Below, in pieces: positions 1-41,819 of a stretch of DNA of 41,819 bases (positions within the stretch are counted from its first letter, which is position 1; each line of letters begins with the position of its first letter). Origin of the DNA: a virus. Position numbers and translations under genes: made by a program. A model generated the notes under the pieces. The model saw only the letters and a program-made list of their open reading frames with translations. It ran no database searches and was not told where the DNA came from. The DNA lies in the IMG/VR virus record IMGVR_UViG_3300046010_014142, positions 1 to 41,819 of that record; one strand, 5' to 3'.

Positions 1-1
1 C

Positions 2-1528
2 ATCTTAACTACCTCATCCAACTTGGAAGAGTTGATAGATTCAAAACCAACTGCTCGTGGTCAGGTATTGAGTCGTTTCATGGGATTGGAATTCCTCAAA
101 CGTAAGGAAGAGGCTGCCAAAGAAATTACTTCAAACTTTACCAAAGGAATGTTGTCTAATGTTTACAACACGGAGACATTAAAGGGTGAGATTGACCAAC
201 TTGGTGAAAAGATAATTACCTTGGAACAATCGAATGTTAACGTTGAAAAAGAGATTGTTGATGTCAACGAGAGATTAGCGACTGGTCAAGAGTATAAAGA
301 TGGTCTTTTGAATGCAAAATATTCTGACATCGACAAAGAACTTCTTGGATTAAACCCTGTAAACTTACAAACTGAAATTACCAATTCTGAGAGAGATTGT
401 GAGAAAATTCAAGAACAGATTAAAGGTGTTAAGATTGTTGAACCGAGCTCGTATTACCATGAGGACAAACATGACGAGATAAGAAGGTCTTTGAATGATA
501 AAGTCATTCAAAAGTCTCAACTATCCATTCAAATTGATGGTATTGATAAGTTGACAGCATCTGTATCTAATGGTATTAAGTGTGAACACTGTGGTATTGA
601 ATTGATGAATGCTGAACTCACCAAGTCAAGAATTAATGAAAGGGGTGAGTTAAATGATAAGTTGAATGATGTTGCCAAAGAAATTGCTCTGTTTGAAACC
701 CAAGAAAAGTCGTTCACTCAGTTAAAGAAAGACTTTGATGAGTACGAACGAAACAAACTTATTAAAGAAAAGTTTGAAGTCTCCTTGGAAGCCGAGAAAC
801 TTAAACTTGAGAAAAAACAAGATGTTCTTAAAAGATATCTTGAGTCTCAAGAAAAGATTAAAAAGAATCAAGAACTTGAAGCCAAGATTGTTAAAGCTCA
901 ACTTAGAATTGATGAATTGATTAGTCGTAAACGAGAGTTGGAACGTTCACAAGGAAATAACCTAAACGAGATTACCAACGCTCAGAATAAGATTGTTTCA
1001 CATAAAGACATCATTGAAAAGATTAAAATTGAGTTTGAGAAGGAAAAGATTTACAAAATCTACTTGGAGTTGTTTGGAAAGAACGGTATTTCAAAAATAA
1101 TCATGAAGACCATGATGCCTTTGATTAACCAAGAACTTCAAAGACTTCTTCAAGATTCTTGTTACTTCAACTTGGAGATTAGAATTAGTGATAAGAATGA
1201 GGTTGAATTTATTATGATTGACAACTCTACCGGTATTGAAAAACTTATGTCGTCAGGTTCAGGTTATGAAAGAACAATTGCGAGTATGGCACTTAGAGCG
1301 GTGTTGAGTAAGATTTGTTCACTTCCAAAACCAAACGTAATTGTTTGGGATGAGGTATTTGGTAAGATTTCAAATGACAACCTTGAACTAGTGGGTGAGT
1401 TCTTTAGTAAGATTAAAGATTACTTTGAGAAGGTATTTGTAATTACACACAATCCTTTGGTTACAAACTGGGCCGACAATGTTGTTAGAATTAAAAAAGA
1501 AGAAAACGTATCAAGAGTTATTCAATAA
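2..1528 (+). CDS. Recombination endonuclease subunit, Rad50/SbcC/T4 gp46-like (5' partial)
   Basis: The reading frame is open from base 2, so the gene begins upstream of the window and the N-terminal Walker A half is missing. What remains is a long Glu/Lys-rich coiled coil interrupted by a zinc-hook CxxC (CEHCG, codons from base 581), a second coiled coil, then the C-terminal ATPase lobe with the ABC signature SSGSGYERTIASMALR and the Walker B segment NVIVWDEVFG, followed by a conserved His (VITHNP). This is the order expected of SMC-like Rad50/SbcC/gp46 proteins. The family partners an Mre11/gp47 nuclease and resects DNA ends for recombination-dependent replication; the partner gene is presumably just upstream. 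A TTG at base 23 could be mistaken for a start, but nothing supports it over a truncated gene. The stop codon overlaps the next ATG by one base. Confidence 0.9.
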   Translation: MLTTSSNLEELIDSKPTARGQVLSRFMGLEFLKRKEEAAKEITSNFTKGMLSNVYNTETLKGEIDQLGEKIITLEQSNVNVEKEIVDVNERLATGQEYKDGLLNAKYSDIDKELLGLNPVNLQTEITNSERDCEKIQEQIKGVKIVEPSSYYHEDKHDEIRRSLNDKVIQKSQLSIQIDGIDKLTASVSNGIKCEHCGIELMNAELTKSRINERGELNDKLNDVAKEIALFETQEKSFTQLKKDFDEYERNKLIKEKFEVSLEAEKLKLEKKQDVLKRYLESQEKIKKNQELEAKIVKAQLRIDELISRKRELERSQGNNLNEITNAQNKIVSHKDIIEKIKIEFEKEKIYKIYLELFGKNGISKIIMKTMMPLINQELQRLLQDSCYFNLEIRISDKNEVEFIMIDNSTGIEKLMSSGSGYERTIASMALRAVLSKICSLPKPNVIVWDEVFGKISNDNLELVGEFFSKIKDYFEKVFVITHNPLVTNWADNVVRIKKEENVSRVIQ

Positions 1529-2055
1529 TGAAAACATATGAAGATATACAAGGTTGGTTTAATCATATGATAACATATGATTATTTGATTGAACAATGTC
1601 CTGAGGGTGGTACAATGGTTGAATTAGGTGCGTGGCTTGGTAAGTCATCATCTTATCTAGTTGACAAATCCGTTAATCGTAATGTAATCATTATTGACTC
1701 GTGGAAGGGTTCCCCTAATGAGTTAACCACCACACATAAGTTTGCGACTGAAGTTGACATTTATGAGGTTTTTAAACAAAACATGGGGGAAAGAACCTAC
1801 AAATCAATCAGAGGATTGTCTTCAGAAGCTGTGAGTCAATTTGAAGATGAAAGTTTGGATGTCGTGTTCATTGACTTAACACACACTTACGAATCTGTTA
1901 AAGAAGATATTGGTTTGTGGTTACCAAAAGTTAAAAGTGGGGGTATATTATCAGGTCATGATTATGAGGATTCATGGCCTGGTGTTGTTAAAGCGGTCGA
2001 TGAAATGTTACCTAAACGAACAATCATGGAAAACTGTTGGATTTTTCGTAAATAA
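1528..2055 (+). CDS. Class I SAM-dependent methyltransferase (Methyltransf_24-like)
   Basis: A 175-residue protein with a Rossmann-type SAM-binding motif I (MVELGAWLGKSS, about residue 31) and the segment VFIDLTHTYESVKEDI followed by GGILSGHDY, which is characteristic of the Methyltransf_24 family. The fold is complete for a small class I methyltransferase. Members act on diverse small molecules, often sugars, so the substrate cannot be told from sequence; there is no DNA-methylase PPY motif. The ATG overlaps the TAA of the upstream gp46-like gene (TAATG), so the two are probably translationally coupled. Confidence 0.8.
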   Translation: MKTYEDIQGWFNHMITYDYLIEQCPEGGTMVELGAWLGKSSSYLVDKSVNRNVIIIDSWKGSPNELTTTHKFATEVDIYEVFKQNMGERTYKSIRGLSSEAVSQFEDESLDVVFIDLTHTYESVKEDIGLWLPKVKSGGILSGHDYEDSWPGVVKAVDEMLPKRTIMENCWIFRK

Positions 2056-2056
2056 G

Positions 2057-2089
2057 TTTGGATAGTTTGGCTTGTTGGCATTACCTTTG
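2057..2089 (+). promoter_or_regulatory. Bacteroidetes-type promoter upstream of the 2113 gene
   Basis: TTTG at 2057-2060 is separated by 21 bases from TACCTTTG at 2082-2089, which fits the Bacteroidetes housekeeping consensus TTTG-N(about 19)-TAnnTTTG. It sits in the only non-coding gap of this region, 24 bases before the ATG of the acidic protein that precedes the sigma factor. Confidence 0.6.
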
Positions 2090-2112
2090 TTCTATTAAAA
2101 AACAAAAAAGAC

Positions 2113-2637
2113 ATGTTGAGTTATTTAGTTACTGTGTTCGGAGATTACAAGGAAGACGAAGTTGTTGGTAAAGTATCTTCAAGTATTTTACCTGTTGTAG
2201 AATCAGATGATTTGAAGTTTTATCGTAGTGAGCATTCAATTATTTACCATTTCAGTACTGATTTGGATTACCAACAACTTAATAGTTTCCTTAAGGATTC
2301 ATTATTTGACGTTGCCGATGTTGTCATTATCTCACCGGCTGAAACGTCAACCATTTTAGCAAATGATGAGTTTCACAATCATTTGACAGATTTTGTTAGT
2401 GGTCCTGAATCAACAAATACGACTATTGATATGGTTAAAGTATATCAGGGTCTTGAACAACTCAAACAAGAGATGATGGACATTGATGATGAGGATGAAG
2501 ATGAGATTAAAATGATTCAAGAACAATCTCAGGTTAAACAACCATCACTCGATGACTTACTTGATAAAATCACAGACAAAGGATACGACTCACTCACAGC
2601 CAAAGAAAAGAAATTACTTATCAAACTATCTAAATAA
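2113..2637 (+). CDS. Acidic protein with a DKITDKGYDSLT C-terminal motif, unknown function
   Basis: A 174-residue protein I do not recognise as a whole. The N-terminal 110 residues are a mixed alpha/beta-looking globular part; residues about 128-136 are a run of Asp/Glu (DIDDEDEDE). The last 30 residues (PSLDDLLDKITDKGYDSLT and the Lys-rich end) resemble a short helical motif at the C-termini of some Bacteroidetes proteins, for example rhomboid-family proteins (DUF6576-like). It is the first gene after a host-like promoter and ends one base before the sigma-factor ATG, so it is probably co-expressed with that gene. A role in handling the sigma factor or the host RNA polymerase is possible but only inferred from position. 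Confidence 0.7.
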   Translation: MLSYLVTVFGDYKEDEVVGKVSSSILPVVESDDLKFYRSEHSIIYHFSTDLDYQQLNSFLKDSLFDVADVVIISPAETSTILANDEFHNHLTDFVSGPESTNTTIDMVKVYQGLEQLKQEMMDIDDEDEDEIKMIQEQSQVKQPSLDDLLDKITDKGYDSLTAKEKKLLIKLSK

Positions 2638-2638
2638 C

Positions 2639-3439
2639 ATGAAAGACAAACTTAGCACCATTCCTATTAATCAAGAAGAGATTGCAACTTATCTCAAAGA
2701 CATTCGTAAAATCAAAGTAATGACTCCTGAACGTGAAAGGGAGTTGGCACAAAAAATCCTTAGTGGTAATATCACACCATTTGAGAAGAAACAAATTGAA
2801 CAAGAACTTCTAATTGGTAATTTACGATTTGTAATTACCGTGGCTAAACAATACCAAAACCAAGGACTTGAGTTATCAGATTTAATTGCTGAGGGTAACC
2901 TTGGATTGTTGAAAGCGGTTGAAAATTTTGATTGGACTAAACAATTACGATTTATTTCATATGCAGTTTGGTGGATTCGTCAATCAATCCTACAATCTCT
3001 GAACGAGAATGCTCGTACAATCCGTCTTCCTGTAAACGTGGTACAGGACTTGCAGAAGGCTAAAAAAGAAGTTGAAAAAACTGGTACGGACTTACCTGAT
3101 AAGTTTGTTAACCTACCAACGGTAATTAATTACGACGCTCCTTTGAATGAGGAAGGTGACACATTATTGGATTTGATTAAGAATCCTGATGCTGATTTAC
3201 CCGATTCTGTTTTTGATACCAAAGAAATTTTGAAAGAAAAGTTACGTGAGATTATGGGTATTTTGGACGATAGAGAGAAAATAATCATTGAAGATTATTT
3301 CGGTTTATCGGGTCAGACAAGAACATTGGAAGATATTGGAAACGATTTCAAACTTACTAAAGAACGTGTTCGTCAGATTAAAGAGAAGGCTTTACGTAAA
3401 CTCAGAAATGAATCAAGTGACTTGTTTGAGTATCTATAA
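2639..3439 (+). CDS. Sigma-70 family RNA polymerase sigma factor
   Basis: A 266-residue group 1/2-like sigma factor. After a region 1.2-like helix (EEIATYLKDIRKIKVMTPERE) comes region 2 with LRFVITVAKQYQNQGLELSDLIAEGNLGL and the -10 recognition and melting segment FISYAVWWIRQSI. Region 3 is shortened. Region 4 carries REKIIIEDYFGLSG and the helix-turn-helix TLEDIGNDFKLTKERVRQIKEKAL. Length and order match the short RpoD of Bacteroidetes. The start at 2639 gives a natural N-terminus one base after the upstream stop; an in-frame ATG at 2552 lies inside the upstream gene and only adds an unrelated extension. It probably redirects host polymerase to phage promoters; the TATTTAT motif upstream of many genes here is a candidate target. 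Confidence 0.93.
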   Translation: MKDKLSTIPINQEEIATYLKDIRKIKVMTPERERELAQKILSGNITPFEKKQIEQELLIGNLRFVITVAKQYQNQGLELSDLIAEGNLGLLKAVENFDWTKQLRFISYAVWWIRQSILQSLNENARTIRLPVNVVQDLQKAKKEVEKTGTDLPDKFVNLPTVINYDAPLNEEGDTLLDLIKNPDADLPDSVFDTKEILKEKLREIMGILDDREKIIIEDYFGLSGQTRTLEDIGNDFKLTKERVRQIKEKALRKLRNESSDLFEYL

Positions 3440-3452
3440 TCACTTTTTCTGG

Positions 3453-3459
3453 TATTTAT
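3453..3459 (+). promoter_or_regulatory. TATTTAT motif (candidate late promoter) for the 3487 gene
   Basis: TATTTAT lies 27 bases before the ATG at 3487, in the gap after the sigma-factor gene. It is one of 13 occurrences placed 4-29 bases before start codons in this window. Confidence 0.45.
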
Positions 3460-3486
3460 TTAAATAAAAACAAAAAATAATTTGTT

Positions 3487-3756
3487 ATGAAAGAATTTAT
3501 CAAAAAGAATTTTACCGTAATTGTTCTTGTGATTGCGGTGTTGAGTTTCTTCAAAAGTTGTGGAGATGCTCGTACTTTGTCAAACATCAATAAAAAAATG
3601 GAAACCTTGGTTACTAAGGAAGACATGATGAAAGAACTCAAAAAAGAAGGTTTGAAATCTGAAAAGAGAATGATACAATCAACAGATAGAAAGATGTTGG
3701 ATGTCAACAGACAAACACAAATTGATGAGGAGTTAAAGAAATTAGAAAACAACTAA
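3487..3756 (+). CDS. Small membrane-anchored coiled-coil protein
   Basis: An 89-residue protein with one N-terminal transmembrane helix (about residues 9-24, FTVIVLVIAVLSFF) preceded by Lys residues, then a Lys/Glu-rich helical domain likely to be a coiled coil. This is the layout of a bitopic protein with its C-terminus probably outside the cytoplasm, seen in spanin-like and other lysis-region proteins. It is the first gene of a tight run (3487-6577) that includes an amidase, and the next gene starts two bases after its stop. No family recognised. Confidence 0.7.
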   Translation: MKEFIKKNFTVIVLVIAVLSFFKSCGDARTLSNINKKMETLVTKEDMMKELKKEGLKSEKRMIQSTDRKMLDVNRQTQIDEELKKLENN

Positions 3757-3757
3757 T

Positions 3758-4477
3758 ATGAATTGGTTCCAAAGAAATTTCAGGGCAATTATTTATGTAG
3801 CATTTTTGGTACCAATTTTAACGGTTGCCTTTGTTTCTATCTCACACGTAACAACTTGGTATGGTATAACAAATCCTGTAAGTTGGGCAATTTATCTATC
3901 AATTGGTATTGAAATTGCTGCGTTGGCTGCTTTAGCTGCCATATCGGCTAGTATGGGTAAGAAAGTTTATTTACCATTTGGTATAGTAACCTTGATTCAA
4001 TTCTTGGGTAACATTTTTTTCGCTTATCAATATATCGATATTAACAGTTTGATGTTTCAGAGTTGGGTTGAAATGGTTGACCCAATTGTATCGTATATTG
4101 GTGTTGAATCAGGTAATATGATTTCACACAAAAGATTCTTAGCATTTTTTGCTGGTGGAATGTTACCATTAATTTCTCTTTCGTTTCTTCATATGTTAGT
4201 TAAGTTTGAAGAGGAGGAGAAGAATAAACCCAAAGTTGTTGAATTTGATATAGACACAATGTCTAAAGAGGCTGGAAAGAAAGAGGCTGAAATTCTTAAC
4301 GAAGAAAAAGAAATTCAACCAATACATCCCACTTCTGAAGAATTAGAAAAACTCGAAAGTGTCTTACAAGAAATTACAAACTCAAAGTTTTCTACGTTAG
4401 TTGAAAATCAAGAAGAACAAGTTGACGAATCTTCACCTGATAAAAAAGTATTGAAATATTCAAGTAGAAATGGTTGA
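3758..4477 (+). CDS. Four-helix integral membrane protein with acidic cytoplasmic tail
   Basis: A 239-residue protein with four predicted transmembrane helices (about residues 9-29, 42-64, 70-92 and 126-148) followed by an approximately 90-residue Glu-rich soluble tail. The helix bundle next to an amidase gene makes a holin or another membrane-lesion protein possible, but the long acidic tail is unusual for a holin and I recognise no family. It overlaps the amidase ATG by eight bases, so translation of the two is probably coupled. Confidence 0.75.
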   Translation: MNWFQRNFRAIIYVAFLVPILTVAFVSISHVTTWYGITNPVSWAIYLSIGIEIAALAALAAISASMGKKVYLPFGIVTLIQFLGNIFFAYQYIDINSLMFQSWVEMVDPIVSYIGVESGNMISHKRFLAFFAGGMLPLISLSFLHMLVKFEEEEKNKPKVVEFDIDTMSKEAGKKEAEILNEEKEIQPIHPTSEELEKLESVLQEITNSKFSTLVENQEEQVDESSPDKKVLKYSSRNG

Positions 4478-5087
4478 GATAATTCCATACGGGAATTTCA
4501 AGGGTGATGGTAAATCCAAAAGAAAAAAGCAAATAATATTGTGTCATACTTCTAGAGAGGTTGGGGAATACCTAACCTCTCTTAAGTTTAGGAGTTATGG
4601 TAAGTATGATAAAATACCTCACTACGTTGTAAGTAGAGATGGTAAAATCCTACAACTTTTAGAATCAAAAGATACTTCAAATTTATTTTCATTTTCAACG
4701 ATGAAAAGAGATGGGGTTATTGTTTGTTTGGAAAATTTGGGGTGGTTAAATAAAAAGCCGTTAACTAGCCACTATGTTAATTGGTTAGGTAATATTTATA
4801 AAGAAGAAATCTACGAAAAAAAATGGAGAGATTATAATTTTTGGCAACCTTACACTGATGAGCAAATTAAAAGTACTGCTAATTTGTGTAAAATGTTGTG
4901 TGAAAATTTACTCATTCCAAAAAAGTTTGTAGGACACAATGTGAAAGTCGATGGTGCTGAATTATTTCATGGTATTGCAACAAGAAGTAATTATCATCAC
5001 AGATTTACTGATTTGAGTCCGGCATTTAATTTTGAAGGTTTTAAAAAAGAATTAGACTATGAACAACTACATGAACGAGAGGTATGA
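4470..5087 (+). CDS. N-acetylmuramoyl-L-alanine amidase-like protein (Amidase_2 fold), probable endolysin
   Basis: A 205-residue protein. IILCHTS (His26), PHYVVSRDGKILQLL (residues 50-64) and the later KKFVGHNV (His156) have the order of an Amidase_2/T7-lysozyme-like zinc amidase: first zinc ligand, substrate-strand GxI-Q-L, an Asn-rich middle segment, the GH motif, and a final loop (TDLSPAFNF, about 180-188) where the usual third ligand Cys/Asp would lie (Asp181 is the candidate). It would cut the bond between the glycan and the stem peptide of peptidoglycan. There is no signal peptide, as expected for a holin-released endolysin. It sits between membrane-protein genes. The sequence is divergent, so activity is likely but not certain. 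Confidence 0.75.
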   Translation: MVEIIPYGNFKGDGKSKRKKQIILCHTSREVGEYLTSLKFRSYGKYDKIPHYVVSRDGKILQLLESKDTSNLFSFSTMKRDGVIVCLENLGWLNKKPLTSHYVNWLGNIYKEEIYEKKWRDYNFWQPYTDEQIKSTANLCKMLCENLLIPKKFVGHNVKVDGAELFHGIATRSNYHHRFTDLSPAFNFEGFKKELDYEQLHEREV

Positions 5088-5634
5088 CAACATTAAAGAG
5101 TTGGTTAAACAATCAAGATTAATCAACGAACAACTTAACGCCGAGAAATTAGGACCAATAAATGTTGCCAAAGACATTGAGGCAAAAATTGGTGATGATT
5201 ATGAAACAGCATTAGACTCCTCAAAAGAGAAAGAACAAGAAACTGAATACGTTCAAAGATATAGAATCTCAGGTTCAATATTGGCGATTCACGGTAAAGA
5301 AAAGTCGGACACTGATATCACAACTGATGATAAAGTTGCCTTCCAAGATACTTTGGATGAATTTACAAATGAAGTATCTGACTTGGTAGACTTTAATCAA
5401 CTTAATGTTTATCCAAGTACTGTTGAGTGGTCAGGTAAAATTATTGACCACGACATTGAATTTATTTATACTATTGGTGAAGACAGTGGAATTTACATCA
5501 ATGGTAACATGTTAAAAATTGATGATGATACTTTAGAGATGATTAACAAGTTAAAAAGTTTTTACGAGAAATTTAAATCAAGGTGGTCTGGTGTATTGGC
5601 ATCAAGAAAACAAGCTCCTGAGGATAATGAATAA
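5059..5634 (+). CDS. Conserved-looking soluble protein, unknown function
   Basis: A 191-residue acidic protein with an N-terminal helical part (about 1-70) and a beta-rich C-terminal part (RYRISGSILAIHG and WSGKIIDHDIEFIYTI). It has no signal peptide or membrane helix. It overlaps the end of the amidase gene by 29 bases and the following spanin-like gene by eight bases, so it belongs to the same operon. I do not recognise a family. Confidence 0.7.
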   Translation: MNNYMNERYDNIKELVKQSRLINEQLNAEKLGPINVAKDIEAKIGDDYETALDSSKEKEQETEYVQRYRISGSILAIHGKEKSDTDITTDDKVAFQDTLDEFTNEVSDLVDFNQLNVYPSTVEWSGKIIDHDIEFIYTIGEDSGIYINGNMLKIDDDTLEMINKLKSFYEKFKSRWSGVLASRKQAPEDNE

Positions 5635-5992
5635 CGTTGTTGAATTTATAAAGTTTAATTGGAAAACAATACTGAAAGGGTTGTTTGCTATTATTGTTTT
5701 ATGGTATTTGATTCAAATTACAACGGTCGTTAAAATGGGTAAGGAGAATAGAAAAGAATTAAAACAATTAGATGAACATATAAAAATGGTCGAATTTCAA
5801 CAGGAGTTAATCCAATCTGAAATTGAAACTGTTAATGAGGAAATCAAAGTTGTTGAAAACAGGGTTGAAACCATAAAAGAAACTAAAATTGAAGTTGGTA
5901 ATGAATTTAGTAAAAAAATTAGTGATGCTTCTAAGTATGGTCATGTTGAGCTCGACAGGTTTTTCGCAGACCGTTACAAAGAATTATACTGA
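5627..5992 (+). CDS. Bitopic coiled-coil protein, candidate inner-membrane spanin
   Basis: The ATG at 5627 (MNNVVEFIKFNW) is preferred over the in-frame start at 5591, which lies deep in the previous gene. The 121-residue product has one N-terminal transmembrane helix (about residues 14-33, ILKGLFAIIVLWYLIQI) and then a long Glu/Lys coiled coil, ending with an aromatic tail (DRFFADRYKELY). This is the topology of an i-spanin. Its 3' end overlaps the next gene, in another frame, by about 90 bases, as in Rz/Rz1 pairs. Function is inferred from topology, overlap and the nearby amidase. Confidence 0.65.
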   Translation: MNNVVEFIKFNWKTILKGLFAIIVLWYLIQITTVVKMGKENRKELKQLDEHIKMVEFQQELIQSEIETVNEEIKVVENRVETIKETKIEVGNEFSKKISDASKYGHVELDRFFADRYKELY

Positions 5993-6332
5993 CACTCAAA
6001 AAATAGTTTTACCTGTTCCTGTGGCAAAACAGATAGTAATTGATTTACTTCGTGGTGATTCCGCCATGACACAATTGAAATTATCCAACAATCACATTGT
6101 TGAACTTGAAAAAGTGGTAGAGTTGAAAGATACGGTAATAACTAAAATGAAACTCAAAGAAGAGAATTATAATACAATTATATCTGATGAAAGACGTAAA
6201 AATGAAATCTATCAGAGTGAATTGAAGAGTACTCAAAAGGAATTGAAAAAAATCAAAGCCAAGAGAACTTTTACTAATATAATTTCTGCAGTTCTTATAG
6301 GAACATTAACATACATGTACATAACAAAATAA
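5901..6332 (+). CDS. Secreted coiled-coil protein with C-terminal membrane helix, candidate spanin partner
   Basis: The ATG at 5901 gives a convincing Sec signal peptide: basic MNLVKK, a Leu/Met/Val core, and the end STGFSQ, similar to the SFAQ/GFSQ ends of Bacteroidetes signal peptides. An upstream TTG at 5889 only adds four residues. The mature part is a Lys/Glu coiled coil and ends in a hydrophobic helix (FTNIISAVLIGTLTYMYI). A protein with a cleaved signal and a C-terminal membrane anchor could act alone as a spanning lysis protein or pair with the overlapping upstream product. There is no lipobox Cys, so it is not a classic Rz1 lipoprotein. 143 residues. Confidence 0.65.
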   Translation: MNLVKKLVMLLSMVMLSSTGFSQTVTKNYTDTQKIVLPVPVAKQIVIDLLRGDSAMTQLKLSNNHIVELEKVVELKDTVITKMKLKEENYNTIISDERRKNEIYQSELKSTQKELKKIKAKRTFTNIISAVLIGTLTYMYITK

Positions 6333-6577
6333 TGGCACTTACAAGTGGTGAAGTAAAAGAAGTTGAGGTATTGGTTAGGAAAGAAATGAAAAGTTTTCTT
6401 GAGAGTAATACTATCAAGCAATTTGAAGATAAATTAATTGAAAGAATTGCAAAAGAGATTAAAAGAGGTAAACTTGAAGGTGATGTTAAAGATATTACTT
6501 TGAGAATGTTTCGAGAGTTCTATCAGTTTATGTGGATGAATAGGAGTTATTGGGAACCAAGACTTAAAAATGCTTAA
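6332..6577 (+). CDS. Small helical protein, unknown function
   Basis: An 81-residue, charged, probably all-helical protein (EVKEVEVLVRKEMKSFL) ending in an aromatic segment (REFYQFMWMNRSYW). The ATG shares its first base with the last base of the upstream TAA stop (TAATG). It comes just before two likely virion proteins. No family recognised. Confidence 0.65.
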   Translation: MALTSGEVKEVEVLVRKEMKSFLESNTIKQFEDKLIERIAKEIKRGKLEGDVKDITLRMFREFYQFMWMNRSYWEPRLKNA

Positions 6578-6579
6578 TT

Positions 6580-7317
6580 ATGGATAGTTCAGAGAATATG
6601 TTTAAAAAGGGTTTGGAGAATGCATATGTCAAAGACCCAACAGTATCAAAACAATTTGACGTTATGAAAGATATGTTTAATTACTCAAGTGAGATGAGTG
6701 AAGAAAATTCTGAAACAACAGAAGTCACTGGTTCAGGTTCATCTGGAGCCTTTTCGGCACCTTTATTTGGAGAGGGTGAAACAACTGAAAGTGAGAAAAT
6801 ACCGGGAGGAATGTCCAAAAATATGTCAATCAAGGACATAGCAAAAAAACATTCTAAAAAAGATTCTTTTGATAAAACATTATCTCATCTTAAGAGTGAG
6901 ATTGTTAAAGGTACTAAAGTTGAAATGGAACACACTTCAGACCCTGTCATTGCTTTTGAAATTGCTAAAGACCATTTGTCTGAAGACCCTGATTATTATA
7001 ACAAATTAAAAAAGATTGAAAGTAACGAGGCAACGACTTCGGCTTCAGTTGGAGCATACTCTACACCAGCATTCGTTGCTAAAAACAGTAAGAATTGGAG
7101 AGGTGGTAAAAAACCAATCTACAAAGGTGGTAAGTTTGCTCAAGTTAAGAAAAAATGTTTGACCTTTCCATATTGTAATCAAGGGGCTGGTGCGGTTGCA
7201 TACAAGGATAAGTCTTCCTTGGACGAAGCGGTTAAAAGTGCGAGTGTTCGATTAGGAGTTGAAGAACAACTTATTAAGAGAATACTTTATAATCACTTTA
7301 AAAAGAAAAAAAAGTAG
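6580..7317 (+). CDS. DUF5661-like probable virion/core protein
   Basis: A 245-residue protein. The central segment (about residues 100-150) contains KVEMEHTSDPVIAFEIAKDH followed by LSEDPDYYNKL, the E-H-T/D-P/A-I-A-x-D-H-L/D-Y-Y pattern of DUF5661, found in large phages and giant viruses. Two copies of a short motif flank it: GAFSAPLFG (about 56-64) and GAYSTPAFV (about 159-167). The C-terminal part is basic with a Cys pair (KKKCLTFPYCNQG) and ends in six Lys-rich residues. Ala/Ser/Gly-rich linkers with a basic C-terminus suggest a structural or DNA-contacting virion component, but that is inference. It lies directly before the TATTTAT motif and a second structural-looking gene. Confidence 0.7.
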   Translation: MDSSENMFKKGLENAYVKDPTVSKQFDVMKDMFNYSSEMSEENSETTEVTGSGSSGAFSAPLFGEGETTESEKIPGGMSKNMSIKDIAKKHSKKDSFDKTLSHLKSEIVKGTKVEMEHTSDPVIAFEIAKDHLSEDPDYYNKLKKIESNEATTSASVGAYSTPAFVAKNSKNWRGGKKPIYKGGKFAQVKKKCLTFPYCNQGAGAVAYKDKSSLDEAVKSASVRLGVEEQLIKRILYNHFKKKKK

Positions 7318-7334
7318 TATTACATAATTTAAGA

Positions 7335-7341
7335 TATTTAT
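7335..7341 (+). promoter_or_regulatory. TATTTAT motif (candidate late promoter) for the 7355 gene
   Basis: TATTTAT lies 13 bases upstream of the ATG at 7355 in a 37-base A/T-rich gap. Confidence 0.5.
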
Positions 7342-7354
7342 ACAAAAAAAAGAT

Positions 7355-9205
7355 ATGGACAGATTTGAAAAATATTTGGATAAATTAGTCAATAAAGTAA
7401 TTGCTGAGACAGTTGACTCCAAAGCAGATAAAATTGTTTCTGAAATTGAAAAGAAAAGTGGTTTAAAAGGAAAACAACATAAAATAGATGTTGCAGAACC
7501 AAAGGGTAAAATCACTTCGGCGGATTTCAAGAAATTAAGAACCACTAAAAAAGATATGAAAGAATATTCAATGGGTGATGACCAAATTGAAAAGGTTGAA
7601 CCTTATGGTGATTTCTCAACAGACAGTCCAAAAAAAGTTGGTAAAGTGAAGAACGTAGGTTATAACTACGAAAAAAAAGTTGCTAAAGAATTTAACGAAG
7701 AAGAAGAAATGTACTTGGGAATTGGTGACCATGGTTTTTATGATAGAATGGACAGACCGGTAAGAGATTTCGAGTTCGATTATGATGAAGAAGAATATGA
7801 TGATTTCGATGAGTTTATTTCAAAATATCCGGACCAAAGATGGTTCCGTAAAGGGAGAGGTGACGATGCGGAATTCGGTAGAGATAGTAGTGATAGAAAG
7901 TTTTGGGACATGTATAAAGAAAAATTCGGTGGACCTTTCAAACTTCGTAAAAGAAAAATGGAAGAACAAGGAGAAACTGAAGAAGGTAATGCGTTTTCAG
8001 GAGCGTTAGCAAAGGCTAAAAAAGATGGTAAGAAATCTTTTGATGTTGATGGTAAAACTTATGAGGTTACTGAAATGGAAGGATTCCATGGAGATTTTGA
8101 AGATGAGGATACTAAACTGGCTAAATTTGTTAAAGATGCTTTGAAACGTAACAGTATGTTGTTTTCTAAGGCGGACAAAGAGTTGTCAAAGAAAGACAAA
8201 CACATGAAGAATGATTTGGAAGACATGGAAGATGAAGAGTATGGAAGACACATGTGGATTGGTGAAGAAAAGAATGGTAAATTTATTCAAAAAGCAACCA
8301 AGAAAATGGAGAAAAAAGGAACATCAGGTAAATTTGGTGATTGGTGTAAGAGTCATGGTCTTGACAAAGATGGTGAAGTTACCAAAAAATGTATTGATAA
8401 GGCAATGAAGTCTGACGATTCTAAAGTAGTTAAGATGGCTAATTTTGCCAAGAACATTGGTGGATTTAAAGGTGCAAAACATGAAAGTGTTCAAATGACC
8501 GAAAATGAGATTGTTGAATTGATTGAAAGATTGGTTAATGAAGAGAAGAATAATATCGAAAAGAAAAGACCTTCAACAGAGATGGAAATGAATAAGATAT
8601 CAAATGCTAATAAAAACACTAATCAAGAGGCTTTGAAGGCAACAACTGAAAAGATGAAAAAATGGTCTAAAGACAGTAATGTTGAAGGGTATACTACAGA
8701 ACCTAAACATTTTCCAAAAGGTAATGGTGAGATGAAAGAAATGGATAAGAAGGCATATAAGGCTTCTGATGCTGTTGAAGAGTATATTGACGCATTTGCA
8801 TATCCTGGTATGACAAATTTGGTGTATGATGAAATCAAACCAAATGATGAGTGGATTGAAGCAAACATAAAGGGTTCTTCTAAGACAGGAAACGCAACTA
8901 AAGATAAAGATGGTAATGACTTAGGTAATGCGGTATCATCTGAACTTGGTGAAAAGATGTTTAAGAACTATAAAGACAATGTTTATGGTGCGGAACAAAT
9001 GAATGCATCTTATAAGAGATACCCACAACCTGTTGACCAAGCTGGTGAGAGTACCGAAGATGGGGATTTAAAATTAAAGAAAGGTGCTGCAAAATCAGAA
9101 AAGATTTTCAAACAACTTGAATCTACATCTGAGAAAGAGAATGTCTTGAATGAGCAAATTTCAAGAATGAAAAACATTGTTGGATACAAGCAAAAAACAC
9201 AATAA
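7355..9205 (+). CDS. Large charged modular protein, probable virion/core protein
   Basis: A 616-residue, very charged protein built of short modules with low-complexity linkers. Visible parts: an acidic Tyr/Asp stretch (EFDYDEEEYDDFDEF, about 140-155); the segment GNAFSGALAKAKKDGKKSF followed by VDGKTYEV (about 211-238), which I recognise as a recurring element in large-phage proteins; a Cys-containing segment KFGDWCKSHGLDKDG and KKCIDKAMKS (about 326-350); and a C-terminal tail NVLNEQISRMKNIVGYK. The tail resembles short motifs near the ends of other proteins here (INEEEKKRILGMH). Position behind a late-type motif and composition suggest an internal capsid or structural protein; no enzymatic motif is visible. 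Confidence 0.7.
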   Translation: MDRFEKYLDKLVNKVIAETVDSKADKIVSEIEKKSGLKGKQHKIDVAEPKGKITSADFKKLRTTKKDMKEYSMGDDQIEKVEPYGDFSTDSPKKVGKVKNVGYNYEKKVAKEFNEEEEMYLGIGDHGFYDRMDRPVRDFEFDYDEEEYDDFDEFISKYPDQRWFRKGRGDDAEFGRDSSDRKFWDMYKEKFGGPFKLRKRKMEEQGETEEGNAFSGALAKAKKDGKKSFDVDGKTYEVTEMEGFHGDFEDEDTKLAKFVKDALKRNSMLFSKADKELSKKDKHMKNDLEDMEDEEYGRHMWIGEEKNGKFIQKATKKMEKKGTSGKFGDWCKSHGLDKDGEVTKKCIDKAMKSDDSKVVKMANFAKNIGGFKGAKHESVQMTENEIVELIERLVNEEKNNIEKKRPSTEMEMNKISNANKNTNQEALKATTEKMKKWSKDSNVEGYTTEPKHFPKGNGEMKEMDKKAYKASDAVEEYIDAFAYPGMTNLVYDEIKPNDEWIEANIKGSSKTGNATKDKDGNDLGNAVSSELGEKMFKNYKDNVYGAEQMNASYKRYPQPVDQAGESTEDGDLKLKKGAAKSEKIFKQLESTSEKENVLNEQISRMKNIVGYKQKTQ

Positions 9206-9230
9206 ACTTTAATTAAAAAATAATTGTATT

Positions 9231-9266
9231 AAATTCTCCATAGAGACCCTATGGAGAATTTTTATA
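9231..9266 (+). terminator. Perfect 13-bp hairpin with T-run, overlapping the next start codon
   Basis: The arms AAATTCTCCATAG (9231-9243) and CTATGGAGAATTT (9249-9261) pair perfectly around AGACC and run into a T-rich stretch. It lies 25 bases after the 7355 gene and would terminate it. The 3' arm contains the ATG at 9251, so the same stem could also sequester that start codon. Confidence 0.65.
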
Positions 9267-9718
9267 ATTGGATGTCTAAGCCAATTCCACACAGTGAAGT
9301 GGAGGTATGGTTTAGTGTGCATAATATGATACCTGAAAGGATAGAACTTTTTGGGGTTATGTTTAAATCATTGGCAATTTCAATTATTGAAACGTATCTT
9401 GGTGAAGATAGTTCAGAAACAAAAATATTACTTTCAGATAAAGACAAGAAAAATCATTTTGATTGGTGTTGGAAGAAAATGGTTTCAGATTTCGAAAAAG
9501 AAAATATATTAATTGATTCTGAAGGAGACCATCAAGAGTATATGTGGAATTTTTTTCAAGATAGTTTTTATTCTCAAAAAGAGGTTAATATAAGAGAAGC
9601 GATTCCACACTTTATCGATGAATTATTTAATTTAGACACACCATTTGCAAAATCCGATTTGGATATTTTGACAGAATTATACAAAACACTTCAAAATAAA
9701 GTCATACACGTTGATTAA
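9251..9718 (+). CDS. Hypothetical protein
   Basis: A 155-residue, mildly acidic soluble protein, rich in Trp and aromatic residues (NHFDWCWKKM, EYMWNFFQDSFY). I do not recognise it. The first ATG (9251) is inside the 3' arm of a perfect hairpin; a second in-frame ATG at 9272 (MSKPIPHSEVEVWF) lies just after the hairpin and is a realistic alternative start if the hairpin is a terminator. The gene stands alone between the large structural gene and a run of small genes. Confidence 0.7.
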   Translation: MENFYNWMSKPIPHSEVEVWFSVHNMIPERIELFGVMFKSLAISIIETYLGEDSSETKILLSDKDKKNHFDWCWKKMVSDFEKENILIDSEGDHQEYMWNFFQDSFYSQKEVNIREAIPHFIDELFNLDTPFAKSDLDILTELYKTLQNKVIHVD

Positions 9719-9722
9719 TCTA

Positions 9723-9753
9723 TTGACGCAAAGACATAAACAACTTATTTTTA
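9723..9753 (+). promoter_or_regulatory. Weak Bacteroidetes-like promoter before the HC1 gene
   Basis: TTG at 9723-9725 is followed after 20 bases by TATTTTTA (9746-9753), one mismatch from TAnnTTTG. It is in the gap before the 9770 gene. The match is marginal in such AT-rich DNA. Confidence 0.25.
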
Positions 9754-9769
9754 AAAAAAATATATTAAC

Positions 9770-9943
9770 ATGGAAACTTTACAAAAAATTAAAGAAGTAA
9801 CCGAATCTCTTTCAGTTGACACAGAGAAGTTCTACAAGGGCAATAAAAGTGCTGGAACAAGAGCTCGTAAATCTGCTCAGGAATTAAAAAGTTTGTTGCA
9901 ACAACTAAGAGGAGAGATTTTGGAACATTCAAAGTCTAACTAA
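9770..9943 (+). CDS. Histone H1-like (HC1-type) small DNA-binding protein
   Basis: A 57-residue protein translated directly from the sequence. It contains the segment KFYKGNKSAGTRARKSAQEL followed by KSLLQQLRGEIL, which matches the histone-H1-like Hc1 family common in Bacteroidetes (pattern D-x-E-K-F-x-x-G-N-K-x-A-G-T-R-A-R-K). Host members are small nucleoid-associated proteins. In a phage it could coat or compact DNA, modulate host transcription or enter the capsid. Start ATG at 9770 follows an A-rich leader; the next gene begins one base after its stop. Confidence 0.8.
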   Translation: METLQKIKEVTESLSVDTEKFYKGNKSAGTRARKSAQELKSLLQQLRGEILEHSKSN

Positions 9944-9944
9944 T

Positions 9945-10124
9945 ATGTTAACTACAGATTCACTGTTTCTTTTCATATTCGTTTTTTCTTGTTTGGTACT
10001 TTGTAAAAACTCAATCAAACTAGTCGGGACCCTACTCGGTAAAGAAATTGTCTTTACTAGTAGGGACCTTACTTTTATAGGGCTTTCCTTAAGTTATATT
10101 ATCACTTACATTTTACAATCATGA
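9945..10124 (+). CDS. Two-helix small membrane protein
   Basis: A 59-residue protein with two hydrophobic helices (about residues 5-20, DSLFLFIFVFSCLVLC, and about 42-57, LTFIGLSLSYIITYIL) joined by a short Lys-containing loop. The start is one base after the HC1-like stop and its TGA overlaps the next ATG (ATGA), an arrangement typical of real coupled genes. Small two-helix proteins in phages include holins and membrane effectors; nothing here decides between them. The middle of the gene carries two near-identical palindromic repeats at the DNA level. Confidence 0.65.
   Translation: MLTTDSLFLFIFVFSCLVLCKNSIKLVGTLLGKEIVFTSRDLTFIGLSLSYIITYILQS
10019..10073 (+). repeat. Pair of operator-like direct repeats
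   Basis: ACTAGTCGGGACCCTACT (10019-10036) and ACTAGTAGGGACCTTACT (10056-10073) match at 16 of 18 positions. Each is an imperfect palindrome (AGTnGGGACCnTACT). The 37-base offset is not a multiple of three, so the repeat is not a duplicated peptide. Confidence 0.5.
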
Positions 10125-10546
10125 CACTTTACCAAATATTGAATCAATTAGAAGAGTTTTTTGTCTCTATGAGGAGACTTGAAACTCATATTTCCTTGGA
10201 TGTAAAATTCCCATCCAACTGGTCTATGCCAAAAAGTACAACTCAAGAGTTTCAAATCGTTCCTTTTGAATACAAGGAAGAAGGTTGGAGAGGAATGAGT
10301 TTTGTATGTGAATTCAACGATAAAGAAGTTGAAAAAAATTTAGGTATGATTACCAAGGTAATTAAACTTAATCGTGAAAGAGAACAGAAAGAAAAGTTAT
10401 TTCAGACTGTAGTGTCTGAATTAAAGAAAACATTTGAAAAGAGTGATTTGGAAAAATTACAAAACCTTTCATTCATTTTTAATCAACCTGAAAATTTAAA
10501 CACGGAAAATGGATTACAGGGAGAAACTATTGGATTGGCTGAATAA
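10121..10546 (+). CDS. Hypothetical protein
   Basis: A 141-residue protein with an N-terminal globular part (Trp-containing, FPSNWSMPKSTTQEF) and a helical, Lys/Glu-rich C-terminal part. The ATG overlaps the preceding TGA. The 3' end overlaps the next gene by 38 bases. No family recognised. Confidence 0.65.
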   Translation: MTLYQILNQLEEFFVSMRRLETHISLDVKFPSNWSMPKSTTQEFQIVPFEYKEEGWRGMSFVCEFNDKEVEKNLGMITKVIKLNREREQKEKLFQTVVSELKKTFEKSDLEKLQNLSFIFNQPENLNTENGLQGETIGLAE

Positions 10547-10691
10547 AGAACAGGAAAAAGACAGTTCTGAATTACAGAGAGATAAAGACAAATTCGCCAA
10601 ACAATTGATGGCGATGAGAAAAGAACAACTATTCGAAAAAGAAAAACCATCACTATGGAAAAAGATTCAAAAGCTCCTATGGGGGAGTTAG
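10509..10691 (+). CDS. Small charged helical protein
   Basis: A 60-residue, Lys/Glu/Gln-rich helical peptide ending in an aromatic, basic tail (KPSLWKKIQKLLWGS). It overlaps the genes on both sides in other frames, consistent with a compact phage operon. No family recognised; the amphipathic Trp/Lys tail could contact a membrane or a partner. Confidence 0.55.
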   Translation: MDYREKLLDWLNKEQEKDSSELQRDKDKFAKQLMAMRKEQLFEKEKPSLWKKIQKLLWGS

Positions 10692-10918
10692 AAAAATTAG
10701 CAATACTATCAGATGCTATTGGAGACCTGTTTCCTACAGGAAATCGTACTTTGGTTTTTGAGCTTGAAAAAGAAGATTACCAAAAAATGATTAGTCACTT
10801 TAGGGAAATTGATAGACATCACAAACAATTTTTAATTGAAATCTCAGGTGTGGAGTTTTTATTTATGTTAAAACCTGAGGAAGAAACCAAAGTAGATGAA
10901 ACTACCGAGGATAAGTAG
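10655..10918 (+). CDS. Small acidic protein
   Basis: An 87-residue acidic protein with a globular core (LVFELEKEDYQKMISHFREI) and an acidic C-terminal tail ([13 protein letters not shown]). It is the last plus-strand gene of this run; its 3' end overlaps the convergent minus-strand gene by 17 bases. No family recognised. Confidence 0.6.
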   Translation: MEKDSKAPMGELEKLAILSDAIGDLFPTGNRTLVFELEKEDYQKMISHFREIDRHHKQFLIEISGVEFLFMLKPEEETKVDETTEDK

Positions 10919-11549
10919 TGTACTGTCGGTAGAATAATTTTTTATCAAAACCATTCTCCTCTAAAAATTTTAATAGATACTTCTTTTGGGCGGTTGACGT
11001 ATCTTTTACAATTAAACAATCAGTTCTTTTTTGTTTGATAAAGTAATCGGTTAGTGATTCCAAAAGTCTGACAACCTCACCACCACTCTTCAATGAAAAT
11101 ATTTTGAACTCATCATCTTTTTGTATGATGAGTTTATTGTTTAATGAGTTAATCATTTTTAAACCATCTCCCTTCAAATACTTCCTAAGTAATTCTTTAG
11201 TATCAATCTTTTTACTTTGTTGGATGTCAAAAATTTTTTCCTCTTGGTTATAAACACTAATTTTAATTATACCCCACTCATTATCCAAAAGTTGTACTTT
11301 AACGTTTCTACCATACTCATCTGTGGTGTATTGAGGTATTTCAGGGTTTAACCCTCTTTCTAAAATGGCAATTTCAAACTTACATTCTTTGGTACCCTCA
11401 ACTAATTTTGGAAAAATAACAGATTGGGATTCATCTACAAGCCCTAAAAAAAACTTTTCAGTATTTTTGAAATTGTTAAATTTCTTGATTATTTTTTTCT
11501 TAACTTTATCCTTGAACAGGATAACTTGATACTTTGGATTAGACAACAT
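10902..11549 (-). CDS. Hypothetical protein, divergent from DnaJ
   Basis: A 215-residue Lys-rich protein on the minus strand, with a beta-rich middle ([21 protein letters not shown]) and a helical C-terminal part ending in [11 protein letters not shown] do not recognise a family. Its start codon (complement of 11547-11549) overlaps the ATG of dnaJ on the other strand, so the two genes have no intergenic space and any promoter must lie inside the neighbour. It converges with the preceding plus-strand gene and overlaps it by 17 bases. Confidence 0.7.
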
Positions 11550-12468
11550 GAAAAATTACTATGAAATTTTAGGGGTGAATGAAAATGCTTCCGATGAGGA
11601 AATTAAAAAGGCATATAGAAAATTGTCTAAACAATATCATCCTGATGTTAATCCTGAAGGTGCTGACCGATTCAAAGAGATTGCTGAAGCTTATGATGTC
11701 CTTTCGGACCCTCAGAAAAAAAATAGTTATCTAAGTCAAAAAAACAACCCATTTCAGGGAACGGAGTTTGAAGACTTCTTCAAGAACATGTTCCAAAAAG
11801 GAGGTAACCAACCTCAAAAGAGAAAAAATCCCGACAAGATAATTAAGGTTAATGTAACCCCGGTTGATTCATATACTGGAATTGATAAGAATATTAATTA
11901 CCAACGAAATCATGGTTGTAATGACTGTGGTGGTAGTGGGGGTGATAGAAAAATTTGTCATCACTGTGGTGGACAAGGTGTGATTACACAAGTAATGGGT
12001 TCGGGATTTCTCCAACAAGTTGTTAGGAGGGCTTGTGGACACTGTAACGGGCAAGGAAGTATTCTTACCAGATATTGTAATACTTGTTCAGGTGTTGGTA
12101 CCCGTTCTCAGTTTGAGACGGTAAAAGTATCGTTTCCTAAAAACATTGATGACGGACAATTTTTGAGATTGGCGGAGAAGGGTGATTTCTACAATGGTTT
12201 TTATGGTGACTTGATTTTACAAGTTGTGATGGACAATAACGGAGATTTCCAAAAGATGGGTAATGATTTGATTTACAATCTAAAATTAGATTATAATCAA
12301 TTGAAAGATGAGAATTATATGATACCTCACCCTGATGGTGAAATAAAGGTTCCAGCACCTAATGAATTTGATTCTAACAGACCTTTAAGGTTAAAAGGTA
12401 AAGGATACCCTACAGGGGACATGTATATCAAAATGAGGGTAAAATTTGATAGGTCTAAACTAAACTAA
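11548..12468 (+). CDS. dnaJ: DnaJ-type (class A) co-chaperone
   Basis: A 306-residue J-domain protein. The J domain (residues 1-60) starts [10 protein letters not shown] and contains the essential HPD (31-33), needed to stimulate Hsp70/DnaK ATPase. A short linker with little G/F content leads to four zinc-finger repeats (CNDCGGSG from Cys124, then [16 protein letters not shown] and CNTCSGVG), followed by a beta-rich client-binding domain ([10 protein letters not shown] and [11 protein letters not shown]). It is about 70 residues shorter than typical bacterial DnaJ, mainly in the G/F region and the C-terminal end. It likely recruits host DnaK for folding or remodelling phage proteins. The start is fixed by the conserved N-terminus and overlaps the divergent gene's start. 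Confidence 0.92.
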
Positions 12469-12477
12469 AAGGTTTGG

Positions 12478-12484
12478 TATTTAT
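12478..12484 (+). promoter_or_regulatory. TATTTAT motif (candidate late promoter) for the 12492 gene
   Basis: TATTTAT lies seven bases before the ATG at 12492. An earlier ATG at 12483 overlaps the motif itself, which favours 12492 as the start. Confidence 0.45.
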
Positions 12485-12491
12485 GATTGAT

Positions 12492-13385
12492 ATGAAGTCA
12501 ATCATTAAAGAAGGTTCAAAAAGGGTTAAGTTAAACCCAAGAACAATTTCTGACATAAACTATGTTATTGATTCTGTTTGGAGAGATTATCTAAAAAAAG
12601 ATGATGAAGCTCCACTGAAGGGTACTATCTATGTTAAAGACCCTGAAGGTGCTGAAGTAAGTATACCGGTTTATTATTTGAGTGACTTTCATTCTCAAGG
12701 TGGTGTTTACCAAATTAATGCGGATAAACCACGTAATCTCTATAATGTCTTTATGGTGGTTAATCCTGATGAATCTTTGGTCCCAAGTAAAAAGTCTCTA
12801 TACAATCTAATGTACCATGAGATACAACATTTGATGGACCTTCATACAACATCACGTCTAACTCAAAAGGAGATTAGTAAATATGGTCCTGACAAACCTG
12901 AAACATATTGGGGTCATGACTTTGAATTCAGAGCATATGGTAATGAAATCTTGGAAGGTATCGTAAATGAATATAAAAATTTGTTTGGTAGGTATTCAAA
13001 GGAAGAGTTATTAAAGAGTCTCAAATCTTTGGTTGAGTATTTTGCCAGGTCAGGTCAAGCCGATGAAATTGCCAAGAATGTTCTATTCTCAATTTCCTCT
13101 GAAGAAGTGGAAGATGGTAATTACCCTCACGTTATTCAGGTATTGTCATTACTTAAGGAATATAACCCAAAGAGATGGAATGAGTTCTTGAAGATGTTCT
13201 ATTCAACCATTATTGAATTATCAGATGAATTGAAGGACTATTATAAAGGTGGGGAACTTGATGAGGGTAAGAAATTTAAGAAACCTCGTAAGTACGGACA
13301 GTCTTATTGTAAAAAAACCCCATGTGGGGACATGGGGTTTAGTCAAAAGGCCTCTTGTAGACCTTATAAGAATTGTTATAACTGA
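12492..13385 (+). CDS. Probable zinc metallopeptidase-like virion protein (HEIQH motif)
   Basis: A 297-residue protein. YHEIQHLMDLH gives a zincin HExxH motif (His109-His113); the third ligand is not obvious, with candidates in HDFEFRAYGNEI about 35 residues later, where a conserved-looking Glu follows. The N-terminus MKSIIKEGSKR resembles leaders in three or four other proteins here and includes I-K-E|G, a T4-prohead-protease-like site. The C-terminus (KYGQSYCKKTPCGDMGFSQK and ASCRPYKNCY) is basic and Cys-rich; the GFSQKA-x-C element recurs in proteins of T4-like and marine phages. Start 12492 is preferred; 12483 and a TTG at 12474 are alternatives. The 3' coding region contains a terminator hairpin for the opposite strand. 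Confidence 0.7.
   Translation: MKSIIKEGSKRVKLNPRTISDINYVIDSVWRDYLKKDDEAPLKGTIYVKDPEGAEVSIPVYYLSDFHSQGGVYQINADKPRNLYNVFMVVNPDESLVPSKKSLYNLMYHEIQHLMDLHTTSRLTQKEISKYGPDKPETYWGHDFEFRAYGNEILEGIVNEYKNLFGRYSKEELLKSLKSLVEYFARSGQADEIAKNVLFSISSEEVEDGNYPHVIQVLSLLKEYNPKRWNEFLKMFYSTIIELSDELKDYYKGGELDEGKKFKKPRKYGQSYCKKTPCGDMGFSQKASCRPYKNCYN
13311..13340 (-). terminator. Minus-strand terminator embedded in the 3' coding end of the 12492 gene
   Basis: AAACCCCATGT (13315-13325) and ACATGGGGTTT (13330-13340) form a perfect 11-bp stem with a 4-base loop. Read on the minus strand it is followed by seven T (the A run at 13311-13317). It lies 35 bases after the stop of the minus-strand secreted-peptide gene and so terminates it from within the convergent neighbour. 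Confidence 0.7.
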
Positions 13386-13615
13386 TTATTATTGTTTCGG
13401 ATTTTTCTATAATCCTCCTCAGTAATGGTGGTTCTTGATACAATCACGTAAAAATCACCACTTCGTTCAACCCAACGTTCTCTGTGAATTGGTCGCACTG
13501 GAGACACCACTTCTGTATTGTGTTGTCTTTTGTGTTTCTTCTTTCCTTTCCCGCTTTGAGCGAATGATGGTAATACCATTAATCCCATCATCATAACCAA
13601 AAATATTTTTTTCAT
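13376..13615 (-). CDS. Small secreted basic protein
   Basis: A 79-residue protein with a clear Sec signal peptide: MKKIF, a Met/Leu/Val core and the end LPSFAQ, typical of Bacteroidetes exported proteins. The mature part is Lys/Arg/His-rich (GKGKKKHKRQHN) and ends with a Thr/Glu segment and four Asn. No family recognised. It would act in the periplasm or envelope of the host. Its 3' end overlaps the convergent gene by ten bases. Upstream, the minus strand reads AATTTAT, one mismatch from the TATTTAT motif. Confidence 0.7.
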   Translation of the reverse strand: MKKIFLVMMMGLMVLPSFAQSGKGKKKHKRQHNTEVVSPVRPIHRERWVERSGDFYVIVSRTTITEEDYRKIRNNNNQL

Positions 13616-13722
13616 GTGTTTATAAATTTATTGGTTTATGGAAAGTGTTAACACTCTCTTAACATAAATATAACACAGAATACACATTAGACAACTGTCA
13701 TGAAAAATTTAACATTGGAAAC

Positions 13723-13752
13723 TTGCTTTTTGGGTTTTAAGAATTACCTTTG
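13723..13752 (+). promoter_or_regulatory. Bacteroidetes-type promoter P1 upstream of the Dam-like gene
   Basis: TTG at 13723-13725, a 19-base spacer, then TACCTTTG at 13745-13752, in a 168-base gene-free region that otherwise holds nothing I can identify. Confidence 0.55.
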
Positions 13753-13779
13753 TAATAATGAATAAAAATTGTATATTTG
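13749..13779 (+). promoter_or_regulatory. Bacteroidetes-type promoter P2 overlapping P1
   Basis: TTTG at 13749-13752 (the -7 end of P1) is followed after 19 bases by TATATTTG at 13772-13779. Transcription from P2 would begin at or next to the ATG at 13784, giving a leaderless message. Confidence 0.5.
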
Positions 13780-13783
13780 TGAT

Positions 13784-14623
13784 ATGTTAAGTTACATCGG
13801 GGGTAAATCTAAAATTGGTAAGTGGATTGTTGGTGAGTATCCGACAGACATGGAAACCTACGTTGAAACATTTGGGGGTATGTTCTGGTGTTTCTATAAT
13901 ATGGATTTGGAAAAGTATCCAAATCTTAAGACGGTTGTCTACAACGACTTTAATCCGTTGAATCATAATCTTTTTACTTGTTTACAGAATCCTGTTGAGT
14001 TACTTAAGGCAATAAATTCTATTCCCTGTCAAGAATTGGGGATTGAAAATACACCAATACTCTACCCAACTTTATTCAAGAACTTCCAACAAAACTTGTT
14101 TAGTGGTGAGTTGAATATCAAGGCACCTGACTATATGTTGGCGGCACAATATGCTTATGTATTGACCCAAGTGTTTAGTGGTTCAAAACCTGAATCAAGT
14201 AGTTTTATTGATTTAAAGGGTAAATACAAATCCAAGTACTTGACCTTCAGGGATAAATTAAGTAATCCAAAATGGTTGGAAAAGTTTTCAAGAATCACTA
14301 ACTTTGAAAACTTGGATTTTGAGAGGGTAATTGAAAAGTATGACAGTCCTACCACCTACATCTATTTGGACCCGCCATATTGGAAAACAGAGAACTATTA
14401 CTCTAATCATGACTTTGATAGAAAAGACCATGAAAGGTTGGCAAATGTCCTCCAAAAAGTTCAAGGTAATTTTTCTTTGTCTTACTATGACTTTGAATTA
14501 CTACACGATTGGTTTCCTGAAAACCAATATCGTTGGGTAAAAAAAGAATTTGCCAAAGCGGCGGCGGCAAAAAAAGGTAAGGTACAAAATATTGGAGAAG
14601 AGTTATTGATAATGAATTATTAA
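13784..14623 (+). CDS. DNA adenine-N6 methyltransferase, Dam/D12 class
   Basis: A 279-residue D12-class (alpha) methyltransferase. It begins MLSYIGGKSKIGKWI, the SAM-binding FxGxKxx-like motif X/I region, followed by ETFGGMFWCF. It has VVYNDFNP (acidic SAM contact) and the catalytic DPPY (Asp196-Tyr199), then FSLSYYDF. The product would methylate adenine in a short DNA motif, typically to resist host restriction; the specificity cannot be read from sequence. An in-frame TTG at 13769 lies inside promoter P2, so the ATG at 13784 is the start. Expression from two stacked host-like promoters suggests early transcription by unmodified host polymerase. Confidence 0.88.
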   Translation: MLSYIGGKSKIGKWIVGEYPTDMETYVETFGGMFWCFYNMDLEKYPNLKTVVYNDFNPLNHNLFTCLQNPVELLKAINSIPCQELGIENTPILYPTLFKNFQQNLFSGELNIKAPDYMLAAQYAYVLTQVFSGSKPESSSFIDLKGKYKSKYLTFRDKLSNPKWLEKFSRITNFENLDFERVIEKYDSPTTYIYLDPPYWKTENYYSNHDFDRKDHERLANVLQKVQGNFSLSYYDFELLHDWFPENQYRWVKKEFAKAAAAKKGKVQNIGEELLIMNY

Positions 14624-14642
14624 TATTTCTTGTAAGGTTGTA

Positions 14643-14649
14643 TATTTAT
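14643..14649 (+). promoter_or_regulatory. TATTTAT motif (candidate late promoter) for the 14667 gene
   Basis: TATTTAT lies 17 bases before the ATG at 14667, in a 43-base intergenic gap. Confidence 0.5.
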
Positions 14650-14666
14650 TGTAAAACATAATAACG

Positions 14667-15998
14667 ATGAAATTCACGTCAGTATTAAAACAAATAATTT
14701 TAGAACAGTCAAGATTTGAAATCTTGATGGACAAGTATGTAAAACCTAAGAAGAAAGGTGAAAAAACAATTCCAGCTAAATTGAAAGCTAATGAGTTGTT
14801 TATGCTAATCGATGCCGACCCAACCTCAAGAAAAAATGAAGTTGATTTGAATAACTCAAATCTCAGTAAAGAGGATATGGCTAAAGTTAAAGTTGGTGAA
14901 TATACACCGTGGTTGATTAAACAATATTTGAATCCAACCACAGAACGTGCTTTTGGTGAACCCGGATTTGAGCAAGAGGTTAGACTAATGAAAGAACGTT
15001 TTATGGAAGACTTATACAAAGTTACTGATGACTTGAAAAAATTCCATAGATTCAAAGGTCGTTTACCTGTTGAACAAAGAGATATTAATAAATTAAGTCC
15101 TGATTTATTATTTGATGCGGTTAAGGATTTTGACCTTACAATGGCAATCACTTCAAAGGCGGAAAGAAAAATGGCGCCTGTTCACCCAGGTGCGGAATTT
15201 GGATTTGAGGGTGAGAATTGGAGAGTAATTAAAATTGAAGATAAGGGTCAGAAAGGTAAAGAAGCTGCTTGTTTCTACGGTGGTAATAACCAAGAAACAA
15301 GATGGTGTACATCTGCACCTGGTTTACAGTGGTTTGACAGATATATCAATAAAGGACCGTTGTATGTTGTCTATAATCCAAATGATACAAAGGTAGCTCC
15401 AACTACAGGATTACCTATAGAAAGATATCAGTTCCACTTCCCTGACAATCAATTTATGGATAAGGATGACCGACAAATTGATTTGGTTAAGTATTTGAGT
15501 GGACCTATGGCTGAGTTGAAAGATTATTTCAAACCTGAGTTTGCAAAAGGTCTTACCGCAGGTTCTGGTACTGATTTAAAAATTGATGGATTCCAACAAG
15601 GTTCTATTGGTAAGTTTGTTGGTCTTTATGGATTGGAAGAATTATTTACATCATTACCTGATACTTTGAGACAAATCAAAATCAAAAATAGAGATAGTGA
15701 TGTTATTATTAAAATCCCACAATCAATTACAAGATTTAAAAATCTTCAGCATTTAGTATTGGTTGGATGTATTGATGAGTTACCTGATTATATTTGTGAA
15801 TTAGATAACCTTAATATCTTGGGTGTTATGAATAATCCTAATTTAACTAAAATTCCTGATTGTGTTGCTACAATGAAAAGTTTAGATTTCATCAACTTTA
15901 AGGATACTGGAGCTCAGGCACCTGACAGTTTATCTACTAATGGGTGGACTGAGATGGAGACTGGTATGTGGGACAAATTTACCGAAGACGAAGATTAA
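14667..15998 (+). CDS. Protein with a WCT-type domain and C-terminal leucine-rich repeats
   Basis: A 443-residue protein. N-terminus MKFTSVLKQIILEQSRFEIL resembles the short leaders of other virion candidates here. The middle (about residues 206-240) contains CFYGGNNQETRWCTSAPG followed by an aromatic stretch and GPLYVVYNP, a module I have seen in large-phage proteins but cannot name with a function. The last 130 residues carry three to four leucine-rich repeats (LQHLVLVGC, ELPDYICELDNLNILGV, KIPDCVATMKSLDFINF). Leucine-rich repeats usually mediate protein binding. Location behind a TATTTAT motif suggests late expression. Alternative: an anti-host effector delivered with DNA. Confidence 0.7.
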   Translation: MKFTSVLKQIILEQSRFEILMDKYVKPKKKGEKTIPAKLKANELFMLIDADPTSRKNEVDLNNSNLSKEDMAKVKVGEYTPWLIKQYLNPTTERAFGEPGFEQEVRLMKERFMEDLYKVTDDLKKFHRFKGRLPVEQRDINKLSPDLLFDAVKDFDLTMAITSKAERKMAPVHPGAEFGFEGENWRVIKIEDKGQKGKEAACFYGGNNQETRWCTSAPGLQWFDRYINKGPLYVVYNPNDTKVAPTTGLPIERYQFHFPDNQFMDKDDRQIDLVKYLSGPMAELKDYFKPEFAKGLTAGSGTDLKIDGFQQGSIGKFVGLYGLEELFTSLPDTLRQIKIKNRDSDVIIKIPQSITRFKNLQHLVLVGCIDELPDYICELDNLNILGVMNNPNLTKIPDCVATMKSLDFINFKDTGAQAPDSLSTNGWTEMETGMWDKFTEDED

Positions 15999-16009
15999 TT
16001 TTTTATGTA

Positions 16010-16288
16010 ATGAACGTTGACGTTCAAATATACTTATCGGAATTTAAAAGGTTCTTTAATCAGAATCCTGATGACTTAGCTAATCTTATACCTTTAAATC
16101 AAAAGGATAAGTTTTATGAAATGGTTGCTGGATTGGCTGCCGACAATGAAAAGAACGGTAAAGAGATACCTCTTACTCAAAAACAGTTAATAGATGTTTG
16201 TGTAGAAATAAACGGGGTTAAGAAAAAAACTCCAAAGTTGGACCCATCAATCATTGAAACAATTTACGGAAATATTTTTTTGAACTAG
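16010..16288 (+). CDS. Small hypothetical protein
   Basis: A 92-residue protein starting MNVDVQIYLSEFKRFF at the ATG 16010; longer in-frame starts lie inside the upstream gene. It is helical with a mixed charge and has the segment LTQKQLIDVCVEING. No family recognised; it follows the leucine-rich-repeat gene by 11 bases and is probably co-transcribed. Confidence 0.6.
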   Translation: MNVDVQIYLSEFKRFFNQNPDDLANLIPLNQKDKFYEMVAGLAADNEKNGKEIPLTQKQLIDVCVEINGVKKKTPKLDPSIIETIYGNIFLN

Positions 16289-16290
16289 TG

Positions 16291-16319
16291 TTGTGATTTA
16301 GTTTTTTGTGTTATCTTTG
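16291..16319 (+). promoter_or_regulatory. Bacteroidetes-type promoter of the DUF932-like gene
   Basis: TTG (16291-16293), an 18-base spacer, and TATCTTTG (16312-16319), 21 bases before the ATG at 16341. Confidence 0.65.
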
Positions 16320-16340
16320 TAGTGTTAAACAAAAGTAATC

Positions 16341-17099
16341 ATGTTAAAAACACTCACACCCTCCGACATCAAAGAAATGGCCCCATCAGTTTTTTCAACT
16401 GACTATTCCAAAAAACTATCTGAAAAGTATTCATTTGTTCCCACCTTTGAAGTTTTAGAAAACTTCGAACGTGAAGGTTGGACTGTAACTCAGGCAAATC
16501 AAATTGGTCGTGGAAATCACGCATCACACCAAGTACGTCTTACCAATGGTGGGTTGACTCAAGTTGGTGATTCAATCTTTCAAGCTGTAATCAAAAACTC
16601 ACACAATGGTCTTAAGGCTTTGACTGTTGGTGGTGGTTTGTACCGATTGGTTTGTTCAAATGGATTGACACTACCTACCTCTGCGTTTCAAGAGTTCAAC
16701 TTCCGTCACAAGAATCTTAACTTGGATGATGTTCGTCGTATTACCGATAATTTTGCGAAACAGATTCCTTTAATTACCAACTCAGTTAAGTCTTTTGAAA
16801 ACCGTGAGATGTCAATAATTGAGTCTCAAGATTTCATGACCAAGGCTACGATGTTACGTTGGGATAAGGGTTCACTTCCCAAGATTGATGTGAACACTTT
16901 GTTGAACCCAAATCGTGATGGTGATGTTGGTTCGTCACTTTGGAAGGTATTTAACGTGGCTCAAGAAAAGTTAGTTCGTGGGGGTGAACAGTATCGTTCA
17001 CAACGTGGACGTTTGAGTTCGGTTCGTGAACTTAAAAATTTTGAACGAGTTAATCAGTTGAACACAAAATTGTGGGAACTCGCCGAGTCTTACATCTAA
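16341..17099 (+). CDS. DUF932 (phage/plasmid-like) protein
   Basis: A 252-residue protein with the DUF932 pattern: an N-terminal FVPTFEVLENFEREGWTVTQ, a middle with VIKNSHNGLKALTVGGGLYR and LVCSNGLTLP (about residues 92-118), and a helical C-terminal half. The family is widespread in phages and plasmids; its biochemical role is unknown. This gene has its own host-like promoter upstream and a strong terminator right after its stop, so it forms a single-gene transcription unit, probably expressed early. Its codon choice (frequent CGT and ACC) looks more like that of a highly expressed gene than its neighbours do, judged by eye. Confidence 0.8.
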   Translation: MLKTLTPSDIKEMAPSVFSTDYSKKLSEKYSFVPTFEVLENFEREGWTVTQANQIGRGNHASHQVRLTNGGLTQVGDSIFQAVIKNSHNGLKALTVGGGLYRLVCSNGLTLPTSAFQEFNFRHKNLNLDDVRRITDNFAKQIPLITNSVKSFENREMSIIESQDFMTKATMLRWDKGSLPKIDVNTLLNPNRDGDVGSSLWKVFNVAQEKLVRGGEQYRSQRGRLSSVRELKNFERVNQLNTKLWELAESYI

Positions 17100-17104
17100 A
17101 ACAC

Positions 17105-17129
17105 GGGGAGGGTAACCTCCCCTTTTTTT
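17105..17129 (+). terminator. Rho-independent terminator
   Basis: GGGGAGG (17105-17111), a 4-base loop, CCTCCCC (17116-17122), then seven T. It starts six bases after the DUF932-like stop. Confidence 0.88.
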
Positions 17130-17134
17130 ATACA

Positions 17135-18781
17135 ATGGAAGAAAAGATTTTATATCACGTTGTCAGGAGAGGTTATCAAACCGATTTTTATTCGGACACT
17201 AATTTGATTTTCCCTCATGTACAACCAAAAAAAGTACCGAAGGGTGGTAAGTTTGTTATACAGGCAACAACAACTTCTGAAAGTGATTATGTTGAGAACT
17301 TTGCTAACAAAATGACTTCGGTTAATAGTCTCACCAAATCATGTAAGGTTGTTCGTACCGGTGATAAACTTTCGATTAAGCTTTATTCGGGACACAAAAG
17401 AAGAACTGTTGGGGTACATTATTTTAGACAACATAAAAACATTTGGTATTTGACTATTAACCTCAAGACTGGCGACATGTATGTTGGAAGTTTAATTAAC
17501 TTTCAAAACAAAAGAAAAAGACAATCAAAAATTAGACGAAACAATTTCTATAGTTCTGAATTAAATTCATTCTTGTTTGTATTAAAAGATTTCTTTTCAA
17601 ATATTGTAAATGATAAAGAGGTTATCCAAGAAGAGGTTAAACACATTTTTAATGTATTCAAAAGTGAATTGTTATCTGAGTTTGAAATACGAGGGTTTAT
17701 CCCGAGCTCACCTATGAAACTTTTGTACCCTTTTTATTTAACCAAGAAAGGTGTTAAGTTTCCAAATAATGTAAACGTGTTTGCTGAGAGTGAGGAAGAC
17801 TATGGACATTTACCAACACTAAAAGAGTTCAGGAAGTCCAAGATGAAGTACATCGATGCTTTAATGTTAAAGAATGGGTTTACTGGTGATAAGGTAAAGA
17901 AATACTTACACAATATCCAATTCTACAGGATGGAACATTATAGAATTGCGGTTGGTTTGTTTGGTATTGATTGGATTCACCAAGATGGTGAGTTACTTAA
18001 AAAATTAATTGTCAATCCACCATTACATAGGTATTATGCCAATCTTGGTAAGAATACTGATATGTTTAATTTTGATGTTTCCTTGGCAGAAAAGAAAAGG
18101 GCTTTCACCATCTTCAAAAAATTTGTAACATCAGAATTTTCTCTATCAACATTTTTGGACCATTTACGTTTTATGGATGATTTGAAAAGATTGGGGGAGG
18201 ATGTTAAGTGGGAGAGTAGAAATGAAGAAGAGTTTAATCGTGAACACATATTCTTTTCAGATTTGAAAAGGTCCTACACTAAAGGAAAATATAGTCGAGT
18301 TTACTCTGATGGATTTTTCAAATCGTTTAAACCATTTGAACATGACGGTGAGATATACAAACCAATGATTTTACAAACAAGTGGAGAGTTCAATGAGGAG
18401 AGTTCTTATCAAAGTAACTGTGTTAGGACTTACGTTGAAAGTGCAAACGCTTTTATTGTTTCATTAAGAAAAAATGGTGATAGGGCTACTGTTGAATATA
18501 GGATATTCATGGACGATAAAGAACGAGTGACTATGGAAAGAGTCCAATACTTAGCAAAACATAATAAACAATTGGATGAATCTTGGAATTTACCCTTGAA
18601 TATGTTGGATAAGATGGTTAATAATAACCTCAAAAAATTTGCTTTCACCATGAAACTTATTTGGGAAACAAAAAAACAATCCAAAAAATATGTTTTGGTT
18701 AAATCTGGTGACCGTTTTGTTAAATTTGTAGACGAGGATGGAAAAACACCTGGTAATAATTTTGGTTTAGATTTCTTTTAA
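17135..18781 (+). CDS. PcfJ-like protein
   Basis: A 548-residue basic protein starting at the ATG 17135 (MEEKILYHVVRRGYQ); an in-frame start at 17072 lies in the previous gene and crosses the terminator. The C-terminal third contains EESSYQSNCVRTYVESANAF followed by IVSLRKNGDRATVEYRI (about residues 428-465), which matches the core of PcfJ-like proteins (SNCV-x-x-Y, then a basic strand). PcfJ was named from a conjugative plasmid and its homologues are common in phages, with no settled function. The N-terminal 300 residues are not recognised. The ATG is only six bases after a T-run, so its transcription may depend on read-through or an internal start. Confidence 0.75.
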   Translation: MEEKILYHVVRRGYQTDFYSDTNLIFPHVQPKKVPKGGKFVIQATTTSESDYVENFANKMTSVNSLTKSCKVVRTGDKLSIKLYSGHKRRTVGVHYFRQHKNIWYLTINLKTGDMYVGSLINFQNKRKRQSKIRRNNFYSSELNSFLFVLKDFFSNIVNDKEVIQEEVKHIFNVFKSELLSEFEIRGFIPSSPMKLLYPFYLTKKGVKFPNNVNVFAESEEDYGHLPTLKEFRKSKMKYIDALMLKNGFTGDKVKKYLHNIQFYRMEHYRIAVGLFGIDWIHQDGELLKKLIVNPPLHRYYANLGKNTDMFNFDVSLAEKKRAFTIFKKFVTSEFSLSTFLDHLRFMDDLKRLGEDVKWESRNEEEFNREHIFFSDLKRSYTKGKYSRVYSDGFFKSFKPFEHDGEIYKPMILQTSGEFNEESSYQSNCVRTYVESANAFIVSLRKNGDRATVEYRIFMDDKERVTMERVQYLAKHNKQLDESWNLPLNMLDKMVNNNLKKFAFTMKLIWETKKQSKKYVLVKSGDRFVKFVDEDGKTPGNNFGLDFF

Positions 18782-18799
18782 TTTTGATATAATTCTACT

Positions 18800-19114
18800 A
18801 TGTTACCTAAACACCATTTCTTTATAAGGGACGTTGAGAAAAAAAATGAAAAGTTTTTCTCGGTCATAAGAAGTATTGATGTTCCACTTCCTATTGAAAA
18901 CCCTGGAAAAACTATCAGAGTATATTTTGACAAGACACATAATAGTGAAAATTATCATGAGGTGATTTATAAAACCATAAACGGTTTTTATTTACACTAT
19001 AGGGGTGGGGGTACTCCAACCTATACTATGGACATCTACTTCTTACCTGAACAAGAAACGGATGTTAAATTCTTTTTGAAATCATTAATAACAAATAAAA
19101 CTAAAACTATTTAA
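18800..19114 (+). CDS. Hypothetical protein
   Basis: A 104-residue, probably beta-rich protein (YHEVIYKTINGFYLHYRGGG followed by a Thr/Tyr strand). It begins 19 bases after the PcfJ-like gene and ends five bases before thioredoxin. No family recognised. Confidence 0.65.
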   Translation: MLPKHHFFIRDVEKKNEKFFSVIRSIDVPLPIENPGKTIRVYFDKTHNSENYHEVIYKTINGFYLHYRGGGTPTYTMDIYFLPEQETDVKFFLKSLITNKTKTI

Positions 19115-19118
19115 AAAT

Positions 19119-19430
19119 ATGAAACAACTAACAGCTGGAGAAATTAGAGAGAAAATTGCAAATAAAGAAACCTTCTTTTTGGACATGTTTGCCACTTGGT
19201 GCGGACCTTGTAAAGTTCTTATGGGTAACATGGAGAAACTTGAAAAGACAAGTGAAACACTTCCAATGGAGATGTATAAGTTTGATGTTGATTCAGATAG
19301 AGAGTTAACTTCTGAGATGGGTATTCGTTCTGTACCCACAGTTAAGATTTTTAAGAACGGAGAAGTTGTTAAAACCAATTCAGGTGTACTTACCCAACAA
19401 CAGATAATCGAGCTTATGGAACAAGCCTAA
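19119..19430 (+). CDS. Thioredoxin
   Basis: A 103-residue complete thioredoxin fold with the active site WCGPCK, the central strand KFDVDSDREL, and the cis-proline segment RSVPTVKIF. It reduces protein disulfides; T4-like phages use thioredoxin-type proteins with ribonucleotide reductase, but no reductase gene lies in this window. It abuts glutaredoxin with no gap, so the pair is one redox module expressed together. Confidence 0.93.
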   Translation: MKQLTAGEIREKIANKETFFLDMFATWCGPCKVLMGNMEKLEKTSETLPMEMYKFDVDSDRELTSEMGIRSVPTVKIFKNGEVVKTNSGVLTQQQIIELMEQA

Positions 19431-19715
19431 ATGGCTACGGTTATCGTTTATACGATGAAGGGATGTCCTTTCTGTACGGAGTTTAAGGACATGCTGAAAG
19501 AAAACAAAATAAAGTTTATTGATAGGGATATTGATAAACACTCTGAGGAGTATGATTTGTTTGTTGAAGCGACTGAGAATGATTACATTCCTGCGTTGAT
19601 GATTTTAGAAAACAGGGGGGGTAAAACAAAACCTTACCTCTATGCCCCTGAGAGGGATTACAATGAGCTTACTGAAGCAATAGACTTAGTAAAAAAACAT
19701 TTGATTAAAGATTAA
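19431..19715 (+). CDS. Glutaredoxin
   Basis: A 94-residue protein with the N-terminal strand VIVYTMKGCPFCTEFK holding the CPFC dithiol active site, and a cis-proline segment YIPALMIL. These are hallmarks of glutaredoxin/NrdH-like proteins. It starts immediately after the thioredoxin stop. The usual glutathione-binding TVP-x-V motif is altered (IPALM), so the physiological reductant is uncertain. Confidence 0.88.
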   Translation: MATVIVYTMKGCPFCTEFKDMLKENKIKFIDRDIDKHSEEYDLFVEATENDYIPALMILENRGGKTKPYLYAPERDYNELTEAIDLVKKHLIKD

Positions 19716-19759
19716 GACGGATTTCTTTTTATTTAATTGATTTGTTTTTATGCTTCTTG

Positions 19760-19766
19760 TATTTAT
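19760..19766 (+). promoter_or_regulatory. TATTTAT motif (candidate late promoter) for the fibre operon
   Basis: TATTTAT lies 20 bases before the ATG of the first collagen-like fibre gene (19787), in a 71-base gap. The three fibre genes overlap, so this is probably the promoter for about 10.4 kb of transcript. Confidence 0.55.
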
Positions 19767-19786
19767 AATAAGACCTCAAATTTCTA

Positions 19787-22700
19787 ATGGCAAAGAATAT
19801 TACGATATATCCTTTAGGTAACCCTCCAGGAGCTTCAACAATACCATATTTTTACTTCGATAATGGAAGTGGAAGTATCAATTTACAGGTTATTAATGAA
19901 GGTACTGGTAAATTATCATTAAGATTTGGTAATGATGCTTTGGTTGTAGGTCTATGGTCTACAAATCCTGTTACAAGGATTAAAACATTGAATGTTAGAA
20001 ACAACCTGACAATTAATAACGTACAAGTTATTGATGGGAACGGTACATGGGTTGGTCCACAAACAGGTATTGTGGGTGCACAAGGTGCCACGGGTGCAAC
20101 AGGTAACACAGGACCTCAAGGTTCTCAAGGGGCTCAAGGAGGTCAAGGACCAACAGGTGCTCAAGGTAATACAGGGTTTACAGGTTTTGTTGGACCTCAG
20201 GGACCAACAGGTGCTCAGGGACCAACAGGTGCTCAGGGACCAACAGGTGCTCAAGGTGCTACGGGTCATTCAGGAGCACAGGGGGCCAAAGGAAATACCG
20301 GTGCCCAAGGTAACACGGGAGCTCAAGGAAATACGGGAGCTCAAGGGGCTACAGGAAATACAGGAGCACAAGGTAATACGGGAGCTCAAGGAAATACAGG
20401 AGCTCAAGGTTCAACGGGAGCGACAGGTGCTCAAGGAAATACAGGAGCTCAAGGTAACACAGGTGCTCAAGGTAATACAGGTAATACAGGTGCTCAAGGA
20501 GCGACAGGTGCTCAAGGTAAGGTAGGTACTACAGGTGCTCAAGGTGATGTTGGTGCTCAAGGTAAAGCGGGAAATACGGGTCACACAGGTGCTCAAGGTG
20601 CAACAGGTCCAAAAGGACAACAAGGGGCTCAAGGAGCACAAGGTACAATTGGACCACAAGGTTCTCAAGGAGCCACAGGTGCCCAAGGTAATGTTGGTGC
20701 ACAAGGTAACACGGGAGCTCAAGGGGCTGTCGGAGGAACGGGAAATACGGGAGCACAAGGAGCGACAGGTAATACAGGTGCACAAGGTGCTACAGGACCT
20801 CAAGGTTCTCAAGGTGCTACGGGTGCTCAAGGTACTATAGGACCAACAGGTGCTCAGGGTAATACAGGTGCGCAGGGTAATACAGGTGCACAAGGACACG
20901 TAGGACCAACAGGTGCTACAGGACCAACAGGTGCTCAAGGTTCCACAGGAGCACAAGGTGCTGTGGGTCCACAAGGAGCTACGGGACCTCAAGGGGCTCA
21001 AGGACCAACAGGTGCACAAGGACACGTTGGACCAACAGGAGCTACGGGACCTCAAGGAGCTACGGGTTCTCAGGGGTCAACAGGTCACTCAGGAGCTCAA
21101 GGAGCAACAGGACCTCAAGGTAATACAGGTTCTCAGGGAGCAACAGGTCACTCAGGGGCTCAAGGTGCTACAGGACCTCAAGGTAATACAGGTTCTCAAG
21201 GGTCAACAGGTCATTCAGGAGCTCAAGGTGCTACAGGACCGACAGGACCAGGTGGTTCTACAGGTGCACAAGGTGCAGTTGGACCTACAGGAGCGACAGG
21301 ACCTCAAGGTGCTCAGGGTAATACAGGTGCCCAAGGACATACAGGGGCTCAAGGTGCCACAGGACCACAAGGTTCACAAGGTTCTACAGGTGCTCAAGGT
21401 CATGTAGGACCACAAGGTGCTACAGGTAATACAGGTGCTCAAGGTAATACAGGAGCTCAAGGACACGTAGGACCGACAGGTGCTACAGGACCGGTTGGTT
21501 CTCAAGGTAATACAGGTGCTCAAGGAGCAATAGGACCACAGGGTCCAACAGGTCCAACAGGAGCTCAAGGGCCAACAGGGGCTCAAGGACATATAGGACC
21601 AACAGGTGCTACAGGACCTACCGGACCAGGTGGTTCAACAGGTGCTCAAGGTAACATAGGTCCACAAGGTCCCACAGGTCCACAAGGGGCTCAAGGACCT
21701 ACAGGTGCTCAAGGTAATATAGGTCCACAAGGAAATACAGGGCCAACAGGTTCTCAAGGGGCCAAAGGAAATACAGGTGCAATAGGACCACAAGGGGCAA
21801 CAGGACCACAAGGTTCGACAGGTGCTCAAGGTTCAACTGGTCATTCAGGTGCTCAAGGAGCAACAGGACCAACAGGTTCACCAGGAGCTACAGGAAATAC
21901 AGGTGCAATAGGACCACAAGGAGCCACAGGTTCAGTGGGTTCCACAGGAGCGCAAGGTTCAACAGGACACTCAGGGGCACAAGGTGCTACAGGACCGACA
22001 GGGTCACCTGGTGCTACAGGCTCACAAGGTTCCGTAGGACCACAAGGTTCAGGTGGAGCCACAGGTGCTCAAGGTAATACAGGTGCACAAGGACATGTAG
22101 GTCCAACAGGAGCTACAGGACCAACAGGGTCACCAGGAGCCACAGGTGCTCAAGGGTCAGTAGGACCTCAAGGTTCGGGTGGTGCCACAGGTGCTCAAGG
22201 TAATACAGGGGCTCAAGGACATGTTGGACCGACAGGTGCAACAGGACCTGGTGGGTCACCTGGTTCAGTAGGTGCGCAAGGACACTTTGGTTCACAAGGA
22301 GCGACAGGAGGAGGAGGTTCAACAGGGGCTCAAGGTGCTACAGGTAATGTAGGACCAACAGGTGGAGGAGGTTCAACAGGGGCTCAAGGTCCTCAAGGTG
22401 CTCAAGGACACTTTGGTTCACAAGGAGCCACAGGAGCACAGGGTAATACAGGTGCTCAAGGTACTCAAGGTGGTAGAGGGCCAACAGGTGCTACAGGTAA
22501 TGTAGGACCAACAGGTGGACCAGGTTCTACAGGAGCTCAAGGAGCTCAAGGAGCTCAAGGTCCCGATGGACCACCACAAGTAGGTTCTCAAGGTGCTCAA
22601 GGTCCAACAGGAATTGTTTCATTTGGACCAACGGGAGCACAAGGAGCTCAAGGTGGTGTCGGTGTGCCGGGCTCTCAAGGGGCTCAAGGTGCTGCTGGAC

Positions 22701-23398
22701 CTCCGGCCGAAGGAGCGGGTTCTCAAGGAGCTCAGGGTGCTACAGGACCGGCTGGTACTGTAAGCGGACTTGCAGGGCCAACAGGTGCTCAAGGTGCTCA
22801 AGGACCTGTGGGTCCACCATCGTCATCTTGTATGTTATTAAATCCGTCTGAGCAGTTTTTTGATGATTGTGAATTGATGACCCCTAATGGAATGTATAGC
22901 GTTTATGCAAATACAGGAAACCCACAATGTAATGATGGTGACCCAATATACGACGATAGTAGTTGTAGTACTTGTATTTTCCAAGGTCTTATTTATCCTG
23001 TAGGTGGTCCTGGTTCTCCATCTGTAGTTTTGAATGATTGTAGATTACAATGTTGTAACGACCCTTCAGATTTAAGATTGAAAAATGAAGTAATTACTTT
23101 AGAAGGTTCACTTACTAAGTTAATGATGTTGAATCCTGTTGAGTTTGATTGGACTGAAAACACCCCTGAATATCAATACTATTTAGAAAACAATAAAACA
23201 CATTCTTTAGGTTTCATTGCACAACAAGTTAGAGAGCATATACCTGAGGTTGTAAAAATGAGGGATAATGGGTATTATTATATCTTATACCCACAATTAA
23301 ATGCCTATTTAGTAGAAGGAATAAAAGAACATCAAAATCAAATTGCGAGAATTGATGAAATGATGAAACTGACAGAAACTTACATTGAAAATTACTAA
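19787..23398 (+). CDS. Collagen-like tail fibre 1 with Cys-rich module and peptidase S74 chaperone
   Basis: A 1203-residue protein. Residues 1-96 form a beta-rich attachment domain starting [12 protein letters not shown], shared with the next two fibres. Residues 97 to about 1010 are Gly-X-Y repeats dominated by [12 protein letters not shown] and GPQ triplets, which would form a trimeric collagen-like rod. Residues about 1015-1091 hold eight Cys in a compact module absent from the other fibres. The C-terminal 110 residues are a peptidase S74 intramolecular chaperone ([10 protein letters not shown] at Ser1094-Asp1095, later LGFIAQQV), which trimerises the fibre and cleaves itself off. It probably contributes to receptor binding at the virion surface. 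The stop overlaps the fibre 2 ATG. Confidence 0.92.
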
Positions 23399-26300
23399 TG
23401 GCTCGTAATATTATAATATATCCCTCAGGTAGTACATTAACCGTTAATCCATTTATGGTGTTCCAAGATAATTTGGATGCTCAAATGGTTATGGTTACGA
23501 CTTCGGCGGGAACCATCACATTTTCATCTTCAACAGATTCAAGCAGAGCCACGATAGGTAATGATAGTGTTAGTACTGATGGATACGATTTATCCAATGG
23601 TTTAGGTACTGGTGTTTATGTTCAGACAGGAGCGTCTTACACCGATAATATTCAAGTTATCAGTGGTGCTGGTTTATGGGTTGGTCCATCAACGAATATT
23701 AAAGGTGCTCAAGGAGCTCAAGGAACTCAAGGCGCTCAAGGTGCTCAAGGTAACACAGGTGCTCAGGGAACTGCGGGTTCTCAAGGTTCTCAAGGTGCTC
23801 AAGGTGCTCAGGGAGCACAGGGACCTACAGGAATTACGGGTGTTGCAGGAGCTCAAGGTGCTCAAGGAGCTCAAGGTACTCAAGGAGCTCAAGGTGCACA
23901 GGGTGCTAATACAGGTGCTCAAGGTTCTACAGGAGCTCAAGGGGCTCAAGGTGCTCAGGGAGCTCAAGGTGCTAATACAGGTGCTCAAGGTTCTACCGGA
24001 GCTCAAGGTGCTCAGGGGGCTCAAGGAGCTCAAGGTACTAATACAGGTGCTCAAGGTAAACAAGGAGCTCAAGGTGCCCAAGGTGCTCAAGGTGCTCAAG
24101 GAGCCAACACAGGTGCCCAAGGTGCCCAAGGTGCTCAAGGTGCTCAAGGTGCTCAAGGTACTGCAAGTTCGGTATTAGGTCCACAAGGGGCTCAAGGTAG
24201 TCAAGGACCAACAGGTGCACAAGGTGCACAAGGTGCTAGTACGGGTGCTCAAGGTAATACAGGTGCTCAAGGTGTTCAAGGAGCACAAGGTGCAATTTCA
24301 ACAACAACAGGTGCACAAGGTGGAGTCGGGGCACAAGGTGCTCAAGGTTCACAGGGTGCTCAAGGTGCCAACACAGGTGCTCAAGGTGCTCAGGGTGCTC
24401 AGGGTTCTCAGGGGGCTCAAGGAGCTCAAGGGGCTAATACAGGAGCGCAAGGTTCTACAGGAGCACAAGGTGCTCAAGGAACACAAGGGACTGCATCTGT
24501 GGTAACGGGACCTCAAGGAGCACAAGGTGCTCAGGGAGGACAAGGTGCTCAAGGTTCACAAGGACCAACAACAGGTGCTCAGGGTGCGACAGGTAATACA
24601 GGTGCTCAAGGGGCTCAAGGAGCTCAAGGAGGAGTAACAGGTGCACAAGGTAAACAAGGTGCTCAGGGAGGACAAGGAGCTCAAGGTTCTCAAGGAGCGA
24701 CAACAGGAGCTCAGGGTGCCACAGGTGCTCAAGGTAATACAGGTGCTCAAGGGGCTCAGGGCGCTAGTACAGGTGCCCAAGGTAACACAGGTGCTCAAGG
24801 TAATACAGGTGCTCAAGGAGCTCAAGGTGCAAGTACAGGTGCCCAAGGTAATACAGGTGCCCAAGGTAATACAGGTGCTCAAGGTGCTCAAGGAGCCAGT
24901 ACAGGTGCTCAAGGTAATACAGGAAATACAGGAGCACAAGGTGCACAAGGTGCTCAAGGTGGAGTAACAGGTGCTCAAGGTAAACAAGGGGCTCAAGGGG
25001 CTCAAGGGGCTCAAGGTGCTCAGGGTGCTAACACAGGTGCCCAAGGGGCTACGGGTAATACAGGTGCTCAAGGAGCTCAAGGTTCGCAAGGAGGTACTAC
25101 AGGTGCTCAAGGTGCTCAAGGAACACAAGGTGGTCAGGGGGCTCAGGGTTCCCAAGGTGGTGTACAAGGTGCGACAGGTGCCACAGGTAAACAAGGTGCT
25201 CAAGGTGCTCAAGGGGCTCAAGGTGGAGTCCAAGGTGCTACAGGTCCACAAGGTGCTCAAGGAGGACAAGGTGCTCAGGGTTCTCAAGGTGGGACTACAG
25301 GAGCTCAGGGTGCAACTGGTAATACAGGTGCCCAAGGGGCTCAAGGAGCTCAAGGTGGAGTCCAAGGTGCTACAGGTCCACAAGGTGCTCAAGGAGGTCA
25401 AGGAGCTCAAGGTGCACAAGGTGGAGTCCAAGGTGCTCAGGGTGCAACTGGTAATACAGGGGCTCAAGGAGCTCAAGGTGCACAAGGTGGAACTACAGGA
25501 GCCCAAGGTGCTACGGGAGCTCAAGGGGCTCAAGGTTTCCAAGGGGCTCAAGGGGCGAACACAGGTGCTCAAGGAGCGACGGGTCCACAGGGTGCTCAAG
25601 GTAATACAGGTGCTCAAGGTGGAACTACGGGTGCTCAAGGTAATACGGGTGCTCAAGGAGCTCAAGGTTTCCAAGGAGCTCAAGGTGCTAGTACAGGTGC
25701 TCAAGGAGCGACGGGTCCACAAGGTGCTCAAGGTAATACAGGTGCTCAAGGTGGAACTACAGGTGCCCAAGGAGCTCAAGGTGCTCAAGGAGGACAAGGT
25801 GCTCAGGGTTCCCAAGGAGGTACAACAGGTGCTCAAGGGGCTACGGGTAAACAAGGTGCTCAAGGTAATACCGGGGCTCAAGGTGGAACTACAGGTGCTC
25901 AAGGAGCTCAAGGGGCTCAGGGAGGACAAGGTGCTCAAGGTTCTCAAGGAGGTACAACAGGAGCTCAAGGAGCTACAGGTAACACTGGCGCTCAAGGTGC
26001 TCAAGGGGCTCAAGGTGGTAGTACAGGTGCACAAGGTAATACAGGGGCTCAAGGGGCTCAAGGGTTCCAAGGAGCTCAAGGTTCTACTCAAGGTGCTACA
26101 GGTGCTCAGGGTTCACAAGGAGGTCAAGGTGCTCAAGGTGCTCAGGGTGGTAATACAGGTGCTCAAGGAACTCAAGGAGGACAGGGTGCTCAAGGTGGTG
26201 GAGGTGCTGCGGGTTCAACTACAGGTGCACAAGGTGCACAAGGTAGTGGTGGTGCGACAGGTAATCAGGGTGCTCAAGGTACAATAGGTCAGGTTGGTTT

Positions 26301-26889
26301 TACAGGACCTCCGAATGTTGGTTCCCAAGGAGCTCAAGGTGCCCAAGGACCTAAAGGACCTCAAGGGGCTCAAGGTTCTCAAGGGGCTCAAGGAACTAAA
26401 GGTCCGAGTGGTAATGGTGCTCAAGGAGCTCAAGGACCATCAGGAGTTTCCTCACCAGGTGCTACAGGTGCTCAAGGTAAACAAGGTGGTCAAGGGTCTC
26501 AAGGTCCTCAAGGGTCTCAAGGGGCTCAGGGGGCTACAGGACCTCCGTCAGATGCCAGATATAAAACTAATTTAACTCCAATAAATCAAGTTAGAAAAAA
26601 ACTTGTAAATATGAGAGGTGTTAAATTTGAATGGAATGATAATATTCCACAATTAAAGGATTATTCTGATAGACACACTTACTTATTAAAAGGTAAGGCA
26701 ATTGGATTTATTGCGCAAGAAATTGAAGAATTGTTTCCAGATTTAGTTTGGACTGATAAATATGGTTATAAGAATTTACAATATGAACTATTAGTTTCAA
26801 TTGGAATTGCTGCATTACAAGAAAATCAAAAAAGAGTTGAAACTTTGAAAAATTTCATTATAGATTTAAATTTGAAAATAGGTGGCTGA
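23398..26889 (+). CDS. Collagen-like tail fibre 2 with peptidase S74 chaperone
   Basis: A 1163-residue protein. The N-terminal 102 residues start [12 protein letters not shown] and end in LWVGPSTN, as in fibre 1. The collagen region (about 103-1048) is mostly GAQ triplets and is interrupted, roughly every 15-25 residues in many places, by four-residue steps such as GANTG, GASTG and GGTTG, which break the Gly-X-Y phase by one residue. The S74 domain starts at [10 protein letters not shown] (Ser1051-Asp1052) and contains IGFIAQEI. There is no Cys-rich module. Start ATG overlaps the fibre 1 stop (TAATG). Confidence 0.92.
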
Positions 26890-29800
26890 GAATATTATTA
26901 TAATACCTAGTGGTTCCACAATTGATGTGACTGACAGTGCTAATAACGTTGGTAATTTTTATTTTACTGAGGGTAAATTGGCTTTTAGGAGAGATGCAAC
27001 AAACTATTTAAGAGTTAATCCAACGGGAATTGCTTTAATACAATCTCAGGGTACTTTAATCATTACATCAGCTTTAAGGGATAATACACGAACACTTATT
27101 AATAATACCGGAACTTGGCAAGGACCTGCGGGTGGTGCTCAAGGTGCGGTAGGACCCACAGGTGCTGTTGGTACACAAGGTATTCAAGGGGCTCAAGGTG
27201 CAACAGGAAAACAAGGGGCTCAAGGTGGTATTGGACCTACAGGTACACAAGGAGGACAAGGTGCTCAAGGAGCTCAAGGTGCTCAAGGTGGAAAGGGCGC
27301 TGTAGGCAGTACGGGTTCACAAGGTGCTCAAGGAGGACAAGGTGCTCAAGGAGTACAAGGGTCTCAAGGTAATGTAGGTTCACAAGGTTCACAAGGAGGA
27401 CAAGGTGCTCAAGGAGGACAAGGTGCTCAAGGTAATGTCGGTTCACAAGGTTCACAAGGAGGACAAGGTGCTCAAGGAGGACAAGGTGCTCAAGGTAATG
27501 TCGGTTCACAAGGTTCACAAGGAGGACAAGGTGCTCAAGGTGCAGTGGGCTCACAAGGTTCTATAGGTGCCCAAGGTGCCGTAGGTGCTGATGGTGCTCA
27601 AGGTTCACAAGGTACTGCGGGTGCTCAGGGTTCACAAGGTGGTACTGGAGGTCAAGGGGCTCAAGGGGCTCAAGGGGCTCAAGGATTTGAAGGTGATGTG
27701 GGGGCTCAAGGAGGACAAGGTGTTCAAGGTGCTCAAGGTTCACAAGGTTCAAAAGGAGGTCAAGGAGCTCAAGGGGGACAAGGTGCTCAGGGTTCACAAG
27801 GTGGTGGAGGAGCAACAGGTTCACAAGGTGCTCAGGGAGGACAAGGTGCCCAAGGACCCGTAGGTTCTCAAGGGGCTCAAGGTCCAACAGGAGCAGTTGG
27901 TGCTCAAGGTGTACAAGGGGCTCAAGGGGCTCAAGGTAATACAGGTTCACAAGGTGGTACCGGAGGTCAAGGTTTCCAAGGTGCTCAAGGAGGGCAAGGT
28001 GCTCAAGGTGCGGTAGGAGCACAGGGAGGACAAGGAGCTCAGGGAGGACAAGGTACTCAAGGTAATACAGGTTCACAAGGTGCGACGGGAGGACAAGGAT
28101 TTCAAGGTACCCAAGGTTCGCAAGGAGGACAAGGTGCTCAAGGTGCGACAGGAGGACAAGGTGCTCAAGGTACTCAAGGTTCACAAGGAGGACAAGGGGC
28201 TCAAGGTGCGACAGGAGGACAAGGTGCTCAAGGTGCTCAAGGTTCGCAAGGAGGTCAAGGTGCTCAAGGTGCGACAGGAGGTCAAGGTGCTCAGGGTACA
28301 CAAGGAGGACAAGGTGCTCAAGGACCGACAGGGTCACAAGGAGGTCAAGGAGCCCAAGGAGGTCAAGGTTCTCAAGGTAATGTGGGTTCACAAGGTGCTC
28401 AGGGAGGGCAAGGTGCTCAAGGTGCCCAAGGAGGACAAGGGGCTCAAGGACCGACAGGGTCACAAGGAGGACAAGGTGCTCAAGGTTCACAAGGAGGTGG
28501 AGGGGCAACTGGGTCTCAAGGTGCACAAGGTGGACAAGGATTTCAAGGCGCTCAAGGTGGACAAGGTGCTCAAGGTGCTGTAGGTTCACAAGGCGGACAA
28601 GGTACTCAAGGAGGACAAGGTGCTCAAGGTAATACAGGTTCCCAAGGTTCTCAAGGAGGTCAAGGATTCCAAGGTTCCCAAGGAGGTCAGGGTTCACAAG
28701 GTGGACAAGGTGCTCAAGGAGGTCAAGGATTTCAAGGAGGACAAGGTGCTCAAGGTAATACAGGTTCCCAAGGTGCTCAAGGTGGACAAGGTACTCAAGG
28801 TTCCCAAGGAGGACAAGGAGCTCAGGGTGCTGTAGGTTCACAAGGTGGACAAGGGGCTCAAGGAGGTCAGGGTGCTCAAGGACCTAAAGGTGGTCAAGGA
28901 GCTCAGGGAGGTCAAGGAGCTCAGGGTACTCAAGGAGGTCAGGGTTCACAAGGTGGACAAGGGGCTCAAGGTGGACAAGGTTCACAAGGAGGCCAGGGTG
29001 CTCAAGGACCTAAAGGTGGTCAAGGAGCTCAGGGAGGTCAAGGAGCTCAGGGTACTCAAGGTGGTCAAGGTTCTCAGGGAGGACAAGGAGCTCAAGGTGG
29101 ACAAGGTTCACAAGGAGGTGCCGGTGGTGGTGGAGCAACAGGTTCACAAGGTGCCACAGGAGGACAAGGTTTCCAAGGTTCTCAAGGAGGACAAGGTTCT
29201 CAGGGAGGTCAAGGTGCTCAGGGTGGTCAAGGGGCTCAAGGAGGTGCCGGTGGTGGTGGAGCAACAGGTTCACAAGGTGCCACAGGAGGACAAGGTTTCC
29301 AAGGTTCTCAGGGAGGACAAGGTTCTCAGGGAGGACAAGGTGCTCAGGGTGGTCAAGGAGCTCAGGGAGGACAAGGTGCTCAGGGACCTAAAGGTGGACA
29401 AGGAGCTCAGGGAGGACAAGGTACTCAAGGTTCTCAAGGTGGTGGAGGTTCAACAGGTTCACAAGGAGCTCAGGGAGGACAAGGTGCTCAAGGTGGTGGA
29501 GGTGCGACAGGTTCACAAGGTTCCACAGGTGCCCAAGGAGGACAAGGATTCCAAGGTACTCAAGGAAGTGGAGGACCACAAGGTTCACAAGGTTCACAAG
29601 GTTCTGCAGGTGCTCAAGGTGCTCAAGGACTTACAGGTGAACTTCAAGGAGCTCAAGGAGCGCAGGGTGCTACTGGACCAACTCCGGCTGGTGCGACAGG
29701 TTCACAAGGTTCACAAGGAGCTCAAGGACCTGGCGCTGGTGGTGCTCAAGGTGCTCAAGGTACTGCAGGAATTCCTGGACCACAAGGTGCTCAAGGTGCT

Positions 29801-30208
29801 CAAGGTGCTATAGGTTCTCCAGGACCACAAGGACCAAAGGGTCCTCAAGGTGCTCAGGGGGCTACAGGTCCTGTAGGACCTCCGTCAGATTATAGACTTA
29901 AAAAGAATATCGAAACCATCGAATCTGCTCTTGATAAAATAACTAAGATTCGTGGGGTTGAATTCTATTACAATTGGGATGACAAGGCAACTATGGGTCA
30001 CAAAAATATTGGATTCATTGCACAAGAAGTTTTACAATATTTTCCAGAGGTTGTTGGTGGTAGTGAAGATACTCATTACACCATGAAGTATAAAGAAATG
30101 ATTGCCGCTTGTATTGAAGCGTTGAAAGAACAAGACCAAATCATCACAACTCTTGAAGAGAGAGCGGAAGGATTAGTTCTTAAGGCAAAAGAAAAGGGAT
30201 TACTTTAA
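26882..30208 (+). CDS. Collagen-like tail fibre 3 with peptidase S74 chaperone (GTG start)
   Basis: A 1108-residue protein. It starts at a GTG (26882) inside the end of fibre 2; the homology of [12 protein letters not shown] to the starts of fibres 1 and 2 fixes this unusual start. The attachment domain is shorter (about 80 residues). The collagen region (81 to about 1000) is dominated by GGQ, GAQ and GSQ and has few Thr. It contains tandem duplications with 63- and 126-base periods. The S74 domain starts at [10 protein letters not shown] (Ser1002-Asp1003) and has IGFIAQEV. Its stop shares TTAA with the stop of the minus-strand gene behind it. Confidence 0.92.
27371..27540 (+). repeat. 63-base tandem repeat in fibre 3
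   Basis: The unit starting AATGTnGGTTCACAAGG recurs at 27371, 27434 and 27497 with only single-base differences that I can see, encoding 21 residues beginning [10 protein letters not shown]. The third copy is partial. Confidence 0.75.
28883..29370 (+). repeat. Two adjoining 126-base tandem duplications in fibre 3
   Basis: The 42-residue block beginning [12 protein letters not shown] starts at 28883 and again at 29009. A different 42-residue block beginning [12 protein letters not shown] starts at about 29119 and again at about 29245. Both periods are 126 bases. Confidence 0.75.
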
Positions 30209-30218
30209 ATGTAATCCC
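30189..30218 (-). terminator. Terminator at the fibre 3 / minus-gene convergence
   Basis: GGGATTAC (30196-30203) and GTAATCCC (30211-30218) form a perfect 8-bp stem whose loop holds the overlapping stop codons of both genes. On the minus strand it is followed by TTTTCTTTTG. On the plus strand only a weak T-poor tail follows, so it mainly serves the minus gene. Confidence 0.6.
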
Positions 30219-31194
30219 CAAAATATTCATTAAGATTTTCTTTAATCTTAGTCCAAGACGGATAGTCAGGTACTCTGATTCTTAGACATTCATTTTCTTC
30301 ATCTATTATATTAAGTAAGTTGCCATAATAAAGTAACGTTCTATCGTTATATCTTACATTCTCTTGAAGGTAATTTTCTAAAATTCCATATAAATCGTTA
30401 ATTGGGATTTTCCAAGTTTGAACCATTTTGTTTTTGTCAAAGGTTGAAGGTTTTGTTGTGTATTCACCGTGACCTTCAAAATAAGTTTCAAGTTCTCCCC
30501 AAATTTCTTCATATAAGTCAGATTCCCATGCGTTTGAATGTGCTGTGGAATATAAATTTCTTAAATTACCTTCAGTATCTGTAGCGGAATCTAATATTTC
30601 TTTTGTCGCTGAAGAATCTTTTAAAATTGTTTTGAGATTTTCTTTATCAACGGTTACATATTCAGGATGACCTTGCTCTTCAGCAATTGTTTCTAACAAA
30701 TCTGAATTATCAAAAAATATTTTAACTCCTGATAATTCCTCATTTAATATGTCAATTAACAGATTAATATTTTTTTCGTTTAAATCATCAATCACACTAC
30801 TGTGTAAATCCAAATCACTTTCATACCACCAATGGTTATCATATTCACCATCTAATATTTCTTTAATAGAATTCTGTGAAAAGTCTCTATCTCCACAAAA
30901 TAACTTTGACAACTCTCCTCTATCGGAGTCTGTGTAATACCACTTACCATCCTCATAAGTTACATCATTCAATGAGTTCAATACATATTGTTTAGACAAC
31001 TCAGGTTTATTCCTGAGCATCCAAAGACAAATATAATTTAAATAATCATCGGCATCTTCCCACGCCAACTCCTCAATCCTACCTTTCTTATTAACATAGT
31101 TCAAAAATGAGAAAACATCATCGTTGAATGCCGTTTCTAAGATATCGTAGTCTCTTTCATTAAACTCTCTAATTGCAACGTCAATAAATGCCAT
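30205..31194 (-). CDS. Large acidic protein, unknown function
   Basis: A 329-residue, strongly acidic protein (many Asp, Glu, Trp and Tyr; for example EYDNHWWYESDLDLH and HSNAWESDLYEEIWGELETY). It has no signal peptide or membrane helix. I recognise no family. Its composition resembles the 31467 product on the other strand, and the two may belong to one group of acidic phage proteins, perhaps DNA mimics or inhibitors; this is only inference from charge. It has a TATTTAT motif six bases before its ATG. Confidence 0.7.
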   Translation of the reverse strand: MAFIDVAIREFNERDYDILETAFNDDVFSFLNYVNKKGRIEELAWEDADDYLNYICLWMLRNKPELSKQYVLNSLNDVTYEDGKWYYTDSDRGELSKLFCGDRDFSQNSIKEILDGEYDNHWWYESDLDLHSSVIDDLNEKNINLLIDILNEELSGVKIFFDNSDLLETIAEEQGHPEYVTVDKENLKTILKDSSATKEILDSATDTEGNLRNLYSTAHSNAWESDLYEEIWGELETYFEGHGEYTTKPSTFDKNKMVQTWKIPINDLYGILENYLQENVRYNDRTLLYYGNLLNIIDEENECLRIRVPDYPSWTKIKENLNEYFGDYI

Positions 31195-31200
31195 ACATTT

Positions 31201-31207
31201 ATAAATA
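31201..31207 (-). promoter_or_regulatory. TATTTAT motif (candidate late promoter) for the 30205-31194 gene
   Basis: On the minus strand TATTTAT ends six bases before the ATG at 31194, directly after the T-run of the preceding terminator. Confidence 0.45.
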
Positions 31208-31233
31208 CAAAAAAAGGGTAGATTTCTCTACCC
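31208..31233 (-). terminator. Rho-independent terminator of the 47-residue gene
   Basis: On the minus strand GGGTAGA, GAAA loop, TCTACCC (stem 31216-31222 with 31227-31233) and a T-run (A at 31209-31215). It lies 24 bases after the stop of the minus-strand gene at 31258-31401. Confidence 0.85.
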
Positions 31234-31257
31234 TTACAAGAAAACATCTCAGAATTT

Positions 31258-31401
31258 TTACTTCTTAACGTAATATTTCTCTACAGTTCTTTTAATGGCA
31301 TCTTTGATGTTTTCATTAACAGGTTGAGCCTTTGGTTGTACCACCGGCGCTTGAATTTGATTTGTGTTAGTGTTGTTCTTGTTTTTACAACCGCATCCCA
31401 T
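31258..31401 (-). CDS. 47-residue protein with N-terminal GCGCK motif
   Basis: A small gene bounded by its own promoter motif and terminator. The product starts MGCGCKNKNNTNTNQIQ, passes through a Pro/Gln-rich linker (APVVQPKAQPVNE) and ends in a basic amphipathic helix (IKDAIKRTVEKYYVKK). The paired Cys next to the start could bind metal or be lipid-modified, but there is no signal peptide. Short GCGC-starting proteins of this layout occur in Bacteroidetes-phage genomes as far as I recall; function unknown. Confidence 0.65.
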   Translation of the reverse strand: MGCGCKNKNNTNTNQIQAPVVQPKAQPVNENIKDAIKRTVEKYYVKK

Positions 31402-31430
31402 AGTTTTATTTGATTAGAGGTTTATTGATA

Positions 31431-31437
31431 ATAAATA
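31431..31437 (-). promoter_or_regulatory. TATTTAT motif (candidate late promoter) for the 47-residue gene
   Basis: On the minus strand TATTTAT lies 29 bases before the ATG at 31401. The divergent gene's motif on the plus strand starts 15 bases away, at 31452. Confidence 0.4.
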
Positions 31438-31451
31438 TAGAATGTACTGAA

Positions 31452-31458
31452 TATTTAT
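31452..31458 (+). promoter_or_regulatory. TATTTAT motif (candidate late promoter) for the 31467 gene
   Basis: TATTTAT lies eight bases before the ATG at 31467 and decides that start over an in-frame codon at 31410 that would put the motif inside the gene. Confidence 0.45.
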
Positions 31459-31466
31459 CAATTGAA

Positions 31467-32492
31467 ATGAGTACTGAAAGAGAATATTTATCCGCAAACT
31501 TAAATAGAGAAAATAAGGAGTGGGAATTGGGTCCGAACACACCTGAACAAGCCTTGAAAGCACACGCTCTTTTTGACCATTTGGTTTATCAGGGAGATGT
31601 AAATCCTTTGACTCCTGAGTTGGAACAGAGAAAACGAGAGTTAGAAATTAGAAAACAACAAATTGAGACGGAGTTAGAAGAAGATACAAAAGGTTTAAAA
31701 ACTCATTTGGAAATACAGTTAGAACAGATTGAAGAAGAATTAAATGAACTTGATGAATATTATGATGTGTATGATATTATACCAACCAATGAAACCTTTT
31801 ATGATATGGATATTTTTGAGATTAGTTGGGGTAGTGAAAAGTATGCCGTGGGTACTGCGGATGAAATTAGAAGTTCTGCTGAGGAATATGCAAAAGAATC
31901 TATTAATGATAATGGTTTAAAAAACATGTTCAGTGATAATTTTATGTCAAATTACATAAATGAAAGTTATTTTGAGGATTACGTTAGAGATTATTACGGT
32001 GATATAATATATCAAGACCCTGAGAGTTGGTTGTCATCGGAACAAAGAGAACTTGACCAAACTCAAGAAGATGAAATAGGTCTTAATGAAAAGAGAATTC
32101 GATTAAAAAGAAAAGAGATTGAATACTACCAATCAATGATGGAGAAATCACCATCTACAGTAAGAAAAAGTTTAGAAAAAAAGATTGAGTCTATAGAATC
32201 TAGTATAGATAGATTGGATGTTGAAAATGAATCAATCAAGTCTGACCCACAAGGGGATTTTCCTGATGAAGCAATTGAGAACGAAATTGAAGACAGAGTT
32301 AGTGAAGCGGTTGATTATCCTATGTCAACAATCAGAGAATGGGATATGGAAATTGAAAACTTTGTTGATGTTGATGATTTGGTTGAGGGTTGGATTGATA
32401 GTGATGGTGTTGAGATTTTATCTCATTATGATGGCACTGTGGATGAGCAAAAAGTTAATGGTGAATATTATTCCATAGTTAGGATTGAATAA
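31467..32492 (+). CDS. Acidic coiled-coil protein, unknown function
   Basis: A 341-residue acidic protein starting MSTEREYLSANLNRENKEWE. Residues about 45-90 and 205-265 are Glu/Lys/Arg coiled-coil-like helices; between and after them are Asp/Tyr-rich segments (YDVYDIIPTNETFYDMDIF). No enzymatic motif. It has the same flavour as the acidic product of 30205-31194 on the opposite strand. The upstream 57 bases of open frame lie in the divergent promoter region and are not part of the gene. Confidence 0.7.
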   Translation: MSTEREYLSANLNRENKEWELGPNTPEQALKAHALFDHLVYQGDVNPLTPELEQRKRELEIRKQQIETELEEDTKGLKTHLEIQLEQIEEELNELDEYYDVYDIIPTNETFYDMDIFEISWGSEKYAVGTADEIRSSAEEYAKESINDNGLKNMFSDNFMSNYINESYFEDYVRDYYGDIIYQDPESWLSSEQRELDQTQEDEIGLNEKRIRLKRKEIEYYQSMMEKSPSTVRKSLEKKIESIESSIDRLDVENESIKSDPQGDFPDEAIENEIEDRVSEAVDYPMSTIREWDMEIENFVDVDDLVEGWIDSDGVEILSHYDGTVDEQKVNGEYYSIVRIE

Positions 32493-32519
32493 TTTTGGGG
32501 GTTTTTTACATTTAGGGAA

Positions 32520-33308
32520 ATGACAAGGAGAAAAAAACAATCATTCAAATTAGACCCCGATTGGATGTTATCTCAACCAATAGACTTTGAGTATAACAAA
32601 TATACAATTTTAAATTACATTCAAAAGTGTGAACAGAATTTTGATAAGTTTGAAATTTATCCTGATTTTGTTGAACTTGCCTTGCACCTAGCCAATGTTC
32701 AATCTTTAATTAAGGAAAGAAGATTGTTACAAACAAAAAAGAAGTTTGAGTCTTGTGATGATGAGATTCTGTTAAAAGAGTTACATCCACAACAACTACC
32801 AACCATGGAGGACGGTGAATACAATGAACTTGAAAAGACATTAGTTTTTTCGGGTAATAGATTGATGGACACGTTTAACATCGGAAAGTCCATTTGGAGT
32901 ATTGTATACGAGTCGACCACATTGAATGAAAAGAAAAATGGTGACAACATGGGTTTTGGACACGGGTTTATTTATTACCCAATTAAATCAAAGAAACAAT
33001 TATACCTTTGGGAATACTCAATTAGAAAAATGAAAAAGACCAAGTCAGATGCAAAAATTTATTTTGACTTGATTTGGAGTGGTGACCCACAAGGTCAAAG
33101 AATCAATACTTTAATTAAGGAGTCAACATCTTGGAAGGAAATAATTGACTTCACCAAGTTACCGGTGTTTCAAGTAGAATCCAATGAGAATTTTCCTTTT
33201 GAACAAACACTAATCCCAATGATAAAGCGTAAGTTATTGGCTTATATCCTACAAAGTGTTCCAAAAGAAAATTGGGAATCGTTTGATAGTTTAAAAACAA
33301 TTTCTTAA
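32520..33308 (+). CDS. Hypothetical basic protein
   Basis: A 262-residue protein with a basic start (MTRRKKQSFKLDPDWM) and a mixed alpha/beta body. The segment FGHGFIYYPIKSKKQLYLWE and WSGDPQGQRINTLIKEST are striking but I cannot place them in a family. It lies 27 bases after the acidic coiled-coil gene, and four small genes follow. Confidence 0.65.
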   Translation: MTRRKKQSFKLDPDWMLSQPIDFEYNKYTILNYIQKCEQNFDKFEIYPDFVELALHLANVQSLIKERRLLQTKKKFESCDDEILLKELHPQQLPTMEDGEYNELEKTLVFSGNRLMDTFNIGKSIWSIVYESTTLNEKKNGDNMGFGHGFIYYPIKSKKQLYLWEYSIRKMKKTKSDAKIYFDLIWSGDPQGQRINTLIKESTSWKEIIDFTKLPVFQVESNENFPFEQTLIPMIKRKLLAYILQSVPKENWESFDSLKTIS

Positions 33309-33317
33309 TTTTATCAC

Positions 33318-33518
33318 ATGGGATTCACAAAACGATACGTAGCCGAAGAAATTACAAAAAAGTATTTGGACGAATCTAACCTTAAGGGTCTTTTTACCCC
33401 TAAGGTGGACACGTTCATATTTGTTGACGAATTCTCATCCAAGGTTTACGAGTTGTTCAAAGAAGGTCACGATGATTATCAAATCAAATTAAAACTCAAT
33501 ATAGAAACAAACAATTAA
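33318..33518 (+). CDS. Small hypothetical protein
   Basis: A 66-residue protein (MGFTKRYVAEEITKKYLDES, then FTPKVDTFIFVDEFSSKVYE) of mixed charge, probably helical with a short strand. It begins nine bases after the upstream stop. No family recognised. Confidence 0.6.
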   Translation: MGFTKRYVAEEITKKYLDESNLKGLFTPKVDTFIFVDEFSSKVYELFKEGHDDYQIKLKLNIETNN

Positions 33519-33522
33519 ATTT

Positions 33523-33756
33523 ATGAAGTGTATTAAAACAACAAAACAATTCGGAAGGTATGCTCTCGGTCATATGCTTCGTGTATCTGACAAAGATGCC
33601 TACCAAAGAGTGTCTACAGGTTATTGGACTTTCATTCCAAAATCAGAGTTCAAGGGGTCTACCGGTGAAAAGGAAGTAATTCACGAAGAAGACACCAAGA
33701 AAAAGAAATCAAAAGAAGTAGAAAAGAAATCTTATGGAAGGAAAAAAACTAAGTAG
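33523..33756 (+). CDS. Small protein with basic tail
   Basis: A 77-residue protein with a compact N-terminal domain (TTKQFGRYALGHMLRVSDKD and STGYWTFIPKSEFKG), resembling small phage proteins with an R-V-S-D-K/W-x-F-x-P-K-S pattern, and a Lys/Glu-rich tail (KKKKSKEVEKKSYGRKKTK). Function unknown. The tail could bind nucleic acid. It overlaps the next gene by 23 bases. Confidence 0.6.
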   Translation: MKCIKTTKQFGRYALGHMLRVSDKDAYQRVSTGYWTFIPKSEFKGSTGEKEVIHEEDTKKKKSKEVEKKSYGRKKTK

Positions 33757-33928
33757 TTTACTCTCTAAACTACGTCAGCCCCTACACATCTCCTACATTT
33801 CAAAATACATTTTGAAGGAAGATTTAGAGACAACACAAAAAGAATTGGATGACCTTGTTGAAGAAGGTTTGATAACAGAATCTCCATTGGCATCAAAATA
33901 TTATGTGGTTCAAACTGTACAAAATTAG
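33734..33928 (+). CDS. Small winged-helix-like protein
   Basis: A 64-residue protein whose pattern (LSSLLSKLRQPLHISYISKY, then TTQKELDDLVEEGLITES and a final YYVVQ strand) fits a winged helix-turn-helix as in small transcription regulators. It could be a phage regulator, but DNA binding is inferred only. It overlaps genes on both sides. Confidence 0.6.
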   Translation: MEGKKLSSLLSKLRQPLHISYISKYILKEDLETTQKELDDLVEEGLITESPLASKYYVVQTVQN

Positions 33929-34121
33929 AGCTAAGATTGCTCGTGAGACACATTTGAAATTTGGAGAAAAATTCCTATATTCATATGTGAATGGTGAAAA
34001 GAATGGTTGGATGTCAATACTTGGATTTAAAGTGGGTTGGACAAAAGAACCTCTTTTTTCGGTTAGACATGGTTATACCAAATCAATTAAAATTAAAGAT
34101 TATTATATTACACTAAAATGA
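33903..34121 (+). CDS. Small basic hypothetical protein
   Basis: A 72-residue basic protein (MWFKLYKIRAKIARETHLKF) rich in aromatic residues (FLYSYVNGEKNGWMSILGFK). It overlaps the glutamine synthetase ATG by four bases (ATGA), so it is probably translated with it. No family recognised. Confidence 0.6.
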   Translation: MWFKLYKIRAKIARETHLKFGEKFLYSYVNGEKNGWMSILGFKVGWTKEPLFSVRHGYTKSIKIKDYYITLK

Positions 34122-35251
34122 TTTCACACATAAAACTTGAATATGTTTGGTTAGATGGATACCAACCCGAACCTAATCTTCGTAGTAAGGTTAAGGTTAT
34201 TCAGATGGATTTTGATAAAATACCACTTTGGCCTGAGACACTTCCCGTATCAATGTGTCCTGAGTGGTCCTTTGATGGTTCGTCAACCAAACAGGCTGAG
34301 GGTCATTTCTCGGATTGTATTCTTAAACCTGTTAGAGTTTATAACAATCCACTAAACAAAGTACGATTAGAGTCATATTTGGTTTTATGTGAGGTTATGC
34401 ATCCTGATGGAACACCGCACATAAGTAACACCCGTGCGGACATTGGATACGAGGAAGAAGGTCTTTGGTTTGGTTTTGAACAAGAATATACCATTATGAA
34501 AGATGGAAGACCTTTGGGTTTCCCTGAGAATGGATATCCTGAACCACAAGGAAAGTATTATTGTGGTGTGGGTAACGGTCAGGTTCATGGTCGTGAGTTT
34601 GTTGATAAACACATGGAATACTGTCTGATGGCGGGTATTGAAGTTACAGGTACCAATGCCGAGGTTCTTTTGGGTCAGTGGGAATACCAAGTGTTCTCAA
34701 AAGGAAAAGAGAAGGCTGGTGATGATTTGTGGATGTCTCGTTATATTCTACAACAGATGTCTGAAGACTACGGATTCAAAATTGAATTCCACCCAAAACC
34801 TGTCATGGGTGATTGGAACGGTTCAGGACTACACTGTAACTTCTCAAACGATAGAATGAGAAATGAAGGTGGTGAGAATTACTTTAAGAATATCTTCAGA
34901 GCGTTTGACACTCGTCATGAACTTCATATTCAAAACTATGGTTCAGATAACAATCTTCGTCTGACAGGAAAACACGAGACACAATCTATTGACAAGTTTA
35001 GTTGGGGGGTATCAGACCGTGGTTCATCAATCCGAGTTCCACTTCAAACATCTAAGGAATGGAAAGGATATGTTGAAGACCGTCGTCCGGCATCTAACGG
35101 TGACCCTTATAAAATTGTGAGGGTGATTGCTGAAACATTAGACTTTGCATTGACTCTTGATGAAATAAGTCATAATATGTTTGCGGAGGTTGATACTAAG
35201 AACTCTCCAATGAACAGGGTTTTTGAACAAACACAGAACAACTATGAGTAA
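34118..35251 (+). CDS. Glutamine synthetase, type II (eukaryote/Bacteroidetes-like)
   Basis: A 377-residue, full-length type II glutamine synthetase: glutamate plus ammonia plus ATP gives glutamine. Motifs in order: EYVWLDGYQPEPNLRSKVKV (beta-grasp), PEWSFDGSSTKQAEGHFSD, WFGFEQEYT (metal/ATP glutamates), GVGNGQVHGREFVDKHMEYC, GTNAEVLLGQWEYQV, DWNGSGLHCNFS, RLTGKHETQ, WGVSDRGSSIRVP and EDRRPASNGDPYK. All active-site residues I can check are present, so it looks active. As a phage-carried metabolic gene it could supply glutamine for nucleotide and amino-acid synthesis under nitrogen limitation. It is translationally coupled to small genes on both sides and shows the same base and codon character as its neighbours. 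Confidence 0.95.
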   Translation: MISHIKLEYVWLDGYQPEPNLRSKVKVIQMDFDKIPLWPETLPVSMCPEWSFDGSSTKQAEGHFSDCILKPVRVYNNPLNKVRLESYLVLCEVMHPDGTPHISNTRADIGYEEEGLWFGFEQEYTIMKDGRPLGFPENGYPEPQGKYYCGVGNGQVHGREFVDKHMEYCLMAGIEVTGTNAEVLLGQWEYQVFSKGKEKAGDDLWMSRYILQQMSEDYGFKIEFHPKPVMGDWNGSGLHCNFSNDRMRNEGGENYFKNIFRAFDTRHELHIQNYGSDNNLRLTGKHETQSIDKFSWGVSDRGSSIRVPLQTSKEWKGYVEDRRPASNGDPYKIVRVIAETLDFALTLDEISHNMFAEVDTKNSPMNRVFEQTQNNYE

Positions 35252-35468
35252 TGAAATGGTGAATCACCCTCAACATTATGGTGGTGAGGATAATCTTTAT
35301 GAAGCAATCAAAGTAATTGAGGCTTGGGACTTGGATTTCCACTTGGGTAATACTGTTAAGTATATCTCAAGAGCGGGAAAAAAAGGAACAGATAAAGAAC
35401 TCCAAGATTTGAAGAAAGCTTTTTGGTACCTTCAAAGAAAGATTGAGAATTTAGAGAATGCTAATTGA
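35244..35468 (+). CDS. DUF3310 protein (nucleotide-kinase-associated type)
   Basis: A 74-residue protein with the DUF3310 pattern: VNHPQHYGG, IKVIEAWDLDFHLGNTVKYI, SRAGKKG and DLKKAFWYLQRKI. The family is common in phages, sometimes fused to or beside nucleotide kinases; its reaction is not firmly known. The ATG at 35244 overlaps the glutamine synthetase end; an in-frame TTG at 35223 lies further inside that gene. Confidence 0.85.
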   Translation: MSNEMVNHPQHYGGEDNLYEAIKVIEAWDLDFHLGNTVKYISRAGKKGTDKELQDLKKAFWYLQRKIENLENAN

Positions 35469-35676
35469 ACTAAGATATAATCTTAATCATAGAAACGGTG
35501 ATAAACCTTGGAAAGTTTTTATTGACCAACAACTATTAAAGGTTGATGTTGTTGAGTTCAATTGTCCTATTAGTTCATCTATAGGTGTTAGTGTAGATGG
35601 TAAACCAACAGGACACGTGGTTTGTAATTCAAATAAGGTTATATTACAGAATGGTGTTCTAACAATTGAGTCATGA
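35458..35676 (+). CDS. Small beta-rich hypothetical protein
   Basis: A 72-residue protein, mostly predicted beta strands (WKVFIDQQLLKVDVVEF, VVCNSNKVILQNGVLTIES). It overlaps its neighbours by 11 and four bases. It may be a duplicate partner of the next small beta-rich protein, with which it shares size and position but no clear sequence identity. Confidence 0.6.
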   Translation: MLIELRYNLNHRNGDKPWKVFIDQQLLKVDVVEFNCPISSSIGVSVDGKPTGHVVCNSNKVILQNGVLTIES

Positions 35677-35873
35677 AATACAAATTGGCTGCGTCAGGTG
35701 GTAGTGAAATAGGTTGGGTTATTCAATCAGAAGACAATACACTTTCAATTAGATGTGGAGAATTTGAGATTTCAGTACCAACAAAAACATTTATTGAAAA
35801 TTCCGGAGCTTGGTTGGAATTTGAAACAAAAAACAATATTATAATACAAGGAAAAAAAGTTGTAATTTATTAA
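35673..35873 (+). CDS. Small beta-rich hypothetical protein
   Basis: A 66-residue protein rich in strands (IGWVIQSEDNTLSIRCGEFE, NIIIQGKKVVIY). The ATG overlaps the upstream TGA (ATGA), and the DNA methyltransferase starts one base after its stop. No family recognised. Confidence 0.6.
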   Translation: MKYKLAASGGSEIGWVIQSEDNTLSIRCGEFEISVPTKTFIENSGAWLEFETKNNIIIQGKKVVIY

Positions 35874-35874
35874 A

Positions 35875-36756
35875 ATGGTAGAAAATTATTTAGGAAAAAT
35901 CGTTAACGGTGACTGTATTGAAGTCATGAAAACCATGGAAGAAGGTTCCGTGGATTTAATTGTGACTTCACCTCCATACGGTGTTGGAATTGAATACGAC
36001 GTACATGATGATGATATGATTTGGGAGCAATATTCAAAATTTACATATTCGTGGATGGAACAAGCATACCGTGTTCTAAAAGACGACGGTAGAATTGCAT
36101 TAAACATCCCTTACGAGATTAACCGTCAGTCTAAAGGTGGTAGAATTTTTATGGTTAGCGAAGTTTGGCAAATCATGAAACAGATTGGTTACAAGTTCTT
36201 TGGAGTTGTTGACCTTGAAGAAGAATCTCCACACAGAAGTAGAACCACGGCTTGGGGGTCTTGGATGAGTCCTTCGGCTCCGTACATCTATAACCCAAAA
36301 GAGTGTGTTATTTTGGCATACAAAAACAAACACATCAAAACAATTAAAGGTCAACCTGAATGGGTTGGTGAAATGGGTGAAGTTGAAGGTAAGGATGGTA
36401 ACATGAGACCAAAAATGATGTACACAGAACAACAAAAACGTGAGTTCATTGATTTGGTCTTTGGACAGTGGAATTATTTTGCGGACACCAAGAGTATGAC
36501 TAAGGCAACATTCTCAATGGATATCCCAACTAAAGCAATTAAAATCCTCACTTACAAAAACGATATTGTGTTAGACCCTTTTGCTGGTTCAGGTACAAGT
36601 ATGGTTGCTGCTGAGACATTGAATCGTAGATGGGTGGGTATTGAACTAAGTCCAAATTATGCTAAAATTGCCAATGAAAGAGTTGGATTCTTCGTTCAAC
36701 AAAAAAGACAACAAGTTTTAGATTTTTCAAAAAAAACTGTTGAAACTTTGGACTAA
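35875..36756 (+). CDS. DNA methyltransferase (N6-adenine or N4-cytosine, beta class)
   Basis: A 293-residue DNA methyltransferase with the catalytic motif TSPPYG (Thr31-Gly36) near the N-terminus and the SAM-binding motif DPFAGSGTSMVAA (Asp234 onward) near the C-terminus, the beta-class order. TSPPY is commoner in N4-cytosine and some N6-adenine enzymes, so the base modified is undecided. Between them, a long target-recognition part includes GQPEWVGEMGEVEG. It has no adjoining restriction gene, so it is an orphan methylase that probably shields phage DNA. It is the second DNA methylase in the window. Confidence 0.9.
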   Translation: MVENYLGKIVNGDCIEVMKTMEEGSVDLIVTSPPYGVGIEYDVHDDDMIWEQYSKFTYSWMEQAYRVLKDDGRIALNIPYEINRQSKGGRIFMVSEVWQIMKQIGYKFFGVVDLEEESPHRSRTTAWGSWMSPSAPYIYNPKECVILAYKNKHIKTIKGQPEWVGEMGEVEGKDGNMRPKMMYTEQQKREFIDLVFGQWNYFADTKSMTKATFSMDIPTKAIKILTYKNDIVLDPFAGSGTSMVAAETLNRRWVGIELSPNYAKIANERVGFFVQQKRQQVLDFSKKTVETLD

Positions 36757-36763
36757 TTGAATA

Positions 36764-36770
36764 TATTTAT
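36764..36770 (+). promoter_or_regulatory. TATTTAT motif before a 15-codon reading frame
   Basis: TATTTAT lies eight bases before an ATG at 36779, in the gap after the DNA methyltransferase. Confidence 0.35.
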
Positions 36771-36778
36771 TTTCAATT

Positions 36779-36826
36779 ATGGTTAAACGAAAGACCAAAA
36801 ATAAAATTAAAAATAAACACTCGGTG
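36779..36826 (+). CDS. Possible 15-residue basic peptide
   Basis: ATG at 36779 opens a frame of 15 codons (MVKRKTKNKIKNKHSV read as far as the stop, half Lys/Arg) that ends nine bases before a terminator hairpin and starts eight bases after a TATTTAT motif. The promoter-ORF-terminator frame is suggestive, but so short a frame in AT-rich DNA may be chance. Confidence 0.25.
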
Positions 36827-36834
36827 TGAGAAAG

Positions 36835-36861
36835 AATCCGTCATTTGACGGATTTTTTTTT
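36835..36861 (+). terminator. Rho-independent terminator
   Basis: AATCCGTC (36835-36842), loop ATTT, GACGGATT (36847-36854) and a T-run to 36861. It ends the methyltransferase/short-peptide transcript and insulates the synthetase-like gene at 36891. Confidence 0.88.
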
Positions 36862-36890
36862 GCCCATAACGCAACAAAAAACAAAAAAAA

Positions 36891-37721
36891 ATGAAAAACA
36901 CAAAAACCTACAACGAACTGGTACAAAAAATGAGACAATTCTTCCTTGACAGGAATTTTCTTGAAGTACCGACACAGTCAAGATTATCAATCCTCGCAGC
37001 TTGCGAGAATCCTCACTCAGTAAAAACGTTTGAGTACAACGGAGAAATTTGGCCTTTACCACAGACAGGTCAAATGTGGTTAGAGTACGAATTACTCAAA
37101 AACCCTCAATGGGATGGAGTTTTCTGTGTATCAACTTCCTATCGTGAAGAAAAAAACCCAATCCCCGGTAGACATGAAATGATTTTCCCGATGTTTGAAT
37201 TTGAATCAAAAGGTGGGATTAAAGAACTTCTTAAGTTAGAGTCTGATTTACTTGAATATTTGGGTTTTGAAAAAGAGGTAGAGGTTAAATATGAAGATGT
37301 TTGTGAAGAATACGGTGGAGTTCCTATTTTAGAAAATGAACATGAACAAAGAATGTGGCAAGAAAAGGGTCCTGTGGTATCACTACAGTATTTCCCAAAA
37401 AGAACAAATCCATTTTGGAATATGAAACACAAAGATGGTGAGATATTCAACAAAGTTGATGTTATCCTTTACGGTCAAGAAACAATTGGTTCTGCTGAAC
37501 GTTCATGTGATGTTGAGAAAATGAGAGAAATGTTCTACACGATTGAAGGTGGTGGTTATTCCGCCAAGTTGTTTGAACTATTTGGTAAAGACAGGGTAGA
37601 AAAAGAACTCGAAGAGTTCCTAACAATGAATTTCTTTGAAAGATTTGGTGGTGGAATTGGAATGACTCGTATGGCACGAGCATTTGAGTTACTCAAACAA
37701 GAACAACTTGAATTGGTTTAA
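36891..37721 (+). CDS. Class II aminoacyl-tRNA synthetase-like enzyme, catalytic core only (AsnRS/AspRS or asparagine-synthetase type)
   Basis: A 276-residue class II synthetase core without an anticodon-binding domain. FFLDRNFLEVPTQS is the motif 1 region; LPQTGQMWLEYEL matches the L-x-x-S/T-G-Q substrate loop of AspRS/AsnRS; VSTSYREEKNPIPGRHEMIF is motif 2 (Arg85, His95), and GGGIGMTRMARAF is motif 3 (Arg260). Complete motifs suggest it still activates an amino acid with ATP. Stand-alone AsnRS/AspRS-like cores include the archaeal asparagine synthetase related to AsnRS, which makes asparagine, and EpmA-like enzymes, which modify a protein lysine. I favour the AsnRS/AspRS branch from the TGQ loop and motif 2. 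Its nearness to glutamine synthetase fits an amide-metabolism role, which is inference. Confidence 0.75.
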   Translation: MKNTKTYNELVQKMRQFFLDRNFLEVPTQSRLSILAACENPHSVKTFEYNGEIWPLPQTGQMWLEYELLKNPQWDGVFCVSTSYREEKNPIPGRHEMIFPMFEFESKGGIKELLKLESDLLEYLGFEKEVEVKYEDVCEEYGGVPILENEHEQRMWQEKGPVVSLQYFPKRTNPFWNMKHKDGEIFNKVDVILYGQETIGSAERSCDVEKMREMFYTIEGGGYSAKLFELFGKDRVEKELEEFLTMNFFERFGGGIGMTRMARAFELLKQEQLELV

Positions 37722-37870
37722 TCTTTAAAGTATCTAAAATTACATATTGGTTTACCATTAACAAGTGGCATACCATGTTGGTCAAAGGTGATGGTTTTTA
37801 CTATCACCTTTTTATTTTTGAATCTACCAGTTAAAATGGTATCACCAATCTTTATATCTAATTGAACCAT
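37718..37870 (-). CDS. Conserved 50-residue phage protein
   Basis: A 50-residue minus-strand gene in the gap between two plus-strand genes. The product reads MVQLDIKIGDTILTGRFKNK, then KVIVKTITFDQHGMPLVNGK and a basic end. It has the G-D-T-I-L-x-G-x-F-K-N-K/V-V-K/D-x-x-G-M-P-x-x-N-G-K pattern I associate with a small protein found in T4-like phages; function unknown. It has a TATTTAT motif six bases before its ATG, and its stop shares TTAA with the stop of the convergent synthetase-like gene. Confidence 0.75.
   Translation of the reverse strand: MVQLDIKIGDTILTGRFKNKKVIVKTITFDQHGMPLVNGKPICNFRYFKD
37784..37820 (+). terminator. Plus-strand terminator inside the 50-residue minus-strand gene
   Basis: AAAGGTGAT (37784-37792) and ATCACCTTT (37803-37811) form a 9-bp stem with a 10-base loop, followed by TTATTTTTG. 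It lies 63 bases after the synthetase-like stop and would end that transcript within the convergent coding sequence. Confidence 0.5.
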
Positions 37871-37876
37871 ATTATC

Positions 37877-37883
37877 ATAAATA
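37877..37883 (-). promoter_or_regulatory. TATTTAT motif (candidate late promoter) for the 50-residue gene
   Basis: On the minus strand TATTTAT lies six bases before the ATG at 37870. Confidence 0.45.
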
Positions 37884-37908
37884 TCAGTCTGTTTTTATAT
37901 CTAAAGGG

Positions 37909-37915
37909 TATTTAT
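37909..37915 (+). promoter_or_regulatory. TATTTAT motif (candidate late promoter) for the 37931 gene
   Basis: TATTTAT lies 15 bases before the ATG at 37931. It is divergent from the motif at 37877-37883, with 25 bases between them. Confidence 0.5.
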
Positions 37916-37930
37916 TAAAAAACAATAAGA

Positions 37931-38866
37931 ATGTCCCAAATAGTTTTAACAGAATCACAGCTTGTGGAACTCAAAACCAAACTTTATCGTGATAAAGTTA
38001 TTAAGGAAAGTGCGGGAAAACTACAACTCAACGAAGCCACTGGTTGGAATACTTTTTTTGATTATGTTGGTATAATTGACCCAACAGGTATGGTGGACTT
38101 TTTTAATGGATTATCTTACTTCGACCAAGGTGATAATTTCTTTGGTATTTTATCAATGGTTTCAGCAATACCTCTTTTGGGTGATATGGCGGCTAAACCA
38201 CTTATGATTAGTGCTAAGGCAGGTAAAACAAGTTTGAACATGTTAAGAGGTGCAATGGCTACGGGAGATGCTGTACAAGTTGCAAGAGCAGCTGCTAAAA
38301 GTGGTCCTGAGGCAAAAAAATTCGTAAGTACTGCAAATCAGTGGTCACAACCGTTGATGAATATATTAGAAAAAGGTAAAAACATTCCGTTAATTGGTGG
38401 TTTTTTCAAAACTATTGAAGGAAATGTTAAATTGTTAACAGCTAGTGCCGATGCAATGAATGCTGGTAAAACAGGTATGTCTGTTTTTAGAAACTATGGT
38501 ATTAATAGACAGAAAGGTTTATTGAGTCGTTGGTGGCAAAGAGGTTTGGGATTACAAAAAAATATACAATTGTCCAAACAACTTGCGGCAACAAAGTTTT
38601 GGTCAAGATTTTTAGACTCTTTGGGTATTGCAAATTTTGTTGGTCCCGATAAATTTGAATCTATTTATGGTCCTCAAATAACTCAGGAGGCTCTTGAGAC
38701 ATATGCATCAACTACAGAAGGTCAATCACTTTACCAACAAGAAATTGCAAAACTAATGGGTCAAAAACCCCAAACACAACAATCACCAACTGTTGTAGGA
38801 AATACAGAAGGTATTTCACAATCACCAATAACTTCAGTATTACTTAAATTATTGAGTCCAATATAA
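37931..38866 (+). CDS. Pre-toxin-like, membrane-active-looking probable virion protein with cleavable leader
   Basis: A 311-residue protein. The leader MSQIVLTESQLVELKTKLYR continues to KVIKESAGKLQLNEATGWN and holds three I/L-x-E sites followed by Ser or Ala (after residues 8, 26 and 35), the pattern cut by T4-type prohead proteases. Residues about 45-75 (DPTGMVDFFNGLSYFDQGDN, then FFGILSMVSAIPLLGDMAAK) closely resemble the hydrophobic P-x-G-D helical pair before toxin domains of polymorphic toxins (PT-TG-like). No toxin domain follows that I can see; the rest is helical and basic with a Gln/Pro/Thr-rich tail. I infer an internal virion protein that may act on the host membrane during DNA entry. 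Confidence 0.65.
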   Translation: MSQIVLTESQLVELKTKLYRDKVIKESAGKLQLNEATGWNTFFDYVGIIDPTGMVDFFNGLSYFDQGDNFFGILSMVSAIPLLGDMAAKPLMISAKAGKTSLNMLRGAMATGDAVQVARAAAKSGPEAKKFVSTANQWSQPLMNILEKGKNIPLIGGFFKTIEGNVKLLTASADAMNAGKTGMSVFRNYGINRQKGLLSRWWQRGLGLQKNIQLSKQLAATKFWSRFLDSLGIANFVGPDKFESIYGPQITQEALETYASTTEGQSLYQQEIAKLMGQKPQTQQSPTVVGNTEGISQSPITSVLLKLLSPI

Positions 38867-39237
38867 TGAAAGAAGAATATATTTTAAAATTAGTCCAAAT
38901 TCAGAATCAATTTAGATTCTTACACTGGCAAACAACATTTGATGCTAAACACAAGGCTTACGGAAACGTATATGAATCCCTAGATGATTTTATTGATGAA
39001 TTTGCCGAAGCAATGATGGGTAAATATGGTAGACCAGAATTCCCTTCAGAATTTTCAATTATGTTCCAAGACATAGAATCTTTATCAATGCAAAACTTCA
39101 TAGATGGAATCTGTGAGTTCTTAATCTCAATGTCAGACGGATTGGATTCAAGAACCGATAGTGATTTACTTAACCTCAGAGATGAGATGTTAGCAACTAT
39201 CAATAAATTAAAATATCTATTAACTTTAAAATATTAA
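38866..39237 (+). CDS. DUF5856-like helical protein (ferritin/Dps-like helices)
   Basis: A 123-residue, mostly helical protein. FRFLHWQTTFDAKHKAYGNV followed by YESLDDFIDEFAEAMMGKYG has the H-x-x-T-x-x-x-x-x-H-x-x-Y/LDDFID-x-x-AE pattern of the DUF5856 phage family, which looks like the first two helices of a Dps/ferritin-like bundle. Ferroxidase activity is not established. The ATG shares its first base with the last base of the upstream TAA stop (TAATG), and a peptidoglycan-binding-like gene follows one base after its stop. Confidence 0.72.
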   Translation: MKEEYILKLVQIQNQFRFLHWQTTFDAKHKAYGNVYESLDDFIDEFAEAMMGKYGRPEFPSEFSIMFQDIESLSMQNFIDGICEFLISMSDGLDSRTDSDLLNLRDEMLATINKLKYLLTLKY

Positions 39238-39238
39238 T

Positions 39239-39646
39239 ATGAGTAAATTTCTTATTAACGAAGAAGAGAAGAAAAGAATTCTCGGAATGCACTTAAATGC
39301 CACTTCAAGACAATATCTTAAGGAGGATTTTAATAATTCCATGACAACAATCGAGAGATATAATTACAATATGGCAATCCAATGTTTCTTGAATAAAAAA
39401 GGAGTTAAGGACGATGCTGGAAAACCTCTTGTAATGGACGGTTCAATAGGTAATTGGCCTAAGTCCAAAAGTGCTCAAGCAGTTGCTACTTATCAAAATA
39501 TGATTAAGGTTTATCCTGCTGATGGTGTTTGGGGTGAAGACACAATGGATAAAATGCCAGAAAATGACAAAGTTATTTTTAAACAATGTGTTTCTGACCA
39601 TGGAGATTTATTCCAAAAAGTTATACATTATTTTGGTTGGGACTAA
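39239..39646 (+). CDS. Peptidoglycan-binding-like protein with virion-type leader
   Basis: A 135-residue protein. It begins MSKFLINEEEKKRILGMHLN, a leader-like motif echoed in the tail of the 616-residue structural protein. Residues about 45-105 (AIQCFLNKKGVKDDAG, VMDGSIGNWPKSKSAQAVAT, YQNMIKVYPADGVWGEDTMD) match the PG_binding_1 pattern with its two DGxWG-like turns. It could be a virion-borne domain that docks on peptidoglycan during entry or in the lysis machinery. Its TAA overlaps the next ATG (TAATG). Confidence 0.72.
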   Translation: MSKFLINEEEKKRILGMHLNATSRQYLKEDFNNSMTTIERYNYNMAIQCFLNKKGVKDDAGKPLVMDGSIGNWPKSKSAQAVATYQNMIKVYPADGVWGEDTMDKMPENDKVIFKQCVSDHGDLFQKVIHYFGWD

Positions 39647-41058
39647 TGAAAAAGGTAATTAAAGAATCGGGTTTACGTGACATCAAAGCTTTGGCGAAAA
39701 GATACCCAAAGGCTAAGATATATTTTCACCAAGATTTAGATGGTGTAACAACTGCAATTGCAATGAAAAAATATCTTGAGGACAATGGTATTGATGTCGT
39801 AGATTCTGAAGTAATTCAATATGGTGAAAAAGAGTTCTCCGTTAAAAAACCTGATGCGAGTGGTGATGTGATGCCAGTCCTTGTGGATTTTGCTCACGGT
39901 AAACCAATGTTTGTGATTCACACAGACCATCACGACACTCAAGTGGGTGCTGAGAAAGATGCCGCTAAATCGTTCCGTCAGGCTCGTTCTAATGTTGAAA
40001 CCATTTCACAAATCATTTCTCCAAAAGAACTATTCCCAAGTAAAGATATTTTGTTGATTTCGACAGTGGATTCAGCAGACTTTGCAAGACAAGATTTAAC
40101 AACTCAAGATGTTGTTAATTTCTTATTTAGACTAGATAAGGAAAAGGATTTATCACGAAACAAGATGTTGATGGGACTTGTGACAAACAAGTTATTATTG
40201 GCATTTAAAAACAAAAAAGGTTTTTTAGAGTCATTAGTGATGGATTCAGAACCTTCATTATATTCGATACTCAACAACATTAAAAAATGGATGAGTGAGA
40301 ATACTCGTGAGACCCCTGAGAGATTACAAAGAAATGCTAAAGAATATATGGATTCAATGGCAAAGCATCCGAACGTTAAAGTTGAAGATGGTATTATCCT
40401 TCAATACGGGATGGGTTCATTAAAAGGTACTGGTTCTTACGATAGATACACACCATTTAGAAATAACCCTGAGGCGGATTTCTTAATTATTATGTGGCCT
40501 TTAGGGTTAGTTCAAGCGTCTTGTAATCCATTCAAGAAAGATAGAGAACTTAAAGGTGTTAACTTAGGTGAGATTAAAGATGAGGTATTGGAAAAGTGGA
40601 AGTCACAACTTCAAGATAGAACTATTCCATTATCAACAATCAAATACATTGCAGAAACTGCCATGGGTCCTGAATCAGTAGGATTCACATTCAAGGACTT
40701 TGATGCAATCTACGGTGGTAAAATTATGATGATGGATGGTGGTGAACAGATATTGGAAAAGTTAAGACCAATTGTTGACAAACCATTTTCAGAACTAACT
40801 GAACCTGAAAAAGAAACTTTGGATAAGATTGGTGTAAATGCTTGGGATTTGATTCAAGCAAACTCAGGTGGTCACAAATGTATTACAAACATTTCTGGTT
40901 TGAACTTTTTGGGTAGAGCTAAAAGACCATCTACAGGACCATACAAGTATGACCCTGAAAGAGATGATGCTCCATACATCAAATTTGTTAAGATGATTGG
41001 TCAGGAATTCTTTAGAGTGTTGAAAGAAAAGATTGCTCAGAGCAAACAACAGAATTAA
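39646..41058 (+). CDS. DHH-family phosphoesterase (RecJ/NrnA-like)
   Basis: A 470-residue protein starting MKKVIKESGLRDIKALAK (ATG 39646; a TTG at 39637 adds only three residues). HQDLDGVTTAIAMK (28-41), LVDFAHG (79-85), IHTDHHDTQ (91-99, with the DHH signature) and STVDSADF are the DHH metal-binding motifs. The segment NSGGHKCITNISGLNF near the C-terminus is the GGH substrate-binding motif of the DHHA1 part. The family hydrolyses phosphodiester bonds in single-stranded DNA, short oligonucleotides or cyclic dinucleotides; which applies here is open. The N-terminal I-K-E|S leader, if cut, would put this enzyme inside the virion. Cyclic-nucleotide degradation to counter host defence is one attractive but untested role. 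Confidence 0.85.
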   Translation: MKKVIKESGLRDIKALAKRYPKAKIYFHQDLDGVTTAIAMKKYLEDNGIDVVDSEVIQYGEKEFSVKKPDASGDVMPVLVDFAHGKPMFVIHTDHHDTQVGAEKDAAKSFRQARSNVETISQIISPKELFPSKDILLISTVDSADFARQDLTTQDVVNFLFRLDKEKDLSRNKMLMGLVTNKLLLAFKNKKGFLESLVMDSEPSLYSILNNIKKWMSENTRETPERLQRNAKEYMDSMAKHPNVKVEDGIILQYGMGSLKGTGSYDRYTPFRNNPEADFLIIMWPLGLVQASCNPFKKDRELKGVNLGEIKDEVLEKWKSQLQDRTIPLSTIKYIAETAMGPESVGFTFKDFDAIYGGKIMMMDGGEQILEKLRPIVDKPFSELTEPEKETLDKIGVNAWDLIQANSGGHKCITNISGLNFLGRAKRPSTGPYKYDPERDDAPYIKFVKMIGQEFFRVLKEKIAQSKQQN

Positions 41059-41408
41059 TCAAAGATGAATTTTATTTCATCACCTTTGTTAATTCCCAAA
41101 TCTTTGGAAGAACCTCCAGTAATTTCAAGTATCACATACCCACGACCACAGTAAGAGTCGCAGTCTTCTTTATCACCACAAGGTAAACAATTATGGTGGA
41201 TTTTAGATATAATTTGGTTATCAATAAAAATTATATCCAACGGTATGGTACAGTTTTTCATCCAAAAACAATTTGTGTAGTCATTCATCAAAAATAACAT
41301 TCCGTTAAAATTGTCGTTGAAAGTTTTACCCATCATACCAATTGCACGACTTCTATTATCATCGGCAATCTTCACCTTGAAAATGTTTTCACCTATTTTT
41401 ACTTTCAT
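41055..41408 (-). CDS. DUF192 protein
   Basis: A 117-residue minus-strand protein with the DUF192 core: GMMGKTFNDNFNGMLFLMND, FWMKNCTIPLDIIFIDN and VILEITGGSSKDLG. Host members usually carry a signal peptide; this one has none, so it is probably cytoplasmic or packaged. An extra Cys cluster (CLPCGDKEDCDSYCGRG) lies before the last strands and could bind metal. Its stop shares TTAA with the DHH gene stop, and its start faces the NUDIX gene across a palindromic motif. Confidence 0.85.
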   Translation of the reverse strand: MKVKIGENIFKVKIADDNRSRAIGMMGKTFNDNFNGMLFLMNDYTNCFWMKNCTIPLDIIFIDNQIISKIHHNCLPCGDKEDCDSYCGRGYVILEITGGSSKDLGINKGDEIKFIFD

Positions 41409-41411
41409 GAT

Positions 41412-41423
41412 TATTTATAAATA
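41412..41423. promoter_or_regulatory. Palindromic TATTTATAAATA, candidate bidirectional late promoter
   Basis: The 12-base perfect palindrome carries the TATTTAT motif on both strands. It lies four bases before the plus-strand NUDIX ATG (41423, plus-strand motif ending at 41418) and eight bases before the minus-strand DUF192 ATG (41408). Confidence 0.5.
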
Positions 41424-41819
41424 TGAAAGAAGTTAAAAGACTCGGTGGTGTTTTAGTTAAAGTTAATGGAGAATGTCTTTTATGTAAGAGAGGACAGAAA
41501 GCATCGTACCCCAACACATGGTCCGTTCCTGGTGGGCATGTTGAGAAAGGGGAAACAACTAAAGAAGGTGCTTTAAGAGAATTCTATGAAGAAACTGATA
41601 TTGATATTAGTGATTATGATTTGAATTTAGCAGGTGTGATAGTAAATAGGAAGAAGACTAATGATGATGTTAAATCATTGATGTATGTCTATTTATTACC
41701 AACCCATGAGTATATGTATCCAAATTTGGAAACGGCTCAAGATGGTCACGAACACACTGATTGTGGTTATTTTGGTCTTGATAAGATAAAAAACCTTACT
41801 ATTGGTACCAATTTGAGTT
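41423..41819 (+). CDS. NUDIX hydrolase (3' partial)
   Basis: The first 132 codons of a gene cut by the window end. KRLGGVLVKVNGECLLCKRG followed by WSVPGGHVEKGETTKEGALR and EFYEETDIDI gives the NUDIX box G-x5-E-x7-R-E-x2-E-E-x-G/D, which binds Mg and hydrolyses a nucleoside diphosphate linked to another moiety. The usual Gly at the end of the box is Asp here. Substrates could be oxidised dNTPs, ADP-ribose derivatives or RNA caps; the sequence does not decide. T4-like phages often carry NUDIX enzymes. Start at 41423 is set by the motif upstream and the conserved N-terminal strand. Confidence 0.88.
   Translation, partial: MKEVKRLGGVLVKVNGECLLCKRGQKASYPNTWSVPGGHVEKGETTKEGALREFYEETDIDISDYDLNLAGVIVNRKKTNDDVKSLMYVYLLPTHEYMYPNLETAQDGHEHTDCGYFGLDKIKNLTIGTNLS

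Follow-up and report, generated by a model that had tools for sequence, protein, structure and literature searches.

The window, by which we mean the whole stretch of DNA analysed here, is a 41.8-kb virus fragment. Besides a full-length sigma-70, it encodes methyltransferases, a DnaJ and three collagen-like fibre genes that are very long. The sigma-70, which we call s1, occupies positions 2552–3439 on the plus strand and contains regions 1.2, 2 and 4 (Pfam PF00140, PF04542 and PF04545). The fragment carries neither gp23 nor s2, a weaker region-2 match described below, and searches of it against Rfam and for tRNAs gave no matches. A sequence-only reading had listed 13 genes of the window with the 7-mer TATTTAT upstream of their start codons. 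All 13 sites are present, with gaps of 4–29 nt between motif and ATG, and they use both strands as that reading had claimed, including a divergent pair with overlapping motifs at 41412–41423.

Three of the sites show the 4–6 nt spacing that we assign below to a leaderless class: 31201–31207 (minus strand, 6 nt to the ATG at 31194), 37877–37883 (minus, 6 nt to 37870; ortholog group OG11, with the motif in 4/4 genomes at gaps of 5, 13, 5 and 6 nt) and 41412–41418 (plus, 4 nt to 41423). The last of these overlaps the divergent site at 41417–41423 (minus, 8 nt to 41408; OG19, 4/6 genomes), which belongs to a group of four sites with gaps of 7–8 nt, perhaps giving leaders of 1–4 nt. The others in this group are the near-leaderless site 12478–12484 (plus, 7 nt to 12492), for which the gap in the close relatives L009 and L010 is 6 nt, 31452–31458 (plus, 8 nt to 31467; OG16, 5/7 genomes) and 36764–36770 (plus, 8 nt to 36779), where the ORF has 16 codons and the motif may instead serve the start at 36891. 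The start at 12492 could also be placed at 12483, whose ATG overlaps the motif. The remaining six gaps are longer. They belong to 3453–3459 (plus, 27 nt to 3487, predicted transcription start site (TSS) ~3465; 13 and 29 nt in the L010 and L012 orthologs), 7335–7341 (plus, 13 nt to 7355, TSS ~7347; OG0, motif in 7/7 genomes), 14643–14649 (plus, 17 nt to 14667, TSS ~14655; OG6, 6/6 genomes), 19760–19766 (plus, 20 nt to 19787, the start of a collagen-like tail-fibre gene, TSS ~19772; also 20 nt in L047), 31431–31437 (minus, 29 nt to 31401) and 37909–37915 (plus, 15 nt to 37931, TSS ~37921).

Across the whole window TATTTAT occurs 24 times against 10.9 expected, a count reached in 0 of 100 shuffles; these copies comprise the 13 upstream sites and 11 outside the earlier list. 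The motif lies within 40 nt upstream of 13 of the 55 curated starts and is the commonest 7-mer in this upstream set, and its reverse complement is found at 2/55. Dinucleotide shuffles of the same 40-nt stretches (75.6% AT) gave 1.19 on average and at most 6 among 2000 shuffles, so the AT-richness of the DNA is not the explanation of the window sites. As a method control, the same script applied to T4 recovered TATAAATA, with gaps mostly of 21–29 nt.

Relatives of the window were found through its sigma and DnaJ proteins. T4-type gp23 (PF07068 over the cut-off) is present in 5 of the 13 relatives, with E-values down to 8e-65, and several large relatives also carry T4-type gp13, gp17, gp18, gp19, gp20, gp21 or gp25, which places the lineage in the T4 superfamily. 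Judged by gp23, the nearest isolates are Microcystis phage Mel-JY01 and Flavobacterium phage immuto, with Rhodothermus phage RM378 more distant, and the host of several lineage members is probably of Bacteroidota type. In each of six large relatives (G001–G006), no 7-mer is more enriched upstream of genes than TATTTAT, which stands before 39–78 genes where 3–7 are expected; gene starts were those of a simple ORF caller, and the pooled genomes include some that are closely related to one another. In immuto and in Mel-JY01 the motif likewise ranks first in the late region. The excess over shuffled and AT-rich DNA, which the sequence-only reading had named as the comparison that could refute it, thus survives in the window and recurs in every large relative examined.

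The distance between motif and ATG is bimodal in seven genomes, with 9 hits at 0–3 nt, 109 genes at 4–6 nt, a trough at 7–11 nt and 129 genes at 12–18 nt. In the 12–18 nt class, A makes up 75, 95 and 89% of the bases at +11, +12 and +13 from the motif start, which is the place taken by the A of the ATG in the 4–6 nt class. Since the AAA of one class and the ATG of the other share one position, both would mark a single start site, and we infer that this TSS lies 11–13 nt from the first base of the motif, the distance expected for an element at −12 to −6. At gaps of 4–6 nt the codon opening the long frame is ATG in 134 cases and GTG or TTG in 5. The spacing is most exact at the gene directly after s2, where TATTTAT stands 4–6 nt before the ATG in 78/79 contigs and the remaining upstream DNA differs. 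No −35 element was detected: counted from the first base of the motif, no position between −40 and −20 has an information content above 0.03 bits. From this spacing, genes with gaps of 4–6 nt would very likely give leaderless mRNA. The earlier suggestion of leaderless messages thus gains backing from the 4–6 nt peak, but it applies to only part of the class. With four gaps at 7–8 nt and six longer, the two modes are less distinct in the window than in its relatives. Leaderlessness appears to belong mainly to the window's uncultured clade, because the sites of Mel-JY01 and most of those of immuto are leadered by their spacing.

The choice of genes is also regular. Across 94 ortholog groups the motif is mostly all-or-none: ~17 groups have it throughout or in the majority of genomes, and 55 groups lack it entirely. 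The positive virion orthologs include gp13, gp18, gp19, gp21 and gp25, and in gp18 and gp19 the motif is kept 30–38 nt from the start. For gp23, the 200 nt before the gene in three relatives and the 45 nt before it in immuto contain no TATTTAT. Among the negative orthologs are DNA polymerase, SbcC, SbcD, primase, dUTPase and exonucleases, and most replication genes lack the motif in 6/6 genomes; the exceptions among non-virion genes are DnaB helicase, which has it in 6/6, and PhoH, which has it in immuto. Consequently the promoter class is not purely one of virion genes. The candidate late-promoter class of the earlier reading nevertheless gains support, the motif standing before T4-type virion genes in the relatives and in immuto. 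In the pooled genomes, the motif precedes 17 of 607 packed genes (3%), that is, genes overlapping or lying ≤10 nt behind a same-strand gene, and 117 of 221 genes (53%) with a 25–60 nt gap behind their same-strand neighbour, a distribution that promoters at operon heads should show. The claim that TATTTAT is absent from internal operon genes is therefore right as a strong trend.

Sigma-70 region 2 proteins of the s1 type were found in 13/13 relatives, and the weaker match s2 additionally in 8/13. A profile comparison pairs s2 with the gp55 family over 115 columns (hhalign 92.2%, E 5.9e-7), and among PDB sequences the top match to s2 is T4 gp55 (E 0.027); single-protein PHROG matches to gp55 are weak (E 0.016–0.076). 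The structure model of s2 is of moderate quality (pLDDT 70.7, pTM 0.40), and the structures nearest to it in Foldseek are sigma factors, with TM 0.61–0.66 for region-2 fragments and no hit reaching E 0.001. With a length of 225–257 aa, s2 ends in a conserved extra helical C-terminal domain, where the gp55 family has a tail that binds the sliding clamp; a fold search with this domain gave no match. An assignment of this domain as a sigma-4 domain was rejected, as hhalign to s1 region 4 reached only 0.2%; without a region-4 profile match or a fold match, the idea of a fused sigma stays speculative. Relatives of s2 occur in >260 viral contig stretches, and a genome-contig scan for s2 hosts returned only one bacterial MAG and one Prochlorococcus record.

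The link between s2 and the motif is one of co-occurrence only: immuto, whose s2 is KNV73_gp118, and Mel-JY01 use TATTTAT and have s2 without a PF04542 match, that is, without a detectable sigma-70, which points to s2 rather than s1. On these sequence comparisons s2 is the likely reader of TATTTAT. Two genomes count against the link, namely LR756508, where s2 is present and TATTTAT is absent in the 50 kb read, and RM378, which is without s2 and uses a similar TTATTTAA motif. In 10 relatives, gp33 (PF16805) gave no match at E ≤ 1 and gp45 (PF02916) none over the cut-off, where distant clamps could be missed; T4 scores 6e-28 and 3e-35, respectively. Clamp-coupled activation should not be assumed, because neither protein was detected although T4 scores strongly.

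Several other explanations of the motif have to be weighed. That TATTTAT reflects chance or AT-rich composition, or marks T4-type promoters facing the other way, is suggested by its AT-only letters and by its being the reverse complement of most of TATAAATA, a resemblance that the sequence-only reading had noted correctly. Such an origin is extremely improbable, and we reject it on the 13 upstream sites against the shuffle mean of 1.19 (maximum 6/2000), the 13 sense against 2 antisense occurrences and the exact spacing to the downstream ATG. The motif should rather be seen as a −10 element in its own orientation. A role of TATTTAT in translation initiation or as another mRNA feature, such as an AU-rich Kozak-like or upstream element, is also very improbable. 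The host phylum does without the Shine-Dalgarno sequence and prefers A at −3 and −6 (PMC6847099), which would fit such a role, but the motif is concentrated where there is room for a promoter (3% against 53%), the AAA is fixed relative to the motif and not to the ATG, and at gp18 and gp19 the motif is 30–38 nt away.

Two further readings accept a promoter and differ in its reader or its timing. It could be a middle or constitutive promoter at which host sigma-A tolerates TATTTAT as a TAnnTnT variant; DnaB helicase and the PhoH of immuto carry the motif, and TATTTAT resembles TAnnTTTG at several positions. We consider this quite unlikely, because most replication genes are without the motif in 6/6 genomes and because TATTTAT is also the top late-region motif in Mel-JY01, a phage recorded from a cyanobacterium, so that it follows the phage lineage. 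The other candidate reader is s1, which is found in all 13 relatives and whose gene shortly precedes the first site and adjoins motif-bearing genes. Against s1 stand its retention of sigma regions 2 and 4, at odds with a motif that has no −35 partner, and the use of TATTTAT by immuto and Mel-JY01 without a PF04542 match. By eye, s1 resembles Bacteroidota sigma-A and would be expected to read TTG-N-TAnnTTTG; sites of this type are present and weakly enriched, and seldom coincide with TATTTAT. The gene at 2552–3439 is therefore disfavoured, and s1 is an unlikely reader of the motif.

TATTTAT is almost certainly a promoter element, and the genes behind it are probably transcribed late. In the mechanism that we propose, TATTTAT, extended roughly to R-TATTTAT-W, would be the only element recognised, at about −12 to −6. 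The phage-coded gp55-like region-2 sigma s2 would probably redirect the host RNA polymerase core to it without a −35 element, and transcription would begin 11–13 nt after its first T. Where the start codon lies 4–6 nt after the motif, transcription would start from the A of AUG and yield leaderless mRNA, and at longer gaps the mRNA would begin with A(A) and have a short leader, commonly of ~7–13 nt. The phage of the window presumably carries s2 outside the 41.8-kb fragment. We hold this explanation as a whole, a partly leaderless T4-superfamily promoter class read by a gp55-like sigma, to be quite probable. A wider version is possible though doubtful, in which a re-specified gp55-like sigma drives a lineage-wide late programme with about one third of the promoters leaderless, and the fused domain may replace the missing gp33 or clamp contacts; s2 would then be a fused late sigma of the sort that the T4 literature reports as not found.

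With the motif, operon heads, predicted transcript starts and probable late genes can be located by a simple sequence rule in uncultured T4-related phages, which are abundant. The late-promoter code of T4, for which only slight variation has been reported, seems to be altered at its core in this lineage. The many leaderless phage messages predicted here bear on late-gene translation in bacteria not using Shine-Dalgarno sequences, and such spacing is unusual among T4-like phages and also in a host that is probably of Bacteroidota type. The isolated Flavobacterium phage with the same motif is a place to test the promoter. In the open-access literature searched, no paper named TATTTAT as a phage promoter, and none described this changed late-box core or frequent leaderless spacing.

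Promoters read by Bacteroidota sigma-A have the form TTG ... TAnnTTTG. TATTTAT likewise starts with TA, and several members of the lineage probably have hosts of that phylum, but it lacks the −33 element and the TTTG end. In F. johnsoniae, 87% of transcripts have a leader of >10 nt (PMC6847099). The '−10 region adjacent to ORF' promoters of Deinococcus-Thermus are alike in placing the −10 directly before the start codon and giving leaderless mRNA, and unlike in belonging to bacterial genes and not to a phage class (PMC12340547). RM378 shares a T4-type head protein and a short-gap TTATTTAA-type motif (TATTTAA, 15 against 0.7 expected); it lacks s2 and has another sigma with a PF04542 match.

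T4 late promoters have TATAAATA at −13 to −6 and are read with gp55, gp33 and gp45. The TATTTAT class resembles them in its AT-only −10 without a −35, its virion genes, the similar distance to the predicted TSS, the gp55-like sigma of the lineage and the T4-type gp23, gp20, gp17, gp18, gp19 and gp21. It differs in its core, TATAAATA being upstream of few genes in the relatives, in its spacing, which would make many sites leaderless and is mostly longer in T4, and in the undetected gp33 and gp45 together with the extra helical C-terminal domain of s2. A review of T4 late transcription, which raises the absence of any known fused late sigma as a question, describes a near-identical late consensus in several T4 relatives and one variant at −13/−12 (PMC2988020). 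Aeromonas phage Aeh1 and KVP40, 44RR and S-PM2 are comparable as family variants of the T4-type late −10, but theirs differs only by a/gC at −13/−12 (PMC2988020), whereas here the centre of the box differs. The TATTTAT class behaves like a T4-type late promoter, and we judge it to be a variant of this type that is new. We do not claim strict membership among T4 late promoters, because the core is not TATAAATA and gp33 and gp45 were not found.

In the non-late regions of Flavobacterium phage immuto (records L283-L284), a second strongly positioned motif, ATATTTA, lies ~24-28 nt before starts, alongside TAATTAAAACA-like words at ~9-13 nt, and together these probably represent a further promoter class. 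The top upstream motif of Rhodothermus phage RM378 (L286) is TATTTAA, contained in TTATTTAA; TATTTAA precedes 15 genes (0.7 expected), with a gap of 6-9 nt to the start at many of them. The C-terminal domain of s2, the gp55-like sigma of relatives and candidate reader of TATTTAT (residues 150-248 in alignment A4; L203:3448-3744), is helical and highly conserved; its predicted model is fairly confident (pLDDT 84), and we could not find a convincing match for it in the PDB.

Within the window, three tandem genes of 1100-1200 codons each (19787-30208) consist of GAQGAQ/GPT collagen-like repeats and have mutually related C-terminal ends, and are tail-fibre-like. A thioredoxin-like gene adjoins a glutaredoxin-like gene at 19119-19715, both judged by eye. 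The product of 34118-35251, which we take by eye to be glutamine-synthetase-like, and that of 36891-37721, a phrog_29758 member (E 9e-97), would be unusual metabolic cargo.

Proteins encoded behind TATTTAT often carry [ILV]xE within their first 20 residues. In the window and its relatives, this was observed in 39% of leaderless genes (gap 4-6 nt), 25% of leadered genes and 11% of motif-less genes (motif vs no motif, Fisher 6e-14); window examples are the genes at 7355, 12492, 14667, 37931 and 39646. In three relatives, TATTTAT is located 4-6 nt before an ECF-type sigma factor gene (L195:1222-1800, minus strand, the same gene as L137:17573-18151; L196:1222-1773, minus strand; L197:1408-1953, plus strand), whose product begins with MKIIITESQ or MKLVLSENQ. 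This type of N-terminal tag recurs and is shared by unrelated proteins, and the tagged sigma is possibly packaged in the virion. The early [ILV]xE resembles the T4 capsid-targeting peptides, which are cut by gp21.

Follow-up and report, generated by a model that had tools for sequence, protein, structure and literature searches.

The window, as the whole stretch of 41,819 nt is called here, is a linear virus record (41.8 kb) in which an open reading frame encodes a stand-alone AsnRS-like catalytic core (Table 1). The name core is used for this gene or protein and for the other stand-alone AsnRS-like members of PHROG 29758, a family of unknown function whose profile was matched by the window protein over its full length (9e-97) and also by a gammaproteobacterial protein encoded in a pyr operon (L227, 1.7e-93). 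The window protein matched PF00152 (tRNA-synt_2) at 3e-12, above the curated Pfam cut-off. AlphaFold modelled it as one domain of 276 aa (pLDDT 94.2, pTM 0.91), and the best Foldseek match of the model was 1x54, the AsnRS:Asn-AMP structure from P. horikoshii (TMq 0.78). No N-terminal OB-fold anticodon-binding domain was found in the window protein, as the model has a single domain and there is no room upstream, where the open reading frame of a DNA methyltransferase stops 134 nt short of the core start. The original prediction of a stand-alone core of the AsnRS/AspRS type without an anticodon-binding domain was thus confirmed by the reading frame, the Pfam match and the one-domain model, and the structural comparison with known families that it had proposed placed AsnRS closest.

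Table 1. Features in the window, and features of core loci in related viral and cellular records
Feature	Record or locus	Position	Strand	Evidence or remark
Glutamine synthetase homologue, divergent	window	34118..35251	+	PF00120 7.6e-15, PF03951 2e-10
DNA methyltransferase (N6_N4_Mtase)	window	35875..36756	+	PF01555 2.1e-34; outside the proposed function
Terminator-like hairpin followed by a T-run, between the methyltransferase gene and the core	window	36836..36861	+	sequence
Stand-alone AsnRS-like catalytic core, 276 aa	window	36891..37721	+	open reading frame with ATG start, Pfam/PHROG, predicted structure
Protein matching PHROG 858, starvation-inducible regulator (Dps-like?)	window	38866-39237		4.7e-17
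Weak DHH-domain protein	window	39637-41058		near the core in several window-clade loci too
DUF192 protein	window	41055-41408	minus	near the core in several window-clade loci too
core-pyrE-pyrF	L223, L227, L230, L233, L270		same strand	
core-pyrF-pyrD	L258, L262, L271, L241		same strand	
core-pyrD-pyrE	L235		same strand	
core-pyrEF-pyrD	L272		same strand	
pyrD-pyrEF-core	L210, L212		same strand	
Odd tRNA-like elements	L064	6509, 6742, 7010, 8800	+	
Odd tRNA-like elements	L174; L181; L187; L346	L174:1188; L181:556, 1089; L187:564; L346:19923	minus	counted on the reverse complement

More than 600 relatives of the core were present among the matches listed from IMG/VR, and these were found in T4-like phages wherever the context was informative. 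The viral relatives comprise the window clade (80 close relatives), a cyanophage-type clade and a divergent set, designated 'mar', that includes two huge phages; a scan with the protein L086 from a huge phage found nothing. Cellular genomes yielded 123 matching stretches with approximately 53–61% identity, from CPR, DPANN, Chlamydiae, Dependentiae, Midichloriaceae, Bacteroidota and Proteobacteria, and no plasmid relatives were found. In the phylogenetic tree, a strongly supported branch separated each of the window and cyanophage clades from the rest, and both lay among cellular members. The cyanophage genes are annotated as 'tRNA ligase'. With this many viral and cellular matches, and 47 residues invariant across 75 diverse core sequences, the family is not a chance open reading frame.

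A glutamine synthetase homologue stops 1.64 kb before the core, and the original prediction had placed the two together in a possible amide-synthesis module. The homologue is real, but the module was rejected because the linkage is not conserved, glutamine synthetase being found near the core in three of approximately 83 window-clade loci, all on near-identical contigs, and in one of the 12 'mar' loci. The methyltransferase gene was likewise near the core in three near-identical window-clade loci, with a few more at other distances. Many loci in the window clade have a terminator-like hairpin, then TTTTTTTTGCCC and an A-rich leader, upstream of the core (positions 36836-36890 in the window). 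This arrangement is possibly a phage promoter motif, and from its sequence the core appears to be transcribed as a separate unit in this clade.

The motifs 1–3 and the TGQ loop, which the original prediction had described as intact, are largely so. The window protein includes a motif 1-like region, a QTGQ loop (Q58-T59-G60-Q61), YREE in motif 2 (R85 and E87) and GGGIGMTR in motif 3 (R260). The motif 3 Arg is normally preceded by an acidic residue. In the window protein this residue is Thr, and in some relatives it is Gln, Pro or Asn, and therefore motif 3 is intact only for the Arg and the glycines. No variation was seen across the four groups, phage and cellular, at E39, Q58, Q61, L64, E65, R85, E87, H95, E103, E105, E197, R204 and R260, or at A37-C38 and N177-M178, which are specific to the family. 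In alignments with eukaryotic AsnRS, R85, E87, R204, Q58 and Q61 correspond to AsnRS residues, and L64 falls at the position of the AspRS side-chain Lys, which is AsnRS-like. The Arg204 position, at which AsnRS and AspRS bind the Asp or Asn side chain, is retained. Together, L64 and the retained R204 suggest that the substrate is asparagine. As the catalytic and Asn-binding positions are invariant in all four groups, the same chemistry would be expected in every member.

A profile built from the 75 core relatives matched AsnRS at 1.3e-12, ahead of AspRS, LysRS and archaeal asparagine synthetase A (AS-AR; 3p8t, 1.5e-4). AsnRS (class IIb; 1x54, 2xgt), the best match by both structure and profile, has the catalytic fold and the Asn/ATP active-site residues in common with the core, at approximately 18–21% identity in structural alignments. 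The core differs from it in lacking the OB-fold anticodon domain, in having T-R rather than E-R in motif 3, and in the invariant A37-C38 and N177-M178. Scores against the curated AsnRS models were far under the cut-offs (24.0 of 342.6 bits for TIGR00457 and 24.9 of 414 bits for NF003037). The asparagine synthetase A models NF005053 and NF005055 gave no match for the window protein, with relatives reaching 17 of 389 and 19.6 of 322 bits, and the EpmA/GenX model TIGR00462 gave 20.9 of 286.9 bits for the window protein. The core is therefore built on an AsnRS scaffold and belongs to none of these families.

The commonest co-directional neighbours of the cellular core, determined by neighbour clustering and family scans, are PyrF, PyrE and dihydroorotate dehydrogenase (DHODH), including a divergent DHODH in Chlamydiae and Midichloriaceae. 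A pyr gene was found near the core in 22 of 77 cellular loci, approximately 13 of them tight operons, with at least five arrangements across phyla (Table 1), and none was found in the remaining 55 within the stretch examined. Many of the CPR and DPANN members lie beside dnaX, ruvB or dus, and no match to PyrE or DHODH was obtained in many of their genomes. Near dnaX, ruvB or dus, and not near pyr genes, were several CPR members (L202, L222, L226, L242, L249 and L254) and one from Babeliales (L220). In MAGs of Bacteroidota and Gammaproteobacteria (L214, L225 and L223), genes for ATP-dependent PEP carboxykinase adjoin the core or lie close to it.

Models for PyrE, DHODH, PyrB, CarB and PyrC each found a match in all 14 control genomes. 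When 48 whole genomes with the core were searched, PyrE was found in 32 (23 over the cut-off) and DHODH in 20, but the early enzymes were rare (PyrB over the cut-off in three, PyrC over the cut-off in two, and CarB in three). PyrB was present in two (G028 and G071) of the 23 PyrE-positive genomes and CarB also in two (G071 and G074), with corresponding figures of two and one among the 20 DHODH-positive genomes. Early enzymes are nevertheless retained in a few core genomes (G028, G071). In the bacterial family of one core genome (G031), PyrB was found in 212 of 247 genomes and in none of the four that carry the core, an absence with a hypergeometric probability of approximately 3.5e-4 that is not corrected for relatedness. 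Some Bacteroidota with the core keep PyrC-like amidohydrolases, several of which adjoin PreA and are therefore probably dihydropyrimidinases. Many of the core genomes are incomplete MAGs, but gaps in assembly cannot easily explain the presence of the late pyr genes and the absence of the early ones in so many genomes, though relatedness is uncorrected here too.

Among phages, the core is present in the cyanophage isolates P-SSM2, P-SSM5 and P-SSM7. These also have pyrE, which was found in no other cyanophage isolate among approximately 463 cyanophage records containing a related gp23 (378 Synechococcus, 61 Cyanophage and 24 Prochlorococcus). The pyrE gene is a known host gene in cyanophages (PMC9983427). 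In the three isolates, pyrE and the core are far apart in the genome, so this is co-occurrence rather than hitch-hiking, with approximately two independent lineages behind it. In four further phage contigs, pyrE is no more than two genes from the core, and two of the three larger cyanophage-type records have pyrE. PyrF was not found in the phages, nor PyrD in the cyanophages. In the window clade, pyrE was found in none of 37 larger records and no pyr gene was near the core, so host PyrD, PyrE and PyrF would be needed.

In the cyanophage-type loci, a type II (long-armed) tRNA-Asn(GUU) begins no more than approximately 13 nt past the core stop codon in all 76 loci with enough downstream sequence. 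A similar tRNA lies near the core (within approximately 1 kb) in six of the 12 'mar' loci and in L269, a phage contig identified as such by its neighbours, a gp43-type DNA polymerase and a primase. Single-sequence folds gave only modest z-scores and the structure therefore rests on covariation, with 99.4% of cells paired and changes on both sides in 19 of 25 pairs. The cyanophage-type tRNAs all have U1-A72 and G73, and some 'mar' tRNAs have A1-U72 with G73. Position 37 is U in all 80 long-armed tRNAs and A in the six ordinary tRNA-Asn from the same data. No tRNA was detected beside the core in the window using ARAGORN, Rfam or the covariance model with filters off (best E 0.18), and the 210-nt gap that follows the core can be read as a short open reading frame on the minus strand. 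The long-armed tRNA-Asn was absent from all 84 window-clade loci, and the best covariance-model matches inspected in larger relatives from this clade were ordinary tRNAs, mostly tRNA-Leu. The best matches in 22 cellular genomes were also tRNA-Leu, except in the genome that includes L269. The long-armed tRNA appears to be a virus-specific addition, possibly a non-decoding Asn carrier. Several window-clade records contain odd long tRNA-like elements (Table 1), several per genome, with a near-identical acceptor (AGTCAGG...CCTGACT) and T arm and variable or abnormal anticodon regions.

The company of pyr genes, and the occurrence of the core where the first three pyrimidine enzymes are missing, argue that its probable role is to make pyrimidine precursors, by a route not yet described, and not to charge tRNA for translation. 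The suggestion in the original prediction of a role outside ordinary tRNA charging is in this way supported, and the pyrimidine operons of the cellular relatives make a metabolic role likely. From the predicted fold, the conserved AsnRS active site, the operons, the lack of PyrB and CarB in most genomes and the cyanophage co-occurrence with pyrE, we infer a substrate, product and reaction. The core would be an AsnRS-derived, ATP-dependent, asparagine-activating enzyme that dispenses with CarAB, PyrB and PyrC in providing dihydroorotate or its immediate precursor, a proposal that we consider has about an even chance of being correct. The reaction would be L-Asn + HCO3- + ATP -> L-dihydroorotate + AMP + PPi. 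The balance is exact, as Asn + CO2 - H2O gives C5H6N2O4, the composition of dihydroorotate, and so one ATP-dependent carboxylation and cyclisation would replace three enzymes. By chemical reasoning, two routes may be envisaged. In one, Asn-AMP formed by ordinary AsnRS chemistry would react with bicarbonate to give an N-carboxyanhydride, and the side-chain amide would then close the six-membered ring and free the alpha-carboxylate; in the other, N-carboxy-Asn would be adenylated. PyrD, PyrE and PyrF would complete the path to UMP, and infection by the window phage would bypass the regulated first steps of pyrimidine synthesis and use the host PyrD, PyrE and PyrF. CarAB, PyrB and PyrC would lead to the same product, but they have an unrelated fold, use three steps from Gln, HCO3- and Asp in place of one ATP-dependent step from Asn, and are mostly absent where the core occurs. 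Counting against the pyrimidine role are the lack of pyr genes in the window clade, the 55 cellular loci with none nearby, the many CPR and DPANN genomes with no PyrE or DHODH match, the early enzymes kept in a few core genomes, the PyrC-like genes of some Bacteroidota, the incompleteness of many MAGs and the phage tRNA, which the proposed reaction leaves unexplained.

The same operons and absences could reflect a pyrimidine role with other chemistry, for example one in which the core uses ATP to cyclise carbamoyl-aspartate, carbamoylates Asp with a different donor or regulates PyrE in the way that HisZ acts on HisG, with the marine-phage tRNA as a possible Asn carrier. Most core genomes lack PyrC and some Bacteroidota keep a PyrC-like gene, which would suit such schemes, but with PyrB and CarAB missing carbamoyl-aspartate has no known source, and the complete conservation of the adenylation residues speaks against a purely regulatory protein. 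We regard these variants as fairly unlikely. A lower probability still attaches to a minimal phage AsnRS that charges the dedicated tRNA-Asn for translation and reads the long variable arm and G73 rather than the anticodon. The proximity of this tRNA to the core in marine phages, its strong covariation, its Asn-like traits (the GUU anticodon and G73) and the AsnRS-like catalytic core would all fit. However, the uniform U37 is ill-suited to normal decoding, the tRNA was missing from the window clade and, outside the phage contig L269, from the cellular genomes searched, and neither the pyr operons nor the missing PyrB and CarB are explained.

The least probable readings, which we consider very unlikely, are that the core makes asparagine with ammonia as AS-AR does, or modifies a protein as EpmA/GenX (the EF-P lysine aminoacylase) does. 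Both of these enzymes are stand-alone class IIb cores, and AS-AR puts an AsnRS/AspRS core to metabolic use and is a weak profile match. AsnRS is much closer, L64 is AsnRS-like, the core keeps Arg204 in contrast to EpmA, its context is one of pyrimidine genes, and neither role predicts pyr operons without PyrB. With scores so far under the curated cut-offs, identity with either family was rejected, and the AsnA-type asparagine synthesis and EF-P modification raised in the original prediction were not upheld. A DNA hypermodification role like that of the phage amide ligase CmoY was also discarded. CmoY is described as an asparagine synthetase homologue that acts on DNA, some members having a glutaminase domain (AsnB type; PMC12783734). 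It resembles the core as a phage enzyme with an ancestry in asparagine metabolism and a nucleotide-related role, but it belongs to a different protein family.

In its widest form, the proposal would have one enzyme of AsnRS descent make dihydroorotate from asparagine, bicarbonate and ATP, giving a second de novo route to pyrimidines. This route would replace CarAB, PyrB and PyrC in many CPR, DPANN, Chlamydiae, relatives of Rickettsiales and others, would be carried by phages to bypass the regulated first steps, and in some marine phages would be accompanied by a dedicated non-decoding tRNA-Asn carrier. We hold this wider version as tentative, and somewhat doubtful as a whole. In the literature covered, which was incomplete so that earlier work is possible, there was no report linking AsnRS-like proteins with pyr operons, with an Asn-to-dihydroorotate reaction or with this long-armed tRNA.

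The standard teaching is that pyrimidines are made de novo by a single, almost universal route. The long-armed tRNA-Asn of the marine phages, with its U37, is a separate oddity. If correct, the proposed reaction would explain how UMP is made in many small-genome and host-associated microbes that have PyrD, PyrE and PyrF without PyrB or CarAB. It would also mean that a tRNA synthetase has been converted to a nucleotide enzyme, and would assign a role to a phage gene that has hundreds of relatives.
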